NCBI RefSeq assembly: GCF_011758805.1
Contig: NZ_JAANOW010000001.1
Location: 3,596,001 to 3,660,000, forward strand
Reading direction: 5' to 3'
Length of the DNA stretch: 64,000 nucleotides
DNA from: Mycolicibacterium fluoranthenivorans
GTDB lineage: Bacteria; Actinomycetota; Actinomycetes; Mycobacteriales; Mycobacteriaceae
Shown: positions 1 to 64,000 of the stretch, piece by piece
Layout of the letters: each line of letters opens with the position of its first letter
Position numbering within the stretch: position 1 is the first letter of the stretch
Notes under the pieces: model-generated
Database searches by the model: none
What the model was told of the DNA's origin: nothing
What the model saw: only the letters and a program-made list of their open reading frames with translations
Made by a program: the position numbers and the translations under genes

Positions 1-165
1 ATCGCCTACACCGCGGCCGCGGCGGGCAGCATCCTGACGTTGCAACTGGTCGGGTCGGCCACCCAGTACGAGAATCTCACCCAGTTCGGTGTCATCCACG
101 TCTCCGGGATGACGCTCACCCTGCCCACCGTCGGCGCGGGGGTGGATACGTCGGCCGCTGTCTAG
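1..165 (+). CDS. C-terminal end of an unrecognised protein (partial)
   Basis: The reading frame is open from the window edge to a TAG at 163-165, giving the last 54 residues of a protein that starts outside the window. The segment begins with an Ala-rich hydrophobic stretch and ends in a Thr/Val/Gly-rich tail. I do not recognise a family. Its stop overlaps the stop of the convergent gene on the minus strand by two bases, which supports both ends being real. Confidence 0.5.
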   Translation: MAYTAAAAGSILTLQLVGSATQYENLTQFGVIHVSGMTLTLPTVGAGVDTSAAV

Positions 166-338
166 CGCGCCACCTGGAGCGGGCTCTGCGCGAGGTCCTC
201 AGCCTCGACGGGGACCATCTGTTCGGTTCCCGCTGTGGTCACGTGGCATGCCGCGCATTCGCGACCCAACGTGACCTTGCGTATCCGCCGGTCCGGAAAC
301 AGTCGGTGGAAGCAGGCGAAGCAGATCTTCTGGGTCAT
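162..338 (-). CDS. small four-Cys putative zinc-ribbon protein (58 aa)
   Basis: A 58-residue protein with a CFAC motif near residue 6 and a CAAC motif near residue 28, a CxxC...CxxC arrangement typical of small zinc ribbons. The ATG at 338 is preceded by GGGAGA on the minus strand; the open frame runs further upstream but would overlap the RbpA-like gene, so the short start is preferred. The gene lies 29 bp downstream of that gene in the same direction, so the two are probably co-transcribed. Zinc binding and any link to RNA polymerase are inference; no function is recognised. Confidence 0.6.
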   Translation of the reverse strand: MTQKICFACFHRLFPDRRIRKVTLGRECAACHVTTAGTEQMVPVEAEDLAQSPLQVAR

Positions 339-367
339 CAGCTGGGTCTCCCGGTCGCGCAACCGAG

Positions 368-706
368 TCAGCGGCCGCGACGGAGTGAGTCGATGAGCTT
401 CAGCCGCTCCTTGAACAGGATCTCGAGCTCCTCTATCGAGCGGCGCTCCAGCACCATGTCCCAGTGGGTGCGCACCGGCCTGCCCTTTTTCGGCGCGGGT
501 GCCTCGCCGTTGAGCAGGAGGCCCTCCATCCCGTTTCGGCACGCCCAGGTCGCGGGAATCTCGGCATCGCTGGCGAACGGTACGTCGAACTCCTTGCCGT
601 TCGCCGTGCGGTAGCGCGCCACCTGGCGCGGCGGAAGATCGAGATTTCGGTCGGTCTCGTAGCTGATGGCGCCGAGGCGCGTGCCTTTCAGGCGACGGTC
701 GACCAT
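368..706 (-). CDS. rbpA: RbpA-family RNA polymerase-binding protein
   Basis: RbpA binds the RNA polymerase beta' and sigma subunits and stabilises promoter open complexes in Actinobacteria. This 112-residue protein shows the family blocks in order: an N-terminal RLGAISYETDRN segment, the core domain with PRQVARYRT and DDAEIP-like sequence, a basic linker (PKKGRP), and the C-terminal sigma-interaction helix with RTHWDM and ERRSIEELE. It matches M. tuberculosis RbpA throughout but differs at many positions, whereas the essential mycobacterial copy is very conserved, so a second stress-type paralogue is likely. It starts at ATG 706. The small Cys-rich gene follows 29 bp downstream. Confidence 0.88.
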   Translation of the reverse strand: MVDRRLKGTRLGAISYETDRNLDLPPRQVARYRTANGKEFDVPFASDAEIPATWACRNGMEGLLLNGEAPAPKKGRPVRTHWDMVLERRSIEELEILFKERLKLIDSLRRGR

Positions 707-1042
707 GGTCAGCGACCGATGACGATGGGCGGTGAGGTAATCAGTTCGAATTGCACAGCAGGCCTCTTGGGGTGCGGAGGGGGTGTTCGGCGGGAACCGC
801 TACGCACCTATGACGCACTGTTTGCCTGATATGCCCGTTGACCGGAGGTTCTCCTGCCAGTCTAGCGCAGCACCGCCCGTACAGCCGGGACTGCGCGAAT
901 TACCCACGCGGTGGTCACAATCGGCTGTCACGTCATCGCACAACGCAGCGATTCACGTCGCCAACATCGGACTCTTCGGCGCGCCGGACCGGCGTCGGAC
1001 GGCATTGGGCGAGATGATACGGATGTGGCTATTGATGCGAAT
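707..1042. other. intergenic region between divergent genes
   Basis: This 336-bp stretch separates the divergently transcribed RbpA-like gene and the membrane-protein gene. It must carry both promoters, but I see no clear -35/-10 pair, operator or terminator. Overlapping open frames here look like shadows. Confidence 0.4.
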
Positions 1043-1756
1043 GTGACGAACGACGTGCCGACGCCTCAGTCGTCTGACGACCAGACGGCCGAGGTGGCTT
1101 CCAGTCCGCAGCCGCAGCAGCGGGCCTGGTCGATGCCCAAGCCTCCGGTGACCCGTGGACAGGCGGACGCGGTGGGACGGATTGCGCGCAGTGGCGCAAA
1201 GTCCGTCATCACGCTCATCGCCGACATCGCTCGATACGGCGGCCGTCTCGCGCGCCGGCTGGCCCGTGCCATCGAGACAGTCCCGCCGGCGCTGCGCGTC
1301 CTGGGCCTGGTCGGCGTACTCACGCTCCTCGGCATGGTCGGCGCGATCACGCTGCACGATTCGCTCGGCCTGGCCTGCATCGTCGTGGTGGTGCCAGTGT
1401 GCTCGATCACCCTCGGTGCGCTCGGCCACCGCTGGTACGCCGAACAGCGCGCAGAGGGCGTGCAAAGCCCGGCAGCGAAAGCCTCGGCCGCGGATCTGCA
1501 GCGATCGGTCGAGTACGTCGACCACAAGCTCACCGTCGCACTCAACGCCTTCGGCGCAGAACGTCATCAGCACGCGATGATCGCGCTCTTCCAGGCCAAG
1601 ACGGCGGTGGAACTCACCCTCGGAACCGAGCAGGACACCGCGAACCATATCGACGCGCTGTTGGCGGTGGACGACCACAACGCCCGACCGCGGATTCGCG
1701 CGGGCGCGACCGCGAAATCGTTGTTGCGGGAGAACACTTCGCTGGCGGCGTCGTGA
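1043..1756 (+). CDS. membrane-anchored protein of unknown function
   Basis: With the GTG at 1043 the product is 237 residues. It has a polar N-terminus rich in Gln, Pro and Asp (about residues 1-35), a basic stretch with several Arg, and two closely spaced hydrophobic segments around residues 85-125. A soluble C-terminal part of about 110 residues is probably helical. The frame is open upstream to 911, but the added residues look non-coding. The stop overlaps the start of the next gene as GTGA, so the two are translationally coupled. The pair may form a membrane anchor plus a partner domain; I do not recognise the family. Confidence 0.6.
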   Translation: MTNDVPTPQSSDDQTAEVASSPQPQQRAWSMPKPPVTRGQADAVGRIARSGAKSVITLIADIARYGGRLARRLARAIETVPPALRVLGLVGVLTLLGMVGAITLHDSLGLACIVVVVPVCSITLGALGHRWYAEQRAEGVQSPAAKASAADLQRSVEYVDHKLTVALNAFGAERHQHAMIALFQAKTAVELTLGTEQDTANHIDALLAVDDHNARPRIRAGATAKSLLRENTSLAAS

Positions 1757-2145
1757 ACGACGACACCATCTCCGGCCACGTCGCGCTCGTCGAGGACGAC
1801 TACACCCTGGTCATCAATCGCGGTGCGCAAGCCGGCGTGACCGCGGGCATGATCTTCGCGGTGCACTCGGAGTCGGTCCAGATGATCACCGATCCTGAAT
1901 CCGGCCGGGAATTGGGCAGGCTCACTCACGAGAAGCTTCGGGTGCGTGTGTTCGACGTGCATCCGTTGTTCTGCCGCGCACACACTTTCGCCCGCACCGA
2001 CGACTTCTACGGCCTGTTCCAGGCGACTGCCGTGGTGACCGTCGACGTCGGCGACAGTGTTGAATCGGTGCGCAGCGTTGAATCGGTGCGCAGCGTCGAA
2101 TCGGTGCGCAGCGACGCGGTGACCCGCCAGGCGACGTCCGGGTAG
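1753..2145 (+). CDS. small protein with FlgT_C-like domain and VESVRS repeats
   Basis: A 130-residue product starting at GTG 1753, four bases inside the preceding gene. Residues about 15-80 contain a pattern of the type INRGAQAGVTAGMIF followed by DPESGRELG, which resembles the C-terminal domain of FlgT/CsgG-related proteins (an SH3-like beta fold with 'GxxxGV..G..F.V' and 'dp.tG..lG'). The C-terminus carries three consecutive VESVRS hexapeptides. There is no signal peptide. The tight overlap suggests it works with the upstream membrane protein. The fold assignment is by motif only. Confidence 0.6.
   Translation: MNDDTISGHVALVEDDYTLVINRGAQAGVTAGMIFAVHSESVQMITDPESGRELGRLTHEKLRVRVFDVHPLFCRAHTFARTDDFYGLFQATAVVTVDVGDSVESVRSVESVRSVESVRSDAVTRQATSG
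2059..2112 (+). repeat. three tandem 18-bp repeats encoding VESVRS
   Basis: Three head-to-tail copies of an 18-bp unit lie at 2059-2076, 2077-2094 and 2095-2112. The third differs by one synonymous base. The unit length is a multiple of three, so copy-number change would keep the frame of the enclosing gene. Confidence 0.9.
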
Positions 2146-2150
2146 CGGGC

Positions 2151-2777
2151 GTGGCCGCGGCTCGGTGGCCGGGACCGGCCTTGGTCCTTGCGGGCGCTGG
2201 ATTCCTGATCATCGAGGCTCTCGCGGCAACCGCATCGATGTCACTCGGATACTCCTACGCCCGCAACTACATCAGCCAACTCCAGCTGGCGCCGTACCCA
2301 TACGGCGCGGCCATGAGCGCCGCGTTCGTACTGAACGGTGTGTTGACGGTGGCCGCGGCGGTCGCGTTGCGGCAGCGTCAGCCGCCGGGAGCGGGGCGGG
2401 GCGTGCTGTTGGCCCTGGCGCTGACCTACGGTTTCGGGATTGTGCTGGCGGGGATCTTTCGGGGAGACGTCGCGCCGCAGGTGCACAGCATCGGTGCCGG
2501 CTTGTGCATTCTCGCCGGCAACCTCGCCCTACTCACGGCGGCCTGGTTGCTGCACCGACGGGGACGCACCACGGTCGCCATCGCGCTGGGGTTGCTCGGG
2601 TTGCTCGGATTGACCGGAACCGTCCTCATGCTCACCGCCACCCTCCCCGATCACGCCGGGGTGGTGGAGCGCATCGCGGTCTACCCGAACCTCCTCGGCC
2701 AGGTCGCCCTCGGGATCGGCGCGATGCTCAGTCGAGACAGATTGATGCACAAGGACATTCCCCACACCAGCCGTTAG
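2151..2777 (+). CDS. DUF998-type integral membrane protein
   Basis: A 208-residue protein with about six hydrophobic segments. The family signature is visible: an N-terminal membrane segment, then LGYSYARNYISQL near residue 32, a conserved GxFRGD-type motif near residue 100 followed by a His (VHSIGAG), and further membrane helices. It starts at GTG 2151, five bases after the previous stop, so it probably belongs to the same transcript. DUF998 proteins are membrane proteins of unknown function. The assignment is by overall pattern. Confidence 0.75.
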   Translation: MAAARWPGPALVLAGAGFLIIEALAATASMSLGYSYARNYISQLQLAPYPYGAAMSAAFVLNGVLTVAAAVALRQRQPPGAGRGVLLALALTYGFGIVLAGIFRGDVAPQVHSIGAGLCILAGNLALLTAAWLLHRRGRTTVAIALGLLGLLGLTGTVLMLTATLPDHAGVVERIAVYPNLLGQVALGIGAMLSRDRLMHKDIPHTSR

Positions 2778-2780
2778 AAG

Positions 2781-2811
2781 TTGACATCGGTCGTCGAACA
2801 TGTGTTCTAAT
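2781..2811 (+). promoter_or_regulatory. putative sigma-A-type promoter with embedded LexA (SOS) box
   Basis: TTGACA at 2781-2786 is followed after 18-19 bp by TTCTAA/TCTAAT at 2805-2811, a plausible housekeeping promoter. Between and overlapping these elements lies TCGAAC-ATGT-GTTCTA at 2794-2809, one mismatch from the mycobacterial SOS box TCGAAC(N4)GTTCGA. A repressor bound there would block the promoter, so the following gene is a candidate LexA target. Confidence 0.6.
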
Positions 2812-2862
2812 GGCTGTCACGCCCGCCTCGTTTCACGGGCCCATGCCCAGAAGGAGTTCGCC

Positions 2863-3291
2863 GTGACGACGACCATAGCCGCCCCCGACGCAGAGCTGCA
2901 GGCTGCCGACTTCTCCCCGGCCGCCCCCGCCGACAGCAGCGCCCCCGCGAGCGCACCCGCCGCACCCCCGGCTCCGCTCGCCGAAAGGCCAAAGGCCGCA
3001 GCCAAGAAGACGGCCGGGAAAAGGACGAAGACCCTCGAGCTGACCCTCACGGTCACCGGCACCGCCGACGGGGAATGGCGTGCCGAACTCAAGCAGGGCG
3101 CCACCTATCTGGCCCGTGATCTCACGGTGGCGGCCGCCGCCGTTTCCCGCGCGGCCAAGGAACTGCACGAGGATCTCGCCACCCCGATCGATGAGGTGAT
3201 CGAGGCGGCGCGCTCCCAACAGGCAGCCCGGGTCGCCACCCTCGAAGCCGAACTGGAAGCCGCCCGTAAGGCGCTGGCCGAACTGGTCTGA
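2863..3291 (+). CDS. Ala/Lys-rich N-tail protein, DUF6319-like, candidate SOS gene
   Basis: The GTG at 2863 is preceded by AAGGAG at 2851-2856, giving a 142-residue protein; the longer frame from 2800 begins inside the SOS box and is rejected. The first 60 residues are an Ala/Pro-rich disordered tail followed by a Lys/Arg patch with KAAAKKTAGKR. The remainder resembles a compact domain with a beta-hairpin (LTLTVTGTADGEWRAEL) and two helices ending in an Ala/Leu/Glu coiled coil. Mycobacterial proteins of this architecture are grouped, as I remember it, as DUF6319. The basic tail suggests nucleic-acid binding, which is inference. Confidence 0.65.
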   Translation: MTTTIAAPDAELQAADFSPAAPADSSAPASAPAAPPAPLAERPKAAAKKTAGKRTKTLELTLTVTGTADGEWRAELKQGATYLARDLTVAAAAVSRAAKELHEDLATPIDEVIEAARSQQAARVATLEAELEAARKALAELV

Positions 3292-3712
3292 ACCGGGGCG
3301 AACCGTCCACCCGATCGGTCGTCTGATTGCGTGTGCCGTAGCGGGTTTCAAGACACCGGGCCACAGACAAACGTGCCTCTATGACCGTGCGACCCGCGAA
3401 GGCATACAAACTCGCGCCAGCGCGGCCTGCGACGCACTGGCCGCCCGAGTTCGCGTCCGGGAACTTCGACACCGCCAATCCGGACCGCGAAGTTCCGACA
3501 CGCACCCGTCGATATCCAGCACGAGGCGACACCATGCCCCGCAGCAAAACTCCATTTGGGCAAATTTGCTTGCGCGTCAGGCATACGATGCCACCGGCAT
3601 ACAGCGTCCATATCACGACACATGGCTACCTCTGTCTAGCGCAGCTACATGAAATGGTCGATAACACAGTAACTTCCAAGGTCGACGCCAGATTGAGTTG
3701 GTACCGTTGGGC
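3292..3712. other. intergenic region, relatively AT-rich in its second half
   Basis: About 420 bp without a convincing gene. The second half (about 3540-3690) is noticeably richer in A and T than the surroundings and may hold the promoter of the glycosyltransferase gene. No repeat, tRNA or DosR-type box was seen. Open frames crossing it have no family resemblance. Confidence 0.4.
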
Positions 3713-4660
3713 ATGGCTTCATGGGGACGGGTCTGGCGGCGACCGCCAGTCGGTGACATCGACGTGGCGACCGAGCCGCGGCGTTCGGCAACGCAGCCCG
3801 CGCACGATGCGACACCGCACAAGGCGGCCACCCGAAACACCGGCACCAACCCGCAGGGTCCATTCACCTTCTGCGCAACGCTCACCGAACTGGCCGCAGA
3901 ACACGTCCGGTTGCGTCGCGCCAATCACACGTCGACGGCCGGCATCCTCGGGAACGCAGACGCCAACGTGTCACTGACCAGCTACGGAAAACGTATCGAC
4001 TCGGTATGGAAGACCATCGAGTCCATCGGGGCCGGCGAGGTCAAACCTCGTCGTGTCATCCTGTGGCTTGACGACCCGGCCGCCATGGCGGATCTGCCGC
4101 CATCCCTGAGACGGCTTCAGGCCCGTGGGCTGGAGATTCGCAGCTGCCCCGATTACGGCCCGCACAAGAAGTACTTTCCCTACGTCAACGAGATCCTGCC
4201 GGAGCAGCCGGACCAGACGCTGGTCACCGCCGACGATGATGTCCTGTACCCGGCGAATTGGCTGAAAGATCTTCTGAACGTGCATGACCCGCGCGAAGTT
4301 ACGGCTTTCCGGGCGCGGGTCCGCAGCGACGGCCCGTACCGCACATGGCCACTGTGCACCACCACCGAAGCCTCCGACACCGTGTTCGCAACCGGCACTT
4401 CCGGCGTCGCGTACCCGCCGGCAGTGCTTCACACCTTGCAGGATCGCGGCGACGAATTTCTCCGAGTGTGCCCACGGGCCGACGACTTCTGGCTGCACTA
4501 CGCCACCGTTGCCGCCGGCATCCAGATTCGGCAGGTTCGCGACACCGCCGCGTTGTGGTGGTCGACGCCGATCGCACTGAATCGCGGGCTGTGGGACGGC
4601 ACCGGGGCCGCGAACGACGCCATCGCCGACGAGACGCGTCGGTACTGGCTGGCGGCCTGA
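3713..4660 (+). CDS. putative glycosyltransferase (GT-A type fold)
   Basis: The ATG at 3713 gives about 315 residues. After a poorly conserved N-terminal 80 residues comes the pattern VSLTSYGKRI...VWKTIESI, then RVILWLDD, and a TADDDVLYP motif that fits the metal/nucleotide-sugar-binding DxD of GT-A enzymes. A later DDFW segment could hold the catalytic acid. Related proteins act in polysaccharide or cell-surface glycan synthesis; donor and acceptor cannot be read from the sequence. No transmembrane segment is seen. The gene stands alone, converging on the two-component system. Confidence 0.65.
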   Translation: MASWGRVWRRPPVGDIDVATEPRRSATQPAHDATPHKAATRNTGTNPQGPFTFCATLTELAAEHVRLRRANHTSTAGILGNADANVSLTSYGKRIDSVWKTIESIGAGEVKPRRVILWLDDPAAMADLPPSLRRLQARGLEIRSCPDYGPHKKYFPYVNEILPEQPDQTLVTADDDVLYPANWLKDLLNVHDPREVTAFRARVRSDGPYRTWPLCTTTEASDTVFATGTSGVAYPPAVLHTLQDRGDEFLRVCPRADDFWLHYATVAAGIQIRQVRDTAALWWSTPIALNRGLWDGTGAANDAIADETRRYWLAA

Positions 4661-4681
4661 GCTTCGGCGGCCAGGATCCGG

Positions 4682-5905
4682 TCACTGCCCGCGCTCTGAC
4701 CGTATGTCCGCAGCGGGTATGGACAGCGTGAAAGTGGCTCCGCCACCAGGGGTTTGCGCGACGCTGATCTCACCACGGTGCGCATGGGCGATCTCCCGCA
4801 CGAGTGCCAAACCGATACCGTAGCGGCGCGGGCCACCGGTCATGGTGTGCGCGTGGCCGTGGGAGAATCTGTCGAACAAGGTGTCCATCGCGGCACGGTC
4901 CACTCCGACTCCGTCATCCTGCACATCGATGACGGCACGATCGCCGTGACGACCGACCCGTAGCGTGATGGTGCCACCCGGGTGCTGGTGGGCCAGTGCG
5001 TTATCGACAAGTGCCGATATCGCCCGGCGCAGTGCGGATGTCGATCCCAGGACGACACAGCTCTGCCCGTCATCGGTGCCGTCTTCGACAACCAACCGCA
5101 CCCCCGCCGCTTCGACGTGCTGCGCCATGCTGGCGTGCACGGCATCGGCCAGCCCCGCGAGGTCGATTCGATCGCGGGGCGCGGCGCCCACCGTCATCGA
5201 CGCCGAGGCGAGCAGGTCTTCTATCACCGCACCGAGAGCGCGGGTGTCAGAGGCAAGAGCCTCGATCTGATCTTTGGCGGCGTGGGCGTCCCCGTCGTCG
5301 AACTGGCGAGCGAGCATCTGCACCCGGGTGTGCAGCACCGTCAGCGGCGCACGCAGTTCGTGTGAGGCATCGGCGACGAATCTGCGTTGCAAGGCCAGGG
5401 CTTCGGTCAGCGGCCGGATGGACCGCCGGGTGAGCAGGACCACGACCGCCACGGACACCGCGATTCCCGCGAGCTCGGCGATGGCCAGCGACAGCAGCAA
5501 CCGACTTCGACTGGCCTCGTACGGACGCAGATCGATCAATGCGACCACTCGGCCCTCTGGTCTGTCCGCCACCAACCCGCGGTAGCGCGTGCCACCGATC
5601 TCCGTGTCGAACGCCCCCGGGGGTCTGGCCAGCAACTCCGCCACGGGCAGGCCATCGGAGCTGGCCTCTTCCTTGCCGGTGCGATCACGCAGTACCAGCA
5701 TCATCCCGGTCGGCGGATCGGTGGCATCGTCAGCGGTCGCGGCGACGTTGCTCAGCTGCGAGGTGATCTGCTGGCTCTGAACCCGGGCGTCGACGAAGAA
5801 CACCGCGGCTCCGACGATCAGCAGGACCAGGGTCAGGGCGAGCGAGGCCTGTAACGCCGCGACCCGCCCGGCGCGCCGGACGACTGTCAGGTCACCGTCC
5901 GACAT
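4682..5905 (-). CDS. sensor histidine kinase (HisKA/HATPase)
   Basis: A 407-residue membrane kinase. Transmembrane segments lie at about residues 17-38 and 135-158 and flank an extracytoplasmic domain of about 95 residues. The phosphoacceptor His is H182 in FVADASHELRAPLT, followed by N (LVDNALAHQ), G1 (DVQDDGVGVD), F (FDRFSHG) and G2 (GIGLALVREI) boxes. The ATG at 5905 overlaps the TGA of the response regulator gene by one base, so the pair is translationally coupled. The ligand sensed is unknown. Confidence 0.9.
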   Translation of the reverse strand: MSDGDLTVVRRAGRVAALQASLALTLVLLIVGAAVFFVDARVQSQQITSQLSNVAATADDATDPPTGMMLVLRDRTGKEEASSDGLPVAELLARPPGAFDTEIGGTRYRGLVADRPEGRVVALIDLRPYEASRSRLLLSLAIAELAGIAVSVAVVVLLTRRSIRPLTEALALQRRFVADASHELRAPLTVLHTRVQMLARQFDDGDAHAAKDQIEALASDTRALGAVIEDLLASASMTVGAAPRDRIDLAGLADAVHASMAQHVEAAGVRLVVEDGTDDGQSCVVLGSTSALRRAISALVDNALAHQHPGGTITLRVGRHGDRAVIDVQDDGVGVDRAAMDTLFDRFSHGHAHTMTGGPRRYGIGLALVREIAHAHRGEISVAQTPGGGATFTLSIPAADIRSERGQ

Positions 5906-6582
5906 CAGCCCGGCCCGAGCCGATAGCCGATTCCGTGCACCGTCTGCACCACTCCCCTGCCGAGTTTGCGACGCAGATAGTGCACATAGGTGTCGACCAC
6001 GCCCGCGGAATCGGCACCCTCGAAGGCGATCTCCAGCAGTTGACGGCGGGTGAAGACTCTCTTGGGCGCACTCATCAACGTGGCCAACAGTGTCATCTCT
6101 CGTTCGGAGAGTTCGACCACGCGATTGCCGACGGCGCTGCCACTGACCGTCCGAGTGATCCGGTCCAGGCACAACCCCCCGGCACGCAGCGTGGAACCCC
6201 CGTCCGGGCGCCTGACGAGGGCACGAACCCTGGCGAGCAACTCAGGTATTTCGAACGGCTTCACCAGATAGTCCTGCGCGCCGGCGTCGAGCCCGTCGAC
6301 GCGGTCGGCGACCGATCCCCGTGCCGTGAGAAGCAAAGCGGGAGTGGCGATGCCGCGGGACCGGAGCAGCGCGACGAGGTCCGATCCGTCCATCACCGGA
6401 AGTCCACGATCGATGATCATCGCGTCGTAGCTACCGGTGAGACCGCTGTGCAGACCTTGTTGCCCGTCCGCGGCGACGTCGACCTGATAGCCCTCATCGA
6501 CGAAGAGGTCGGTGAGCAACCTGCTCAAGGCCGGGTCATCCTCGACAACGAGCAGCAGCGGTGCTGATTGTCCGTCGCTCAC
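5905..6582 (-). CDS. OmpR/PhoB-family response regulator
   Basis: A 225-residue regulator that partners the kinase encoded downstream. The receiver domain has the acidic pair in VVEDDP, the phosphoacceptor D58 (MIIDRGLP) and the conserved Lys in LVKPFE. The C-terminal winged helix (about residues 125-225) carries LSEREMTLLATLM and the recognition region DTYVHYLRRKLG. The GTG at 6582 gives the normal family length; the frame extends to 6696 but the added residues look non-coding. The divergent redox operon begins 62 bp away and could be a target, which is inference. Confidence 0.9.
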   Translation of the reverse strand: MSDGQSAPLLLVVEDDPALSRLLTDLFVDEGYQVDVAADGQQGLHSGLTGSYDAMIIDRGLPVMDGSDLVALLRSRGIATPALLLTARGSVADRVDGLDAGAQDYLVKPFEIPELLARVRALVRRPDGGSTLRAGGLCLDRITRTVSGSAVGNRVVELSEREMTLLATLMSAPKRVFTRRQLLEIAFEGADSAGVVDTYVHYLRRKLGRGVVQTVHGIGYRLGPG

Positions 6583-6644
6583 CCAGACAGCGTCCCATGC
6601 CGGTTCTTGGAAGGTTCGAAGAATCCGGTGCCAGCATTCGACGC

Positions 6645-7130
6645 ATGAACTCACCTCGATCGGGCTTCCACCGCGCCACCGCGGCGTCGTGGGCATTGGT
6701 GGGTCTCGGTGTCGCCGGGGTCGCCGGGGCTTCGTCCCTGGCTTACGCGGATACCTTCACACCTGCGGCGGAAGCCCCCATCGAGGTCGCGGTTCCCGTC
6801 GCTCCCGAGGACGTCGGGCCCCCGACTGGCCCGGATCTCCCTGCGGCGCCCGACATCGTGACCACACCGGTCGACCCGACACCGGCGCCCGTCGCAGTCC
6901 CGACGGAGCCCACCCCGACTCAGATACCGACGCCGGTCACCACCGACGCGCCGGTCCCGCAGTACACCCCGCAACAGACCTACGAACAGGCACCCGCGTA
7001 CGACACCCGACAAACACGAGTTCCCGCGCCCACCAAGACCGCCCCGCCGACCACGCGGCACGTGAAACCGCCGACGACGGTGAATTCCCCGAACTACTCA
7101 CCCCATGTCACGATCTCGCGCGGCTCATGA
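6645..7130 (+). CDS. exported Pro/Thr-rich low-complexity protein
   Basis: From ATG 6645 the product has 161 residues. Residues about 1-33 form a signal peptide: basic start, hydrophobic core (ALVGLGVAGVAGASS) and an AYA-D type cleavage site. The mature part is a Pro/Thr/Val/Ala-rich chain with no folded domain and no Cys. The stop codon overlaps the apbE start as ATGA, so it is the first gene of a five-gene operon. It may be a wall-spanning or scaffold component. It has no flavinylation motif of the type [ST]GA[ST], so it is not an obvious ApbE substrate. Confidence 0.75.
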   Translation: MNSPRSGFHRATAASWALVGLGVAGVAGASSLAYADTFTPAAEAPIEVAVPVAPEDVGPPTGPDLPAAPDIVTTPVDPTPAPVAVPTEPTPTQIPTPVTTDAPVPQYTPQQTYEQAPAYDTRQTRVPAPTKTAPPTTRHVKPPTTVNSPNYSPHVTISRGS

Positions 7131-8077
7131 CCATCACGCAGCAGCGACACCTCGAGTCCGCCTGTGCCACCGCCGAAGTGCACTGGCGGCGGTGGACAGT
7201 GGACATGCAGGTCATCGTCACGGACCCAGGCTGCCTTGCCGAGGCACGCCTGACCGTCGATACCGAACTCGACGCCGTCGAAGCTGCCGCCTCCAGGTTT
7301 CGAGCCGACTCCGAAATCAGTGCGCTGGCAGCCTCATCGGGGCAGCCGACGGAGGTCAGCGAGTTGCTCGCGGAGATGCTGGGAGCCGCCCTGCAGGCAG
7401 CACGGCACACCGACGGGGATGTCGACCCGACCATCGGCGCCGCAGTGATCGCGCTCGGCGATGACCGCGATGACATCGCGCTCGATTCGCCGGTACCGCT
7501 GGCAACGTCGGTCACGCGGCCGGCGACATGGTCGATGGTCCACATCGACCATCGCACGGTCACGGTGCCCGCGGGCGTCGTGCTCGATCTCGGCGCCACG
7601 GCCAAGGCCCTGGCCGCGGATCGCTGCGCCGCGCGGGTCCACGCTGCCACCGGCTCCGGCGTGCTGATCAACCTCGGCGGCGACATCGCCACCGCAGGAT
7701 CGGCACCCGAAGGCGGTTGGCCGGTGCTGGTTCACGACGGCGATGACGAGCCGGCGTCGTTGGTGGCCCTGTGTTCGGGTGCAGCCATGGCCACCTCGAG
7801 TACGGTGCGCCGCACATGGCGCCGCGGTGGGCAGCGGCTGCATCACATCCTGGACCCGCGGACCGGCGCGTCCGCGGATCCGGTGTGGCGAACGGTCACC
7901 GTGACCGCCGCCAGCTGTCTGGCCGCCAATACCGTCAGCACGGCCGCGATCATCCGCGGCCGACGCGCACCGGACTGGATTCGCCACCAGAGCATTGCCG
8001 CACGGCTGGTGGACTGCGACGGGATCGTGCACACCCTCGGCGGGTGGCCTGATGACGCTATGTGCAGGCCCCGATGA
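7127..8077 (+). CDS. ApbE-family FMN transferase
   Basis: ApbE enzymes attach FMN from FAD to a Ser/Thr of a target redox protein, using Mg2+. The 316-residue product shows the family landmarks: DLGATAKALAADR (cf. DLGGIAKG), INLGGDIATAG, HHILDPRTG, and a C-terminal VTVTAASCLAANTVST segment for metal/FAD binding. No signal peptide or lipobox is visible, so it is probably cytoplasmic in this form. It starts at ATG 7127 and overlaps both neighbours as ATGA. No protein in the operon shows a clear flavinylation motif, so the target is unknown. Confidence 0.88.
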   Translation: MTITQQRHLESACATAEVHWRRWTVDMQVIVTDPGCLAEARLTVDTELDAVEAAASRFRADSEISALAASSGQPTEVSELLAEMLGAALQAARHTDGDVDPTIGAAVIALGDDRDDIALDSPVPLATSVTRPATWSMVHIDHRTVTVPAGVVLDLGATAKALAADRCAARVHAATGSGVLINLGGDIATAGSAPEGGWPVLVHDGDDEPASLVALCSGAAMATSSTVRRTWRRGGQRLHHILDPRTGASADPVWRTVTVTAASCLAANTVSTAAIIRGRRAPDWIRHQSIAARLVDCDGIVHTLGGWPDDAMCRPR

Positions 8078-8634
8078 CCAGCGAAGCGCTGTGGGCGCTG
8101 GGCCGCGGCACCGGGATCACCGCGCTCGGTTTCCTCACCATCTCGGTGACGTTGGGCATCGCCACCCGCTCCGGCCGTCCGTTGCTGACGCTGCCGCGGT
8201 TCGCCGTCGCCGATGTCCACCGCTTCGCCGCACTGGCGGGGACCCTGCTGGTGACCCTGCACCTCGCCCTGCTCTTCGCCGACCCCTACGCCCAGCTGCG
8301 CCTCGTCGACTTCATCGTGCCGTTCCTCGGCGCATACCGCCCGTTGTGGCAGGGGCTGGGGACGCTGGCCTTCGACCTGCTCCTCGTCGTGATCGTCACG
8401 AGTTTGTTGCGGCATCGACTGGGCCTCAAGGTCTTTCGCATCGTGCACTGGGTCGCCTATGCGCTGTGGCCGGTCGCCCTGGCCCACGGTCTCGGCAACG
8501 GAACCGACGCGGGACGTCCCTGGTTCTTGGTGTTCGCCGGATGCTGCGTGTTGGCGGTGGCCGGCGCGCTGGCTTGGCGGCTGCACTCCAACTACACCGA
8601 ATACGCCGGCGCACGCCTCCCAGGTCGCCCATGA
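8074..8634 (+). CDS. ferric-reductase-like transmembrane protein
   Basis: A 186-residue membrane protein with five or six hydrophobic segments. His residues at membrane positions (DVHRFAAL, LLVTLHLAL, FRIVHWVAY, LAHGLG) are spaced as the heme-ligating His of ferric-reductase/YedZ-type domains, so it probably carries two b hemes and moves electrons across the membrane. The ATG at 8074 overlaps the apbE stop and the end overlaps the next start, both as ATGA. With the NuoF-like protein and ferredoxin it forms a plausible NAD(P)H-to-membrane electron path. Confidence 0.82.
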   Translation: MTSEALWALGRGTGITALGFLTISVTLGIATRSGRPLLTLPRFAVADVHRFAALAGTLLVTLHLALLFADPYAQLRLVDFIVPFLGAYRPLWQGLGTLAFDLLLVVIVTSLLRHRLGLKVFRIVHWVAYALWPVALAHGLGNGTDAGRPWFLVFAGCCVLAVAGALAWRLHSNYTEYAGARLPGRP

Positions 8635-9848
8635 CGACCACGCGCCTGCTCACCGGCCACGGACCCGGACTGGCCGTACACCGGCAACGCCATGGCGAAC
8701 TTCCCGCGCCGACCGCCGCGTCGCTGGCCGACTGCCTGACCGACGCAGGCCTGACCGGCCGCGGCGGCGCGGGCTTTCCCACCGGGCGCAAGATCGCCGC
8801 TGTCACCGGCCGTAAACCGGTAGTCATCGGCAACGGCGCCGAAGGTGAGCCACTGAGCGCGAAGGACGCCACCCTGCTGACCCGCGCGCCACACCTCGTG
8901 CTCGACGGGTTGAGTGTCGCTGCGACGGCGGTCGCCGCGGACTCGGTGGTGATCTACGTTCCCCGGCGCGCGATCGCGGCCGTTCGGGTCGCCGTCGCGG
9001 AGCGGGCCGAGGCGCACCTCGATCGTCGACGGATCACCGTGGTCGAAGCTCCCGACCGGTTCGTCGCGGGGGAGGAATCGGCGGTCGTCAGCCGCATCGA
9101 GGGCGGCCCCGCATCCCCCCGCGACCGGACGGTGCTGACCACGACCTCGGGGGTTCGGCGGCGGCCCACATTGGTCAACAATGTCGAAACCCTCGCCCAT
9201 ATCGGGCTCGTCGCCCGCTACGGTCCGGCCTGGTTTCGCGCTGTCGGTGACAGCCTGGAGCCGGGCACCATGCTCGTCACCCTGTCGGGCTCACTCGCGC
9301 AGCCGGGCGTGGTGGAGGTACCCACCGGATCTCGGCTGACCGACGTGCTGACGACGTCCGGGCGCACCGACCTTCGCATAGTGCGCGCCGTCCTGGTGGG
9401 CGGGTATCACGGCAGCTGGATTCCGGTCGGTGCGCTGACCGCACAGCTGTCGCGCGCCGGCCTTGCCGCACTCGGCGCGACGCCAGGCGCAGGCGTCGTC
9501 CACGTGCTCGGGCGTCACGAGTGCGGCCTTGAGCGCACCGCCGCCATTGCGTCCTACCTGGCCGGCCAGAGTGCGCGCCAGTGCGGTCCGTGCCTCAACG
9601 GCCTGCCGCGCCTGGCGCAGCTGCTCGACCAACTGGCGTTCGGAGCGGTCGACGACGCCTTGGTCGACGAACTCCAACGGACCGTGCGTCTGGTCGACGG
9701 CCGCGGTTCGTGCCGTCACCCGGACGGGACTGCCCGCATGGTGCGCACCGCGCTCACGGTGTTCGCTGGCGACATCGCCCAGCACCGCCGCGGTCGCTGC
9801 GAAGCGCTGCCGGCCCACGCGGACCGCCACGTGCGAGCGATATCGTGA
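8631..9848 (+). CDS. NuoF-like NADH:acceptor oxidoreductase subunit with altered Fe-S site
   Basis: A 405-residue relative of complex I 51-kDa subunit. The FMN motif GRGGAGFPTG is at residues 43-52, the nucleotide region at GNGAEGEPLSAKD (about 67-79) and VAGEESAVVSRIEG (about 145-158). An SLBB-like domain follows. The cluster motif, normally ESCGxCxPC, reads SARQCGPC at 314-321, so the first Cys is Ala; the fourth ligand candidate is C361. Three Cys remain, suggesting a changed or labile cluster. It likely oxidises NAD(P)H and passes electrons to the ferredoxin or membrane partner. It is coupled by overlaps on both sides. Confidence 0.82.
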   Translation: MTTTRLLTGHGPGLAVHRQRHGELPAPTAASLADCLTDAGLTGRGGAGFPTGRKIAAVTGRKPVVIGNGAEGEPLSAKDATLLTRAPHLVLDGLSVAATAVAADSVVIYVPRRAIAAVRVAVAERAEAHLDRRRITVVEAPDRFVAGEESAVVSRIEGGPASPRDRTVLTTTSGVRRRPTLVNNVETLAHIGLVARYGPAWFRAVGDSLEPGTMLVTLSGSLAQPGVVEVPTGSRLTDVLTTSGRTDLRIVRAVLVGGYHGSWIPVGALTAQLSRAGLAALGATPGAGVVHVLGRHECGLERTAAIASYLAGQSARQCGPCLNGLPRLAQLLDQLAFGAVDDALVDELQRTVRLVDGRGSCRHPDGTARMVRTALTVFAGDIAQHRRGRCEALPAHADRHVRAIS

Positions 9849-10066
9849 CGGCATCGTCGGCGCGCTTGCACATCGACTGGACCCGCTGCGACGGGCGTGG
9901 ACTCTGCACCGAACTGCTCCCCCGTCTGCTGGACCGCGACGACTGGGGTTATCCCCTGGCTCGCGACGGCGCGCGCGAACCCTCGGTGCCCGCGCGGACG
10001 CTGGCCGATGCACGCCGCGCGGTCAGCCGGTGCCCACGGCTGGCCCTGACGCTGATCACCGAGTGA
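9845..10066 (+). CDS. short ferredoxin ([3Fe-4S]/[4Fe-4S] type)
   Basis: A 73-residue protein starting at GTG 9845, overlapping the NuoF-like stop as GTGA. It has C15 and C21 in CDGRGLC and C63 followed by Pro, the C-x5-C...CP pattern of single-cluster actinobacterial ferredoxins that usually serve oxidoreductases or P450s. The expected early ligand position is limited to three Cys, consistent with a [3Fe-4S] cluster. It closes the redox operon. Its acceptor is not evident from the neighbours. Confidence 0.8.
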   Translation: MTASSARLHIDWTRCDGRGLCTELLPRLLDRDDWGYPLARDGAREPSVPARTLADARRAVSRCPRLALTLITE

Positions 10067-10079
10067 ACACCCCCGACAC

Positions 10080-10093
10080 ATGACCAAAGGCCC
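10080..10093 (+). promoter_or_regulatory. candidate DosR box
   Basis: ATGACCAAAGGCCC matches the DosR core GGGACTWWAGTCCC at 10 of 14 positions. It lies 56 bp upstream of the WS/DGAT gene at 10149. Confidence 0.5.
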
Positions 10094-10148
10094 TAGTCGC
10101 CAAGGGGATCACCACCGAAGCTGAGAGGGTGTCCCCGAGGGAAGAGTC

Positions 10149-11546
10149 ATGACCAGTCACCACCTCAATGCACTGGAGGCCGGGTTCCTGCAGGCCGAGG
10201 ATGCCGACGGCCACACCAGTCTGGCCCTGGGTGCGGTCGCGCTCCTGAGCGGGCCGGCGCCCAGCCACGATCACCTGTTGACGGTGCTGGCGGAGCGCGC
10301 CGCCCGAGTCCCCCGCTGTCATGAGGTACTGCGCGAAACGCAGATGGACCTCGTGGCACCGCGCTGGGTCGAAGACGAGGGGTTCGACATCGCCCACCAC
10401 GTCCGCCGCGTCGCGGTGACGGCACCGGGCGACGACGCCGCGTTGTTCGCCGTCGTCGCGCAGGTGATGGAGCGGCGCCTGGACCGCTCGCGACCGTTGT
10501 GGGAATGCTGGGTGATCGATGGGCTGGCCGGTGACCGATGGGCGATGCTGATCAAGATCCACCACTGCGTTGCCGACGGTGTCGCCGCAACGGCGATGTT
10601 GGAGGAGCTGTGCGACGACTGGGCGCGCACCGCGCCTGCCGCCGACACTTCCGAGCCGACGACCAAGCCTTCGGGTAACTGGACCATGAACCCGGTCGGA
10701 TGGATGCAGTCAGCGTGGCGGATGTCGGCGCGCGCGCCGCGGGCCGCGCTCCGCGTCGCGAGCGGCGCCACCGAGCTGGCGACAGCACTTCTGGAGGTGT
10801 CGCCCAAATCCTTCACCGGGCCGTTGAGCGATCTGCGGACCTATAGCGCAGCCAAAGTGCAGCTCGACGACGTGCGCATGATCGGTGAGCGGCTCGGTGT
10901 CACGGTGAACGACGTGGCGCTTGCGGCGATCACAGACAGCTTCCGCTCGGCGATGCTGCGGCGTGGCCTCACCCCGAGGGCTCATTCACTGCGCACCGCC
11001 GTGCCGGTGTCGCTGAGATCGGCCGACGCCCTGCACATTCCCGACAACCGGATCGCGGTGACGTTGCCGCAGTTACCCGTCGAACACGCCGACCCGCTGC
11101 GGCGACTGCAAGCGGTCCACGACCGCATGATGTCGGCCAAATCCGGGGGTCAGGTGAGTGTGGGCGCACTGGCCGTCGCAGCGGCGGGGCTACTACCCTA
11201 TGCCGTCACGGCACCGGTGGTGCGGTTGCTGACCCGACTGCCACAACGCGGAGTGATCACCGTCGCCACGAACGTGCCCGGCCCGCGTCGTCGGCTGCAC
11301 ATCGCGGGGTGCGAGGTGCTCACGCTGCTGCCGGTGCCTCCGATCGCCATGCACCTTCGCACCGCGATCGCGATCCTGAGCTACTGCGATGAATTGGTAT
11401 TCGGGGTGATCGGCGATGCCGACAGCCCGCTCAGCCCGGAGGAACTGGCCCGCGGCATCGAAGCCGGAGTGGCCCATCTGGCCACCATCGCTGCAGCTGC
11501 GCGACATTCGCGACGGGTGGGCAACCTCCTCCTGTTGGCCGGATAG
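10149..11546 (+). CDS. wax ester synthase/diacylglycerol acyltransferase (WS/DGAT)
   Basis: WS/DGAT enzymes make triacylglycerol or wax esters from acyl-CoA. This 465-residue protein has the catalytic HHxxxDG motif as HHCVADG at residues 138-144, the PLWECW block before it, and the C-terminal domain with VNDVALAAIT, RTAVPVSLR and NVPGPRRRL motifs. The N-terminus MTSHHLNALEAGFLQAED fits the family start. A DosR-type box upstream suggests hypoxic induction like tgs1. It is one of three WS/DGAT genes in the window and is most similar by eye to the one at 54910-56274. Confidence 0.92.
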   Translation: MTSHHLNALEAGFLQAEDADGHTSLALGAVALLSGPAPSHDHLLTVLAERAARVPRCHEVLRETQMDLVAPRWVEDEGFDIAHHVRRVAVTAPGDDAALFAVVAQVMERRLDRSRPLWECWVIDGLAGDRWAMLIKIHHCVADGVAATAMLEELCDDWARTAPAADTSEPTTKPSGNWTMNPVGWMQSAWRMSARAPRAALRVASGATELATALLEVSPKSFTGPLSDLRTYSAAKVQLDDVRMIGERLGVTVNDVALAAITDSFRSAMLRRGLTPRAHSLRTAVPVSLRSADALHIPDNRIAVTLPQLPVEHADPLRRLQAVHDRMMSAKSGGQVSVGALAVAAAGLLPYAVTAPVVRLLTRLPQRGVITVATNVPGPRRRLHIAGCEVLTLLPVPPIAMHLRTAIAILSYCDELVFGVIGDADSPLSPEELARGIEAGVAHLATIAAAARHSRRVGNLLLLAG

Positions 11547-11575
11547 TCCGCAACTCCGAATGATTGGAGATGACC

Positions 11576-11827
11576 ATGTATTTCGACCACGATATGGGCT
11601 GGTGGGGTTACGCCGGGATGGGCATCGGCATGGTGGTCTTCTCGGCTGCCATTCTGTTCGGAATCATCGTCGCGGTGATATACGCAGTCCGGGACCGTTC
11701 CGCGATCGCCCCACCGCCGCCCCCGACCGCAACGGAGATCCTCGCCGCCAGATTTGCCCGCGGCGAGATCGACGAAGCGGAATACGGGCACCGGATGGCC
11801 CTGCTCCGCAGCTCGGCCCAGCACTGA
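11576..11827 (+). CDS. small membrane protein with SHOCT domain
   Basis: From ATG 11576 the product has 83 residues. GGAG at 11566-11569 sits six bases before this ATG and only abuts the earlier ATG at 11570. Residues about 13-37 form one transmembrane helix (GIGMVVFSAAILFGIIVAVIYAV), followed by a Pro-rich linker and a C-terminal short helical SHOCT motif with ILAARFARGEIDEAEY. SHOCT motifs are thought to mediate oligomerisation. It follows the WS/DGAT gene by 29 bp and may share its transcript. Confidence 0.75.
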   Translation: MYFDHDMGWWGYAGMGIGMVVFSAAILFGIIVAVIYAVRDRSAIAPPPPPTATEILAARFARGEIDEAEYGHRMALLRSSAQH

Positions 11828-11887
11828 GAGCGGCCCAGCACTGACAGAGTGTGTGGGTCCTCGACGAGGATCACACCCGCGAGCCCT

Positions 11888-12145
11888 TCAGAGGGCCGAC
11901 ACGCTGCCCTCGAGGCTGCGGGCGAGATCGGACAGGGCACGCGTCACCGCCACCTGACTGCCCGATCCACCAGGTCCCTGCTCGCTGGGCGCCAGCCGGG
12001 CGAGCCCGGCACCCACCCATTCTCTCCCTTGGAAATTCAGCTTTGCTTTCGCGACGGTCTGGTCCTCACGATCGTCAATGGAGATCGTGACCAACCAACC
12101 GTCCTCGACCGGATCGAGCCGATCAGCACGCTCTTCGACGCTCAT
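11888..12145 (-). CDS. DUF1876 protein (Rv1738/Rv2632c-like)
   Basis: An 85-residue protein of the DUF1876 family, whose M. tuberculosis member Rv1738 is strongly DosR-induced and structurally resembles ribosome hibernation factors. The core shows WLVTISIDD, AKAKLNF, VGAGLARL and AVTRALSDLARSL in the family order. The ATG at 12145 has a strong GGAGG four bases upstream; the longer frame to 12178 lacks this. A DosR-type box lies 62 bp upstream. Two further family members occur at 21358 and 23273. Confidence 0.85.
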   Translation of the reverse strand: MSVEERADRLDPVEDGWLVTISIDDREDQTVAKAKLNFQGREWVGAGLARLAPSEQGPGGSGSQVAVTRALSDLARSLEGSVSAL

Positions 12146-12206
12146 GGGGACCTCCTCAAGATGCGGGACTGTCTTCATCCCAGCGCCACGCCGTCACCCT
12201 CCGGTA

Positions 12207-12220
12207 GGGCCCGAAGTCAC
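12207..12220 (-). promoter_or_regulatory. candidate DosR box
   Basis: On the minus strand GTGACTTCGGGCCC matches the DosR core at 10 of 14 positions, 62 bp upstream of the DUF1876 start at 12145. Confidence 0.5.
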
Positions 12221-12273
12221 ACGCACCCCGGACTTTCGTCAACCGCAGGTCACCCGGGGCGGCCGCGGAAGGG

Positions 12274-12287
12274 GGACTTATGGCCCT
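12274..12287 (+). promoter_or_regulatory. strong candidate DosR box
   Basis: GGGACTTATGGCCC matches GGGACTWWAGTCCC at 12 of 14 positions. It lies 37 bp upstream of the start at 12324; with the box at 12207-12220 it serves a divergent promoter region. Confidence 0.65.
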
Positions 12288-12323
12288 GGTACCGGAGTGG
12301 GCCGAGTCCGTAACGTCGCAACC

Positions 12324-12743
12324 ATGTTGCCAGACACCAAACCCGTAACCATCCTGTCCGAGAGCGAGTGCTGGCGGCTGCTCAGCACCGTGTCGCTCGG
12401 CCGACTCGTCACCACCGCAGACGGGGAACCGGCCATCTTTCCGGTGAATTTCGTCGTGCAACACCGGACGATACTGTTCCGCACCGCCGAGGGGACGAAA
12501 CTGGCCGGCACGGCGATCAACAAGCAGGTGCTGTTCGAGGCCGACGGACATACCCTCAGCGAGGGTTGGAGTGTCATCATGAAGGGCGATGCTCGGACCC
12601 CGCACACCGACGACGATATCCACGATGCGGAGCATGCCGGCCTGCATCCGTGGACAGCCACCCCGAAACCTCACTTCGTCCGGATCCGGCCGCTGCGGAT
12701 CACCGGTCGACGATTCACCTTCGGTCCTGAATCCGCTTTCTAG
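12324..12743 (+). CDS. pyridoxamine 5'-phosphate oxidase-like flavin/F420-binding protein
   Basis: A 139-residue split-beta-barrel protein. Landmarks are LSESECWRLLSTVSLGRLVTT at the start, the strand FPVNFVVQHRTILFRTAEGTKL, and WSVIMKGDAR with a C-terminal FVRIRPLRITGRRF. DosR-regulated relatives in M. tuberculosis include Rv3129-like proteins; family members bind FMN, heme or F420, and the cofactor cannot be told here. The ATG at 12324 is chosen because the upstream part of the frame crosses the DosR boxes. A USP gene follows 20 bp downstream. Confidence 0.82.
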   Translation: MLPDTKPVTILSESECWRLLSTVSLGRLVTTADGEPAIFPVNFVVQHRTILFRTAEGTKLAGTAINKQVLFEADGHTLSEGWSVIMKGDARTPHTDDDIHDAEHAGLHPWTATPKPHFVRIRPLRITGRRFTFGPESAF

Positions 12744-12763
12744 CCTACAGATTCGGCGCCTCC

Positions 12764-13639
12764 ATGCCTGAGCCTGAGGTCGCTGGCGCCATAGTCGTCG
12801 CCGTCGACGACTCGCCAGAGAACGTGGCCGCAGTGCGCTGGGCCGCAGAAGAGGCCCTCCTGCACGACCGCCCACTGGTACTCGTGCATGCGGTCACACC
12901 GGATATCGTCGACACCGACGAACCCGTTCTTCGCGCTCGGTTCGACCATTGGCGGATGCACTGCGCCCGAATGCTTCTCGCGAAAACCAAAGCGGACCTG
13001 GTCGAGCACACCCGGCTGGACGCCGACGTCATATCATCGGCACCGTACTTGGACAATCCGGTGAAGGCGCTGACCCGACTATCCGATGGCGCATGGATGA
13101 TCGTACTGGGCAGCCGTTTTCGCGGGTCCTTGGGCGGTCGGCGGATCGGCTCGACGAGCGCGGCCCTGTGCTATCGGGCCCGGTGCCCTATCGCGGTGAT
13201 TCACCGGCACGAGCAGATACCGGCGCAACGACCGGTCCTCGTCGGAGTCGACGGTTCAGCCGCGTCCACGCATGCGGTGGCCCTGGCGTTCGACGAAGCC
13301 GCGCGGCGGCGCGTCGGCCTGGTGGCGGTGCACGCATGGAGCGACGAAAATGTCCTGCAACTGCTGGGATCGGACTGGGAAGACTACCGCGGCCACGCCG
13401 AAGGGGCGCTGCGCCGGGCAGTGGCGGACTGGCGAGCACGTTATCCGGATGTCGAGGTGATCGAGAAGGTGTACTGCGATCGACCGGCCCACTGGCTCAT
13501 CGAGGAATCTGAGCACGCCGGTCTGGTGGTCGTGGGCAGTCACGGGCGCGGCGCCTTCTCGACCCAGATCAACGGGTCCGTTGCCACCGCAGTGGCCGAA
13601 GGCGCTGCCGTACCGGTGATCATCACCCGCGGGGCGTGA
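12764..13639 (+). CDS. tandem universal stress protein (two USP domains)
   Basis: A 291-residue protein with two USP folds. Domain 1 starts with AIVVAVDDSPENVAAVRWA, but its nucleotide loop is irregular (VLGSRFRGSLGGRRIGS). Domain 2 starts near residue 160 (VLVGVDGSAAS) and has a loop of the ATP-binding kind, VVGSHGRGAFSTQINGS. Tandem USPs of this class in M. tuberculosis (Rv2005c, Rv2623 type) are DosR-induced and can bind ATP. The gene lies 20 bp after the pyridoxamine-oxidase-like gene and 1 bp before the acetyltransferase gene, so it is probably the middle of a three-gene operon. Confidence 0.9.
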   Translation: MPEPEVAGAIVVAVDDSPENVAAVRWAAEEALLHDRPLVLVHAVTPDIVDTDEPVLRARFDHWRMHCARMLLAKTKADLVEHTRLDADVISSAPYLDNPVKALTRLSDGAWMIVLGSRFRGSLGGRRIGSTSAALCYRARCPIAVIHRHEQIPAQRPVLVGVDGSAASTHAVALAFDEAARRRVGLVAVHAWSDENVLQLLGSDWEDYRGHAEGALRRAVADWRARYPDVEVIEKVYCDRPAHWLIEESEHAGLVVVGSHGRGAFSTQINGSVATAVAEGAAVPVIITRGA

Positions 13640-13640
13640 C

Positions 13641-14195
13641 ATGGCCGAAGTACAGCCGGTTCCGACGGACCAGCGGCCCGACATCCCACGAATCGTCCCG
13701 CTGTTCGACGGAAGAGCAACGGTCACCTTGCGCCGACTCACTCCCGCCGACTTCGACGGGGTCGTCGAACTCGCCGACGAACTCAGCGAGGATGAAAAGT
13801 ACCTGCGCTTCTTCACCGCCCGCCCGGCGTTCATCCCGCAATGGGCCGCCTCGCTCACCGAACCTGCCGACGATGTCGTCGCACTCGGGGCCTTCGACCA
13901 CGGCGAGCTGGTCGGTGTGGCGAACTACACCCGCTCCGAGGTGCCCGACCACGCTGAGGTGGCCGTCGTCGTCGCGCGATACCAGCACGATCGCGGGGTG
14001 GGTACGGCATTGCTCGGAGAGCTCGTCCGACTCGCCAAGCGTGACGGTTTCCGGCACCTCGTGGCCGACGTCCTCGCGGAGAACCACCGTGTGCGGCGCG
14101 TCATCGCAGACTCCCACCTGCCGGTGACCTTGCACCGCGATGGATCCATTCTCGATGTGGACGTCGACCTAAACGGGATCCCGCAGGACGAGTAA
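13641..14195 (+). CDS. GNAT-family N-acetyltransferase
   Basis: A 184-residue single GNAT domain: VTLRRLTPADFDGVVELAD at the start, a strand pair AEVAVVVARYQHDRGVGTALLGELVRLAKRDG with the acetyl-CoA loop (RGVGTALL), and DVLAENHRVRRVI at the end. The pattern resembles the acetyltransferase domain of protein lysine acetyltransferases of the Pat type, some of which act on USPs and acyl-CoA synthetases; no cNMP domain is fused here. It begins one base after the USP stop. Its 3' end overlaps the convergent USP gene by 27 bp. Confidence 0.82.
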   Translation: MAEVQPVPTDQRPDIPRIVPLFDGRATVTLRRLTPADFDGVVELADELSEDEKYLRFFTARPAFIPQWAASLTEPADDVVALGAFDHGELVGVANYTRSEVPDHAEVAVVVARYQHDRGVGTALLGELVRLAKRDGFRHLVADVLAENHRVRRVIADSHLPVTLHRDGSILDVDVDLNGIPQDE

Positions 14196-14984
14196 CGAAC
14201 AATTCGTGCCGCGCAGGATCGCCGCGGCGACGGGGCCGATGAGCTGGGTGACCACTTCGGAGTCCGCCGCCGACGCAATGACCAGCTGGTCGATATCGGC
14301 GCTCTGGGCAAGGAGATTGGTGATGTCGCCGGGCCGTGGGAGTACCGCGATCTGCATATCGGCGTGGTCTCGCTCCCGATCACTGACCAGCGACTCCAGC
14401 CTTGCGCCGACATTCTCCGAACGCTCCGACTCGGCAGGCCACGGGGTGAGCGCAAGAATCGATGCGTCGCGCAACGTCGCCTCGTCGATCGCCCTTTTCA
14501 AAACGGCCTGTGGATCCGGCTGGTCGTCGAGAACGGCGACGATCCAACGATGCGGCCCGACGCGCTCACGGGCATGCCGACGGTGCACGATTGCCACCGT
14601 GGACTGCGCGGCCTTCGCCAGCCGCGCTGCGGTCGAGCCCCGCCGGCCCGGACCGGAATCGTGGGTGCCCTTCCAACCGACGCACACCAGATCCGCCGAA
14701 CGGGACACTTCGGCCAACACGTCCACCGGATCGCCCTGCAGAATGTCCGTCTCTATCTTGATCTGCAGTCCACTGGCATTCAGGGCTTCGCTGACGGCCT
14801 GCAGTGTGCGGCCCGCGTGGGCGACCACGCTGTCCTCGTCGTGATCGTGCGCGTCGACGACGTGGACCAATCGCAGCGGGACATCCCGGTTGACAGCTTC
14901 ATCTGCAGCCCAAAAGGCGGCTCCCAGGGCTGCTTTGGAGCCGTCGATACCGACGACAATGGGCTTCGATACCGACGTGGACAT
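14169..14984 (-). CDS. tandem universal stress protein
   Basis: A 271-residue USP pair. Domain 1 starts with PIVVGIDGSKAALGAAFWA; its loop region VGWKGTHDSGPGRRGS is intact. Domain 2, from about residue 147 (RWIVAVLDD), lacks a clear G-x2-G-x9-G(S/T) loop and is probably non-binding. The ATG at 14984 is preceded by GGAAAG on the minus strand. It lies 63 bp downstream of the MgtA-like ATPase in the same direction. Its second half closely resembles the truncated USP at 32763-33389. Confidence 0.88.
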   Translation of the reverse strand: MSTSVSKPIVVGIDGSKAALGAAFWAADEAVNRDVPLRLVHVVDAHDHDEDSVVAHAGRTLQAVSEALNASGLQIKIETDILQGDPVDVLAEVSRSADLVCVGWKGTHDSGPGRRGSTAARLAKAAQSTVAIVHRRHARERVGPHRWIVAVLDDQPDPQAVLKRAIDEATLRDASILALTPWPAESERSENVGARLESLVSDRERDHADMQIAVLPRPGDITNLLAQSADIDQLVIASAADSEVVTQLIGPVAAAILRGTNCSLLVLRDPV

Positions 14985-15047
14985 GGTGTGCTTTCCTCTG
15001 AACGGATGATGTCACGATACGTCTCACGGTAAGCGTGGGCGAAGCGA

Positions 15048-17678
15048 TCAGCTATGGGCTTTGGTCCTCAACCTCGGTACGTCAGTCCTTGTCACCAGGC
15101 GGCCATGATGACTGAAGCGTGCGGCGCGGCGGTGGATGCGCGTGTCCGCGCCGCGCGTGCGGGCTGGCGGTACACCGACGGGGTCGCGGTAGAACACCGA
15201 TTTGGTGACCTCGACCAGCACCAGGTAGGCGACGGCCATACCCGCAAGTGCGGCGAAGTACTGCCAGGGCAACGGCGCGAACCCCATGCTGCGGGCAGGA
15301 CCCCAGAAGCTGATGGCGATACCCACGGCGATCACGGCCACGGTCGCCAGGGTCAGCAGACCACCGGGCCGGCTGCGGGTGAAGGGAATTCGGCGCGTGC
15401 GTATGGCGAAGATGATGAGTGTCTGGGTCGCCAGCGACTCCACGAACCACCCGGTGCGAAACTCCGGTGGAGCGGCATGCAGCACGCCGAGCATCAGGCC
15501 GAAGGTCAAGAAGTCGAACAGGGAACTGACCGGACCGAAGGTGAGCATGAACCGCCTGATGAAAGCGATGTTCCAATGTGAAGGAGCACGCAGCTGTTCG
15601 GGGTCGACCCGGTCGGTGGGGATGGCCAACTGGGAACTGTCGTACAGCAGGTTGTTCAGCAGGATCTGACTGGGCAGCATCGGCAGGAACGGCAGGATCG
15701 AGGAGGCGGCGGCCGCACTGAACATGTTGCCGAAATTGCTCGAGGTGCCCATCAAGACGTACTTGATGGTGTTGGCGAAGATGCGTCGACCTTCTGCGAC
15801 GCCGGCGGCGAGCACACCAAGGTCCTTCTCCATCAGCACCACGTCCGCCGCGTCTTTGGCGACATCACTGGCAGTATCGACGGATATCCCGACATCGGCG
15901 GCATGAAGTGCCAGCGCATCGTTGACCCCGTCGCCCAGGAACCCCACCGCCCGTCCGACGCGGCGGGCCTCGGTGATCAACGCCGCCTTCTGTTCGGGTG
16001 AGATCCTGGCAAAGATGGTGTGGTTCTGGACGGCACTCGCGTAGTCCTCAGGACCGAGGGCCGCCAGTTCGGCTCCCGTGATGGTCCCTCTTGTCGGCAA
16101 ACCCAGCTCGGCGCACACTTTCTCGGCAACGCGCGGGTTGTCTCCGGTGGCGACCTTGACCTCGATCCCCAGCTCTGCCAAAGCGTGCAGGGATTGCGCT
16201 GCAGCGGGTTTCGGCTCGTCGGCGAAACACAGAAATCCGTCCAAGGTCAGGTCTGCCTCGTCGGCCGCCTCGATCTCGGTCAGGTCAGGGGCTGGTCGGC
16301 TCGCCACTGCCACGACACGTCGCCCCTCGTCGAAGAGCGCGTTCAACGTCGCCTGGGCACCGTCTGGCACCGTGACGCAATGCGCGAGGATCTGCTCGGG
16401 GGCACCCTTGGTCACGAGTCGGCGCTGTCCCCGGTCGTCGACCAAGGCGGATGTCGCTCGCCGGGCATGATCGAACGGGAGTACCGCCACGCACCGCGCG
16501 CCGTCGATGCTCACGGTGCCGGCGGCCGCGGTGAGGGCGGCGTCCAGCGGATTGGCACTCTGCCCGCCCGCGGTCTCCAGGTCGCTGGCCAGCAGTCCGA
16601 GCCTGAGGACCGCGTCGCTGTGGGTACCGGTGGCGTCGACGGCATCGATGTAGGTGATCTGGCCGTTGGTGAGCGTCCCGGTCTTGTCCGTGATCAGCAC
16701 ATCGATATCGCCGAGGTCCTCGATGCAGACCAGACGTTTGACGAGGACATGTTGGCGGGCCAACCGTCGTGAACCGGTCGCCAGGCTGGTACTGACCACC
16801 GCGGGCAGCAATTGCGGGGTGATGCCGACGGCGATCGCCAACGCGAACAACGCTGCGTCGATCAGGGGGCGTCCGAGCATCACGTTGATCCCCAGGATGA
16901 AGGCGGTCAGGATCAGCGCCACCCACAGCAGGAGATAGGAGAACTTTCGCAGGCCCCGCTGAAAGTCGGTCTCGGGCTGGCGTTCACCCAGTCCGACAGC
17001 AAGCCTGCCGAACTGAGCGCGCTCGCCGGTGGCATAGACGATGCCCACAGCGTCGCCCGCGGTGACGACGGTGCCCATGAACGCCAAGTTGGAACAGTCG
17101 GGCAGGCTGCGCGCATCGTCGACGGACAGCGCAGTTTTCTGGGCCGGTGTCGATTCTCCGGACAGGATGCTCTCGTTGCACTCCAGTCCATGGACCGTCA
17201 CCAGACGGATATCGGCGGGCACCACCTCCCCCAGCGTCAACCGGACCACATCGCCCACCACCAGATGGGTGACACTGTCTTTGGTGAACTGACCGTCCCG
17301 ACACACCAAGGCGAAATGGTGGACCTGCGAATGCAATTGCGCGGTGGCACGCTCGGCGCGGTATTCGTTGACGAAACTCAACCCGATGCTGGCGATCAAG
17401 ATGACCCCGATGATCAGTGCCTGGGTGTGATCACCGAGGAAGAACGCCATGACCGCGGTGGCGGCCAGGAGCAGCAGCAGGGCGCTGCGCAACTGGCGCA
17501 TCAGCACGGCCCACGCGCTGACCCGGTGGGTGCGTACGGCGTTGGGGCCGTCGCGGTCCAGCCGCAGCCGGGCTTCTTCCGACGTCAGACCGGTGGTCAT
17601 ACTGCCGAGTGTGGTGAATGCGTCCTCGGCGGGCACCGCGGCGGCCCACTCCCTGGTGAGCTGGTCCGGCGCCATCAC
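15048..17678 (-). CDS. MgtA-like P-type ATPase (Mg2+ or other cation transporter)
   Basis: An 876-residue P-type ATPase. Visible landmarks: the phosphatase loop SGES near 173-176, the membrane motif GITPQLLPAVVS near 285-297 that is typical of the MgtA (P3B) class, the phosphorylation site D331 in DKTGT, and the hinge GDGVNDALAL later. It lacks heavy-metal-binding domains and a CPx motif. DosR-regulated CtpF of M. tuberculosis is a related P2-type pump; substrate here is probably Mg2+ by motif. The GTG at 17678 overlaps the upstream USP stop as GTGA; an ATG at 17675 is an equal alternative. Confidence 0.9.
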   Translation of the reverse strand: MMAPDQLTREWAAAVPAEDAFTTLGSMTTGLTSEEARLRLDRDGPNAVRTHRVSAWAVLMRQLRSALLLLLAATAVMAFFLGDHTQALIIGVILIASIGLSFVNEYRAERATAQLHSQVHHFALVCRDGQFTKDSVTHLVVGDVVRLTLGEVVPADIRLVTVHGLECNESILSGESTPAQKTALSVDDARSLPDCSNLAFMGTVVTAGDAVGIVYATGERAQFGRLAVGLGERQPETDFQRGLRKFSYLLLWVALILTAFILGINVMLGRPLIDAALFALAIAVGITPQLLPAVVSTSLATGSRRLARQHVLVKRLVCIEDLGDIDVLITDKTGTLTNGQITYIDAVDATGTHSDAVLRLGLLASDLETAGGQSANPLDAALTAAAGTVSIDGARCVAVLPFDHARRATSALVDDRGQRRLVTKGAPEQILAHCVTVPDGAQATLNALFDEGRRVVAVASRPAPDLTEIEAADEADLTLDGFLCFADEPKPAAAQSLHALAELGIEVKVATGDNPRVAEKVCAELGLPTRGTITGAELAALGPEDYASAVQNHTIFARISPEQKAALITEARRVGRAVGFLGDGVNDALALHAADVGISVDTASDVAKDAADVVLMEKDLGVLAAGVAEGRRIFANTIKYVLMGTSSNFGNMFSAAAASSILPFLPMLPSQILLNNLLYDSSQLAIPTDRVDPEQLRAPSHWNIAFIRRFMLTFGPVSSLFDFLTFGLMLGVLHAAPPEFRTGWFVESLATQTLIIFAIRTRRIPFTRSRPGGLLTLATVAVIAVGIAISFWGPARSMGFAPLPWQYFAALAGMAVAYLVLVEVTKSVFYRDPVGVPPARTRGADTRIHRRAARFSHHGRLVTRTDVPRLRTKAHS

Positions 17679-18562
17679 AGGTCGGCGGGCCTCGGCCGGC
17701 AGACCGCCACCGGAACCGGCGAGTGGTGCAGCATATTGAGACTGGTGGATCCCAGCACGGTGGCAGCCAGCGGATTGCGGCCCCGGCTACCCACCACGAC
17801 GAGTTGAGCCTCCCCCAGCCGCTGCAGGAGTGCGCGGCGGGGTTTGGCGGCATCCACGAAAAGACTGACCTCGGTGTCGGGGTACTTGTGGCGGTAGGGC
17901 TCCACCGCATTGACGAGTTCCTCGCGTTGACGTGTCTCCAGGGCGTCCCAATCGATCAAGAACGGGATGGACACCTCCCCGGGTGGGGTGCGCATCGACC
18001 AGGAGTGCACCGCCCACACCGGAGCGCCCAGCGCACCGGCTAGTTCGAAGGCCAGATCGACGGCGCCATCGCTGGAGCCGTCCACCCCGACCACAATCGG
18101 TTGTGCTGTCGGGCTGAGCAATTCGCCACGCCACGCCACCACCGGGCACTCGGCGTGGGCGGTGAGGTGGAGCGTGAGTGAACCCACGAGCAGAGCGACC
18201 GAGGGCGACAGCTCGTCGCACCCGAGCACCAGCATCCGCGCGTGCCGACTCAGCTCTTGCATGGCTGTGTCGACGGTTTCGGTGAGCGCCTCGGTGGTGA
18301 TCTCCAGATCAGGATGGCTCTCCCGAACCGCACTGGAAACCGCGTCGAGGATGGGATGTGCAGCCTCCCTTTGCTCGTCGATATAGGCCGCCTGGAACGC
18401 GGCCATGGCGTCGGTGAGGTTGTGCGCGGAGTACGGCATGGCGTGCACGATGTGCAGCCGCGCTCCCAGCCGCACCGCGAGCGCGCCTGCCCAGCGCGCC
18501 GCGTGCCGTGCCGAGATCGTCCCGTCGACACCCACCACGATGGGCCGTGCCGAATCAACCAT
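17675..18562 (-). CDS. tandem universal stress protein (Rv2005c-like context)
   Basis: A 295-residue double USP. Domain 1 begins PIVVGVDGTISARHAARWA; its loop is degenerate (LGCDELSPSVALLVGS). Domain 2 begins near 153 (PIVVGVDGSSDGAVDLAFE) and has an ATP-binding type loop VVGSRGRNPLAATVLGS. A strong GGAGGAAGG lies 7-15 bp upstream of ATG 18562. It sits between an Rv2004c-like gene upstream and the MgtA-like ATPase, whose start it overlaps. The Rv2004c/USP adjacency matches M. tuberculosis Rv2004c-Rv2005c. Confidence 0.9.
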   Translation of the reverse strand: MVDSARPIVVGVDGTISARHAARWAGALAVRLGARLHIVHAMPYSAHNLTDAMAAFQAAYIDEQREAAHPILDAVSSAVRESHPDLEITTEALTETVDTAMQELSRHARMLVLGCDELSPSVALLVGSLTLHLTAHAECPVVAWRGELLSPTAQPIVVGVDGSSDGAVDLAFELAGALGAPVWAVHSWSMRTPPGEVSIPFLIDWDALETRQREELVNAVEPYRHKYPDTEVSLFVDAAKPRRALLQRLGEAQLVVVGSRGRNPLAATVLGSTSLNMLHHSPVPVAVCRPRPADL

Positions 18563-18663
18563 GGTCCGTCCCTTCCTCCTCGGTGCCGGGGCCTTGATAG
18601 ACGAGGCCTTTCATGTGCGGAATCCTTCCGGATGAGTCGATGCAGCGTTGCGTTTCACGGCGG

Positions 18664-20220
18664 TCAGATGGCGACGCAGCACACCTCCCGCGCTTCCGCG
18701 ATGTTCGCCTGCAGCGACCGGCTGGTATCGACGCGGTGGGCACCGACCCACTCCTCTGGGTCGGGCGTCAGCGGGGCAGCCATCTCCGCGGTGGCATCGG
18801 AGGACGTCGCACCACGTGTCGCGATACGCGCCTTGGCATCGTCAAGGGTTGTGGTGCAGACGAATTCGAGTACCGGTGCGGAACAGCCCGCGGCCACTTC
18901 ATGGGCCAGGGTGCGGTGTCGCCGGTCTCGCCAGGTGCCGTCCAGGATGACGGTGTGCCCTCCGGCCAGGAACTCCTGTGCTCGCCGGAGCACATCGGCA
19001 TAGACCGTGTCGACGTTGGCGGGGTCATACAGTCCGGCGTGCAAGGTACCGGCGGTTCCACCGATCCGGCCGCTCCGTAGCAGCTCGCGGCGGACATCGT
19101 CGGTCGACACCACACGGGCGCCGATTTCCCGGGCGAGGGACTGCGCCAGTGTCGATTTCCCGGTGCCCGGTCCCCCGCCGATGATGATGAGCCGGACGGC
19201 ACCTGCGCTGAGATGCGCCAGCGCGATGGCGAGATGCCTGAGCGCGTCCGCGCGTGCCTCGGAGCGCCCCTGTCGCACGCAGATGCAATCCACCTTGGCG
19301 CGCACGACCGCGCGGTAGGCGGTGTAGAAGTGCTTGAGTCCGGGCGGCGCCTGATCATCGGCCAATCGGCAGTACTGGTCCAGGAAGTGATCGCCGAGAT
19401 CCTTGTGGCCCAGGAACTCCAGGTCCATCGCCAGAAACGCGGCGTCGTCGACGCCGTCGACATACCTCAGCTGGTCGTCGAACTCGAGGCAGTCCAGCAG
19501 CGCCGGTCCCTCCGGTAGGCAGAACACATCGGAGCTCTGCAGGTCACCGTGACCGTCGACGATCCGACGCTCCTCGATCCGGCGGGCGAACAGGGCAGGC
19601 CTTCTCGACATGAACTCGGTCGCGAGCTGCTCGACCGCTGCCACGGTATCGGCCGGCAGGATGTCTGCGGTGTAGCGGTGCAACTCGGTGAGATTCTCCT
19701 GCCACCGCGCGGCGACCGCCTCCGGGGTCGCCGACAGGTCGATGACGTCGCCGCGCTCTGCTCGACGATGGAACCCGGCCAATACCTCGGCGATCCGGTC
19801 CAGGTGACCCGTGACGGGGAGGCCCGCAGCGATCATCGTGGCGAGCCGCCGTGAATCGGGGTGGCGCCGCATCACGATGACCGGTTCGGCATGACCTTCC
19901 TGCGGACCGGTCAGGTGCGCGACCCCCAGATAGCTCGATGGCGCCAACCGCCGGTTCAACGCGACCTCGCGCTGACACACCTGCTCTCGCGCCTGCGGTG
20001 TGCTGAAGTCGAGGAAATCGGTGACCACCGGCTTCTTCGCCTTGTAGGCACGGTCACCCACCAGCACGACGATCCCGGTATGCGTCTCGTGGACCGCAGG
20101 GCTGATCACCGCGGAATCGGCGGGCGCGCCGGGTACTTCGTCCATGGCAAGAATCGTCGCCGCCGGCACACCTGGGCGGAAGCGGTCGACCGTCCCCTGC
20201 ACGACGCCAATGGTCCTCAT
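18664..20220 (-). CDS. Rv2004c-like aminoglycoside-phosphotransferase/AAA fusion protein
   Basis: A 518-residue two-domain protein. The N-terminal part (about residues 25-330) has an APH-kinase-like fold with the brace VDGHGDLQSSDVF and LLDCLEFDD, the counterpart of the catalytic HGDLxxxN and D motifs, with Ser in place of the usual Asn. The C-terminal part (about 343-518) is a P-loop kinase with Walker A GGGPGTGKST at 348-357. This matches the DosR-regulated M. tuberculosis Rv2004c. A DosR-type box lies 56 bp upstream of ATG 20220; ATG 20145 is an alternative start. Substrate unknown. Confidence 0.88.
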   Translation of the reverse strand: MRTIGVVQGTVDRFRPGVPAATILAMDEVPGAPADSAVISPAVHETHTGIVVLVGDRAYKAKKPVVTDFLDFSTPQAREQVCQREVALNRRLAPSSYLGVAHLTGPQEGHAEPVIVMRRHPDSRRLATMIAAGLPVTGHLDRIAEVLAGFHRRAERGDVIDLSATPEAVAARWQENLTELHRYTADILPADTVAAVEQLATEFMSRRPALFARRIEERRIVDGHGDLQSSDVFCLPEGPALLDCLEFDDQLRYVDGVDDAAFLAMDLEFLGHKDLGDHFLDQYCRLADDQAPPGLKHFYTAYRAVVRAKVDCICVRQGRSEARADALRHLAIALAHLSAGAVRLIIIGGGPGTGKSTLAQSLAREIGARVVSTDDVRRELLRSGRIGGTAGTLHAGLYDPANVDTVYADVLRRAQEFLAGGHTVILDGTWRDRRHRTLAHEVAAGCSAPVLEFVCTTTLDDAKARIATRGATSSDATAEMAAPLTPDPEEWVGAHRVDTSRSLQANIAEAREVCCVAI

Positions 20221-20275
20221 TCACCAGAGCACAAAGACTCTGTTCGGAGCCGTGCTGCTGCCAGGGCGAAATCCT

Positions 20276-20289
20276 GGGACCAATGGCCC
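20276..20289. promoter_or_regulatory. candidate DosR box shared by divergent genes
   Basis: GGGACCAATGGCCC matches the DosR core at 11 of 14 positions. It lies 56 bp from the minus-strand start at 20220 and 67 bp from the plus-strand start at 20356, so one box may serve both directions. Confidence 0.6.
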
Positions 20290-20355
20290 TTCTGCGCAAC
20301 GTGACGTTGAGCGATGGTCAAGGGGTCTTCACACCATGCCGAAGGGACTCCGAAC

Positions 20356-21330
20356 ATGCAGCGGACCAAAGTGGCCACCAGCGTCCTCAAGGACGCGGTG
20401 CAATCGGCGTGCCGAGCTCCGTCGATCCACAACAGCCAGCCATGGCGCTGGATCGCCGATTCCGGTGCGCTCGAACTGCACCTGGACGCGAGCCGCCTGG
20501 TGCGGACCGATTCCTCTGGTCGGCAGGCGCTGATCAGTTGCGGAGCGGTCCTCGATCACCTGCGCGTCACGATGGCGGCTGCGGGGTGGACGGCGAATGT
20601 GGACCGCTATCCGAACCCGAACAACCACCACCATCTGGCGACGATCCATTTCACCCCCTTGGACTACGTCACCGACGGCCACCGCCGCCGCGCACAGGCG
20701 ATTCGGCTGCGCAGAACGGACCGTTTGCCCTTCGCCGCACCCGTGGAGTGGAGTTCCTTCGAACCGGAACTGCTCCGGGTCGTCGGCGATACCGCGATCG
20801 TCGACGTGCTCGACGACGACGATCGTCCGGCCCTCGTCAAAGCCGCGGCCCTGACCGAGGACGCACGACTGTACGACTCTGTCTATCATGCGGAATTGGA
20901 TTGGTGGACCTCGTCATTCGACCCCACCGTGGGGATTCCGCACAGCGCATTGACCACGGCCGCGGAGACCGACCGGGTCGCCCTCGGACGTCGGTTTCCC
21001 GTCACCCACCATCAGGAGCAGCGCGACGAAGTGCCCGAAGACCATTCCCGGATCGTCGTGCTGTCCACCTACGACGACACCCACCTGGATCTGCTCGGCT
21101 GCGGCGAGGCACTGTCTGCGGCGCTCCTGTCGGCAACGATGATCGGGCTGGCCACGTGCACGCTGACCCACCTCACCGAGGTGGCGGCCGCCGCCACGAC
21201 GGTCCGTTCACTGACAGGTCACGAGTTCCCTCAAGTGCTGATCAGGATGGGCCGAACTCCGGCCGGCGAGCCTGTGCCCCCACCGACTCCGCGACGGCCG
21301 CTCGCCGAAGTCCTGACCATCAACGATTGA
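20356..21330 (+). CDS. Acg-family nitroreductase-like protein
   Basis: A 324-residue protein of the Acg group (M. tuberculosis Rv2032, Rv3127, Rv3131), which have a nitroreductase fold but are thought to sequester rather than turn over flavin. The N-terminal motif CRAPSIHNSQPWRW is diagnostic. The C-terminal half has GEALSAALLSATMIGLATCTLTHLTE and the end PRRPLAEVL. The ATG at 20356 has GAAGGGA upstream; the earlier frame start at 20314 is less likely. It heads a run of four same-strand genes ending with devR. Confidence 0.9.
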   Translation: MQRTKVATSVLKDAVQSACRAPSIHNSQPWRWIADSGALELHLDASRLVRTDSSGRQALISCGAVLDHLRVTMAAAGWTANVDRYPNPNNHHHLATIHFTPLDYVTDGHRRRAQAIRLRRTDRLPFAAPVEWSSFEPELLRVVGDTAIVDVLDDDDRPALVKAAALTEDARLYDSVYHAELDWWTSSFDPTVGIPHSALTTAAETDRVALGRRFPVTHHQEQRDEVPEDHSRIVVLSTYDDTHLDLLGCGEALSAALLSATMIGLATCTLTHLTEVAAAATTVRSLTGHEFPQVLIRMGRTPAGEPVPPPTPRRPLAEVLTIND

Positions 21331-21357
21331 GCTCGTACTCATATGAGAGGAAAACCC

Positions 21358-21639
21358 ATGAGTCACAAGCATTCCAAGAAGCATCTCGATCACCTGACCG
21401 TGAAGATCACCGTCGACGAGGTCGACAACGGCACCAATGCCACCGCGAGATTGACCTGGGAGGATGGGGAGTTGATCGGGAAGGGCCGCACGACACTCGA
21501 CCCGGATGACCACTTCCCCGAACAGGTCGGGGAGAACCTCGCCATCGCCCGGGCATTGTCGGATATCGCAGAAAAACTCTACGCCGCCACCGCCTCGGAT
21601 ATCGAGTCGGTGACCGGTGAGCGCGTATCGGTCCGCTGA
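21358..21639 (+). CDS. DUF1876 protein (Rv1738-like)
   Basis: A 93-residue protein. The order LTVKITVDE, ATARLTWEDGELIGKGRTTLDP, AIARALSDIAEKL and a C-terminal SDIESVTGERV fits Rv1738/Rv2632c. The ATG at 21358 is used because GAGAGG lies about 8 bp upstream. It follows the Acg-like gene by 27 bp and precedes the Rv3134c-like USP by 20 bp, so it is probably transcribed with the regulator. By analogy to Rv1738 it may act on stalled ribosomes in dormancy. Confidence 0.86.
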   Translation: MSHKHSKKHLDHLTVKITVDEVDNGTNATARLTWEDGELIGKGRTTLDPDDHFPEQVGENLAIARALSDIAEKLYAATASDIESVTGERVSVR

Positions 21640-21659
21640 TCGGTGCGGAGACAACCACC

Positions 21660-22511
21660 ATGAGCACACGATGGCCGTCACGACCGGTGGTCGTCGGAGT
21701 GGACGGATCGCATGCGGCGGTAGCAGCAGCCCTCTGGGCAGTCAATGAGGCGCTGCGACACGACGTTCCGCTTCGTCTGATGTGCGTCGTCGACGGTGAC
21801 GACGATACCGACTCTGCTGCCCATGATCTGGCGAGCGCCGAGATCGCGGTACGCGAGTGCATCGTGGCAGTCGAGGCGGGCCGGACACCGGTCAAGATCG
21901 AAACGGAGATCCGGCAGGGCGACCCGACCGAGGTGCTCATCGAGGCTTCCACCTCGGCACTCATGTTGTGCGTCGGGGCGACCGGCCAGGAGCACACGCC
22001 CGGAGTGGCCCTGGGCGCCCGGATCGGCGAATTGACCAGCGCGGCGCACTGTCCGGTTGCCGTCATCCGCCCCGACAGCGCCGCACTCGACGCATCAGCA
22101 GTGGTCGCCGAGATCGATGACTCGTGCGATATCGCCGCAGTTCTGGAACACGGGGTCGCGGAAGCGCGGGGCAGGCACGCCACCCTGTCCATCGTGGCGA
22201 CCTGGCAGCCGCGATTCACCGACATTCACGACACCCAGGCCCGGGCGGCCGGCAACCGTCGCACCCGTGCCGGGCTCGAGCGCAAACTTGACTGGCTACG
22301 GCGTAAACACCCCGATCTGACCATCAAGATGGCTGCAGCGCAGGGCAGTACGACCACTTACCTGCGCCGGCACGCCGCATCGGTTGATCTGCTCGTCGTG
22401 GGCCGCACCCGGCGCGGTGGTCTGTGCGACCTGATCGGGTCGCCTGGGCATGCTGCCCTGATCGACACCATGTGTTCGGTTCTGGTCTGTCCACCCCGGG
22501 CGGCATGGTGA
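21660..22511 (+). CDS. universal stress protein, Rv3134c-like by position
   Basis: A 283-residue double USP directly upstream of devR, the position of Rv3134c in M. tuberculosis. Domain 1 begins [19 protein letters not shown]. Its loop ([19 protein letters not shown]) departs from the ATP-binding consensus, and domain 2 ends [16 protein letters not shown]. The stop at 22509-22511 overlaps possible upstream starts of devR, pointing to co-transcription and coupling. No DosR-type box is obvious in the 20 bp before it, so expression probably comes from the acg promoter or an internal one. Confidence 0.88.
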
Positions 22512-22609
22512 CCACCACCCGCCCTACTCCCTCCCCCACCCGCCCGGCGGCCGTCACGGTCGGCGCCATGGGGCATGACTTATCCCGGGCAGAGCTCGAT
22601 GACGCAGAA

Positions 22610-23257
22610 GTGGTGCGCGTCTTCCTCGTCGACGACCACGAACTGGTGCGGCGCGGGCTCATCGACTTGCTCGGCGCCGATCCGGAACTTCGGGTCGTCG
22701 GCGAGGCAGGTTCGGTGGCAGAGGCGCTGGCGTCGATTCCCGCGCTACAGCCCGACGTGGCCGTGCTCGACGTGCGCCTGCCGGATGGCAACGGTATCGA
22801 ACTGTGCCGAGACCTGCTGTCCCGACAGCCCGGTTTGAGTTGCCTGATGCTGACATCGTTCACCTCGGACCAGGCGATGCTGGATGCGATCCTCGCCGGC
22901 GCCAGTGGTTACGTCCTCAAGGACATCAAGGGAATGGAACTGGCGCGGGCGATCAAAGAGGTCGGGTCCGGCCGCTCGCTGCTGGACAACCGCGCGACGG
23001 GTGCGCTGATGACCAGGTTACGGGGAGCCGCCGGCCAGTCCGATCCCCTGTCCGCCCTCAGCGATCAGGAACGGACTCTGCTGGACCTGCTCGGGGAAGG
23101 TCTCAGCAACAAGCAGATCGCCGCCAGGATGTTCCTCGCCGAGAAGACCGTGAAGAACTACGTCTCACGACTGCTCACCAAACTGGGAATGGAACGTCGT
23201 ACTCAGGCAGCAGTATTCATCTCCACGCTGAAGCGACCGCGGCATCTGGAGCCCTGA
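22610..23257 (+). CDS. devR: DevR/DosR dormancy response regulator (NarL family)
   Basis: The product follows M. tuberculosis DevR almost block by block. The receiver domain starts [15 protein letters not shown] and has the phosphoacceptor D54 in [36 protein letters not shown] covers the conserved Lys and the alpha4-alpha5 region. The C-terminal HTH has [25 protein letters not shown], including the DNA-contacting Lys-Thr-Val-Lys-Asn. GTG 22610 gives 215 residues and aligns with the known start; GTG 22508 or ATG 22568 would add an N-terminal tail. It should bind the many DosR boxes in this window. No devS gene follows. Confidence 0.93.
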
Positions 23258-23272
23258 CGGGAGTTCCGGTGG

Positions 23273-23563
23273 TCACGGAGTGCCCGGCAGCCGATCCATA
23301 TCGCGCGCGGTGACACTCTCCAGCCGGTTGGCCAGATCGGCCAACGCACGCGCGGCCGCCAGTTCGTCACCGACTTCCGCGAGACTCCGGTCGCCCGACC
23401 GCAACCGGGTGAACCCGACTCCGGCGGTCGTGCGCCCTCGCCAACTCAGTCGGGCCTCGGCTCTGGTGTACCCGCCGTGCCGATCGAAGACCAGTTCCAC
23501 AGTCCTCGGCATGGATTCGTCATCGCTGCCCGTACGCGGCGTGCCGGCGTCTGGTCGGTTCAT
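23273..23563 (-). CDS. DUF1876 protein
   Basis: A 96-residue protein ending 15 bp from the convergent devR stop. The core shows VELVFDRHGGYTRAEARLSWRGRTTAGVGFTRL split over two strands, then AAARALADLANRLESV and a C-terminal RDMDRLP. It is the third DUF1876 copy in the window and the most divergent. The start at ATG 23563 is uncertain; ATG 23512 would leave only the conserved core. Weak DosR-type sequences lie upstream at 23612-23636. Confidence 0.78.
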   Translation of the reverse strand: MNRPDAGTPRTGSDDESMPRTVELVFDRHGGYTRAEARLSWRGRTTAGVGFTRLRSGDRSLAEVGDELAAARALADLANRLESVTARDMDRLPGTP

Positions 23564-23611
23564 GGCCCCATCCGACTACATCGACGCCGCGGTGAGCTAG
23601 GGGCGGAAGTC

Positions 23612-23673
23612 ACGACTTCGGTCCGACTTCGGGCCTCGGGGCGATCTCCTTGGTAACGAAGGACCAGTGGCCC
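23612..23673. promoter_or_regulatory. cluster of weak DosR-type boxes between divergent genes
   Basis: AGGACCAGTGGCCC at 23660-23673 matches the DosR core at 9 of 14 positions and lies 35 bp upstream of the gene at 23709. Two overlapping half-matching sequences sharing GACTTCGG begin at 23612 and 23623, spaced 11 bp (one helical turn), on the side of the DUF1876 gene. Confidence 0.4.
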
Positions 23674-23708
23674 TATCTGCGGCTTGCCCACACGAGCATG
23701 GTGGGACC

Positions 23709-24365
23709 ATGAAGATCGACGTGACGCGGGTGGCGGCCCTGGCGGTAGTGCTCTACGGGGCGAAGCGCTACTGGCGGAACTGGGGCACCACCAAGGACGA
23801 ATGTGCGATGAATCTGCCCGGCGATGAACTGTTGCGGGAACCCCTGGTCAAGACCACCGAGGGGGTGTGGATCGACCTGCCCGTCGAGCAGGTGTGGCCC
23901 TGGGTGCTACAGCTCGGTCAGGACCGCGGCGGCTGCTACACCTACGACACCGTCGAGAACGCCTGTGGACTCGACCATCACAGCGCTGATCGCATCCATG
24001 CCGAATGGCAGGACCTCAGCGCCGGTGACACGGTCCGGTTCGCCCCACCCGGATGGCTCGGACGACGCGACGGCGTCACGCTGCCGGTGGCGAAGGTGAT
24101 CCCGCAGGAGGCGATCGTGCTGCACGGGTCACCACCGGCCATCCCGTGGGACATCGTCTGGTCCATCCATCTGATGCCGCGATGGGACGATCGCTGCCGG
24201 CTGCTCGTGCGCACCCGGGTAGGGCTGCGGCACCCGGCTGAAGTGGTGGCGTTGAGTCTGGCCGGTCCCCTGCACTCCGCCTTGACCAGGAGAATGTTGT
24301 TGGGCATCAAGCACCGAGCGGAGCGGCAACGTCATTCCGCCGTGGTCGAGGCATCCTCGTCGTGA
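23709..24365 (+). CDS. SRPBCC/polyketide-cyclase-like protein
   Basis: A 218-residue protein. After a hydrophobic N-terminal segment (VAALAVVLYGAKRYW) comes a START-like pattern: VWIDLPVEQVWPWVLQLGQDRGGCYTYD, the usual opening strand and helix of SRPBCC proteins of the DUF2867/SRPBCC group, followed by LSAGDTVRFAPPGWLG. Such proteins bind hydrophobic ligands. The ATG at 23709 is used; the stop overlaps the start of the P-type ATPase as GTGA, so the two are co-translated. Function with the ATPase is unknown. Confidence 0.75.
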   Translation: MKIDVTRVAALAVVLYGAKRYWRNWGTTKDECAMNLPGDELLREPLVKTTEGVWIDLPVEQVWPWVLQLGQDRGGCYTYDTVENACGLDHHSADRIHAEWQDLSAGDTVRFAPPGWLGRRDGVTLPVAKVIPQEAIVLHGSPPAIPWDIVWSIHLMPRWDDRCRLLVRTRVGLRHPAEVVALSLAGPLHSALTRRMLLGIKHRAERQRHSAVVEASSS

Positions 24366-26704
24366 CCGTTTCACGGCGGACCGTGGTGGCACGAGTCGGC
24401 CGAATCCTGCCCTTCCTCCTTCTCGCCACCACGTTGAGCGCCCTCGGCGGCGGCGCCCTGGCATGGTCCCTGGGGGCACAACACAACGCCGAAATGCTCT
24501 GGAACGCTGGAACTCTGATCGCTGTGGTGCCCGCCCTCTGGTGGGTGGCCGCCGCCATGAGGGACCGCCGGTTCGGCGCCGATCTCATCGCCGTTCTGGC
24601 GCTCGTCGGTGCATTAGCGGTCGGCGAGCACCTTGCCGGAGCGCTGATCGCCGTCATGCTGGCCACCGGCCGGGCGCTGGATTCCGCGGCCGAGCGCCGT
24701 GCGACCCGGGACCTGCGCGCATTATCCGATCGCATGCCGCGAGAGGTGCGACGATACGACACCGACGGGGTCGTGACGGTCCCGGTGGACGCAATTCTGC
24801 CCGGCGACCGGCTGATCATCGGTCCGGGTGAGGTCGTGCCGGTGGATGGGCTGATCGCCGCAGAGGCCGCGATACTCGACGAATCTGCGCTGACCGGTGA
24901 GTCCGTGTACGCCGAGCGGCGGGCCGGTGATGGGGTACGCAGTGGCGCCGTCAACGCGGGTGCCGCAGTGGAGATCGAGGCGACCGCGACCGCGCAGGAC
25001 AGCACCTACGCCGAGATAGTACGGCTGGCGCAGGAGGCCGCCGCGCAGAGCGCACCGGTGGTACGCCTCGCCGACCGGTTCGCCGTGTGGTTCCTGCCTC
25101 TGACGCTTACCGTCTCCGGTGCGGCGTGGCTGCTCAGCGGTTCGGCCGAACGCGCGGTCGCAGTGCTCGTGGTGGCCACCCCCTGTCCGTTGCTCCTGGC
25201 CGCGCCGGTGGCGATCGTCTCCGGGCTGTCCCGGGCCGCCCGACTCGGTGTGATCGTCCGCAGCGGTGGCGCACTGGAGAATCTCGGAAAGGCGACCACG
25301 CTGGTCCTGGACAAGACCGGCACGATCACCACCGGCCGGCCCGTCGGGACCGATATCGTGACCGCCCCGGGATGGACGCAGACCGAGGTTCTGCGGCTGG
25401 CCGCCTCCGCTGACCGGTTCTCTCCTCATGTCCTCGCCCACGCGATCGTCGACGCCGCTCGCGACCGGCAGATAGCCATCAGTGTGCCCGCCGATGCCGT
25501 CGAAGTCGCCGGCATCGGCACGTCGGCCACGGTGGACGGGATGCGTGTGAGGGTGGGAAATCATGAAGTTCCGTCCAGCCCGCCGCAGTGGGCCGGTACC
25601 GCGCTCACCCGGGCGACATTCGACGGCGCCGTCATCGCGTGGGTATCAGTCGATGACGGATTGATCGGCGCTGTGCTGCTCAGTGATCCGTTGCGAGTGG
25701 ACGCGCCGCGCACACTGCGCCGGTTGCGCGCCGCCGGCATCAACCGGATGGTCATGCTCACCGGAGACCGGCCGGCTCCCGCCGAGCACATCGCAGCCAT
25801 GCTCGGGCTCGATCAGGTACGTGCCGACCAGACCCCGGCCGACAAGGTCGCCGGAGTGCAGGCGGAGCGGGAGAAGGCCGTCACCGCGATGGTCGGCGAC
25901 GGTGTCAACGACGCGCCCGCACTGGCTGCGGCCGATGTCGGTATCGCACTCAGTGGGTACGGGTCGACGGCGAGTTCCGAGACCGCCGATATCGTCCTGG
26001 CGACCGGCCGGATCGATCGGTTGGCCGATGCCATGCTGATCGCTCGCCGTTCCCGGCGCCTCGCCGTGCAGAGCGCGACAGTCGGGATGGGTCTGTCTTT
26101 GGTGGCGATGGCCTTCGCCGCGGTCGGCCTTCTCCCGCCCACGATCGGCGCTCTTCTGCAGGAGTTGATCGACCTCACCGTCATTCTCAACGCCCTGCGC
26201 GCGTTACGGACTCCAGGAGTGGGCACGCCGGCGCTGGTCGCCGACACCGAGGATCTGCTCCGCAGGTTTGCGGCCGAGCACGACCGGATGCGCGGCGAAC
26301 TCGGAGCTTTCCGCGCAGCCGCACATCAGCTTTGTGACGGCAACGTCGTGGCCGCATTGCCATTGGTGCAACGTGCCGACACCTTCGTGCAGCACGTACT
26401 GCTGCCGCACGAGCACGCCGAGGACCACAACTTGTATCCCGCCCTGGCGACACCGCTGGGCAGCCCGGAAGCCACCGCGACGATGAGCCGCATGCACGCC
26501 GAGATCGACAGCCTGGCCCGCCGACTGCACACCCACGTCACCGTCGCCGAAGCCAAGGGCGGGATCGGCGATGCGCAACGCGAGGATCTCCTTGCCTGCC
26601 TCTACGGCCTCGACGAGCTGCTGGCCGTGCATTTCGTCGCGGAGGAGGAGAACTACTTCAGCTTGTTGCCCGATGCCGCACCTGAGCGAACTGGCGGCAA
26701 ATGA
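24362..26704 (+). CDS. heavy-metal P-type ATPase fused to a C-terminal hemerythrin domain
   Basis: A 780-residue fusion. Residues about 1-615 are a P1B-type ATPase: phosphatase loop LTGES at 178-182, membrane metal site CPL at 275-277 instead of CPC, phosphorylation D317 in DKTGT, and GDGVNDAPAL in the hinge. There is no N-terminal metal-binding domain. Residues about 630-770 form a hemerythrin-like four-helix domain with AEHDRMR, HEHAEDHNLYP, MHAEID and HFVAEEENYF supplying His/Glu/Asp iron ligands. The substrate may be a metal whose transport is tied to di-iron O2 or NO sensing; that is inference. Confidence 0.88.
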   Translation: MTVSRRTVVARVGRILPFLLLATTLSALGGGALAWSLGAQHNAEMLWNAGTLIAVVPALWWVAAAMRDRRFGADLIAVLALVGALAVGEHLAGALIAVMLATGRALDSAAERRATRDLRALSDRMPREVRRYDTDGVVTVPVDAILPGDRLIIGPGEVVPVDGLIAAEAAILDESALTGESVYAERRAGDGVRSGAVNAGAAVEIEATATAQDSTYAEIVRLAQEAAAQSAPVVRLADRFAVWFLPLTLTVSGAAWLLSGSAERAVAVLVVATPCPLLLAAPVAIVSGLSRAARLGVIVRSGGALENLGKATTLVLDKTGTITTGRPVGTDIVTAPGWTQTEVLRLAASADRFSPHVLAHAIVDAARDRQIAISVPADAVEVAGIGTSATVDGMRVRVGNHEVPSSPPQWAGTALTRATFDGAVIAWVSVDDGLIGAVLLSDPLRVDAPRTLRRLRAAGINRMVMLTGDRPAPAEHIAAMLGLDQVRADQTPADKVAGVQAEREKAVTAMVGDGVNDAPALAAADVGIALSGYGSTASSETADIVLATGRIDRLADAMLIARRSRRLAVQSATVGMGLSLVAMAFAAVGLLPPTIGALLQELIDLTVILNALRALRTPGVGTPALVADTEDLLRRFAAEHDRMRGELGAFRAAAHQLCDGNVVAALPLVQRADTFVQHVLLPHEHAEDHNLYPALATPLGSPEATATMSRMHAEIDSLARRLHTHVTVAEAKGGIGDAQREDLLACLYGLDELLAVHFVAEEENYFSLLPDAAPERTGGK

Positions 26705-26787
26705 CCTTCTGCCCTAGTCAGCGTGGACGCAAAGCCTGACGATGGGTGGTATCAGCGGCATCCGACGCACACCGAAGGAGCACCCAG

Positions 26788-27663
26788 ATGTCGACGCTTG
26801 CAAAGAAATACGGAATTCTGGTCGCCGTCGACGGCTCCCCCGAGTCCGACGCGGCCGTGTCCTGGGCAGCTCATGAAGCCGCCCTGCGCCACACCGAAGT
26901 CACGATCATGCACGTCATTGCTCCGATGATCGTCACGTGGCCCATCACCACGGCCCAACTGGAAATCGCCGAATGGCAGAACGGGGCCTCCCAACAGATC
27001 CTCGAACAGGCGGAGAAGACCTTTCACGCCAGCGTCACCGAGTCGAATGCCCCGGCTGTGCGCACGGAATCGGTGCCCTCACCGGTGATCTCGACCCTCA
27101 TCGACAACTCGGAGGAAGCGGCGATGATGGTGGTCGGAATCCGCGGCGCCGGAAAGCACGGGCGGTTGACGATCGGCTCCGTCAGCAACGCACTGCTCCA
27201 TCATGCACATTGCCCGGTCGTGGTGGTTCATCCCGAGGACCGGACAGACCCGACCGCACCCGTCGTGGTGGGAATCGATGGGTCGCCTGCCTCCGAATCG
27301 GCGACCGGACTTGCGTTCGAGGAGGCCTCATTGCGTGGGGTGGATCTGGTGGCCATGCATGCGTGGAGCGATACCGCGGTCTTCCCCGCCATCGAGATGG
27401 ACTGGTACCTCTATGAGGAGCAGGCGCATGAGACGCTCGCCGAGCGCCTCGCCGGTTGGCAGGAGCGGTATCCGGACGTCAATGTCCACCGCAGACTGCC
27501 GTGCGACCGGCCCGCGCATTGGCTGGCCGCCGAGTCGCAGAAAGCGCAGCTCGTGGTCGTCGGTAGCCGCGGGCGCGGCGGCTTCACCGGGATGTTGCTG
27601 GGCTCGGTGAGTTCTACTGTGGCACAACAGGCCGATGCACCCGTGATCGTCGTACGGGATTGA
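26788..27663 (+). CDS. tandem universal stress protein
   Basis: A 291-residue double USP from ATG 26788, which has GAAGGAG 8 bp upstream. Domain 1 begins GILVAVDGSPESDAAVSWA with loop VVGIRGAGKHGRLTIGS. Domain 2 begins [22 protein letters not shown] and has a full ATP-binding loop VVGSRGRGGFTGMLLGS. It is of the Rv2005c/Rv2623 type and very close to the frameshifted copy at 49213 and the gene at 50477. A weak DosR-like sequence (8 of 14) lies at 26701-26714 at the end of the ATPase gene. Confidence 0.9.
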   Translation: MSTLAKKYGILVAVDGSPESDAAVSWAAHEAALRHTEVTIMHVIAPMIVTWPITTAQLEIAEWQNGASQQILEQAEKTFHASVTESNAPAVRTESVPSPVISTLIDNSEEAAMMVVGIRGAGKHGRLTIGSVSNALLHHAHCPVVVVHPEDRTDPTAPVVVGIDGSPASESATGLAFEEASLRGVDLVAMHAWSDTAVFPAIEMDWYLYEEQAHETLAERLAGWQERYPDVNVHRRLPCDRPAHWLAAESQKAQLVVVGSRGRGGFTGMLLGSVSSTVAQQADAPVIVVRD

Positions 27664-27816
27664 GTGTGTGCGGGGCGGTGCCCGAGCCACCATCGGCTGC
27701 CGGTCCCACGATGGGGTGCTGTTCGGGCTGTCCGGTGCTTCACCGGATTGGAGACCCGGCGCGACCGATTGGTGATGGGGCCGATGTGCCCAGTAGAACA
27801 GGGTAGTTTCACCTGC

Positions 27817-28209
27817 TCATTGTGGTACCGCGGTCACCGGCCGCATGTTGTGATCAGCGGCCGCACTGCCGAGGTGACCGCCGACCCTACAGGTGCGCCC
27901 GCGATCCAGGTCGGATGCCGGGGCCGTGTTCACACCCTGGCGTCGGGACAGACCATCCACGTCATGTGAGCCCGCGACCGCGGTGCGCCGCGCCAGAATG
28001 CGCCGGCTGATGTTGAGGGTCAGGGGTATCAGGTGGGTGGTGATCCGCGCACCTGCCACCAACTGCAGGTAGGTGTGCGTCACGACCGACGCGATCTCGT
28101 CGCGCCCGCGGTCCGGAAATCTGACGGCCAGCATCGTCGCCGTTCGGTCCAACTCGTCTTGCACCAGCGGCGCCAGCGCCCCGCGGGAGCCGATTGCGTT
28201 GAGGTTCAT
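27817..28209 (-). CDS. three-helix-bundle type small protein with uncertain C-terminal tail
   Basis: ATG 28209 overlaps the stop of the Rv1733c-like gene by one base. The first 70 residues look real: LVQDELDRTATMLAVRFPDRG, then IASVVTHTYLQLVAGARITTHLIPLTLNISRRILA, which resembles the short mycobacterial 'three-helix bundle dimerisation' proteins. The remaining 60 residues look like non-coding readthrough, and the opposite strand also has an open frame there (about 27778-27969). The true 3' end may therefore differ. Co-transcription with the upstream gene is likely. Confidence 0.55.
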   Translation of the reverse strand: MNLNAIGSRGALAPLVQDELDRTATMLAVRFPDRGRDEIASVVTHTYLQLVAGARITTHLIPLTLNISRRILARRTAVAGSHDVDGLSRRQGVNTAPASDLDRGRTCRVGGHLGSAAADHNMRPVTAVPQ

Positions 28210-28811
28210 CAGTTGTCGGTCTGATGAGGGGCTCGCCCGCCGTGGCCGCCGACCACCGTGGCCAGTTCACGGTCCCACGCGCTGTGCCGAGACCGGTCGA
28301 GCCGGCACCGCACCACCCAGACGAATCCGGCCGCAGCGCCGGCAACGACGAGCCACAGAGACAACGCGATACCAACTGCATCCACCGCCGCCTGACCAAC
28401 CGGGGTAGGCGCGACGGTGTTCTCCCCGCGCGCATCCACCCAGATATCGCTCTTGTCGCCGAGCGAGGCCGGCGACGGCCACGGCACGAGTCCGGTGTGC
28501 TCCGACCCGGCGGCGGTCCAGCGGGCCGGCACGACGTAAGAGAGCTGATTGCGCTGCACCACGGTCTCGGTATCCGTCTGGGCGGTGGCCGAAACGATGT
28601 GCCGAGTCACCGCCTGTTCGGCGTACAGGCGGGCGTTCGAGTCGTGTACCGCAGTGCCGACGGCTCCCGCGACGGGTGCCATCAGGACGACCAGTGACAG
28701 CGCGAGAAATGTTGTCAGGGCTTCGATTCGGTCGCTGATTCGTACCAGCGGGTTGCGGCTCGTCAACAGAGCACCGCTGCGTCGGCCCAAGCCGATGGGG
28801 TAAACTTCCAC
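28209..28811 (-). CDS. Rv1733c-like membrane protein
   Basis: A 200-residue membrane protein. It follows M. tuberculosis Rv1733c, a DosR-regulated T-cell antigen: SRNPLVRISDRIEAL before the first transmembrane segment (about residues 33-55), AVTRH, a central extracytoplasmic region with VPARWTAAG and DKSDIWVDARGE, and a second transmembrane segment (about 145-167) followed by a basic tail. The function of the family is unknown. A DosR-type box lies 68 bp upstream. It overlaps the next gene by one base. Confidence 0.85.
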   Translation of the reverse strand: MEVYPIGLGRRSGALLTSRNPLVRISDRIEALTTFLALSLVVLMAPVAGAVGTAVHDSNARLYAEQAVTRHIVSATAQTDTETVVQRNQLSYVVPARWTAAGSEHTGLVPWPSPASLGDKSDIWVDARGENTVAPTPVGQAAVDAVGIALSLWLVVAGAAAGFVWVVRCRLDRSRHSAWDRELATVVGGHGGRAPHQTDN

Positions 28812-28878
28812 GTCCCGCTCCTCACGCGGCCGGATTGACTGAGGATTTCAGCTTGCGCCGACCCACCCGGAATTCTTA

Positions 28879-28892
28879 GGGTCCAAGGTCAC
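28879..28892 (-). promoter_or_regulatory. candidate DosR box
   Basis: GGGTCCAAGGTCAC (plus strand) matches the DosR core at 10 of 14 positions and lies 68 bp upstream of the Rv1733c-like start at 28811. Confidence 0.5.
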
Positions 28893-28946
28893 TGCCCGGA
28901 TGGGCGCACGGCCCCAGTGCATCCGCCGGAGGACCAGCCGCCGATA

Positions 28947-29939
28947 CTAAGCGAGCGGGAAACCGTCAAGGTTGCAGGCGACTTCGCTCAGCGGCCGCCG
29001 CGGGGTGGCGGGAAGCGGGTCCGCGTTGATAGGCGCCCATCCGATACGCAACAGGACCTGAGGACACTCGCCGATGCCGAACACCTCGGCCTGGAGCTGA
29101 TCGCGGGTCGCCGGGATTTCGAGGGGTTCGGTGAGAATGCAACTGGCCAGTCCCATCGAGGTGGCCGTCAGGAGGACCTGGCTGGTGGCTTCGCCCGCCC
29201 GCAGTCGGGCAATGACGTCGTCGGCGGCGGTGCCGAGCGCGAGCACGACTCCGTGATCGTCCTCGGCATCCGACTCCGGTGCCTGCGCCAGCGCCGGCCC
29301 CGCGAAGATCCGCGCCGGCACCGGGGAGTGCTGGTCCGAGGCAGGGACATTACGCGCGGGCACGCCCGCAGTGGCCCCGTAACGGCCACTCCAGGAAGCC
29401 AATTCGCCGAGGTACCCGGCATCCTGGCTGTGCGCACGCGCCGCCCGGGCAAGGATCGCCCTGAATTCGTCGTTCGTCTCGACCCGTCGCAGGGTGACAC
29501 CCATCCGTGCGGCACGCGCGCCCATCATGGCAATGTGTCCGGGTGGGACCGGCCAGGAGCTGTAGTGCCGGCGATCAGTGCGCCGTTGCGGGATCGCCGC
29601 GGCAAGGGAGATGTCCATCTCCCCCGGCCGGACCGGATGAAACTCGATCGAGGCCAGGTGATCGGATTCATCAGGGTTGGGTAACCGATGAATCTTGGAC
29701 TGCCAGCCCAACGCCGCAAGCGCAACAACGCAGTGGTTCAACGCAATTCCGCAGCTGACGAACAGGTCGCGCCGATCCGGGTCGGTATGTTCGAGGTGCA
29801 ATGACGGGTCGGCGAAGAGATGGACGCTTCGCGGACCCACTCGCCAACGCCAGGGTTGCGAATTGTGCACCGAGGGCGCACGCGTTGCCAAGGACAACGC
29901 AGCATGCACCGTTTCGGTGGCGGGAATATGACCGGACAT
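28947..29939 (-). CDS. Acg-family nitroreductase-like protein
   Basis: A 330-residue Acg-type protein. The N-terminal signature is TRAPSVHNSQPWRWRVG; the middle holds RTDRRHYSSWPVPP, and the C-terminal half contains LLTATSMGLASCILTEPLEIP and PQVLLRIGWAP, ending RRPLSEV. It is closest in layout to Rv3131/Rv2032. The ATG at 29939 lies 87 bp from a candidate DosR box. It is followed in the same direction by the Rv1733c-like gene after 136 bp that contain another box. Confidence 0.9.
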   Translation of the reverse strand: MSGHIPATETVHAALSLATRAPSVHNSQPWRWRVGPRSVHLFADPSLHLEHTDPDRRDLFVSCGIALNHCVVALAALGWQSKIHRLPNPDESDHLASIEFHPVRPGEMDISLAAAIPQRRTDRRHYSSWPVPPGHIAMMGARAARMGVTLRRVETNDEFRAILARAARAHSQDAGYLGELASWSGRYGATAGVPARNVPASDQHSPVPARIFAGPALAQAPESDAEDDHGVVLALGTAADDVIARLRAGEATSQVLLTATSMGLASCILTEPLEIPATRDQLQAEVFGIGECPQVLLRIGWAPINADPLPATPRRPLSEVACNLDGFPLA

Positions 29940-30025
29940 CGGGTAGACCTTTGCTCGTGATGTGCTTCAGCTCAACTATGTGCAACGGTGGACAGCTCCG
30001 TCAGAGTCGGAGGTGTGCACTATGA

Positions 30026-30039
30026 GGGACCTAGGACCT
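30026..30039 (-). promoter_or_regulatory. candidate DosR box
   Basis: GGGACCTAGGACCT matches the DosR core at 10 of 14 positions; an overlapping AGGACCTTTGGC follows directly. The region lies 87 bp upstream of the Acg-like gene and just past the end of the next gene. Confidence 0.5.
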
Positions 30040-30043
30040 TTGG

Positions 30044-30403
30044 CTACGTCCGAAACGTGATGGCCAGAACGGCAAGGTCGATGAACAAGAGTCCCAATCC
30101 GGCCACCGGCACCCAGATCGCGTGTTTGCGCGATGCGGTGTAGAACGAGGCGGCGATCGTGACGACCGCCACGACCGGCGGTCCGTAGGCCAGTATCCCG
30201 AACCAGAACTCGCCCGGCCCCATGTGATCGCAGCCTCCGTCGGTACACCGTGCGAGGCCCATCACCGCGGCGAAGGCGAAGAGCATGACCGCCATCGCCA
30301 CCGGCACGGTCAACAGGGCCAACAACCAGTTGAGCCACACCGGACTGCCGCCACGATGTCGGGGCTCCTTCTGGCGAGAGGATGGTTCGGTTGTGGTGTC
30401 CAT
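30044..30403 (-). CDS. small membrane protein of unknown function
   Basis: A 119-residue protein with a polar, basic N-terminus and three hydrophobic segments at about residues 25-50, 65-88 and 95-115. Two Cys lie in the first loop (ARCTDGGCDHMGPGEFW). The ATG at 30403 has AAGGA about 10 bp upstream. Candidate DosR boxes at 30473-30522 lie upstream and could drive it as well as the divergent USP gene. I do not recognise a family. Confidence 0.65.
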   Translation of the reverse strand: MDTTTEPSSRQKEPRHRGGSPVWLNWLLALLTVPVAMAVMLFAFAAVMGLARCTDGGCDHMGPGEFWFGILAYGPPVVAVVTIAASFYTASRKHAIWVPVAGLGLLFIDLAVLAITFRT

Positions 30404-30472
30404 CGGTGGTGTCCTTTACACGTCATTTCGCAGATGGCGAACATCAAAACACCGTGGCGAATCCACACACTA

Positions 30473-30522
30473 GGGCCTGAAGTCCTCTCCGGGTCGGTCA
30501 CCGAGCTGAGTACGAAAGCCCC
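30473..30522. promoter_or_regulatory. pair of candidate DosR boxes between divergent genes
   Basis: GGGCCTGAAGTCCT at 30473-30486 matches the DosR core at 11 of 14 positions and AGTACGAAAGCCCC at 30509-30522 at 10 of 14. They lie 70 bp from the membrane-protein start at 30403 and 77 bp from the USP start at 30600. Confidence 0.55.
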
Positions 30523-30599
30523 TAGAAGCGGATACCCGAACGCACCTACCGTCCATGGCACGCCGCTCGTCTGCCCAGGCCGAAATGAAGGACGCCACA

Positions 30600-31475
30600 A
30601 TGAGCCACACCGTAGATATCGAGACAGTCGTCGCCGGGGTCGATGATTCGTCATGCTCGCATCCCGCGTTGGAATGGGCTGCCAAGGAGGCCGCTCTGCG
30701 CCAGGCCACCCTTCGCATCGTGTACGCGGCCACCCTGCCCATCGGCGCATGGCCGGTGGCCCCTGCGCCGAGCGGGTTCATGGAATGGCAGGCCGAGCGC
30801 AGCAAGGACATCCTCGACGGCGCCTGCAAGCGGGTCCAGGACGTGACACGCGGGTCGGTTCGGGTGGAAACCGTGTTCGCGGTGGCGACTCCTGCCGGTG
30901 CGCTGGTCGAGGAGTCCACAACGGCGGGGCTGGTCGTCGTGGGTTCGCGCGGTCGCGGGTCGTTGGCCCGCCACCTGTTGGGCAGTGTCAGCACCGCGCT
31001 GGTGCACCGCGCCCACTGCGCCGTAGCCGTCATTCGTGACGACGAACCAACGCCCGATCAGCACGCCCCCGTCCTCCTGGGCTATGACGGGTCGCCTGCA
31101 TCGGAGGATGCGACCACACTGGCGTTCGATGAGGCGAACCGCCGCAACGTCGAGTTGGTGGCACTCCACGCGTGGTGGTCACCAGGCGCATTCGACATGC
31201 CGGGATTCGACTGGGAGCAGCTGCGGCCCGATGTCGATCACGAGATCGCCGCACGGCTGGCCCCCTGGCAGCAGCAGTATCCCCGGGTGAACGTGCGCCG
31301 CATCGTCGTCGCCGATCAACCCGCTCACCACCTCGTCGAACTGTCCGGCACGGCGCAGCTCGTCGTCGTGGGCAGCCACGGGCACGGGGCGTTGGTCGGT
31401 ACTGTCCTGGGCTCGGTCAGCGGTACGGTGGTCCAGTCGCTGCGCGCACCCGTCGTCGTCTGCCGTCCACGCTAG
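30600..31475 (+). CDS. tandem universal stress protein
   Basis: A 291-residue double USP. The ATG at 30600 follows GAAGGA; the frame extends to 30555 without support. Domain 1 begins TVVAGVDDSSCSHPALEWA with loop VVGSRGRGSLARHLLGS. Domain 2 begins VLLGYDGSPASEDATTLAFDEA with loop VVGSHGHGALVGTVLGS. Both loops fit the ATP-binding G-x2-G-x9-G(S/T) pattern, so both domains probably bind nucleotide. Divergent from a small membrane protein across two DosR-type boxes. Confidence 0.9.
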   Translation: MSHTVDIETVVAGVDDSSCSHPALEWAAKEAALRQATLRIVYAATLPIGAWPVAPAPSGFMEWQAERSKDILDGACKRVQDVTRGSVRVETVFAVATPAGALVEESTTAGLVVVGSRGRGSLARHLLGSVSTALVHRAHCAVAVIRDDEPTPDQHAPVLLGYDGSPASEDATTLAFDEANRRNVELVALHAWWSPGAFDMPGFDWEQLRPDVDHEIAARLAPWQQQYPRVNVRRIVVADQPAHHLVELSGTAQLVVVGSHGHGALVGTVLGSVSGTVVQSLRAPVVVCRPR

Positions 31476-31489
31476 GTATCGGCCGGCGT

Positions 31490-32680
31490 TCACCCCGCGA
31501 TCTGACCGGCCTCTGGCCGATCCGGCACCAGCCCCGATCGCACCAGTGCGTCGGTGACGAATCGATTCACCGGTCGCGACTGGAAGAAGCCGGTGTGGCC
31601 GCCGCGATACCATTCGATATCCGGTCGCCCCCAATGCTCCCAAAGCCTGGTGACCTGTTCCCGCGGATGCACCACCTGATCAGCCAGGCCCGCATAGATG
31701 AAACGGCCGGCCGGCGGTACCCGCGGCTCCAGGGACAACGGTGAGATCATCCGGCCGAGCGCACCGGCCAGCAGAATCGTCCGCCGACGCGGATCCTCGC
31801 GGTCCAGTCCGGAATGCCGGCTGAGCAGGTCGACCAGGTCGGCGACCGGCACGCCCAGCACCGCGCACCTCAGATCGTCGTCGAGGCTTGCCACCAGCGC
31901 CGCGATGAAACCACCCAGGGACAAACCATAGATTCCGATGGTCGGCGCCGGATGCTCTTGCCTGATCCAGGCCAGCAGGCCGCGGATATCCCAGACCGCC
32001 TGTGCGGTCGCGTGCACATCGTCGAGCACGTTCTCGCCGGGGAACACCGCACTCTTCGGCAGGCCGGTGGCCCTGGGACCGTGCAGCGGAAGGACCGGAA
32101 GGACGACGTTGAGCCCCAGCTCGTCGTGCAGGTACCACGCCCGAAACAGTGCCAGATCCAGTGCTGCGCGGCCCATTTCGGTGCCGTGAACACACACCAG
32201 CCAGGGACGTTCGTCGCGGTGCCGCAGCAACAGCGCATAGCCGTTACCTACTGCACCGTAGCTTCGCCACCGATCCGCCCCGGGCTCACCGACCCGCGGT
32301 GTGTAGTCGCTGGGCCAGCGCATGCGGGCATAGAATCTGCCGCCCCGATGTACCGGTGCGATCTCCACCGCGGAAAGAGAGCTGGGCGTGGCGAAGAAAC
32401 CACCGGGATCGCGCAGACAGCCCAGGGCGCCATAGAATTCGAGCGCCGCGACCACCTCATCGTGGATGTGCGCGAATGCCCGCGGTTGACTCAGTGGACG
32501 GCGGGCCCGAAGGCCCAACAGCACCACCTCATCGCGCAGCGCCTGTGCCGCCAGCGCGAGACTCGGCCTCGCGATCGGCAATTGCGGTGAACCCGCCCCC
32601 AGGTAGTCTCGCCATGACCGGGCGTAGTAGCTCCCGGTCTTGGTGAAAGGCCGGATCACGTCATGCAGTGACGGACTCAT
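31490..32680 (-). CDS. alpha/beta-hydrolase family protein
   Basis: A 396-residue protein. The oxyanion-type motif VCVHGTEMG is near residue 163, the nucleophile elbow GLSLGG near 251, and a C-terminal HTGFF supplies the likely catalytic His. A catalytic Asp probably lies in YAGLADQVVHP near 330. The long N-terminal region (about 150 residues) is characteristic of a mycobacterial esterase-like group whose substrate I cannot name. No signal peptide. It converges on the preceding USP gene with a 14-bp gap. Confidence 0.8.
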   Translation of the reverse strand: MSPSLHDVIRPFTKTGSYYARSWRDYLGAGSPQLPIARPSLALAAQALRDEVVLLGLRARRPLSQPRAFAHIHDEVVAALEFYGALGCLRDPGGFFATPSSLSAVEIAPVHRGGRFYARMRWPSDYTPRVGEPGADRWRSYGAVGNGYALLLRHRDERPWLVCVHGTEMGRAALDLALFRAWYLHDELGLNVVLPVLPLHGPRATGLPKSAVFPGENVLDDVHATAQAVWDIRGLLAWIRQEHPAPTIGIYGLSLGGFIAALVASLDDDLRCAVLGVPVADLVDLLSRHSGLDREDPRRRTILLAGALGRMISPLSLEPRVPPAGRFIYAGLADQVVHPREQVTRLWEHWGRPDIEWYRGGHTGFFQSRPVNRFVTDALVRSGLVPDRPEAGQIAG

Positions 32681-32719
32681 CGTTGCCGCGCCACTCTGCG
32701 CCCTGATTGCTCGAAATGT

Positions 32720-32860
32720 TCATCGCCGCGTTCCCCTGCTCATCTGCGTGGCCGCCAGTCGTTCATTCGAGGCCCGAAGCGCCCAAGCGGTACCCGGGTG
32801 CCGCAGCAGCGACCAGATAGTCAGCGCTGGACGGGATTTCAATGCCGCCGGATGATTCAT
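32720..32860 (-). CDS. candidate small protein (46 aa) with strong ribosome binding site
   Basis: The ATG at 32860 is preceded at ideal distance by AAAGGAGAA on the minus strand. The 46-residue product starts MNHPAALKSRPALTIW, is basic, has two Trp and an Arg-rich end, and uses mostly G/C third positions. It overlaps the 3' extension of the half-USP gene in another frame. Known USPs end before this extension, so the small ORF may be the genuine gene here. No family is recognised. Confidence 0.5.
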   Translation of the reverse strand: MNHPAALKSRPALTIWSLLRHPGTAWALRASNERLAATQMSRGTRR

Positions 32861-33389
32861 GTGTTCTTCTCCTTTCGAAGGAACGCGGTAGCACAAGTAG
32901 CTCGAATCGCGCCCGCATCGCAGCCAACTCAGCATTTCCGAGGAGGGCGTCGACCAGTACGGCATCATCGGCCGTCGTGACGATCAGATGATCCACACTC
33001 GGTTGCTGCAGTATCAGCGCGGCGAGATTGTCCGGTCGGGGTATGGCCCACACCTCGGGTTGCTCTGCGGCTTCGACGTAGCCGAGCGCACTCACATAGT
33101 CGTCGGGGTCCCACGGTGCCGGGGTCAGTACCATCACCGCCGCGTCCCTCAGCGCCGCCTCAGCCATGGCGGTGCACAACACCGATCTGGCCGATGCCTT
33201 CTCGCCCGTGACGGCAACAACCCAACGATCGGCAGAAGCCACCGCAGGATTCCCGGAGTTGTGCCACACCAGAAGCACGGGCGATTTCGCGGATCGGTTC
33301 ATCGAGATCGCTTCGCCGCGCTCCACCACGCGGCGCACCTGCGCAGCCCGCATGGATCCGGCGATCAGAACATCCGTGGTGACATCCAT
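32763..33389 (-). CDS. truncated universal stress protein (domain 2 plus remnant of domain 1)
   Basis: The 208-residue frame aligns with the last two-thirds of the tandem USP at 14169-14984: TTDVLIAGSMRAAQV matches the end of domain 1, and RWVVAVTGEKAS...AALRDAAVMVLTP matches the whole of domain 2. The first about 100 residues of domain 1, including the nucleotide-binding start, are missing. After FELLVLPRS, where relatives stop, the frame runs on for about 40 unrelated residues across the start of the small ORF. Two DosR-type boxes upstream suggest it is still expressed. It could be a functional single-domain USP or a decaying gene. Confidence 0.6.
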   Translation of the reverse strand: MDVTTDVLIAGSMRAAQVRRVVERGEAISMNRSAKSPVLLVWHNSGNPAVASADRWVVAVTGEKASARSVLCTAMAEAALRDAAVMVLTPAPWDPDDYVSALGYVEAAEQPEVWAIPRPDNLAALILQQPSVDHLIVTTADDAVLVDALLGNAELAAMRARFELLVLPRSFERRRTHESSGGIEIPSSADYLVAAAAPGYRLGASGLE

Positions 33390-33459
33390 GGGCAGACCTT
33401 CAGTAGTCCGGCAGTTCAGCAGTCATCTGACGCTAGGTGTGAGCTGCCCGCTCGCGCTA

Positions 33460-33495
33460 AAGACTTTGGTCTGGTCCGGGAGGGACCTTGGTCCC
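33460..33495 (-). promoter_or_regulatory. paired DosR boxes, one near-perfect
   Basis: GGGACCTTGGTCCC at 33482-33495 is a perfect dyad and matches the DosR core at 12 of 14 positions. AAGACTTTGGTCTG at 33460-33473 matches at 9 of 14. Their centres are 22 bp apart, the classic spacing for cooperative DosR binding. The nearer box is 70 bp upstream of the start at 33389. Confidence 0.7.
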
Positions 33496-33513
33496 ATCCC
33501 GTGCGTCCCGGCC

Positions 33514-35226
33514 TCAGTCCACCGGCAGTGGTGCACTCCATATCAACTGCGTACCGCCGGACGGGCCACCGGTGACGGTGAAGTCACCGCCCACTGACTC
33601 GGCTCGCCGGGCGAGATTGCTCAATCCGCTGCTGCGCTTGTTGTCGGGCGGGATCCCGCTCCCGTCGTCGGAGATCACGATGCGCAGCTCGTCGGCGACC
33701 GCGACGCTGACCGTGACCTCCTCCGCGCCCGAATGACGGATCGCGTTACTCAACGCCTCGGTGATCACGGCTTCGCCATGGTCGGCAAGCACCGAGGTGA
33801 CCACGCTCAACGGACCCGTCAGATTCAACGTTGCGGACAGTTCTCGGTTCTCCGTCAGGCGTTCGAACGCGGTGTGGATGCGGGAGGCAAACCCTTCCTG
33901 AGCCTCAGACGGATTCTGCAGATTGAAGATCGTCGCGCGAATGTCATTGATCACGGACTGCAGCTCGTCCACGGACCGGGAAACCCGATGGACCAGATCA
34001 GCGTGCCGAAGACGTGCGATGACACCCTGGAGGTCCATTCCGACCGCAAAGACACGCTGAATCACCTGGTCGTGCAGGTCGCTCGCGATGCGCTCCCGGT
34101 CGGTGAGCAGGTTGAGCTCGGCCGTGTGGTGGCGAGCCCTGGCGATGGTGAGCGCGATGGCCGCGTGACCGGCGAAATCCTGGACGAAGTCCAGATAGTC
34201 CTCGGTGAACCGGGCCCCAGCTGCGTTGCGTGCCACGATCATCACGCCCAGGGTGTGGTTCTCCGCGCGCAGCGGTACGACGATCGCGTGGCGTTCACCC
34301 ACGTCGGTGAATGCTTGGATCGGTCTGCGAAATGTCTCGGTGATCATCGGCTCGCCGGACCGGAACACCGCGCCGGTGGTCGACCCTTCGACCGGAATGC
34401 GTTGACCGAGAACCTCCTCGGCGTAGCGTCCGACGGCAGCGGACACCACCAGCGTGTCCACCTCGTCGTCGGGTTCCTCCGGGTCCTCGGGCACCAGGAC
34501 GATGGCCTGCTCGGCATCGGTGAGCTCCAGGGCACGGGCCGCAATGAGCTGCAGGGGGCGCTGATTCGGTCGCTTGTCGGACAGCACAGCTGACGTGATC
34601 TCACGACTGGCGCTCGTCCACAGTCCGGATACTCGCGCTTGTTCGAACAAGTGCGCGTTGTCGATGGCGACCGCCGCGACCGAAGCCAGCGCCCGGGCCG
34701 TCAATTCGTCGGCTTCGGTGAACGTGTGTTCCGCCCTGTCATCGGCTACGTACAGGCTGCCGAACGGCTGACCCCGGATGATGATCGGCATGCCGAGGAA
34801 GGCCCGCATCGGAGGATGTCCCTCGGGGAAGCCCGCGGCGGCCGGATACTCGGTGAGGTCGTCCAGCCGCAGAAGTTCGGTGCGCTCCCGTAGCGCACCC
34901 AAGACTCCCTTGCCCACGGGCAGATGACCGATGCGTTTGACGGTCTGGGGGTCCATGCCCTCGTGGACGAACGAGGACAGCAAGTCGTCGGGACCCCACA
35001 CGCCGATGGCCCCGTAACGCGCCGTGGTCAAGGTCAGCGCCGCACGAATGATCCGATGCAGAGTGGAGTCCAACTCCAAGTCGGAGCTGATCTCGATCGC
35101 CAGTTGGAGCAGCAGACCCAGCTGATCGCGATCGGCCGCCAGCTCGTCGAGTTGGTCGTGTATGTGACGGAGGTCTTGCGGTCGCCGTCGCCTGAAAGCC
35201 GGTTCAGGTCCGTCTCCGTTGTTCAC
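33514..35226 (-). CDS. DosS/DosT-like heme-GAF sensor histidine kinase
   Basis: GTG 35226, behind GAGGGGTGAG, gives 570 residues. GAF-A (about 36-195) holds the DosS heme environment: H137 in GFPEGHPPM corresponds to the heme-ligating His149 of DosS, and Y159 in FGSLYV to the distal Tyr171. GAF-B spans about 210-365. The HisKA_3 box has H385 in RERIASDLHDQVIQRVF, followed by an HATPase domain with NAIRHSG and DDGSGIPP. It is probably an O2/NO/CO sensor that phosphorylates DevR, although devR is 10 kb away on the other strand. The open frame to 35541 crosses a probable promoter and pseudogene. Confidence 0.9.
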   Translation of the reverse strand: MNNGDGPEPAFRRRRPQDLRHIHDQLDELAADRDQLGLLLQLAIEISSDLELDSTLHRIIRAALTLTTARYGAIGVWGPDDLLSSFVHEGMDPQTVKRIGHLPVGKGVLGALRERTELLRLDDLTEYPAAAGFPEGHPPMRAFLGMPIIIRGQPFGSLYVADDRAEHTFTEADELTARALASVAAVAIDNAHLFEQARVSGLWTSASREITSAVLSDKRPNQRPLQLIAARALELTDAEQAIVLVPEDPEEPDDEVDTLVVSAAVGRYAEEVLGQRIPVEGSTTGAVFRSGEPMITETFRRPIQAFTDVGERHAIVVPLRAENHTLGVMIVARNAAGARFTEDYLDFVQDFAGHAAIALTIARARHHTAELNLLTDRERIASDLHDQVIQRVFAVGMDLQGVIARLRHADLVHRVSRSVDELQSVINDIRATIFNLQNPSEAQEGFASRIHTAFERLTENRELSATLNLTGPLSVVTSVLADHGEAVITEALSNAIRHSGAEEVTVSVAVADELRIVISDDGSGIPPDNKRSSGLSNLARRAESVGGDFTVTGGPSGGTQLIWSAPLPVD

Positions 35227-35506
35227 CTCACCCCTCGCGCGCCCTCTTTTCTGAATTGTGACATTCGAAACTTCGCCGCGAAAGGGGACGCAACCGTCAA
35301 TCTTGGTCGATCGTGCCGAATCAAGAACGGAACGCGGATTCACAACCACGACGTCACGGTCACCGCGAAGCTCTGGGGCAGACTCCGTGAACGGCAGTCC
35401 ACGACACGGTGAACGTGATGCGCACGTTTGCTGTATTCCAGCATTTAGACACATAGCGCGCATCAACAACACCGATCCGGTGCAGACCGCAATAGCCCCC
35501 GCGGTG

Positions 35507-35731
35507 TCAACCTCGTCGCTGCGCGGTCCGTTGCTCGACATACTCGACGACGTCGGCCAAGGTTGACCAGCTGCCGCAGGACCTCCCCGGTCGCCGAGCG
35601 TGGTGACCGTGATGGTCAGATCACTCCAGATCCGAGCCGAGGGTCATCTTGAACTCGACCACAGCCGACCCCAGCAAGCACAGAACACTGGCGATTCTTC
35701 GAACGAGAGAGCCGAGTTCGGGAACTGTCAC
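35507..35731 (-). pseudogene. possible decayed gene fragment
   Basis: On the minus strand a GTG at 35731 opens a frame MTVPELGSLVRRIASV that meets a TGA after 36 codons. Coding-like sequence continues in shifted frames (LTITVTTLGDR, GEVLRQLVN) and ends with LADVVEYVEQRTAQ and TGA at 35507-35509. The end resembles the last helix of acyl carrier proteins (T-x-x-D-x-V-x-Y-x-E). At least two or three frameshifts would be needed to join the parts. This is a weak call. Confidence 0.3.
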
Positions 35732-35789
35732 GAAACGCGGTGGGTGAGGCCGCGGGTCGGCCAATCCCGGGCAGTCTTGTGGATGACCT

Positions 35790-36056
35790 TCACGGCGTCC
35801 GTCCAGCGCTCGGCGGGGGAAGCACCCCCATTCGCGCGGCGGTCGGCAGATTGGCCATCACGCGGTCGAGCAGTGCGCCGTAGGCGGAGCCGTCGTCGTG
35901 CAACTTTCGGAATCCCCGATGCAGCAGGAACGCGTCGAGCCGCCGTTCAATGGGCCACTGCGCGTAGGTCTCGTCGGTGAACTCAGACCGGAGAAATTGC
36001 CATGCCACGTCGTCGAGTTGGCTTCGCGTCAAGGTCAGTCGTTCGATCGTCGTCAT
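35790..36056 (-). CDS. small hypothetical protein (88 aa)
   Basis: From ATG 36056, preceded by GAGGG about 10 bp upstream, the product has 88 residues, all predicted helical and soluble: SQLDDVAWQFLRSEF, IERRLDAFLLHRGFRKL and YGALLDRVMANLP. A DosR-type box lies 62 bp upstream and the DUF2267 gene ends just beyond it, so it is likely part of the dormancy regulon. I do not recognise a family. Confidence 0.65.
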   Translation of the reverse strand: MTTIERLTLTRSQLDDVAWQFLRSEFTDETYAQWPIERRLDAFLLHRGFRKLHDDGSAYGALLDRVMANLPTAARMGVLPPPSAGRTP

Positions 36057-36117
36057 CGGCCATTTCCCTCCGGAATGTCGTCGGTACCATCGTTTTCCAG
36101 AGAGACCGCGCACGATA

Positions 36118-36131
36118 GAGACCAAAGTCAC
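36118..36131 (-). promoter_or_regulatory. candidate DosR box
   Basis: GAGACCAAAGTCAC matches the DosR core at 11 of 14 positions and lies 62 bp upstream of the gene starting at 36056; its last base is part of the stop codon of the DUF2267 gene. Confidence 0.55.
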
Positions 36132-36589
36132 TACTGCCCGAGCAGGTCGGGGGCTTTCGTCACGGCTGGGCGGAGCAGTGTGCGGATCCCCTCGGGCAGC
36201 TGATCGAGCACCTTGTCGATCTGCGCCCGTGGCAACAACCGCATGAGCGCGGCAGTCACCGCTGCCGACGCCACGCCCACATCCTGGACGGCGATATTCG
36301 CCGCCCGGGCGAAATGCACGGTGTAGGCGGCCACGTCGTACTTGACCGGCACAATGCTGGGATCCCAGCCGGCGTAGAAGATCCCCCTGATCAGGTCCGG
36401 CAGCTGGGCCGCGAAGTGAGCGGCCGCCTCGACGGTGAGGCGGTCCCGGAGGGTTTGGAGCCATCCACGCAAGACCCGGTAGGCGAACTCACGGTCGTCG
36501 GTGTCGAATTGCCCTGCGACCTCGTTGACCCACGCACGTGCCGTCTGCGCGGAGTGGTCGAGTTCGGTGATCTTGGAATTGGTGGACAT
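36131..36589 (-). CDS. DUF2267 protein
   Basis: A 152-residue protein of the DUF2267 family, with ARAWVNEVAGQF, YRVLRGWLQTLRDRLTVEAAAHFAAQLPDLIRGIFYAGWDP split across helices, and a second half-repeat ending LPEGIRTLLRP. The family is helical, of unknown function, and common next to stress genes. GGAGG at 36596-36600 is ideally spaced for ATG 36589 and abuts the alternative ATG 36595. A candidate DosR box lies 57 bp upstream. Confidence 0.85.
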   Translation of the reverse strand: MSTNSKITELDHSAQTARAWVNEVAGQFDTDDREFAYRVLRGWLQTLRDRLTVEAAAHFAAQLPDLIRGIFYAGWDPSIVPVKYDVAAYTVHFARAANIAVQDVGVASAAVTAALMRLLPRAQIDKVLDQLPEGIRTLLRPAVTKAPDLLGQ

Positions 36590-36645
36590 ACTCATCCTCC
36601 TGTGACGCTCCCTACCAGCACACCGCAACGCGTCAAGCCAGACCA

Positions 36646-36659
36646 GGGCCGAAGGTCAC
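36646..36659 (-). promoter_or_regulatory. candidate DosR box
   Basis: GGGCCGAAGGTCAC matches the DosR core at 10 of 14 positions, 57 bp upstream of the DUF2267 start. The identical 14-mer occurs at 47590-47603. Confidence 0.55.
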
Positions 36660-36720
36660 CGATTGCCCAAGCACCCGCCCCATCGACCCGAAACCCTGGT
36701 CCGGCGCCCGACCGACCCGG

Positions 36721-36734
36721 GGGTCCAAAGACCC
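36721..36734 (+). promoter_or_regulatory. candidate DosR box
   Basis: GGGTCCAAAGACCC is a five-base inverted repeat and matches the DosR core at 11 of 14 positions. It lies 80 bp upstream of hrp1. Confidence 0.6.
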
Positions 36735-36813
36735 TAGATCGGCGCCTCACCGAGAGCTCACACTTCGCAGATGTATAGGCCGGAAGGGCCCATTCGCAGC
36801 AAAGGAGAACGCG

Positions 36814-37248
36814 ATGAAAACCGCCCGAGAGATCATGCGCACGGGAGTGACCTGTATCGGCGAACACCAGACGCTGGCCGCCGCAGCACAGCACATGGCC
36901 GAACTCGGCATCGGCGCACTGCCGATCACCGGGGACGACGGACGCGTGTGCGGCATGCTCACCGACCGCGATATCGTGGTGAAATGCCTTGCTACTGGCA
37001 GTGATCCGAACACGACAACAGCCGGCGAGCTGGCCCAGGGCACGATCCACCACGTCGGGGCAGATGCCAGCGTCCAGCAGATGGTCGATGTCATGGCAGA
37101 ACACCGGATCCGGCGCCTGCTGGTGCTCGACGAACATCACCTGGTCGGCATCGTGAGCGAGGCCGATATCGCCGGCCATCTGCCCGAGCAGGCCACCGCT
37201 GGTTTCGTCAAAGCGATCTGCGCCCAGCAGGCCAGTGTGAACCGCTGA
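36814..37248 (+). CDS. hrp1: Hrp1-like CBS-domain protein (Rv2626c homologue)
   Basis: A 144-residue pair of CBS domains. It matches M. tuberculosis Hypoxic Response Protein 1 along its length: REIMRTGVTCIGEHQTL, GIGALPI, GMLTDRDIVVK, DPNTTTAGELA, EHRIRRLLV and HHLVGIVSEADIA. Hrp1 has a C14-C39 disulfide; here C14 is present but position 39 is Thr, so that bond cannot form. The usual role is unknown but DosR-dependent. It is convergent with the rip3-like protease gene, as in the Rv2625c-Rv2626c neighbourhood. Confidence 0.92.
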   Translation: MKTAREIMRTGVTCIGEHQTLAAAAQHMAELGIGALPITGDDGRVCGMLTDRDIVVKCLATGSDPNTTTAGELAQGTIHHVGADASVQQMVDVMAEHRIRRLLVLDEHHLVGIVSEADIAGHLPEQATAGFVKAICAQQASVNR

Positions 37249-37322
37249 GGGACACACGCGGGACGCACGGCGAAGTCAGACCGAACGAGCTTGTGAAATA
37301 ACCCTTTCGAGCATCTCGACGC

Positions 37323-38465
37323 CTAGCCCAGTTGCCCGGCGCCCGCGAGCTGATAGACCTCGATGAGCCGGGTCAGATCGCTGGCGGTGACGATGCCGAC
37401 GACCCCTCCTGAACCGACCGAATCGACGACCAGGGCGCGGTGTTCGGACTTCGCTGCCAGGCGCTGCAGCAGCGCCGTGACCGATTCGTCCGGCGTGGTC
37501 GTGGTCACCGCGGACAGTGGCATCGCCGCTTCGCGCACCAACGTCGCGGTACGCCGGCCCGGTGCGATGCGACGCAACACCGACAGGCTGATCAGCCCGA
37601 TGACCGACCCGTCGCGATCGGTGACCGGGTAGGCCGAGTGGCGGTCTCCCAGCAGGTACCGCGCAATGAACTCCTCCACGGTGATGTCACCGGGGGCCGT
37701 ATGTGGGTGGGCAGTCATCACGTCGGCGACCCGCACCGTGTCGAAGGCGTGTTGTGTCCTCACCTGCGCCTCCTCCTCACGAGATGCGGCGAAGATGAAC
37801 CATCCGAGAAACACCAGCCACACGCCGCCCACCGTTGCGCCGGCCAGGAATTCACCCAGTCCCAGTGCGATCAGGACGAATGCCAGAACGCGCCCCACGC
37901 GTGCGGCACCCACACCCGCCCGTACCGGATCGCCGTAGCGACGCCAGAGGTAGGCCCGCAGCACTCGTCCGCCGTCCAGTGGTGCGCCAGGCAGCAGATT
38001 GAACAGACCGAGCATCAGGTTGATGCCCGCAAGCCACGACGCGACCCCCACCAGGATGGGCGCAGCGCCCAGCGCGCCGAGACCGTATCCCGTCACCCCG
38101 AACACCACGGCGATCGCCAGACTCGTCAAGGGGCCCGACACCGCGATGCGAAACGCCTCTTTCGGAGTCTTCGCGTCACCGCCCAGACGAGTGACGCCAC
38201 CGAACAGCCACAGCGTCACATCGGACACCGTCACGCCGGCGCGACGTGCGAGAACCGCATGCGTCAACTCGTGGGCAAGGAGGGACCCGAGCAAGATCAG
38301 CGCGCCACAGATCCCGGCCACCCAGTAGGCGGTTTGCGGATAACCAGGCGCCGCACCGGGCAGTGTGGATGCCAGACTCCACGTGAACAACCAGAGGATG
38401 ACCAGCACGCTCCAATTGATCCGTACCGCGAATCCGGCGATCCGTCCGATCGGGATCGTATCCAT
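37323..38465 (-). CDS. rip3: Rip3-like M50 site-2 metalloprotease with CBS domains
   Basis: A 380-residue integral membrane protease. The zinc motif HELTH is at residues 65-69, within the second membrane segment, and a third-ligand region is [15 protein letters not shown]. Four to six membrane segments occupy residues 10-245, followed by two CBS domains ([14 protein letters not shown] and [23 protein letters not shown]). This matches M. tuberculosis Rip3 (Rv2625c), next to hrp1. The ATG at 38465 has GAGGA just upstream. Its substrate, perhaps an anti-sigma factor, is unknown. Confidence 0.9.
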
Positions 38466-38544
38466 ATCCTCTTCCCCAATACCGTTGCTCCACAACGGCT
38501 TTGCGCGCCACAACCTGCCATTGCAGACCGTGACGGAACCCGAT

Positions 38545-39873
38545 TTACATGTCCGGAGGGTCGCCGAGGTGGTCGATGAACCAGTCGCGCGCCAACTCCG
38601 CGACCTCTTCGAGTGTCCCCGGCTCCTCGAACACGTGGGTGGCCCCGGGAACGACGGCGATTTCACACGTGCCGGGCATCGCGGCGCGCGCGATCTTGTT
38701 GAGTTTCAACACGACGTGATCCCGTCCACCGACGATCAGTTGTGTCGGGGCGACGACCCGCGTCAGCGCATCATCGGCGAGATCGGGGCGGCCGCCTCGC
38801 GACACCACCGCATCGACCTTCGCCCGCGGGTCTGCGGCGGCGGCGAGCGCAGCAGCTGCCCCTGTGTTGGTGCCGAAATAGCCCACCGGCAGCGATGCAG
38901 TATCGGATTGCTCGCCCAGCCAACGGGTGACGTCGATCAGTCGACGAGCCAGCAGATCGACGTCGAACACGTGGGCACGGTTGCGCGCTTCCTCCGGGGT
39001 GAGGAGATCGGAGATCAATGTGGCCAGCCCGGCGTGGTTCAGCACCCGCGCCACCAGGCGGTTGCGTGGGCTGTGCCGACTGCTGCTGCTGCCATGCGCG
39101 AAGACCACGACACCCGTGGCGTGTTCGGGAACGGTGAAGATACCGGTCACCGCTGCATTGTCGGCCGCGCTCACCTGAACTTCCTCGTCGCGGAGGAGCA
39201 CATCCATCAGCGTGTCGGGCTCGCCGGCTGCCTCAGTACGGCCGGCGCGGCGCAGCAGCGTTGCCACTTCGCTGTCGGACACCGGCGGTAGATGCCGATA
39301 CTCCCGTCGCAGCGAAGAGGTCGGCGCCGGGATGTCCACGCAGACCACGTCGTCCGCGTATCCCGCCAACATCGTCTTGACGTCGCCCGGTGCCGTCGGG
39401 GCCGCGACGATCACCTTCCGAGCGCCGCGTGCGCGGGCGATCCGGCATGCCGCTTTGGCGGTCGTACTGAGGGACATGCCGTCATCGACGATCACGGCGA
39501 CGCGGCCCGTCAACGAGATCCGGTCACGGTCGCCCCTCAGCCGTTTCGCGCGCCGCCGCAGATCCGACCGCTGCCTGGCTTCGATCTGCGCGATCTCGTC
39601 CTGCCCGAGGTGCCACTCCTGCACGATCGCGTCGTCGATGAGCCGCGCCCCGCCCTCGCCGATCGTCCCGAACGACAGTCCGGGCCGGCCCGGCACCGGG
39701 AGCTGACGAACCAGGAGGATGTCCAGCGGTGCTTCCAGCCGTTCGGCGACCTCGAAGGCCACCGGCATACCACCGCGCGGCAAGCCGAGGACGACGACGT
39801 CCTGACCGGCGAGCGATTCCAGATGCGGGGCGAGTTCGAGTCCAGCGCCGAACCGGTCGGTGAACACCTTCAT
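38545..39873 (-). CDS. phosphoribosyltransferase-dienelactone hydrolase fusion (Rv0571c-like)
   Basis: A 442-residue two-domain protein. The N-terminal part (about 1-215) is a phosphoribosyltransferase fold with [18 protein letters not shown] and the PRPP-loop region [12 protein letters not shown], in which the usual ATGxT is changed to SLSTT. The C-terminal part (about 225-440) is an alpha/beta hydrolase with [26 protein letters not shown] (Thr at the nucleophile position) and [10 protein letters not shown]. Rv0571c of the DosR regulon has this architecture. A strong DosR-type box lies 57 bp upstream. Substrate unknown. Confidence 0.88.
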
Positions 39874-39930
39874 AGACAGATTCTGTCGACCACGGCGGTA
39901 TGGCGAAGTGGTACTTGGTCGCCGACCGAA

Positions 39931-39997
39931 GGGACGATGGTCCCTGGTTCAGGCGCGGAACAACGGTCACCTCGGCGCAACAGAGGCCTTTAGTCCT
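39931..39997. promoter_or_regulatory. two DosR boxes between divergent genes
   Basis: GGGACGATGGTCCC at 39931-39944 matches the DosR core at 12 of 14 positions and is 57 bp from the start at 39873. AGGCCTTTAGTCCT at 39984-39997 matches at 11 of 14 and is 58 bp from the start at 40056. Each divergent gene thus has its own box at nearly the same distance. Confidence 0.65.
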
Positions 39998-40055
39998 CGC
40001 ACCTGCGTGCTCTATACCCTGCCCCGCACGGGCCGTGCTCGACGAGCATCGAGGA

Positions 40056-40490
40056 ATGCCGAAGAACGCCGCCAACCCGGTCAACGACGGGGTGCGCAAG
40101 TTCAACAAACACGTGCTGAATCCGCTGATGCTGCACCTGGCAGGACGTAAGCACTGGTATGCGGGCGTGATTCGGCATACCGGCCGCCGCACCGGGCAAG
40201 TTCACCAGACTCCGGTCGTCGCCGTGCGGGTGGCCGACCACATCGTCACTCCGTTGCCCTATGGCGCGGATACCGACTGGCTGCGCAACGCTCGCAAGGC
40301 CGGCAAGGCCACCATCACCACCGGCGGCGAACGCTTCGATGTGGTCAACCCCCGGATCATCGAGGCAGCCGATGCAGCGACATTGCTGCCCGCCCGGAGA
40401 TTTCGGGAATTCGCCCGCTTCGGTATCGACCATTTCGCCGAGTTCGACCTGGCGACTGACACCCCTGAGGAATCTGGCCATGAAGACTGA
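40056..40490 (+). CDS. F420 (deazaflavin)-dependent nitroreductase-family protein (Ddn-like)
   Basis: A 144-residue split-barrel protein. HWYAGVIRHTGRRTGQVHQTPVV and LPYGADTDWLRNARKAGKATIT, separated by a strand, are the signature of the Ddn group, which uses reduced F420. The ATG at 40056 has GAGGA adjacent; the frame upstream to 39900 passes through both DosR boxes and is not used. The stop lies 8 bp inside the next gene, so the two are coupled. Physiological substrate is probably a quinone by analogy, which is inference. Confidence 0.85.
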   Translation: MPKNAANPVNDGVRKFNKHVLNPLMLHLAGRKHWYAGVIRHTGRRTGQVHQTPVVAVRVADHIVTPLPYGADTDWLRNARKAGKATITTGGERFDVVNPRIIEAADAATLLPARRFREFARFGIDHFAEFDLATDTPEESGHED

Positions 40491-41628
40491 TGCTGTTCGC
40501 TCGCTCGCCGATGCTCCCGGACCGTTCGTGTCACTACTCGTCGACGACAGCCACGACACCCATGACGCTGTCGAGCAGGCGGAAGCTCGCTGGACTGGCA
40601 TCGGTAGGCAGTTGGAGGACCGGGACGTCGCCGACGACGTCATCGCGGCGTTGAAGCGCGCCGTTCTGCACAGCACACCTGTGGTCGGGCGGAAAGGTCG
40701 CCTGGTGATCGCCGGGCCGGACGCGGTGCTTGTCAACGAGCAGCTCGACCACGCGCCGCCGGCGACCGTGGTCCGCGTCTCGGATTACCCCTACCTTCTC
40801 CCCCTGCTGGGACTCACGGTGTCGCACCCGACCTACGTCGTTGCCTCGGTGGACCATCTCGGCGCAGATCTCACCGTGCACGACCGGCAGAACGTCCATA
40901 CCGAAACCATTGAAGGTCCGGGCTATCCGGTGCACAAACCCGCTGCGGCCGGCTGGCACGGTTACGGCGACGTCGAACGCTCCACCGAGGAAGCGGTGCG
41001 TATGAACGTCCGGTCGGTGGCAGACCGCATCACCGAACTGGTCACCACGAGCGGCGCGGAAATGGTATTCGTGAGCGGCGAGGTACGTGCCCGAACTGAC
41101 GTCATTTCGGCATTGCCGGCGCATATCGGCGCCCCCGCGGTTGCGCTGCCGGCTGGAGCGCAAGGCTGCCGGGCCACCGAATCGGAGCTGGCTGACGCGA
41201 TCGCCGCCGAATTGGCACGCCGTCAACACACCGCGACCGAGGCGGTCCTGGACCGCTTCCAGGCCGAGGATGCCCGAGGTTCGGGTTTGGCCGTGCAAGG
41301 CTTGCCGGCGGTGTGCGCGGCGTTGCGAGACGGCGCGGTAGACACGTTGATCGTCGGCCCGCTGGGCAGTGCCACCGTCGTCTCGGGCCAGGACCGGACC
41401 ACCGTCGCTGCGGATGCCGATTCGCTGTCCGAGTCCGGCGAGGCGCCATGCCGGATCGCGCCGGCCGACGAGGTGCTGCCGTTCGTGGCCGTCGCGACCG
41501 ACGCATCGGTGGTGCGCGCAGGTGACGAGGTCGCACTGGCGGACGGGATCGCAGCGATGCGGCGGTATCCGGTCAGCAGCACTGTCGCGGCCGCAGCGGT
41601 GCGCCAACCACAGTCCTCGGAGGCGTGA
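40480..41628 (+). CDS. Rv2629-like protein (eRF1/Vms1-type domain)
   Basis: A 382-residue protein that follows M. tuberculosis Rv2629, a DosR-regulated member of the bacterial archaeo-eukaryotic release factor group: GPFVSLLVDDSHDTHDAVEQ near the start, then VVRVSDYPYLLPLLGL, YPVHKPAAAGWHGYGDVE, EMVFVSGEVRARTD and GLAVQGLPAVCAALRDGAVDTLIVG. It may act on stalled ribosomes or tRNA; that role is from family analogy only. It begins inside the previous gene (11-bp overlap) and is followed by the DUF5709 gene. Confidence 0.88.
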   Translation: MKTDAVRSLADAPGPFVSLLVDDSHDTHDAVEQAEARWTGIGRQLEDRDVADDVIAALKRAVLHSTPVVGRKGRLVIAGPDAVLVNEQLDHAPPATVVRVSDYPYLLPLLGLTVSHPTYVVASVDHLGADLTVHDRQNVHTETIEGPGYPVHKPAAAGWHGYGDVERSTEEAVRMNVRSVADRITELVTTSGAEMVFVSGEVRARTDVISALPAHIGAPAVALPAGAQGCRATESELADAIAAELARRQHTATEAVLDRFQAEDARGSGLAVQGLPAVCAALRDGAVDTLIVGPLGSATVVSGQDRTTVAADADSLSESGEAPCRIAPADEVLPFVAVATDASVVRAGDEVALADGIAAMRRYPVSSTVAAAAVRQPQSSEA

Positions 41629-41668
41629 GCCCACCGCACCAGACGATCACTCGAACAGGCAGGGAAAA

Positions 41669-42142
41669 ATGGACAACTCGCATTTCGCCACCGGCCCGGC
41701 GCCGGGCCAGTACGCGCTCGAGACGGAGGATCAACTCCAGCCGGAAGACACGCTGGTCGACCGGGGTGTCCAGGACGTCCTCGACGAGGGGTACTCACCA
41801 CCGGATCGACCGCTCGGGCTGGGCGCATACGGCCCGCCAGAGACCATGGACCAGCTCCTCGCCGAGGAAGAGCCCGATCCGGCGGCACGGCTCAACGTGC
41901 TCCTCGACGATGCTGAACTGTGTCGCTCGGACGCCGCCGAACAGGAAGCCGAGTTCCCCCTGCAGCACGAGGTGGGACAGGCGCGCGCAGGCCGACTTGT
42001 CGCACCGGACGAGGGTTTCGGCTGCGACGAAGAAGCGCAGTTGATCGCGCAGGATGTCGGATTCAGTGGAGGGGCAGCGTCTGCCGAGGAGGCCGCGGTG
42101 CACATCATCGACGACTTCCAGGAACCCACAGCCGAGGACTGA
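41669..42142 (+). CDS. DUF5709-like acidic protein
   Basis: A 157-residue strongly acidic protein. The N-terminal block YALETEDQLQPEDTLVDRGVQDVLDEGYSPPDRP, which spans about residues 15-48, is the recognisable part and is shared by actinobacterial proteins I remember as DUF5709. The middle has EEPDPAARL and the C-terminus VGFSGGAASAEEAAVHII. No membrane segment or catalytic motif is seen. The ATG at 41669 follows an A-rich, GGGA-containing leader. It lies 40 bp after the Rv2629-like gene and 11 bp before the hydrolase gene. Confidence 0.75.
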   Translation: MDNSHFATGPAPGQYALETEDQLQPEDTLVDRGVQDVLDEGYSPPDRPLGLGAYGPPETMDQLLAEEEPDPAARLNVLLDDAELCRSDAAEQEAEFPLQHEVGQARAGRLVAPDEGFGCDEEAQLIAQDVGFSGGAASAEEAAVHIIDDFQEPTAED

Positions 42143-42153
42143 ACGGCTCGACG

Positions 42154-42840
42154 ATGACTGATACCGGAGGAACCGACGCAGCGGGGGTCTGTGTCGAGGT
42201 GCCGGTACAGGTGACGACTGGCTCCGTCACTGTGGCAGGCACTCTCACGTTGCCGCCCCACCCATGCGGTGCGGTGATATTCGCTCACGGCAGCGGCAGT
42301 AGCCGCTTCAGCGTGCGTAACAGGTATGTGGCCTCCGTCCTCAACAAGGCGGGCTTCGCCACATTGCTGTTCGACCTGCTCACACCGGAGGAGGAAGCCA
42401 ACCGCGCCACTGTGTTCGATATCGGGCTGTTGGCGAACCGGCTGGTCGACGTCACCGGGTGGCTCGCCCGCCGTCCCGGCACCGCGGGACTGCCCGTCGG
42501 GTACTTCGGCGCCAGCACCGGAGCCGGAGCGGCTCTGGCCGCGGCTGCGGACGAACGGGTCGAGATCGCAGCAGTGGTCTCGCGAGGTGGTCGTCCCGAT
42601 CTTGCGGGCACCCGGCTTGCCGACGTGACCGCGCCGACCCTGCTGATCGTCGGCGGACGGGACGAGCAGGTGCTGGAACTGAATCGGCAGGCCAAGGCGG
42701 CGATGACCGCCGAATGCACGATATCGGTGATCGACGGTGCGACGCACCTTTTCGAGGAGGCCGGCACCTTGGAGCAGGCGGCCGCGCAGGCACGGGATTG
42801 GTTCACCCGGCACGTGACCGGCCGACCCGACGCACCATAA
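42154..42840 (+). CDS. dienelactone-hydrolase-like alpha/beta hydrolase
   Basis: A 228-residue single-domain hydrolase that closely parallels the C-terminal half of the fusion at 38545-39873: AVIFAHGSGSSRFSVRNRYVASVL, TPEEEANRATVFD, VGYFGASTGAGAALAAAA (Ser at the nucleophile position, unlike the Thr of the fusion), [11 protein letters not shown] and GATHLFEEAGTLEQ. It lacks the phosphoribosyltransferase domain. It is the last gene of the four-gene run starting at 40056. Probably a cytosolic esterase or thioesterase; substrate unknown. Confidence 0.85.
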   Translation: MTDTGGTDAAGVCVEVPVQVTTGSVTVAGTLTLPPHPCGAVIFAHGSGSSRFSVRNRYVASVLNKAGFATLLFDLLTPEEEANRATVFDIGLLANRLVDVTGWLARRPGTAGLPVGYFGASTGAGAALAAAADERVEIAAVVSRGGRPDLAGTRLADVTAPTLLIVGGRDEQVLELNRQAKAAMTAECTISVIDGATHLFEEAGTLEQAAAQARDWFTRHVTGRPDAP

Positions 42841-42887
42841 TCGATCCGGTCCAGCCGATGGTGACCGCACCGATCACCTCGCCGCGA

Positions 42888-42947
42888 GGGTATGAAGTCC
42901 CTACCCTCGCATCCGGGTGTGCACTCGCGAATGTGGACCAAAGACAC
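42888..42947 (+). promoter_or_regulatory. pair of candidate DosR boxes
   Basis: GGGTATGAAGTCCC at 42888-42901 matches the DosR core at 11 of 14 positions and TGGACCAAAGACAC at 42934-42947 at 10 of 14. They lie 129 and 83 bp upstream of the gene at 43030. Confidence 0.55.
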
Positions 42948-43029
42948 TCGCAATACGTGAATTTCGGCCTTAGCGCGCGCCGGCGTGCAGTGGTGTGATC
43001 GATACAACGGACTCACCCAGGAGCCAACG

Positions 43030-43290
43030 ATGAAAACACTGAACAACTACCGGCGTCGGCAGGTGAACACGGTGACCGCACGGTATGTCGTCACCGACCG
43101 TTTGCATCACGAACGCTGCGTCTGCGTGGCGGCCGACCAACTCACCGCGACGGTGTCGAACTGGCTGGCCCAGCTCGGGGCACACAGCAGCCTCGTCGAG
43201 GACCTCACTCGTACGGTACGCCAGGGTGATTGGGCTGCCGCTCATGCGATCGCCGACGCCTTGTCGATCGATGTGACGGTGGCCGCATGA
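43030..43290 (+). CDS. small hypothetical protein (86 aa)
   Basis: A soluble, mostly helical 86-residue protein starting MKTLNNYRRRQVNTVTARYVV, with two Cys in HHERCVCVAADQL and a C-terminal helix-turn GDWAAAHAIADALSIDV. The ATG at 43030 follows GGAGCC. It lies behind two DosR-type boxes and its stop overlaps the next gene as ATGA. No family is recognised; a regulatory partner of the HTH protein encoded next is possible. Confidence 0.6.
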   Translation: MKTLNNYRRRQVNTVTARYVVTDRLHHERCVCVAADQLTATVSNWLAQLGAHSSLVEDLTRTVRQGDWAAAHAIADALSIDVTVAA

Positions 43291-43640
43291 ACCACTCGAC
43301 CTCGGCAGCCGCAGATCCGCACCTACAGGGTGCCGGTGAGCACTGTGCCACCATCCTCGCCGACGACGAGCTGCGCCGCCGCATCCGCGATACGGCCATA
43401 GGACAGATCGGGGCTCAGGGAGTCCCGCTATCGTGGCAGGCGCTGGCCACCACGACCGGCCTGAGCCGCGATGTGCTGGTACGGCTCATCGGTTCCCCCG
43501 ACATCCTGCTCAGGTCGTGCGACGATCACCTGGTCGAGTCCCTGCGCGTCGCCGGCAGCCAACGAATGCGTCGCGACGGTCCAGCCACCTTGTTGGCCGC
43601 GCTCACCGCGATCGGACTGGGCGCACCGCTGTCCCTTTAG
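43287..43640 (+). CDS. short TetR-like HTH protein
   Basis: A 117-residue protein from ATG 43287. Residues about 28-85 fit the TetR N-terminal HTH: RRRIRDTAIGQIGAQGVPLSWQALATTTGLSRDVLVRLIGSPD with a helix then LLRSCDDHLVESL. The usual C-terminal ligand domain of about 120 residues is missing, so it is either a naturally short DNA-binding protein or a truncated regulator. It is translationally coupled to the upstream 86-residue protein. Its last 38 bp overlap the 3' end of the convergent pfkB-like gene. Confidence 0.65.
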   Translation: MNHSTSAAADPHLQGAGEHCATILADDELRRRIRDTAIGQIGAQGVPLSWQALATTTGLSRDVLVRLIGSPDILLRSCDDHLVESLRVAGSQRMRRDGPATLLAALTAIGLGAPLSL

Positions 43641-44598
43641 CGTCGACTGTCCCCTCGGTGTCGACGCCGTCGAAATAGCCGTCGAAATAGCCGTCGACAT
43701 CGCTCCGGACGAATGCCGAGGTCCCCGGCGTCTGGAGCTTCGCAGTCGCTGTGGCGATCCCGTACCGCACTGCAACAGGTACCGGCCACGCCCGCGACAG
43801 CCCCACGACGATGCCGGCGACCATGGCGTCCCCGGCACCGACACCGCTGACCGAGGGCACGTCGATGGCCGCGTAACGATGGCTGGACCGCGCCGTGACC
43901 AGGAGGGCGCCTTCGGCGCCGAGAGAGACCACGACCATTTCTGCGACACCGCGGTCGATGAGTTCACGAGCCGCCGTCGTTTGCTCGACCTCCGTGAGGA
44001 GGGGACGCCCGACACACTCGCGTAACTCTCGTAGGCTCGGCTTCAACATGAATACACCCGAACTTATGTGCGCCAATCCCCCGCCGGAGGTGTCCAGGAT
44101 CAGCCGTGCGCCCCGCTGCCCGCAGATGTCGGCGACCTGCTGATAGAAATCGGGCCGAACACCCGGCGGCAGGCTTCCACTGGCGACGACATACCCCGCT
44201 GACCCTGCGGCGTCCTTCAGCACATCGAGACAACGGATCTGTTCCTCCGGCGTCAGGGCGGGTCCGGGAAGTACAAAGCGATACTGCCTACCCGTCGCAC
44301 ACTCGTTCACGGTCAGGCTCTGTCTGGTGTGACCACTGACCGTGATCGGCAGGCTGGGGACTTCCGAGTCGTCGATGAGTGCCACCACATGCGCTCCCGT
44401 GGGGCCGCCGGCGGTGAACACGGCCGATACGGGGACACCCAGCGCGTGCACGAACCTGGCGACGTTCACGCCCCCGCCGCCTGCGTCATATCTGACTGCA
44501 CGACAACGGATCTTGTCGGTGGGTTGGACGTGGTCAGCGTCGACGGTGACATCGAGTGCAGGATTCACCGTCAAGGTGACGATCGCGGAGCCGCTCAC
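43603..44598 (-). CDS. pfkB: PfkB-family sugar kinase (Rv2029c-like)
   Basis: A 331-residue ribokinase-fold kinase. It opens with [16 protein letters not shown] and has [15 protein letters not shown], the anion-hole/catalytic motif GAGDAMVAG with the base Asp near residue 262, and [11 protein letters not shown] before it. It matches M. tuberculosis PfkB (Rv2029c), a DosR-regulated minor phosphofructokinase. GTG 44598 overlaps the stop of the Rv2030c-like gene as GTGA, the same order as Rv2030c-Rv2029c. The C-terminus has a small duplication (YFDGYFDG from a 12-bp repeat) and overlaps the convergent gene. Confidence 0.9.
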
Positions 44599-46646
44599 AG
44601 GCCCGTGGGGTAGGTTTCCGGAGTCTGGCCGGCAACCCAGGTGCTGGTGAGTTCCAGAGGTTCCAGCGCAGTGGTCCGGTCGAGGTGGATGATCGCGTCG
44701 AACTGGTCCCCCGGCCGGACGTGGTAGTAGTGACTCTGCCGTTCGGTGGCGGGCAGGTAGATGACCCCGATCGCTCGGCCCAGGCGGACGGTGTCCAGCG
44801 GCTCCTCGGCATCCCGGCTGATATCCGCGGACACCAGGAACTCCGGCCGGTCGACCTCGTGCAGAAGTTCTTCGACACTGCCGTTGAGCGCCGGCCGGAC
44901 CACCTTTCGCTCTGCTACACCACCCCACTCGGTGGCAGCGGTGACCGTGCCGGAGTATGTCGTGAATCCGATCAGCCGTGCCTGCTCGCCATATCCTTCC
45001 CGGACCAACTGGCCCAGGGTCAGCTGCCCGTCGATACCCACCTCGGTGGCCCGTGCGTCACCGACATGAGAATTGTGCGCCCACACCACAATCCGTGTCG
45101 GTTCCCCTTCTGCGCTGCGCCCAAGATGCGCGCGCAGGGCTGTCAAGGTCTGGAACATGTGTTGATCTCGCAGATTCCAGGAGGTGACCCGGCTGCCGAA
45201 CATCGCCCGGTAGTACTTTTCCGCATTGCGCACGGTCAGCGCGTTCTGCTGCGCGTAGAACAGGTCGTCCTCGGCGAGGAGTCCGTCGCGGCGCGCATAC
45301 TGCAGCCCATTGCGCTGCAGATCCACCAGCTGGTCGACCACCTGCCGTTCACAGGACATTCCGGCGCCGAAAGCCGCGGCATACCCGTAGGACTGGCCGT
45401 CGTCGGACGACGACGTACGATCAAAGCAGGCATAGCGCTCTCGCGCTCGTTGCGCGGCAACGGGATCCACATTGTCCAGATAGTCGACCACCTCCTGCAT
45501 CGAACGGTGCAGGCTGTAGAGATCCAGGCCGTAGAAGCCGGTCTCACGGTCATTCTCCGCGCGCCGCGAGGCGTTGTGTGCGCGCAACCACCCCACAAAG
45601 TCACGCACCACGGTGTTGCGCCACATCCAGGACGGGAAGCGCTCGAAACCGCGCAAAGCCTCATCGGCCGAGCCATCGGTGCCCTGGCCCCGGACATACC
45701 GATTCACCCGATATGCGTCGGGCCAGTCGGCTTCCGCCGCCACGGCGCAGAAACCCTTCTCTTCGATCAACCACTTCGTGATCTCCGCGCGGGCCTGATA
45801 AAACTCGGCCGTGCCGTGCGAACTCTCACCGATCAGCACGACCCGTGCGTCACCGATGATCTCGTCGAGCGCCTCCTTCGGGGGCACACCTGATGGCGCA
45901 TCGACCGCGCAACGGGCGATGACCTCGGCGGGCGATTCGGCGAGGCGGAGTCGCGCGGTGGCGATACCGACAGTCGGTGTGGCCAGCAGTTCGCTCACCT
46001 CGGCATCGGTGACTTGGGCGAAATCCCAGAATGACTCCCCCACCGCAAGGAACGGTGTGGGCATCGAGGCGCAGACGACATCCTCGACGATCGCTTCGAA
46101 TTCCCGACATGTCGACTCCGGTGCCGCAGGTACGGCCACCACGATCTCGGCCGGGTCCATATCCCGTAGCGCTTGAACCGCCGCCAGCATGCTGGCACCG
46201 GTGGCCAGGCCGTCGTCGACCAGGATGACAGTCTTGCCCGCAAGCTCAACCGGTGGACGGCCAGCCCGGTACGCCGCCTCACGCCGGCTGAGTTCGCGGG
46301 CCTCACGTTCGGTGGTGTCACGCAGCTGCTGCGGCGTCACCCGCAACGCCCGGATGACGTCATCGTTGACGACCACCCGCCCACCACTGGCCAGCGCGCC
46401 CATCGCGAACTCGCTGTGCCCGGGCGCACCGAGTTTGCGAACGATGAAGGCATCCAGCGGAACTCCCAGCGCCGCAGCCACTTCCCACGCCACCGGAATG
46501 CCGCCACGGGCCAACCCGAGCACCACGACACCCGACTTACCGCGGTAGCCGCCCAGCAGGCTGGCCAGGACACGGCCGGCCTCCCGGCGATCGCGGAACA
46601 TTCGTCTCGGCTGACCTGCACCTACAGTCCGTCGCGCTGTGGTCAT
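44595..46646 (-). CDS. phosphoribosyltransferase-erythromycin esterase-like fusion (Rv2030c homologue)
   Basis: A 683-residue two-domain protein matching M. tuberculosis Rv2030c in length and order. Residues about 15-230 form a phosphoribosyltransferase with [18 protein letters not shown] and an intact PRPP loop [14 protein letters not shown]. Residues about 250-680 form an EreA/ChaN-like domain with [34 protein letters not shown] and [14 protein letters not shown] carrying the His/Glu residues of that family. The ATG at 46646 is preceded by GGAG. A DosR-type box lies about 84 bp upstream. The true reaction is unknown. Confidence 0.9.
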
Positions 46647-46729
46647 GAGTGACTCCGTTTCCTTGTCTTCTCGTCTTCTCCGTCGGTGCATATGGGGTGA
46701 CTGTATGCAGCACGCCCTGGCGACGGCTG

Positions 46730-46743
46730 TGGCACAAAGTCCC
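46730..46743 (-). promoter_or_regulatory. candidate DosR box
   Basis: TGGCACAAAGTCCC matches the DosR core at 10 of 14 positions, 84 bp upstream of the Rv2030c-like start at 46646. Confidence 0.5.
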
Positions 46744-46770
46744 TACTTGCACGAATAACGACCCCACCAC

Positions 46771-47553
46771 CTACGCCGCCGCGGGCGTGATCAGTCCGAA
46801 GTCGCCGTCGAGGCGCCGATACAGCACACCGGCCCGGCCTTCGCTGGCTTCGACGAAGAACAGGAAAGGGGTTCCGAGCAGGGCCAGCCGCTCCAGAGCC
46901 TGGTCCTCGGTCAGGCAGGGCAGCGGATGCGGACTGACGGTCACCAGTCGTTCGAAGGGAGCCACCTGGGGTGCGAGTGCCGGGGCCACCAGGGCGAGCC
47001 GATACCCGGTTGGTCCGCCCCGATACACGACGGCGGCTGCACCCGAACCGATCTCGCGGAAAAGATGGAAGTCGTAGCCGAACAGTTCCAGTTCGGCGAT
47101 CGCCACGTCCACCGAGCACGGCACGGTCGAGAACGACTTGCGCCGAACAAGGTGTCCGGATTCCTCCGGTACCCCGGCCCCATCGACCTGCGGGCTGCGC
47201 CAGGGTGGCGCCAGACCCGGGCGGTGCTGGCGGCTCTTCCACTCCAGATGATGCACGAGACGTCGCCGTAGCCGCGCCTCCAGCATGTCGACCGCCTCAC
47301 GCGCCGCATCTGCCTCTGCCTCCGCGGTCAACACGTGACCGTCGATCTCCAGATTCGCGTGGGCGACCACCGGATGCTCGACGGCCGGATCGCGGCGACG
47401 TGTCACGCTGACGTGCGCTCTGGACGCGGGCGACGCGAAAAGCTGGCCCAGACTGCCGATTTTGGCGCGTGCGTACCCAGCGGCATCCGGGAGCTCACCG
47501 TGCGTGGTGACCTCGACGGCGAAGGCGGGTGCGGGCTGCACCTCATCAGTCAT
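46771..47553 (-). CDS. Rv0079-like ribosome hibernation-type factor
   Basis: A 260-residue protein. The N-terminal part (about 10-110) resembles an HPF/RaiA-type domain (FAVEVTTHGELPDAAGYARAKI, VVAHANLEIDGHVLTAEAEA). The C-terminal part has the S30AE C-terminal pattern, twice: VAIAELELFGYDFHLFREIGSGAAAVVYRGGPTGYRLA and ALERLALLGTPFLFFVEASEGRAGVLYRRLDGDFGLITP, each spread over several strands. M. tuberculosis Rv0079 has the same layout and is DosR-regulated. Start at ATG 47553. It sits between hspX and the Rv2030c-like gene. Confidence 0.85.
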   Translation of the reverse strand: MTDEVQPAPAFAVEVTTHGELPDAAGYARAKIGSLGQLFASPASRAHVSVTRRRDPAVEHPVVAHANLEIDGHVLTAEAEADAAREAVDMLEARLRRRLVHHLEWKSRQHRPGLAPPWRSPQVDGAGVPEESGHLVRRKSFSTVPCSVDVAIAELELFGYDFHLFREIGSGAAAVVYRGGPTGYRLALVAPALAPQVAPFERLVTVSPHPLPCLTEDQALERLALLGTPFLFFVEASEGRAGVLYRRLDGDFGLITPAAA

Positions 47554-47589
47554 ATCTTCGTTGGTACGCCGTGCGACGACCAACCGTTA

Positions 47590-47603
47590 GGGCCGAAGGT
47601 CAC
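47590..47603 (-). promoter_or_regulatory. candidate DosR box
   Basis: GGGCCGAAGGTCAC matches the DosR core at 10 of 14 positions, 37 bp upstream of the gene starting at 47553, and is identical to the box at 36646-36659. Confidence 0.55.
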
Positions 47604-47660
47604 TCCGTCTGGCAGCGGACGCGCAGCGTAAGAGACGCCGGACGAACGGCCCCCAGGGCA

Positions 47661-47674
47661 GGGACTTCAGCCCC
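47661..47674 (+). promoter_or_regulatory. strong candidate DosR box upstream of hspX
   Basis: GGGACTTCAGCCCC matches the DosR core at 12 of 14 positions and lies 75 bp upstream of the hspX start. Confidence 0.65.
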
Positions 47675-47748
47675 TAGTGCGCCTCGCCGGTCGGTGGTCG
47701 AATTCGTGGTGGCACAGCACTGGCCACACTCGATCAGAGGAGAACAGC

Positions 47749-48180
47749 ATGAACAACGTCGCTGTCCCACAGCGCCATCTGCCGACCTGGCCGGACATCT
47801 CGGAGTTCCTTTCGGGCTTCCCGGCGTGGTCAAGCCTTCGCCCGACCTTCATCGGCCACCCGATCAAAGTCGAGGACGACATCAAAGACGGAAAATACGA
47901 GCTGCGCGCCGAGCTTCCAGGCGTCGATCCCGATAAGGACGTCGATATCACCATCCGCAACGGGATCCTGACGATCAAGGCCGAGCGCAGCGAGAAGAAG
48001 GAATCCAACGGCCGCTCGGAGTTCGCGTACGGCTCCTTCACGCGGTCGGTGACCCTGCCCGCCGGAGCCGACGAGGAAGGCATCAAGGCGACCTACGACA
48101 AAGGGATCCTCAACGTGTCGGTTCCGGTGAACGAAGCCGAGGCACCCGGTAAGCACGTCACAATCGAATCGGCGAAGTAA
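47749..48180 (+). CDS. hspX: HspX/Acr alpha-crystallin chaperone
   Basis: A 143-residue Hsp20 protein nearly identical in layout to M. tuberculosis HspX (16-kDa antigen): QRHLPTWPDISEFL at the N-terminus, LRPTFIGHPIKVEDD, then the crystallin core with YELRAELPGVDPDKDVDI, LTIKAERSE, GRSEFAYGSF and ATYDKGILNVSV. It acts as an ATP-independent holdase in dormancy. The ATG at 47749 has AGAGGAGA upstream. It stands alone, divergent from the Rv0079-like gene, and is followed by a terminator-like hairpin. Confidence 0.95.
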   Translation: MNNVAVPQRHLPTWPDISEFLSGFPAWSSLRPTFIGHPIKVEDDIKDGKYELRAELPGVDPDKDVDITIRNGILTIKAERSEKKESNGRSEFAYGSFTRSVTLPAGADEEGIKATYDKGILNVSVPVNEAEAPGKHVTIESAK

Positions 48181-48186
48181 CCGGTC

Positions 48187-48223
48187 GTGGTCCTGGGGTT
48201 TCGTTCGCACCTCCCGGGACCAC
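48187..48223 (+). terminator. hairpin downstream of hspX
   Basis: GTGGTCCTGGG at 48187-48197 pairs with CCCGGGACCAC at 48213-48223 (11-bp stem with one G-T pair, 15-nt loop). It begins 7 bp after the hspX stop. There is no T tract, as is common for mycobacterial terminators. Confidence 0.55.
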
Positions 48224-48315
48224 ATATCGGACCTTCGCTTGCACGCCGAGTTGGCCTCTCGCATCAGCGTTTCCGGGACCGATAAGGCCGATCACACCGT
48301 TGGACCGAGGAGGTC

Positions 48316-49143
48316 ATGATGGAAGGTGAGATCGACATCCCACCCGTCGTGGTGGGGATCGATGGGTCGGACGCGGCGGTGAACGCGGCGCAGTGGGCCG
48401 TCGACGAAGCCACCGGTCGTCATGCGCCGCTGCGCCTGATCTACGTGATCAACGACGAGCGATGGCCCGGGACCGTGCACAGTGACACCCAGGCCGAGGT
48501 CGACTCCGCTCGACGTGCCCTCGACCGCGCCACGGAAGCCGTGCGAAACACCGGCAAGCCTGTCACGGCCACTGGCGCGGTGTTGCGGGGCCATCCGGAC
48601 AAGGTGTTGATCACGGAATCCGCCAACGCATCGTTGGTGTGCATGGGATCGAAGGGCATCGGTTGGGCGGCCAGCAAGGTACTCGGTTCGACAGCTGAAT
48701 CAGTTGCTGCGCAGGCACACTGCCCGGTGGCGATCATCCGGCACAGCGAAGGGTCACCTCCGATCCGTACAGGTGGCGTCATCGTGGTCGGCTTCCGACG
48801 AGCGGGACACGAAGACCGTGTGTTCCAACAGGCGCTGGAAGAAGCCAGACTCCGTCACTGCGCGCTCATAGCCGTGGGCTTGTGGCAGGAGGACTTCGGC
48901 GAAGCCCCCTACGACGAATTGGAACGGTGCGTCCAGCAGTGGCAGAGCCGCTATCCCGATGTGCGCGCCTATCCGGTTGCCAGCCGGGCCGACCTGCCCA
49001 GGTTTCTGGCCGACAACGCCGACGGCCACATACAGCTGGCCGTCATCGGTGCCGACGATGCCGACCAGGTGGCGAATATCGTCGGACCGCAAGGCCATTC
49101 GCTCGTCGAGCACGGCCGGTGTTCGGTGCTGATCGCACGATGA
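48316..49143 (+). CDS. tandem universal stress protein
   Basis: A 275-residue double USP. GAGGAGG lies just upstream of the two candidate starts (ATG 48316 and 48319). Domain 1 begins [19 protein letters not shown] with loop MGSKGIGWAASKVLGS, which fits ATP binding. Domain 2 (from about 155, GGVIVVGFRRAG) lacks the loop and ends VIGADDADQVANIVGPQGHS. It resembles the genes at 58540 and 60153 more than the Rv2005c-type genes, so two USP subgroups are present here. Two GGGACC-containing sequences upstream are too weak to call DosR boxes. Confidence 0.88.
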   Translation: MMEGEIDIPPVVVGIDGSDAAVNAAQWAVDEATGRHAPLRLIYVINDERWPGTVHSDTQAEVDSARRALDRATEAVRNTGKPVTATGAVLRGHPDKVLITESANASLVCMGSKGIGWAASKVLGSTAESVAAQAHCPVAIIRHSEGSPPIRTGGVIVVGFRRAGHEDRVFQQALEEARLRHCALIAVGLWQEDFGEAPYDELERCVQQWQSRYPDVRAYPVASRADLPRFLADNADGHIQLAVIGADDADQVANIVGPQGHSLVEHGRCSVLIAR

Positions 49144-49212
49144 TCACCGGTGCCCTCTCGTCCCCCGCACTACCCCACAAGTAGCTGATTTCAACCTCGA
49201 AGGAGAACGTAC

Positions 49213-50117
49213 ATGTCTAGCGCCACCGCCCCCCACAATGGAATATTGGTCGCCGTCGACGGCTCGGGATGTTCGGACGACGCCGTGCGGTGGGCCGCCG
49301 CCGAGGCGGTTCTGCGCCAGCAGAAGCTGAGCATCGTGAACATCGTCAGCCCGCTGACCGACGGCTGGTACGGCGCGGGAATGTTCGGTTCTCCGATCAC
49401 AGCGGAGTTCGGGGCCTGGCAACAGGATGAGGCTGACAAGATCATCGCGGACGCCGTCCGTATCGCACGGGACAGCGTCGGTGGCGCGGACTTGGACATC
49501 AGCACCGAAGTGCCGTTGACGGCGGTGGTCCCGACCCTCATCGACTTCAGCAAGCAGACCACGATGATCGTGCTCGGCAGTCGGGGAATGGGTGCGGTGG
49601 GGCGGCTACTCCTCGGATCGGTGAGCACCGCCCTCGTCCATCACGCCCACTGCCCGGTCGCGATCATTCGCGGTCCGTTGAGCGAGGGACAAACCCATGG
49701 TCCGGTGGTGGTCGGTATCGACGGTTCGCCGGCCTCCGAACGTGCCACGGCACTCGCGTTCGAAGAGGCCTCCTGGCGCCACGCCGAATTGGTGGCCCTG
49801 CACGCGTTCAGCAACACCGAGTGGCCGGAGGTGATGCCGCTACCGTGGTCGGCCTTTGCCACGGAAGCCGACGAAACGCTGGCCGAACGTCTGGCCGGAT
49901 GGCAGGATGGCAGGAACGCTATCCCGACGTGGTGGTACAGCGGGTCGTTGTCCGGGACCAACCCGTGCAGAATTTGCTTGCCCAGGCCGAATCAGCACAG
50001 CTGGTCATCGTCGGTAGCCACGGTCGCGGCGGCTTCGCCGGGATGTTGCTGGGATCGGTGAGTTCATCGGTGGTCCATCAGATCCACTCCCCGGTGATCG
50101 TGGCACGCCACGACTAG
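49213..50117 (+). pseudogene. tandem universal stress protein disrupted by an 8-bp duplication
   Basis: From ATG 49213, behind AAGGAGAA, the first domain is intact (GILVAVDGSGCSDDAVRWA; loop [17 protein letters not shown]) and the second begins normally ([22 protein letters not shown]). At 49897-49914 an 8-bp tandem duplication shifts the frame, which then runs through unrelated residues to a stop at 50061. Removing one copy restores [10 protein letters not shown] and the rest of domain 2, with loop [17 protein letters not shown], to a TAG at 50117. The made product would be 282 residues with a broken second domain. It could be a real mutation, a reversible slip or a sequencing error. Confidence 0.85.
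49897..49914 (+). repeat. 8-bp tandem duplication causing the USP frameshift
   Basis: GGATGGCA occurs at 49897-49904 and again at 49905-49912, followed by GG. Related USP genes have a single copy at this position. Confidence 0.9.
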
Positions 50118-50476
50118 CCGGATCGAAGAGTGTGCCGGGGCAGGTCGGAAAGCGGACCGTCAACGCAATGCGGCGGATCGGCTCCATGCCCACTCCGAGA
50201 TGCCCACTCCGAGCCCACGGGGTCACTTTCCACGAGAGATTCGACTGGACCGCTCACACCGCCACAGGCCGCGCTGATCGACCCGATACCGCTCGGCGAC
50301 GACGACCGCACCCTGAGCGCCTACGAGTGACATGCAGCGAGCCGCCGACCGTTCGGCGACGTGATCTCGCGTAGTCATCTCACTCCGTCGATCGGTTCCG
50401 CATGCGGCGGTCAGAGTCATCCGCCCCGAACGGTGGCATCGAAATTCCTCTACAACAAGCACGTTCGAATCTGTGG
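50118..50476. other. intergenic region with a 14-bp tandem repeat
   Basis: About 360 bp between the broken USP and the convergent USP at 50477. It contains two perfect tandem copies of ATGCCCACTCCGAG at 50186-50199 and 50200-50213. No DosR-type box, RNA gene or convincing reading frame is visible. It may be remnant sequence. Confidence 0.5.
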
Positions 50477-51376
50477 TCAGTCCGCTCGGGCGACGATCAC
50501 CGGCATCCGGGCAGCGTGGACAACCGCGGAACTCACCGATCCCAGCAACATCCCGGCGAAGCCGCCGCGGCCATGGCTGCCGACCACGAGCAGCTGGGCC
50601 TTATCGGCGTGGGTGAGCAGCTGTCGGGCGGGATGATTGCACTCCAGCACCGGGCGGACCGTCACCTCCGGGTAACGCTTCGTCCACTCCTTGAGGTGCC
50701 CGGCCAGCATGACTTCGGCCGTTCGTTGCAGGTCGCCCCAGTACGGTGTGGCCAGGTCGTCGCTGCGGTCACTCCAGACGTGCACGGCGACAAGCTCCAC
50801 ACCCCGCCGGGTGGCCTCTTCGAAGGCGATCTCGGTCGCCAACTCGGACGCCGGGGAACCGTCGATGCCCACCACCACCGGCGCGTGTGCCGGGTCGGGC
50901 ATCAGTGGGTCCTCGTCGCGGATGACCGCTACCGGACAGTGCGCCCCGTGCACCAGGCCGGACGAGACGGACCCGAGGAGCAATCGGCCCACTCCGCCGA
51001 GCCCGCGGCAACCGACCACGACCATATCGGCGTCCGCGGACAACGCCACCAGCGCAGGAACCACGGGAGCCGACAGGAGCCGGCGCTGAACGACCACACC
51101 CGGGTGCTCGGAGATGGCGTCGGCAGCCACGCCGACTGCATCGGTGAGGACCTTCTCCGCGAGCCGATCACGCTCTGCCCAGTACTCTTCCGAGATCGGT
51201 ACGTCCATCCAGGAGACCATTGTGCCGGTCGGCACCACATGTACGACCGTGAGCGTGGCCCCGCGCAGCTCGGCATCCCGAGCTGCCCAATCGACGGCAA
51301 CTCGGGATGCGGGCGATCCGTCGGCTGCCACGACGATGCCGAGTGGCTTTCCCGTCGATACTGCATCGGTGCTCAT
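50477..51376 (-). CDS. tandem universal stress protein
   Basis: A 299-residue double USP from ATG 51376, with AAGGAG about 7 bp upstream. Domain 1 begins GIVVAADGSPASRVAVDWA with loop [17 protein letters not shown]. Domain 2 begins [22 protein letters not shown] with loop [17 protein letters not shown]; both look ATP-binding. It is a close paralogue of the genes at 26788 and 49213, and convergent with the latter across about 360 bp. A weak DosR-like box lies 95 bp upstream. Confidence 0.9.
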   Translation of the reverse strand: MSTDAVSTGKPLGIVVAADGSPASRVAVDWAARDAELRGATLTVVHVVPTGTMVSWMDVPISEEYWAERDRLAEKVLTDAVGVAADAISEHPGVVVQRRLLSAPVVPALVALSADADMVVVGCRGLGGVGRLLLGSVSSGLVHGAHCPVAVIRDEDPLMPDPAHAPVVVGIDGSPASELATEIAFEEATRRGVELVAVHVWSDRSDDLATPYWGDLQRTAEVMLAGHLKEWTKRYPEVTVRPVLECNHPARQLLTHADKAQLLVVGSHGRGGFAGMLLGSVSSAVVHAARMPVIVARAD

Positions 51377-51470
51377 GTCACGCTCCTTCGACACATTCAG
51401 GGCTCCCCGGTCTGCTGCCGATCACCAACAGCACCAACGCATCATGAATCAGCCGCGGTACCGTCGTCGA

Positions 51471-51484
51471 GAGTCGAAGGTCAC
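51471..51484 (-). promoter_or_regulatory. weak candidate DosR box
   Basis: GAGTCGAAGGTCAC matches the DosR core at 9 of 14 positions. It lies 95 bp upstream of the USP start at 51376 and shares GAAGGTCAC with the boxes at 36646 and 47590. Confidence 0.4.
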
Positions 51485-51504
51485 CCAGTTCAGTTGTCCT
51501 CGCT

Positions 51505-52881
51505 TCAATCCCGCAGATCACGGTGCGGGGCGAATTCGAGTGCCAGCAAGACCGCCGCGGCGGGAAGAACGCCGATCAAGGGAAGCAACACGTAGCGGCG
51601 CTCCGACATCGCGTCGAACTTTCGCAGGTAGCGATACAGCGATTCGAGCTTGACGACCCGATCACCGGCATGGGCGAGCAGCCTGAGGATTCGCAGCGCC
51701 GCATTGCTGGAGGCACTTGCGAACAGGTCGGGAAACGGCGCGAAGGACAGCGAAACCCGTTGGAAACCATGCTCCTTTGCCCAGGCGATCATGTCCACGG
51801 CCAGCCGCTCATCGACTCCGTTCGGCGCGTCCGGCCGCCGCCAGGGCAGATCCAGGCTCAGATCGCTCCCGTTGCCCGCACTGACATAGCGTTGAAACGC
51901 CTCTACTCGCCCGGTCTTGCCACGGGCGATGATCAGCAACACACCCGGGTAACGGCCCGACAGCGCACGACCGAGCATCATCGAGAAGCCCCGGTGCGTG
52001 TTCTTGTGCGATGTGTCGATCACTTCGAGTAGTTCACGTTTCAGGGCGTCATCCAGATCGCGTTCCATCAGTACTTCTGTGGTCACATGAGCGTTATGGC
52101 TGCGGTTGACGGCCTGCCGCAGATTCCGCTTCGATCTGCCGACCAGATCGAACCGATCGACATCGACGACGACATCGCGACCGAAGGAGATCGCCCGCAA
52201 GCGCGGACCCGGGACCAGGTCGCTCTGCCACATGCCCACCTGGTGCGCCGAGGCGCCCAGCACCACGATTCGCCAACCGTGGGCCCGGCACAGTGCGGCG
52301 AAATCACCGACCACCTCGCCGTAGCGTGCCGGGTCGCCGATCGGATCGCCGCTGACGACCGCGAACCCCGCCACTGCGCGGTACGCCACTGCGGCAGCCC
52401 CGTCTCCGGAGAAGACGTAGCTCTTCCCCGGCGCCATCGCAAACGGAGCCAACGGATCGTCGCGCGTCTGGTCGACGAGCACCGACACCGCCTCCAGTGC
52501 CGCCGGCTCATATCTGGAATCGCTGGGCCACACAAAGACAACCGCCGCCGCGACGACACCCAGGATCGCACCGCCGGGGTGCCCGCTGAGGCCGATGAAC
52601 ACCCCGGTGAGCACCAGTGCCCCGGCAAATCCCGCGTGCAGTGCGGTGAACGGGCGCCCGAGGACGCGCCCGTGGACGACGATGACCGCCGCCGAGGACA
52701 CGGCCACGACGTCCATCCGGGTGATTCCGCGAGCCGTCTGACCCGCACGGTGCAGAGCGAACAACAATGCGGCCGCACAGACGGCGAGAAGGGCAACCCC
52801 GGCCCAGGAGGTGTGCCGCCGTGCGCTCCCCGTCGGGAAGCGGGTCGGCGTCGTCACCTCGGTAACGCAGTCCTCGTTCAT
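51505..52881 (-). CDS. membrane protein with phosphatidylglycerol lysyltransferase-type domain (DUF2156)
   Basis: A 458-residue protein. Four short hydrophobic segments lie in residues about 25-125, then a DUF2156 acyltransferase domain: SYVFSGDGAAAVAYRAVAGFAVVSGDPIGDP, FAALCRAHGWRIVVLGAS, and GRSKRNLRQAVNRS followed by LSLSFAPFPDLF-like sequence near the end. This domain transfers aminoacyl groups in MprF/LysX-type enzymes. Compared with MprF the membrane part is short, and there is no lysyl-tRNA synthetase fusion. A role in lipid aminoacylation is inference. Start ATG 52881; a weak DosR-type box lies about 77 bp upstream. Confidence 0.78.
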   Translation of the reverse strand: MNEDCVTEVTTPTRFPTGSARRHTSWAGVALLAVCAAALLFALHRAGQTARGITRMDVVAVSSAAVIVVHGRVLGRPFTALHAGFAGALVLTGVFIGLSGHPGGAILGVVAAAVVFVWPSDSRYEPAALEAVSVLVDQTRDDPLAPFAMAPGKSYVFSGDGAAAVAYRAVAGFAVVSGDPIGDPARYGEVVGDFAALCRAHGWRIVVLGASAHQVGMWQSDLVPGPRLRAISFGRDVVVDVDRFDLVGRSKRNLRQAVNRSHNAHVTTEVLMERDLDDALKRELLEVIDTSHKNTHRGFSMMLGRALSGRYPGVLLIIARGKTGRVEAFQRYVSAGNGSDLSLDLPWRRPDAPNGVDERLAVDMIAWAKEHGFQRVSLSFAPFPDLFASASSNAALRILRLLAHAGDRVVKLESLYRYLRKFDAMSERRYVLLPLIGVLPAAAVLLALEFAPHRDLRD

Positions 52882-52957
52882 ACGCAGCACCGAATTCCTC
52901 GGATGACTTTCACCCCCCGATTCTGCGAGCCTGCCAGCCCGCAGACACACCCCGCTA

Positions 52958-52971
52958 GAGTCCAATGTCCT
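52958..52971 (-). promoter_or_regulatory. weak candidate DosR box
   Basis: GAGTCCAATGTCCT matches the DosR core at 9 of 14 positions, 77 bp upstream of the DUF2156 gene. Confidence 0.4.
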
Positions 52972-53074
52972 CGTTTCGGGGTTCGCGGGGAACCTTCGAC
53001 GCTGTGCACCCTGGGGCGGTGCTACGACGCACCGGCCAGAGCCGACGATGTCAACGATCCGAGTATCGACATCG

Positions 53075-54394
53075 TCAGGCATCGAGCGCGAGCACCTCGT
53101 CGAAACTCTCGATCAGGCAGTCGCGGAAGGCCGCGACATCCGGGATGGCGGCGGTGTCGACATTGATCCCGAAGGCGCAGACGTCACCGTAGCTCAAGAG
53201 GGTGATGTTGACCGCCGTACCCAGCGTCGGGGCGAACGCGTACTGCCTGCGCACCGCGGCACCAGCCAGGCTGACCGGCGTGGGGAATCCGGGCACATCG
53301 CTGGCCAGGAAGTCGACGTTTTGAAACAGTGACCGGGTATACCAGTCAGGCACGAGGTTGAGCGCACCGGCGATGAGGGGTGTGACCGGCACCGTCTTCT
53401 CCGCCCGTTGGGCGCCGGTCAGTTCATGGATCTTCCGGATGCGCACCGCGGAATCGGCGGGACCGGTGGGGACGGCGAACCGCATCAGCGTGGTCCGGTT
53501 GCCACCGACCTGGTCGGTTTTGGTGCGAAGGTTGATGGGCATCATCACCACCAACTCCTCCACGGACACCCCGTGTTCGGCGTGGTAGCGACCGAGACCG
53601 CCGGAGACCGCTGCGAGGAAGGCGTCATTGAGCGAGCCGCCGGCGATCTCCGCCGCCCGGTGAAGTGCGTCCTTGGACACCTCATGCATGACCAGCTCTC
53701 GAATGCTGCCGCGTTTCTGCATCATCGGTGATCTGCGGCGGCGTGGACGAGTGGTCCGCCATACCGAGGCCGTCAACGCCCCCGCCATGCCGAACGTCGC
53801 CACCGGCCGCAACATCGCCTCGACGACAAGTGCCGGCCCGGCGCGCATTGAGCCGAACAGTGCGCCTGCAGCCATCCGCGTCAGCTGCAGCAGATCAGGT
53901 TGCTTCGGTGTCGGCAGCGGCCGCCCCTGCGCCAGGTCGTCGAACAGCAGCCGACCGATCTCCACCGCCCCGACACCGTCGGTCAGCGCATGGTTCATCC
54001 GGCAGAGCAGGGCCGCTCCCCCACCGGCCATTCCCTCGATGAGCGTTGCCTCCCACAGCGGATGAGCTGCGTCGAAGTCGGCCATCGCGGCGAGCCGCGC
54101 CAACTCCAGGACCCCGTCGAGGTCCCCCGAACGGGGCGCGCCCACCCGACGTAGATGGAAAGCCAGGTCGAACTCGGGATCGGGTTCCCAGCGTGGTGGT
54201 GCCGGCCACGGTGACGGCACCACACGCTTACGGAACATCGGCGCCATGCGGCTGATGGCCTCGAACCGATCGGCCACGCTGGCGAAGTCCGGTGTGCTGT
54301 CGAGCAGAATCAGCGTCACGATCGTCGATCTGAATCGTGCATCGGTCCCGATCGACCAGATGAACGCGTCGCTGCTCCTCAGGAAGGCAACCAT
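53075..54394 (-). CDS. WS/DGAT-family acyltransferase with variant active-site motif
   Basis: A 439-residue member of the WS/DGAT family, shorter and more divergent than the other two copies. The block HPLWEATLIEGMAGGGAALL is followed by the active-site motif NHALTDG at 134-140, in which the first His of HHxxxDG is Asn; the catalytic second His and the Asp-Gly are kept. LVVMMPINLRTK and DVPGFPTPVSL mark the C-terminal domain. It may have reduced or different acyltransferase activity. The ATG at 54394 lies 54 bp after the phasin-like gene, in the same direction. Confidence 0.85.
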   Translation of the reverse strand: MVAFLRSSDAFIWSIGTDARFRSTIVTLILLDSTPDFASVADRFEAISRMAPMFRKRVVPSPWPAPPRWEPDPEFDLAFHLRRVGAPRSGDLDGVLELARLAAMADFDAAHPLWEATLIEGMAGGGAALLCRMNHALTDGVGAVEIGRLLFDDLAQGRPLPTPKQPDLLQLTRMAAGALFGSMRAGPALVVEAMLRPVATFGMAGALTASVWRTTRPRRRRSPMMQKRGSIRELVMHEVSKDALHRAAEIAGGSLNDAFLAAVSGGLGRYHAEHGVSVEELVVMMPINLRTKTDQVGGNRTTLMRFAVPTGPADSAVRIRKIHELTGAQRAEKTVPVTPLIAGALNLVPDWYTRSLFQNVDFLASDVPGFPTPVSLAGAAVRRQYAFAPTLGTAVNITLLSYGDVCAFGINVDTAAIPDVAAFRDCLIESFDEVLALDA

Positions 54395-54447
54395 GACGCG
54401 TCCCCTCTCAATCGAGACGATAGCGCCAGGCCACAGCCCCGCGCTTG

Positions 54448-54741
54448 TTACTTCTGGTCGCCTTCTGACCGCGTCAGTGCCCGATCCGCACTGCGAATGA
54501 GCTTGCGGTTGAACTGATACTGGGCGGCGGCCAGGGTGTCGGCCAAATCGATCGCGGCGTCGATGATCTTCGTCCGGAGCGGCTGGACCGCCTCGGGGAT
54601 CGCCTCATCAAGGGTGTGGCTGAACTTGCGCAGGGCCTCCGCCGCTGCGTGCTGGCCCGTCCGAGCGGACTCACGAACCTCGTCGAACAGTTCGGCCGGT
54701 TGCGTTCCAGGGGATTTCTGTTCCGTTGTCGTCTCGGTCAT
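54448..54741 (-). CDS. small helical phasin-like protein
   Basis: A 97-residue, mostly helical protein: ELFDEVRESARTGQHAAAEALRKF, LDEAIPEAVQPLRTKIIDAAIDLADTLAA and YQFNRKLIRSADRAL, with long Ala-rich amphipathic segments. Phasins that coat lipid or PHA granules look like this. It is flanked by two WS/DGAT genes, so a lipid-droplet role is attractive but is inference. AAGGAG lies 6 bp upstream of ATG 54741, and two DosR-type boxes follow at 54808-54844. Confidence 0.65.
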   Translation of the reverse strand: MTETTTEQKSPGTQPAELFDEVRESARTGQHAAAEALRKFSHTLDEAIPEAVQPLRTKIIDAAIDLADTLAAAQYQFNRKLIRSADRALTRSEGDQK

Positions 54742-54807
54742 TTCGGCTCCTTATCGGGTGGTTTTCCTGCCGCTGCCAACGCTATTCGCCTGGTCTTCGT
54801 CCCGATA

Positions 54808-54844
54808 GCGACCAAGGTCCCTAGGTGTCGCGGACGTTGGTCCT
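54808..54844 (-). promoter_or_regulatory. paired DosR boxes
   Basis: GCGACCAAGGTCCC at 54808-54821 matches the DosR core at 11 of 14 positions and CGGACGTTGGTCCT at 54831-54844 at 10 of 14. The centres are 23 bp apart. They lie 67 and 90 bp upstream of the phasin-like gene. Confidence 0.65.
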
Positions 54845-54909
54845 CGCCGGGCGTCGTCGGCTTCGAAGCGACCCCAACCGATCAGCTTCCTTTCGTGTCG
54901 GGTCCACTG

Positions 54910-56274
54910 CTACGGGCGTTCGGTCAGTGCGACAAGCCGGTCAATCGCTTGTTCGATTCCCCGCGCCAGCTCATCGACATCCGGCGCAGCGTCGTAGTCG
55001 GCGGTGATGCCGAAGTACAGACTGTCGGCGTAGCTCAGAATCGCGATACCCGTGCGCAACTGGAGCGCGATGGGTGGAATGGGGAGTATTCGCGCCACCC
55101 TGCAGCCCATGATCTTCAGGCGCCGGCGCGGCCCGGGAACGTTCGTCGCGAACGTCACGACACCTCGTTGCGGGAGCCGCATCAATGCCCTGGCCGCCCA
55201 TGCCGTCAGGGCGAAGGGCAGCGCGCCGACCGCGGTGACGAAGATGCTCACCGCCTCACGTTGGCCGGCCTTCTTCGACCTGGTCAGTCGGTGGCGCACC
55301 GATTGAAGCTGCTCCAGCGGATCGTCTTTGTCGACGGGGAGCAACGGGAGCATCAGCGATACCCGATTGTCGGTGAGATTCATTGCGTCGGTGGCGCGTA
55401 CGGACACCGGTACCAAGGTCCGAAGCGACGTCTTCTGCGGCTCTTCTCCGCGGCGAATCAGGGCATCCCGGTAGCTGGAGGTGATGGCGGCCAGGGCGAC
55501 GTCGTTGAGCGTGACATCGAACCTGCTCTGAATTCGCTCCACGTCGCGAAGTCGAACATGTGCGGCGCTGAACCGCCTCATCGTCGTCACCGGTCCCGTC
55601 AGCGACGATTCTGCTGCCGGGTTCAGCAGTCCCCCGGCGATCTGCAACGCACCTGCGACCGACCGTGACGCCGTATCGGTGAGGGTCGTGGCGACATGCC
55701 AGAGTGCCCCCGGCCATTCCAGCGGATTCAGCACCACTCCACGCACGTCGGGGGCGCTGGCAGTCACTCTGGACGCCCGGATGTCGGTGGCGAACGTGTC
55801 CGGGCTTCCCGAATCACTGAGGCCGGCGAACATCTGCATGGTCGCGATACCGTCTGCGATGCAGTGGTGCATCTTCATCAGCAGACCCCAGCGGCCGCCG
55901 GCCACACCTTCGATGATCCAGCATTCCCACAGCGGCCGGTCCCGGTCGAGCCGGCGTTCCATGACATCGGCGACGAACCGGAACAGTGCCTGGTCGTCAC
56001 CACCGTGTGGAAGGGCGGCCCGATGAATATGGCGATGCGGGTCGAACGTGGGATCCTCCGCCCAGTGCGGGGCGCCCAGATCGAGACGGTGTACCTGCAA
56101 CACCTGCCGGAAGCGCTCGACCCGAGCGACCCGCTCCGCGATCGCGGCGCCAACACTGTCGAATTCCGGCATCGGGCCATCCATCACCGCCACCGCCCCG
56201 AGGGCAAGGCTCACGTGTCGGTCGGAATCCTCGGCTTCGAGAAACGCCGAATCCAGAGGCGATAGTCGTTCCAT
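54910..56274 (-). CDS. wax ester synthase/diacylglycerol acyltransferase (WS/DGAT)
   Basis: A 454-residue enzyme with the full motif HHCIADG at 136-142, preceded by RDRPLWECWIIEG. The N-terminus MERLSPLDSAFLEAEDSDRHVSLAL and the C-terminal FATNVPGPRRRLKIMGC and GIAILSYADSLYFGITAD blocks fit the Tgs1 type. It is a likely triacylglycerol synthase of the dormancy response. Start ATG 56274. A DosR-type box lies 36 bp upstream, facing the divergent Crp-like gene. Confidence 0.92.
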   Translation of the reverse strand: MERLSPLDSAFLEAEDSDRHVSLALGAVAVMDGPMPEFDSVGAAIAERVARVERFRQVLQVHRLDLGAPHWAEDPTFDPHRHIHRAALPHGGDDQALFRFVADVMERRLDRDRPLWECWIIEGVAGGRWGLLMKMHHCIADGIATMQMFAGLSDSGSPDTFATDIRASRVTASAPDVRGVVLNPLEWPGALWHVATTLTDTASRSVAGALQIAGGLLNPAAESSLTGPVTTMRRFSAAHVRLRDVERIQSRFDVTLNDVALAAITSSYRDALIRRGEEPQKTSLRTLVPVSVRATDAMNLTDNRVSLMLPLLPVDKDDPLEQLQSVRHRLTRSKKAGQREAVSIFVTAVGALPFALTAWAARALMRLPQRGVVTFATNVPGPRRRLKIMGCRVARILPIPPIALQLRTGIAILSYADSLYFGITADYDAAPDVDELARGIEQAIDRLVALTERP

Positions 56275-56309
56275 GCGACGACTGTTCGCCGTCCACAGCC
56301 GAACGCACA

Positions 56310-56323
56310 GAGGCGAAAGTCAC
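56310..56323 (-). promoter_or_regulatory. candidate DosR box
   Basis: GAGGCGAAAGTCAC matches the DosR core at 10 of 14 positions, 36 bp upstream of the WS/DGAT gene. Confidence 0.5.
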
Positions 56324-56365
56324 CGATCCGCCGGGAGATTCCATCCGCGGCGTGTGACGCGACAG

Positions 56366-56379
56366 AGGACTTTCGGCCC
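56366..56379 (+). promoter_or_regulatory. candidate DosR box
   Basis: AGGACTTTCGGCCC matches the DosR core at 11 of 14 positions and lies 29 bp before the annotated start of the Crp-like gene (69 bp before a possible GTG start near 56449). Confidence 0.55.
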
Positions 56380-56407
56380 TGCTGTGGACCGATGCACCGG
56401 CGGCATC

Positions 56408-57319
56408 ATGTTCCTTGCCGATGGACGTCGCGTAGAAAAGGCCTCAGCTGTGAAGTACACCTATCGAACGTGCTCTCAACCGCCGTTGGTGCGCGCGGCC
56501 CGGGTCGATCAGCAATTCGCGACGGTGGCACAGCTTCCGTCGTTGCGTGCGACGAGCCCGTCCTCAGCCTGGGCAAGCGTCCTGTCACACAGTTGGCTGC
56601 TCGACGAGCCGACAGCTCAAGACGCCCTTTGCATCGATGAGGTGTTCGGAAAGTACTTCCATCTCGCGGATTTCCCTTCGGGTAAGCAGATCTACCACCA
56701 AGGCGATCCAGGCGACCGGGTGTACGTGATCATCTCGGGCTTGGTCAAGGTGTCGTGCACGCTGGCCAACGGGACCGAAGTGGTGCGTGGCTTGATGGGT
56801 GCCGGCGATGTGGTCGGCGAACTTGCGGTCTTCGATCCCGGTCCGCGCAGTCAGACCGCAACGTGCCAAACCCTGGTTCGGGCAGCGTGGTTGACCAGGG
56901 AGTCGGTTCGTCGGCTGACGCGACAACATCCCGACCTGGCCCAGCGCTGGTTGCAGGCGCTCGCTGCGCACATACGCAGCCGCGAGGCGGAGATCACCAG
57001 CATGCTGGCCGCCGACGTATCGACCCGGGTTGCCCGCCAGATCATCTTGCTGGCCGAGCGATTCGGCGAGAGTGCCGACGGGTATGTGCGCGTGCGGCAC
57101 ACACTCACGCGTCATGAGTTCGCTCAGCTCGCCGGCGCCAGACGGGAGGCGGTGAGCCAAGCACTTGCGAAGTTCGTCGAGCGCGGCCTGCTCATCACCA
57201 CACCGGGCGGCTTCGACATCATCGACCTGAGCGATCTGCGACGCCGCGCCCACTCGGCGTTTCCAGAACTCGGGACCTCGGTCATCGGACGATTCGACAC
57301 CGCGGTGGCACGGAGGTGA
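56408..57319 (+). CDS. Crp/Fnr-family transcriptional regulator
   Basis: A regulator of up to 303 residues. After about 75 poorly conserved residues comes a cyclic-nucleotide-binding fold (FPSGKQIYHQGDPGDRVYVIISGLVKV, GDVVGELAVFDPGPRS) and a C-terminal HTH_Crp domain with LTRHEFAQLAGARREAVSQALAKFVERGLL. The phosphate-binding cassette has E and L where cAMP-binding CRP has the RS pair, although RS follows in PGPRSQT. No Fnr-type Cys cluster is seen, but three Cys are present. The N-terminal start is uncertain. It is coupled to the next Acg-like gene by a GTGA overlap. Confidence 0.85.
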   Translation: MFLADGRRVEKASAVKYTYRTCSQPPLVRAARVDQQFATVAQLPSLRATSPSSAWASVLSHSWLLDEPTAQDALCIDEVFGKYFHLADFPSGKQIYHQGDPGDRVYVIISGLVKVSCTLANGTEVVRGLMGAGDVVGELAVFDPGPRSQTATCQTLVRAAWLTRESVRRLTRQHPDLAQRWLQALAAHIRSREAEITSMLAADVSTRVARQIILLAERFGESADGYVRVRHTLTRHEFAQLAGARREAVSQALAKFVERGLLITTPGGFDIIDLSDLRRRAHSAFPELGTSVIGRFDTAVARR

Positions 57320-58212
57320 CGGCCATGCCGGGCGCGATGCTGCCACCGCAACTGCTCAGTGACGCTGTGGAGATGGCCTGCCGCGCTCCTTCCCTGCACA
57401 ACAGCCAACCGTGGCGCTGGGTCGCCGAAGGGACATCGACGCTCAACCTCTACGCCGAGCCCGGTCGCGCGCTGACCACGTTGGATCCGCTGGGGCGTGA
57501 GATCTACCTGAGTTGCGGTGCGGCCCTGGATCATCTGGTGGTTGCGCTGGCCGCCGCGGGATGGGTCGCCGATGTGCAGCGGTTTCCTGATCCCGCCGCC
57601 CCGCTGCACCTGGCCGAAATCCACTTCCGTCCGGTCGCCGGTGATATATCGGTACAAGCGTGCGAGCGGGCTGAAGCCATCCTGGCCCGTCACACCGACC
57701 TGCGCCCCTTCGAAGCTCCGGCCGACTGGACGAGACTCGAAGTGACACTGCGCCAAACGGTCATTCCCTATCACGTCATGTTCGACACGGTGCTCCCGCC
57801 GGACAGACCCCGACTGGCCGAGACGTGGCAGCTCGCCGAGGAATTGAACCCCGCGGATCACCGCGGCCATCCCGAATCATGCTGGTGGGCCTCTGAACTC
57901 GACCACTCGGAGACCGTTGTCCTGTCCACGTCCCATGAGGATTATCGCCACGATCTGCTGCGCTGCGGCGAGGCGCTGTCAGCCGTCCTGCTCGAATGCA
58001 CGATGGCCGGCCAAGCCACGTGCACCCTGTCTCATATGACCGAGCTTGCGCAGCCCCGGGAACTCCTGCGCGCCCTCATCGACCAGCGCGGTACGCCGCA
58101 AGTGCTGATCAGAGTGGGTCAGGCCGAAGCGAAGCCCGGTTTCACCATGACCCCGCGCAAGTCCGTGGCACAGGTGATGGACTTTCAGCCCGAGTCCCCG
58201 CGCCTCCGGTAA
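57316..58212 (+). CDS. Acg-family nitroreductase-like protein with internal deletion
   Basis: A 298-residue Acg-type protein starting at GTG 57316 inside the Crp-like gene's stop (ATG 57325 is an alternative). CRAPSLHNSQPWRWVAEG and GEALSAVLLECTMAGQATCTLSHMTE match the paralogues at 20356 and 28947. In the middle, the region that in the others spans about 35 extra residues (the lid with a WW/RY-G motif) is absent, and the sequence passes directly from LNPADHRGHPESCWWASEL to VVLSTSH. This may alter flavin access. It is the third Acg member in the window. Confidence 0.85.
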   Translation: MTAMPGAMLPPQLLSDAVEMACRAPSLHNSQPWRWVAEGTSTLNLYAEPGRALTTLDPLGREIYLSCGAALDHLVVALAAAGWVADVQRFPDPAAPLHLAEIHFRPVAGDISVQACERAEAILARHTDLRPFEAPADWTRLEVTLRQTVIPYHVMFDTVLPPDRPRLAETWQLAEELNPADHRGHPESCWWASELDHSETVVLSTSHEDYRHDLLRCGEALSAVLLECTMAGQATCTLSHMTELAQPRELLRALIDQRGTPQVLIRVGQAEAKPGFTMTPRKSVAQVMDFQPESPRLR

Positions 58213-58539
58213 CCCGATCTCATGTCCGGCGCCGGTGTTCACACCGGTTGACCACCGGCGTCCTCTTCCTGTGAGCGTGTGAATGCCGCCACCGCGGTGG
58301 GTAGCGTGAGAAAGAGCGCTCATCCACTCGTCATGATGGCCACTCCAACGCTCGTCCTGCGGTATCCGACTGAGACCAAGCGGCCCGGCATCGAGTGGTG
58401 AAGGGCCCAAGGTCCTGTTGGCACGCCTGCCCCCGGCGAAGACCTTTGGCGGTACGTCGGTGACCAAAGACTCCAGTGCACAGAAGTCCAGGTTCGTAAC
58501 GTCATTTCCGAACTCGACTCCGGTACGAGAGGACGCGAA
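58213..58539 (+). promoter_or_regulatory. intergenic region with two DosR-type boxes
   Basis: This 327-bp stretch holds no convincing gene. GGGCCCAAGGTCCT at 58403-58416 and GTGACCAAAGACTC at 58460-58473 each match the DosR core at 10 of 14 positions; the second lies 66 bp before the USP at 58540. The rest shows no other recognisable element. Confidence 0.5.
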
Positions 58540-59403
58540 ATGTCAGAGGTCACGACCAAACCGGTCATTGTCGGCATCGATGGCTCCGACCAGGCCCAAT
58601 ATGCGGCGGTATGGGCAGTCGAGGAGGCATTGCGGCGACATGCCGTGCTGAAGCTGATCTATGTCGTGCGCACCGACCTGACCGGCACGCTGTCGGCCAG
58701 TGAGTATGAGGCTGATGTGGACTCCGCCAAAGCCGCGCTGGCGGCTGCGCGGACCGCGATAGCCAAGCGCAACCCGAGCGTGGTGGTGGAGACCTCCATC
58801 GCCGAGGGTTCCCCCGCCGGCGTTCTGCTGGCCGAATCCCCGGATGCCGGGCTGATCTGCATCGGATCGTCCGGGATAGGCCGGATCAGCAGGGCCATCC
58901 TCGGGTCGACGGCGGCCTCTGTCGCCGAGGAGGCCGCGTGCGCCGTGGTCGTCGTCCGCGGTGCGGAAAGCACCGTCGCACAACACGATCCACTGCGCTG
59001 GATTGTCGTGCCGGTCACCCGTCACACGGAGGGCAACCGCACCGTCATCACCGAGGCCATCGCCGAGGCGCGGTATCGGAGATGGCCCATGCTGGCCGTC
59101 GGGACGCACAGTTCCCACGGCGACAACGCCACCAGCGACGAACTCGACCGGCTCGTGGCTGACTGGCAGCGGCAGTTTCCGGACGTCCACGTCTATCCGA
59201 TCTCGTGCGATACCGATATGGCGCAGTTCCTGCGAAACAGCCCCGATATCAACGGTCTCGTCGTCCTCGACGCCGGCCGGTCAACCGAGCTGGCGCAGAT
59301 CATCGGTGGAGTGACACACGCGCATCGAGCGGACCTCGCCGTATTGGTGGCCCGAGAGAACGCCGATGTACGCGTGACACACGCACCTGCACGACACCGC
59401 TGA
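58540..59403 (+). CDS. tandem universal stress protein
   Basis: A 287-residue double USP. Domain 1 begins PVIVGIDGSDQAQYAAVWAV with loop IGSSGIGRISRAILGS, fitting ATP binding. Domain 2 (from about 150, RWIVVPVTRH) has no loop and ends VLDAGRSTELAQIIGG. It is the same subgroup as the genes at 48316 and 60153. It heads a three-gene run with the BON protein and another USP. GGACGCG lies before the ATG at 58540. Confidence 0.88.
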   Translation: MSEVTTKPVIVGIDGSDQAQYAAVWAVEEALRRHAVLKLIYVVRTDLTGTLSASEYEADVDSAKAALAAARTAIAKRNPSVVVETSIAEGSPAGVLLAESPDAGLICIGSSGIGRISRAILGSTAASVAEEAACAVVVVRGAESTVAQHDPLRWIVVPVTRHTEGNRTVITEAIAEARYRRWPMLAVGTHSSHGDNATSDELDRLVADWQRQFPDVHVYPISCDTDMAQFLRNSPDINGLVVLDAGRSTELAQIIGGVTHAHRADLAVLVARENADVRVTHAPARHR

Positions 59404-59433
59404 CGACATGCATCGACTCAGAGGAGATTCCAC

Positions 59434-60156
59434 ATGACTCTCACCAGCCGCACTCCCACCCGCTCCGATCCCGAGGTGAGGGCCGCTGTCACAGCCGAGC
59501 TGGAGTGGGCTCCCGACATGGTGGCCGCCCATATCGGAGTGACCGCCGACCATGGCGTGGTCGTACTGACCGGCGACGTCGACAAGTATTGCGAACGGAC
59601 CGCCGCGAGTGAGGCCGCGCTTCGCGTGCGCGGCGTCACCGCCGTCGTCAACGAGATTCGGGTGCGTCCGAAGTCGACGTACACGCTCGGCGAGACCGAT
59701 ATCGCCAGGGAGGTCGAACACGCACTGCGTTCGACCGCAAGCATCCCGGACACCGTCAAGGCCGAGATCGTCGGCCACCAGGTGAATCTGACCGGAGTGG
59801 TCGAATGGGACTATCAGCGCCGCGCTGCCGCCCGTGCGGTCCAGCATCTACTTGGCGTCACGTCGGTCAACAACGCGATCTCCCTCACCCCGCGGCAGCC
59901 TGCACCCGACACCGAGGAACGCATCAGGCAGGCGATCGCCCGCAACGCGCTGCTGGACCCCGAGACGGTCCACGTGCGCGTGGCTGAAGACAGAGTCACG
60001 CTCACCGGGACCGTGCCGTCGTGGGCGGCCAGGCGCCAAGCCGACCTCGCCGCCTGGTCATCACCGCATGTGAGTGAGGTCTTCAACTACATCGTGGTCA
60101 AGGAGTCCGCAGCTCATGGAAACTCTCTTGGCCCTACTCCAAGGGGGACGAAATGA
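59434..60156 (+). CDS. protein with three BON domains
   Basis: A 240-residue protein with three BON repeats at about residues 10-80, 85-155 and 158-228. Each follows the pattern 'hydrophobic-x-G-x-V-x-L-x-G-x-V': HGVVVLTGDVDKY, HQVNLTGVVEWDY and DRVTLTGTVPSWA. BON domains bind membranes or lipids and occur in periplasmic proteins such as OsmY, but no signal peptide is visible here. The ATG at 59434 has GAGGAGA upstream. Its stop overlaps the next USP start as ATGA. Confidence 0.88.
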   Translation: MTLTSRTPTRSDPEVRAAVTAELEWAPDMVAAHIGVTADHGVVVLTGDVDKYCERTAASEAALRVRGVTAVVNEIRVRPKSTYTLGETDIAREVEHALRSTASIPDTVKAEIVGHQVNLTGVVEWDYQRRAAARAVQHLLGVTSVNNAISLTPRQPAPDTEERIRQAIARNALLDPETVHVRVAEDRVTLTGTVPSWAARRQADLAAWSSPHVSEVFNYIVVKESAAHGNSLGPTPRGTK

Positions 60157-60974
60157 ACGACAGTCGATCAGGCGCCGCGGTGGTGGTCGGCATCGACGGA
60201 TCGCACGCCGCCGTACAGGCCGCCGAATGGGCGATCGACGAGGCCGTCGCACGACACGTGCCGCTGCGACTTGTCCATGTCGCCGACCCCGAATCCACGG
60301 TGTCGCAGACGGCCGGCGAGATCCCACTGGGTGTCGAATACGGCGAGACGGCACTGCGCCAGGCCCATGCCGCGATCACGCGATCCGGCAAAGATGTCGA
60401 AGTCGAGACAGCCGTCGTCGGAGGAGATCCGGCTCAGATACTGCTGGCCGAGTCACGTACCGCGGAATTGGTGTGCGTCGGTTCCTCGGGCATCGGCGCC
60501 ATAGCCAAGACCCTGTTGGGTAGCGTCGCTGCGACGTTGACCGAGAACGCATCCTGTCCGGTCGCAGTGATCCGGTCCCGCGACGATGGCCGGCGATCCC
60601 CCGGCACCGCGATCGCCGTGGCCGTCCGGAAATCTCCCCAGGATGAGGACGCTGTGGTGGCCGCGATGCAGGAGGCCCGCCTGCGCCGGAGTTCGCTGCT
60701 GGCGATAGGGCTGTGGGAGGAGGGTACCGATCTTCTCCCGCACGAGGAACTCGACGACCTGATGCAGACGTGGCGGCAACGCTATCCCGACGTCCGCGTG
60801 CAACCGGTGACGACCGCATCCGGCCTGGCCCGATTCCTCGAGGACGAGGACGCACCCGTCGCGATGGTCGTGATCAACGCCGAGGATGCGAGTCGCGTCG
60901 CAGACATCATCGGACCGCACGGTCACCCCGTCTTCAAGCATCCCGAATGCTCCGTGCTCGTGGTACGGCACTGA
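60153..60974 (+). CDS. tandem universal stress protein
   Basis: A 273-residue double USP. Domain 1 begins [19 protein letters not shown] with loop VGSSGIGAIAKTLLGS. Domain 2 (from about 150, IAVAVRKS) has no nucleotide loop and ends VINAEDASRVADIIGPHGHPV. ATG 60153 overlaps the BON gene stop. It closes the run 58540-60974 and is closest to the USP at 48316-49143 by eye. Confidence 0.88.
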   Translation: MNDSRSGAAVVVGIDGSHAAVQAAEWAIDEAVARHVPLRLVHVADPESTVSQTAGEIPLGVEYGETALRQAHAAITRSGKDVEVETAVVGGDPAQILLAESRTAELVCVGSSGIGAIAKTLLGSVAATLTENASCPVAVIRSRDDGRRSPGTAIAVAVRKSPQDEDAVVAAMQEARLRRSSLLAIGLWEEGTDLLPHEELDDLMQTWRQRYPDVRVQPVTTASGLARFLEDEDAPVAMVVINAEDASRVADIIGPHGHPVFKHPECSVLVVRH

Positions 60975-61000
60975 GCTCCCTCAAGAATCGATCAACGACG

Positions 61001-62815
61001 ATGACTCACATTGACACTCGCATCGACTTCGATGTCCCCAGCGTGGGGGCCCTATTCCTCGACCGTGTGCGCGCCTCCGCCGGACGGGAAGCATTCCGAT
61101 ATCGCGAAGGCCCGACCTGGACGTCGATGACCTGGGCCGAGGCGGCCGCCCGCGTGGAGGCGCTGGCGGCGGGCCTACTGGCGCTGGGGATAGCACCCGA
61201 ACAGCGCGTCGGCATCGCCTCGAGCACCCGCATCGAATGGGTACTGGCCGACCTCGCCGTCATGTGCGCCGGCGCGGCGACCACCACCGTCTATGCCAAC
61301 ACCAAAGCCGAAGACACCGCCTACATCCTCGGCGATGCCGAGTGCCGCATCGTGTTCGCCGAGAATCCCAGTCAGCTGGCGAAGTTGGCCGCACACCGCA
61401 ACGAGTTGGCCGAACTATCCCATGTCGTCCTGTTCGACGGGAGCGCCGACGACGACTGGGCCATGACGCTCGATGACCTGGCCGCATTGGGTGCCCAGCA
61501 CCTTCGGGCGCAACCGCAGTGTGTCCGAGACACCGTCGCGGCGATCACACCCGACCGGCTTGCCACCGTCATCTACACATCTGGCACCACCGGCGTCCCC
61601 AAAGGCGTGCGCCTGCAACACGGTGCGTGGGTGTATCAGGGTGCGGCGGTGGCGGCCCTGGACGTCCTGGGCACCGATGACCTCCAACTGCTCTGGCTTC
61701 CGTTGGCGCACTCGTTCGGCAAGGTCTTGCTCGCGGCCCAGCTCTCATGTGGATTCGCCAGCGCGATCGACGGCCGGTTGGACGCGATCGCGGACAACTG
61801 TGCCGAGGTACGGCCCACCTTCATGGCCGGGGTACCGCGGGTCTTCGAAAAGGCCCACTCCCGGCTGCTGACGACGGCACAGTCCCGGGGGACGTTCGCA
61901 CGCACCCTGCTTGCGCGGGCGCTGCACGTCGCCAAGGCCGTGGGCAACCGACGACGAGCCGGCACTGCGGTTCCGCTCCGGCTCAGAGCCGAGCACGCGC
62001 TGTGGGACCGATTGGTTCTCGCCAAGCTGCGCAACGTGTTCGGTGGCAGGATACGATTCTTCGTATGCGGCTCGGCCGCGCTGAACCGCGAGATCGAAGA
62101 GTGGTTCCTCGACGCCGGCATGCTCATCTTGGAGGGCTACGGGCTGACCGAGACTTCGGGCGGCGCGTCCATCAACACTCCCTCCCAGTACAAGCTGGGC
62201 ACTGTCGGGCGCCCACTGCCCGGAACACAGGTCCGTATCGGCGCCGACGACGAGATTCAGATCCTCGGCCCGAACGTCATGGACGGCTACCATGGCTTGG
62301 ACTCGCTCAGTGCCACAGCATTCACCGATGACGGATGGCTGCGCACAGGTGATTGCGGCGATATCGACGCCGACGGCTTCCTCACGGTCACCGGCCGGAT
62401 CAAGGACATGTTCAAGACCTCGGGCGGGAAGTACGTAGTGCCCACGGCAATCGAAGCGAAGTTCGTCGCGTTGTGCCCGTACGTCAGTCAGTTCCTGGTG
62501 TTCGGCGAGTCCCGCCGATATTGTGTCGCCCTGATCGCGTTGGACCCCGAGGCCATCGGCGTGTGGGCCAGCAGCCACGGCCTCGCCGAGGCCGGTTACG
62601 ACCAACTGAGGGAGGCACCAGCGGTCCACGATCTCATCGACAACTACGTCTCGCAGCTCAATCGCGATCTCAACAGCTGGGAGACCATCAAGAGATGGGC
62701 GATTCTCAACCGGGATCCGTCCGTGGAGACCGGCGAACTCACGCCGTCTCTGAAAGTCAAGCGCCCCATCATCTTCGCACGGAACCGCGAACTGCTGGAG
62801 TCCCTGTACCAGTGA
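61001..62815 (+). CDS. long-chain fatty acid-CoA ligase (AMP-forming, FadD15-like)
   Basis: A 604-residue adenylate-forming enzyme. The P-loop motif YTSGTTGVPKG is near residues 192-202 and the adenine motif YGLTETSGG near 381-389; the hinge region GWLRTGDCGDIDADG and the catalytic-Lys region LTPSLKVKRP complete the set. The single-chain layout with the LACS-type insert fits long-chain acyl-CoA synthetases. It would supply acyl-CoA to the WS/DGAT enzymes. The ATG at 61001 lies 26 bp after the USP stop, so it may belong to the same transcript. Confidence 0.9.
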   Translation: MTHIDTRIDFDVPSVGALFLDRVRASAGREAFRYREGPTWTSMTWAEAAARVEALAAGLLALGIAPEQRVGIASSTRIEWVLADLAVMCAGAATTTVYANTKAEDTAYILGDAECRIVFAENPSQLAKLAAHRNELAELSHVVLFDGSADDDWAMTLDDLAALGAQHLRAQPQCVRDTVAAITPDRLATVIYTSGTTGVPKGVRLQHGAWVYQGAAVAALDVLGTDDLQLLWLPLAHSFGKVLLAAQLSCGFASAIDGRLDAIADNCAEVRPTFMAGVPRVFEKAHSRLLTTAQSRGTFARTLLARALHVAKAVGNRRRAGTAVPLRLRAEHALWDRLVLAKLRNVFGGRIRFFVCGSAALNREIEEWFLDAGMLILEGYGLTETSGGASINTPSQYKLGTVGRPLPGTQVRIGADDEIQILGPNVMDGYHGLDSLSATAFTDDGWLRTGDCGDIDADGFLTVTGRIKDMFKTSGGKYVVPTAIEAKFVALCPYVSQFLVFGESRRYCVALIALDPEAIGVWASSHGLAEAGYDQLREAPAVHDLIDNYVSQLNRDLNSWETIKRWAILNRDPSVETGELTPSLKVKRPIIFARNRELLESLYQ

Positions 62816-62823
62816 CACGGCCC

Positions 62824-63969
62824 TCAGGTCAGCAGACCTCCGCCGGCAAGAGCGAAAGCCGCAGTCTTCCGTGTCTCAGGCGGGGTCGGAACGTCCCGGA
62901 GCGGTAGCGGGGCCGGGCGATCCGGCAGCGCCAGCCTGTTGATGGTCCGCAAGGTGGAAAGGTACTGCTGTGCCAGCGAGCCCGTGTTGTAGGGCAATCC
63001 GTACTTGTCGCAGAGGGCCCGCACCTGGGCTGCGATCTCAGCCAATCGGTTGCTCGGCAGGTCGGGGAAGAGGTGGTGCTCGATCTGGTAGCACAGGTTG
63101 CCACTCGAAAAAGCCATCAGTGGACCAGCGTTGAAGTTCGCCGACCCCAGCATCTGTCGCAGGTACCATTCGGGTCTGGTTTCCTGGTCGAGCACCTCGG
63201 GCGTGAATTTCTCAGTGCCATCCGGGAAGTGACCGCAGAAGATGACCACGTATGTCCAGAGATTACGCAGCAGATTGGCCACGATGTCGGCCCCGAGGGT
63301 TCGGCGCCAGCGTGATCCGCTGAGGGCTGGGAACAGCACGCAATCCTTGAGCGATTGGCGGGCGATCTTGCCCATCAACGCTGACTTCTGGGCGGACTTC
63401 ACGGTGCGTTCGCCTTTCAGGTCGATACCGTGCAGCGCAATACCCCATTCAAAGGTCAAGGCCAGCAGAATATTCTGCAGCGGCTGCAACAGATACCGTC
63501 GCCGCCACGGCTGATCGCGGGTCACTCGCATCACGCCGAAGCCGATATCATCGTCCTCGCCCAGCACGTTGGTGAAAACGTGGTGGCGGTAGTTGTGCGA
63601 GGTCTTCCACTGCGCAGAAGGGGCAACCATGTCCCACTCCCAGGTGGTCGAGTGAATCTCCGGGTCATTCATCCAGTCCCACTGACCGTGGGACACGTTG
63701 TGGCCGATCTCCATGTTTTCGACGCTCTTGGAATAGGCCAGCGCGGCGGTGCCGAGGGCCCAGCCGGTTTTCGACCGGCTTCCCGCGATGAGAAAACGCG
63801 CCGCGAGGCCGAGTATCCGTTGGAACCTGATGGTGCCCCTAATGTAGGCGGCATCATGCGCTCCGAGCGAATCCTCGACGCTGCGCCGGATGGCATCGAG
63901 TTCCTCGCCGAGATTCTGGATATCGTTCGGGCTCAGGTGCTTATAGCGATCAAGATTGGTGATGGCCAT
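62824..63969 (-). CDS. membrane fatty-acid desaturase (DesA3-like)
   Basis: A 381-residue desaturase. The three His boxes are GHNVSHGQWDW (HxxxH), NYRHHVFTN (HxxHH) and QIEHHLFPDLP (HxxHH type), with hydrophobic segments between. The start MAITNLDRYKHLS matches the M. tuberculosis DesA3 start, and MNDPEIHSTTWEWDM and ANFNAGPLMAFSSGNLC are shared. DesA3 makes oleic acid from stearoyl-CoA with a ferredoxin reductase partner encoded upstream; that region lies outside the window. The C-terminus is shorter than in DesA3. It converges on the acyl-CoA ligase with a 9-bp gap. Confidence 0.92.
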   Translation of the reverse strand: MAITNLDRYKHLSPNDIQNLGEELDAIRRSVEDSLGAHDAAYIRGTIRFQRILGLAARFLIAGSRSKTGWALGTAALAYSKSVENMEIGHNVSHGQWDWMNDPEIHSTTWEWDMVAPSAQWKTSHNYRHHVFTNVLGEDDDIGFGVMRVTRDQPWRRRYLLQPLQNILLALTFEWGIALHGIDLKGERTVKSAQKSALMGKIARQSLKDCVLFPALSGSRWRRTLGADIVANLLRNLWTYVVIFCGHFPDGTEKFTPEVLDQETRPEWYLRQMLGSANFNAGPLMAFSSGNLCYQIEHHLFPDLPSNRLAEIAAQVRALCDKYGLPYNTGSLAQQYLSTLRTINRLALPDRPAPLPLRDVPTPPETRKTAAFALAGGGLLT

Positions 63970-64000
63970 GGCGAAGTTGTCCTCGGTCGTGCGAATGAAA

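Follow-up and report, generated by a model that had tools for sequence, protein, structure and literature searches.

In Mycobacterium tuberculosis, the genes of the DosR/DevR regulon are scattered and there is a single devR. Clustered counterparts have been described elsewhere. First, the published description of M. smegmatis gives a contiguous set of 31 hypoxia-induced genes, msmeg_3926-3955, most of them with M. tuberculosis Dos-regulon homologues (PMC2799521); this cluster holds its own copy of devR, and msmeg_5241-5246 forms a second small cluster with devR (PMC2799521, 2010). Second, the OsdR cluster of Streptomyces coelicolor, SCO0167-SCO0219, is described as bringing together genes for a regulator, a kinase, Usp proteins and nitroreductases and, when the cut-off is set low, as having 27 possible elements with a palindrome of the DosR kind (PMC5069765). 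Third, M. avium is reported to carry at MAV_2494-2508 a cluster that depends on DosRS and comprises Usp and nitroreductase genes along with the gene of the DosT-like kinase MAV_2508 (PMC11876180).

The window analyzed here (the whole stretch of 64,000 nucleotides) contains a closely packed set of genes for dormancy under low oxygen, spanning ~50 kb of the chromosome, most of which have a regulator-binding box upstream. On sequence grounds, we consider it highly probable that these genes form a DosR/DevR-type dormancy island in the chromosome of a nontuberculous Mycobacterium, switched by low oxygen via DevR/DevS. Pfam analysis of the window proteins identified Usp, HspX, RafH-like, PfkB, nitroreductase, triacylglycerol synthase and CBS/M50 families, so that the signature DosR-regulon families HspX, Usp, Tgs, PfkB, nitroreductase and CBS are all present, in keeping with the assignment of the boxed genes to such families in an earlier sequence-only reading. 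The equation of island genes with single Rv genes, as in the labels Rv2632c-like, Rv2030c-like and Rv0571c-like, is presumptive. Of the genome's 19 Usp loci, 11 sit in the island, namely nine in 10080-58473 and two in the operon after the last boxes. The features, in window coordinates and with matrix scores for the boxes, are as follows.

10080..10093: DevR box at the island's left edge, score 12.4, 62 bp upstream of Tgs_a
10149..11546, + strand: Tgs_a, wax ester synthase/diacylglycerol acyltransferase, Tgs-like (PF03007, PF06974)
11888..12178, - strand: Rv2632c-like small protein gene (PF08962; family match C1:3607912-3608100)
12207..12286: three DevR boxes (12207, 12229, 12273) upstream of the first PF08962 gene; scores 12.1 and 16.9, with 12229 from mismatch count only
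12764..14195, + strand: Usp1 and GNAT acetyltransferase (PF00582, PF00583); no box found, best upstream score 0.9
14169..14984, - strand: Usp2 (PF00582); paired boxes 15055/15076, scores 10.0 and 9.1, inside the neighbouring gene's 3' end
15048..20220, - strand: presumed operon of AAA-domain protein, Usp3 and CtpF-like P-type ATPase (Pfam)
20276..20289: DevR box common to the AAA operon and the nitroreductase-DevR2 operon, score 15.6
20314..22511, + strand: presumed operon of nitroreductase, PF08962 protein and Usp4, running to devR2 (Pfam, PF08962)
22598..23257, + strand: DevR2, NarL/LuxR-type response regulator, approximate start (alignment to 3c3w)
23273..23563, - strand: third PF08962 gene; box 23600-23613, score 10.1
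23667..27663, + strand: unknown protein, P-type ATPase with C-terminal hemerythrin domain, and Usp5 (PF00122, PF01814, PF00582)
27817..29939, - strand: nitroreductase 2 and two conserved unknowns; boxes 28879, 30026
30044..31475: divergent pair of a 119-aa conserved protein (-) and Usp6 (+); boxes 30473/30509
31490..33389, - strand: 208-aa protein and alpha/beta-hydrolase-like protein; paired boxes 33460/33482
33514..35541, - strand: DevS2, DosT/DevS-type heme GAF histidine kinase (GAF, HisKA_3, HATPase)
35790..36056, - strand: 88-aa ORF, start picked by eye, downstream of boxes 36118/36150 (box score 17.2)
36131..39873: DUF2267 (-), Hrp1-like CBS (+), Rip3-like M50-CBS protease (-) and phosphoribosyltransferase-hydrolase (-) (Pfam); boxes 36646, 36721, 39931/39984, scores up to 17.0
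39990..42870: conserved unknown and baeRF family-2 protein (+; PF18844), 379-aa conserved protein (-); boxes 42888/42934
43603..46691, - strand: PfkB kinase and phosphoribosyltransferase-erythromycin-esterase-like fusion, Rv2030c-like (PF00294, PF05139, PF00156); box 46730, score 9.2
46771..47583, - strand: ribosome hibernation factor, RafH-like (PF16321, PF02482)
47590..47674: DevR boxes 47590, 47639 and 47661 between hspX and the RafH-like gene; scores 12.5 and 17.6, with 47639 from mismatch count only
47677..50061, + strand: HspX-like small heat-shock protein, Usp7 and Usp8 (PF00011, PF00582)
50477..54741, - strand: Usp9 (weak site 51471, score 7.5); 97-aa protein, Tgs_b and lysyl-phosphatidylglycerol synthase-like protein, these three downstream of paired boxes 54808/54831
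54910..58212: Tgs_c (-), Crp-like regulator (+) and nitroreductase 3 (+); boxes 56310, 56366, 57272
58403..58473: final two DevR boxes of the interval, upstream of Usp10, scores 13.1 and 11.2
58540..62815, + strand: presumed operon of Usp10, BON-domain protein, Usp11 and acyl-CoA synthetase, after the last boxes (Pfam)

A small RNA near devS2, considered on account of boxes 36118/36150, was dropped as the 88-aa ORF starts 69 bp away and its region has DNA matches in five relatives (G027, G024, G004, G002 and G009); an Rfam search of the whole window gave no matches at gathering scores.

By sequence, DevR2, an activator of the DevR family, and DevS2, a heme kinase of the DosT/DevS type, are both encoded within the island. 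DevR2 aligns with M. tuberculosis DevR (3c3w) over 210 residues (E 7.8e-108), and the alignment shows that it retains both the phospho-Asp region and the recognition helix; the helix motif recurs in 35 of 45 DevR rows, with three close variants and seven rows without a match to the search motif. A canonical devR-devS-nitroreductase locus lies on the same contig at C1:789-793 kb, 2.8 Mb from the island, and its DevR (C1:790.8 kb) is 82% identical to DevR2 with the same recognition helix. In a DevR tree, the island and canonical DevRs of the present genome fall in an unresolved fork, and the island DevRs of other species are spread over more than one group. The devS2 gene lies ~10 kb from devR2 and has no proximal box (best upstream score 5.8). 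DevS2 aligns with 2vzw, 2y8h and 4ynr, keeping the heme His and distal Tyr (HPPMR and LY motifs), the roles of His149 and Tyr171 being those given for the heme kinase in the published account (PMC4082495). Its true start is probably near 35.2 kb, as judged from sequence, and its relatives align from about residue 104-116, one of them from 80. By eye, DevS2 is DosT-like at three positions (Gly, Gly and Lys for DevS E87, D90 and L118) and DevS-like at one (Val for V108), and its Ser in place of H97 and of T169 and its Trp in place of H89 fit neither type. However, the canonical DevS of the same genome is itself DosT-like by eye at E87, H89, D90, H97 and T169; hence, DosT-likeness is no mark that sets DevS2 apart.

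These features bear on which pair governs the island. It is possible, though we think it somewhat unlikely, that the canonical DevR-DevS (C1:789-791 kb) mainly runs it, with DevR2-DevS2 being redundant or having another target set. The 82% identity of the two DevRs and their shared recognition helix would permit this, and the M. avium DosT-like kinase MAV_2508 is reported as a non-participant (PMC11876180). Nevertheless, devR2 is situated in the island itself, as part of a presumed operon whose promoter has a box, and DevS2 keeps the heme His, unlike MAV_2508 as reported.

Turning to the relatives, all eight species examined have a cluster of DosR-type genes around their DevS2 relative, a count that is biased because these were picked for having such a relative, and in which Usp matches cross-match one another. 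As judged from these sequences, dormancy genes are commonly clustered within the sampled genus, although their order differs greatly from one species to another. A 21.7 kb locus of M. canariasense (L033) has the same gene order as the window between Usp7 and Usp5 with exceptions: it has no match for the DUF2267, Hrp1 and Rip3 genes, and it does not have the Rv0571c-like gene in the corresponding order. The contrast which the sequence-only reading drew with the scattered regulon of M. tuberculosis may be real, but within the sampled genus such clustering is frequent, and it had already been described in M. smegmatis in 2010 (PMC2799521).

Box-rich dormancy blocks also occur on the two Rhodococcus plasmids examined, which, along with the changed gene order, might favour a recently acquired foreign genomic island. 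We regard such an origin as improbable, given that the G+C content in 2-kb windows is 0.64-0.70 in the island against 0.62-0.71 in the remaining window, that no integrase or transposase was found among the 60 window proteins scanned, and that relatives within the genus carry the same gene families. A broader proposal, which we put forward as speculative and rather doubtful, is that dormancy islands are portable self-regulating modules of Mycobacteriales, in which content and boxes are kept together while order is shuffled, several copies having a DevR of their own and similar box-rich blocks being carried by linear plasmids of Rhodococcus, and that the scattered M. tuberculosis regulon would be a derived dispersal of a clustered module.

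The boxes also support the reading as a DevR-regulated island. These were counted with the pattern GGGACTWWAGTCCC, their intergenic status being judged by our own gene list. At up to four mismatches, the window has 48 sites, of which 29 are intergenic and all of these lie within 10080-58473, matching the approximate number proposed earlier; at up to three mismatches, it has 14, four of these with two mismatches. The whole-genome search returned 155 sites at up to three mismatches and 13 at up to two, as against 458 for GGGACTWWAGTCCC read backwards; as the backwards pattern is commoner, there is no genome-wide over-representation of the box. Yet the interval 10080-58473, which makes up 0.755% of the genome, contains 14 of the 155 sites (1.2 expected, P ~2e-11) and four of the 13 (P ~2e-6). 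The other nine strict boxes (≤2 mismatches) fall outside it. A perfect box precedes a COX1 gene at C1:801 kb, and an fdxA-like ferredoxin gene 10.6 kb left of the window has a box scoring 22.0, the highest score listed across the window together with four other stretches, either neighbouring or canonical. Together with the canonical devRS, these make the claim that nearly the whole regulon lies in the island an overstatement.

As background we used 16 stretches of 20 kb each from the same genome (320 kb). At up to three mismatches, there are nine intergenic sites in 7.1 kb of the island versus two in 47.6 kb of background, and five within-gene sites in 41 kb versus eight in 272 kb; control patterns (backwards and four scrambled) gave 0, 0, 2, 2 and 0 intergenic island sites. 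At up to four mismatches, the island-to-background density ratio is 7.7x for the DosR pattern and 2.7x for one scrambled pattern. An 18-column weight matrix trained on 22 sites from eight relatives, none from the present genome, recovered at score ≥8 22 intergenic sites in 7.3 kb of the island versus six in 47.6 kb of background, so that the equal density in random intergenic DNA which the sequence-only reading had named as counter-evidence was not seen. In all DNA, it found 36 island sites versus 3.3 expected from the background, which has 22 sites in 320 kb and never more than three per 20-kb stretch.

With one mechanical gene caller for both, such a site (score ≥8) lies within 250 bp upstream of 22 of 50 genes in 9.8-61.0 kb versus 4 of 270 in the background. 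Among curated starts in the interval, 25 of 31 have one within that distance (certain divergent pairs having one site in common), versus 0 of 5 on the left and 0 of 3 on the right; this agrees with the earlier placement of boxes before most gene starts, which, like the operons, are inferred, two of the 31 (hyp196 and Crp) being guessed. Several boxes scored as genic, including 56310/56366 and 12207-12286, owe this to gene starts or calls that were imperfect, and we reassigned them manually. The six starts with no site at this score are those of Usp1, Usp5, Usp7, Usp9, Tgs_b and DevS2; some are probably inner operon genes, but Usp1 has no such explanation.

The earlier remark that boxes often occur in pairs is borne out by a preference for 21-23 bp offsets in the island (seven placements versus a mean of 0.57 per offset) and in eight relatives (24 versus 0.96), with no such pairing among 31 background sites collected at a lower threshold. 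Base frequencies are alike in 32 island sites and 97 sites from the eight relatives, with C and T near equal in frequency at position 6 in both. A shifted consensus in this species, suggested from CCAAAG/GAAGGTC cores, finds no support in these frequencies or in the DevR recognition helix, which is identical to that of M. tuberculosis DevR.

It is extremely improbable that the boxes are palindromes arising by chance in GC-rich DNA and that the cluster is a general neighbourhood of stress genes outside DevR control. In favour of this, chance predicts ~3 intergenic matches at up to four mismatches (background rate), weak sites occur in the background too and the pattern is rarer genome-wide than its backwards control. 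Against it, the excess over own-genome background is ~24- to 30-fold in intergenic DNA and ~11-fold overall, scrambled controls lack a comparable excess, a matrix from other species finds the sites, and their spacing shows a preference.

In M. tuberculosis, cooperative binding to close sites overlapping the -35 region has been described (PMC3029386, PMC5360333). For the DevR-regulated island, a fall in oxygen, or NO/CO acting on the heme, would lead DevS2 and the canonical DevS to phosphorylate DevR2 and DevR. The phosphorylated dimers could then occupy neighbouring boxes on the same helix face, two turns apart and beside the -35 region, and would jointly switch on stress-protein, lipid-storage, ribosome-hibernation and redox genes. 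As devR2 lies downstream of a boxed promoter, it would amplify itself; devS2, without a box, may have steady expression, as expected of a sensor.

The island offers a large, clean natural set of predicted DevR target promoters, whose ~30 boxes follow a clear rule of pairing, in a mycobacterium that has two closely similar DevR proteins, and sorting its genes by the DevR that drives them could show how a dormancy programme stays together or disperses in evolution. It resembles the M. tuberculosis DosR/DevR regulon in its box, the recognition helix of its regulator, its type of heme kinase and many of its families, but differs in that the present genome has a large block of genes in one island and two close devR genes. 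Clustered dormancy islands are already in print, and the present one is a large further case that reveals no new mechanism. The S. coelicolor cluster differs, by its published description, in having nitrate reductase and pyruvate phosphate dikinase, a more G+C-rich box and a tie to development (PMC5069765), and the M. avium cluster is smaller, its kinase being reported to be without a functional heme-binding domain (PMC11876180). The exceptions named in the account of M. smegmatis include a Ni-Fe hydrogenase (PMC2799521), whereas no hydrogenase was found among the window proteins scanned. Set beside M. smegmatis by its description, the island, with three Tgs-like and 11 Usp genes over ~50 kb, is like it in uniting many contiguous regulon genes with a devR of their own, a second devRS being located elsewhere.

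The sequence-only reading had proposed some 29 predicted DevR-binding 14-mers (boxes) resembling GGGACTWWAGTCCC between 10080 and 58473, an interval that makes up 0.755% of the 6.41-Mb, six-contig genome. The window is C1:3596001-3660000 of this genome, which gene content and relatives place in Mycobacterium. An independent scan recovers this number: allowing up to four mismatches to the pattern, the window holds 48 sites, of which the 29 intergenic ones all fall inside the interval, and island sites match at 12 of the 14 positions in four cases and at 11 in ten. Of the 13 sites that differ from the pattern at no more than two positions genome-wide, 4 lie in the interval (P about 2e-6), as do 14 of the 155 that differ at no more than three (P about 2e-11); the pattern is not over-represented genome-wide, its backwards version giving 458 matches. 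Against a background of sixteen 20-kb stretches of the same genome, intergenic sites with at most three mismatches number 9 in 7.1 kb of the island versus 2 in 47.6 kb; the corresponding genic counts are 5 in 41 kb versus 8 in 272 kb. At this threshold the backwards pattern and four scrambled ones yield 0, 0, 2, 2 and 0 intergenic island sites, and at up to four mismatches the island-to-background density ratio is 7.7-fold for the DosR pattern and 2.7-fold for one scrambled pattern.

Further, a symmetrical weight matrix trained on 22 sites, all from the islands of eight other species, places 22 intergenic sites of score at least 8 in 7.3 kb of the island versus 6 in 47.6 kb of background (36 versus 22 in 320 kb if all sites are counted). 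Such a site lies within 250 bp upstream of 22 of the 50 genes at 9.8-61.0 kb versus 4 of 270 background genes, as delimited by one mechanical gene caller; with a hand-made list of starts for the interval the figure is 25 of 31, some divergent pairs sharing one site. The starts among these 31 without a site at threshold are those of Usp1, Usp5 (7.5), Usp7, Usp9 (7.5), Tgs_b and DevS2. Flanking the island, a site precedes none of five starts on the left and none of three on the right.

The boxes had also been described as often paired, which is borne out by a peak in their spacing. For the 32 strong sites of the island, a second site lies 21, 22 or 23 bp away, centre to centre, in 7 placements, a pair being counted from both ends if both sites are strong so that events are not independent; the island mean per offset across offsets 12-80 is 0.57, with offset 56 also reaching 3. 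Around 97 strong sites of eight relatives, 24 placements fall at 21-23 bp versus a mean of 0.96, and background sites (n=31, taken at the lower threshold of 7.5 instead of 9) have none there. Since the matrix held no spacing information, this peak constitutes separate evidence. DevR of M. tuberculosis is reported to bind cooperatively where its sites are closely packed and overlap the -35 element (PMC3029386, PMC5360333), and a spacing of about 22 bp, i.e., two helical turns, fits cooperative binding of dimers.

In terms of Pfam families, the island encodes 11 universal stress proteins (Usp), three each of Tgs-type acyltransferases, nitroreductase-like proteins and Rv2632c-like small proteins, and two P-type ATPases, one of which carries a hemerythrin domain. 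Its signalling and regulatory proteins are a GAF-GAF histidine kinase, a LuxR-type response regulator and a Crp-like regulator, and it further encodes PfkB, Hsp20, an S30AE ribosome factor, a baeRF protein, CBS and M50-CBS proteins, and a phosphoribosyltransferase-erythromycin-esterase-like fusion; the correspondence of these genes to single Rv genes is presumed. The island accounts for 11 of the 19 Usp loci in the genome (counted from 31 domain hits), nine inside the interval and two in an operon behind its last boxes. The hemerythrin domain forms the C-terminus of the ATPase at 24362-26704, a fusion that aligns at near full length in two relatives (67% in G034, 61% in G024). The Rv2632c-like (PF08962) genes at 11888-12178, 21343-21639 and 23273-23563 lie within 12 kb and are the genome's three matches above the cut-off; the first and last each have their own box. 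Left of the island, 4682-9848 encodes a histidine kinase, an ApbE-domain protein and a Nuo51/4Fe-4S protein without DevR boxes, possibly, at a guess, a flavinylation-type redox locus; similar kinase and ApbE genes stand alongside the island of G024.

The DevR- and DevS-type proteins encoded in the island are as follows.

DevR2, 22598-23257: response regulator, aligned to M. tuberculosis DevR (3c3w) over 210 residues, with an identical recognition helix.
DevS2, 33514 to about 35.2 kb: heme histidine kinase, aligned to the DosT and DevS heme domains.

Upstream of devR2 and in the same direction lie genes for a nitroreductase, a PF08962 protein and a Usp, with a box at 20276; since these co-directional genes lie behind that box, devR2 likely amplifies its own expression, judging from the gene arrangement. 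DevS2 retains the heme histidine and distal tyrosine in the alignment (for their roles, see PMC4082495), and its closest named match is from M. canariasense (76% identity). At the discriminating positions, compared by eye, it resembles DosT at three, DevS at one and neither of them at three, and the canonical DevS of the same genome is itself DosT-like at five; DevS2 is therefore not filed as a DosT. The devS2 gene, which lacks its own box, is 10 kb from devR2, and its relatives adjoin a devR in several genomes (e.g., G006, G015, G029 and G031). A second devR (82% identical) and a second devS (40%) lie together at 789-791 kb of the contig (C1). The DevR tree does not place the origin of DevR2.

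Within the window, no site of score at least 7 lies outside about 9.9-58.6 kb. The assertion that nearly the whole regulon is gathered here is nevertheless too strong, because boxed genes lie outside the island. An fdxA-like Fer4 (4Fe-4S ferredoxin) gene 10.6 kb left of the window (L015:9008-9340, C1:3585.0-3585.4 kb) has the box GGGACCAAAGTCCC, whose score of 22.0 is the highest among those listed for the window and for the neighbouring or canonical stretches L013-L016. Intergenic sites of score at least 8 number four in 3 kb of L016, the stretch to the right, two in L015 and three in the canonical 40 kb. A perfect 14/14 box (C1:801096, L014:5097) stands just upstream of a COX1 gene, for subunit I of a terminal oxidase. 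At L016:3106-3176, a box pair (3141/3163, 22 bp apart) precedes a DUF3298 gene, and thus the regulon may continue rightward. The suggestion of a shifted consensus does not hold: the base frequencies at position 6 are C 0.41 and T 0.39 in this island versus C 0.31 and T 0.37 in relatives.

DosR-type genes cluster around the DevS2 relative in all eight species inspected, a sample chosen for the kinase that gives no frequency, and gene order is strongly altered in all except M. canariasense. A less selected survey covered 37 same-genus genomes, this one included, 19 of which have an Rv2030c-like gene at threshold: it lies within 25 kb of devR in 14, at about 53 kb in one and at about 1 Mb in one, two have devR on other contigs, which may reflect fragmentation, and in one no devR reaches the threshold. 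DevR relatives are also carried by plasmids: of 36 such records, Rhodococcus contributes 16 and Streptomyces 14, and the box analysis covered two Rhodococcus plasmids. On pDK2 of Rhodococcus sp. DK17 (L082), 20 sites of score at least 8 lie in 40.6 kb around its two devR genes, whereas a 40-kb control stretch of that plasmid has 2; for pRWAY01 (L081) the counts are 8 versus 3. Both regions encode devR, a GAF kinase and Usp, together with Hsp20 (pDK2) or Tgs-type (pRWAY01) genes. Among the papers covered, mostly by title and opening of the abstract, none has a title that concerns a DosR cluster on a Rhodococcus plasmid, and absence is not claimed.

Clusters of this kind have been described. M. 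smegmatis is reported to have two hypoxia-induced clusters, msmeg_3926-3955 (31 genes) and msmeg_5241-5246, each carrying a copy of devR and mainly Dos-regulon homologues (PMC2799521). The OsdR regulon of S. coelicolor is likewise clustered, with possibly 27 elements across SCO0167-0181 and SCO0198-0219 when the cut-off is set low (PMC5069765), and a cluster has been reported from M. avium (PMC11876180). Given these published cases, the present island is of the same known kind and constitutes a large further example of it.
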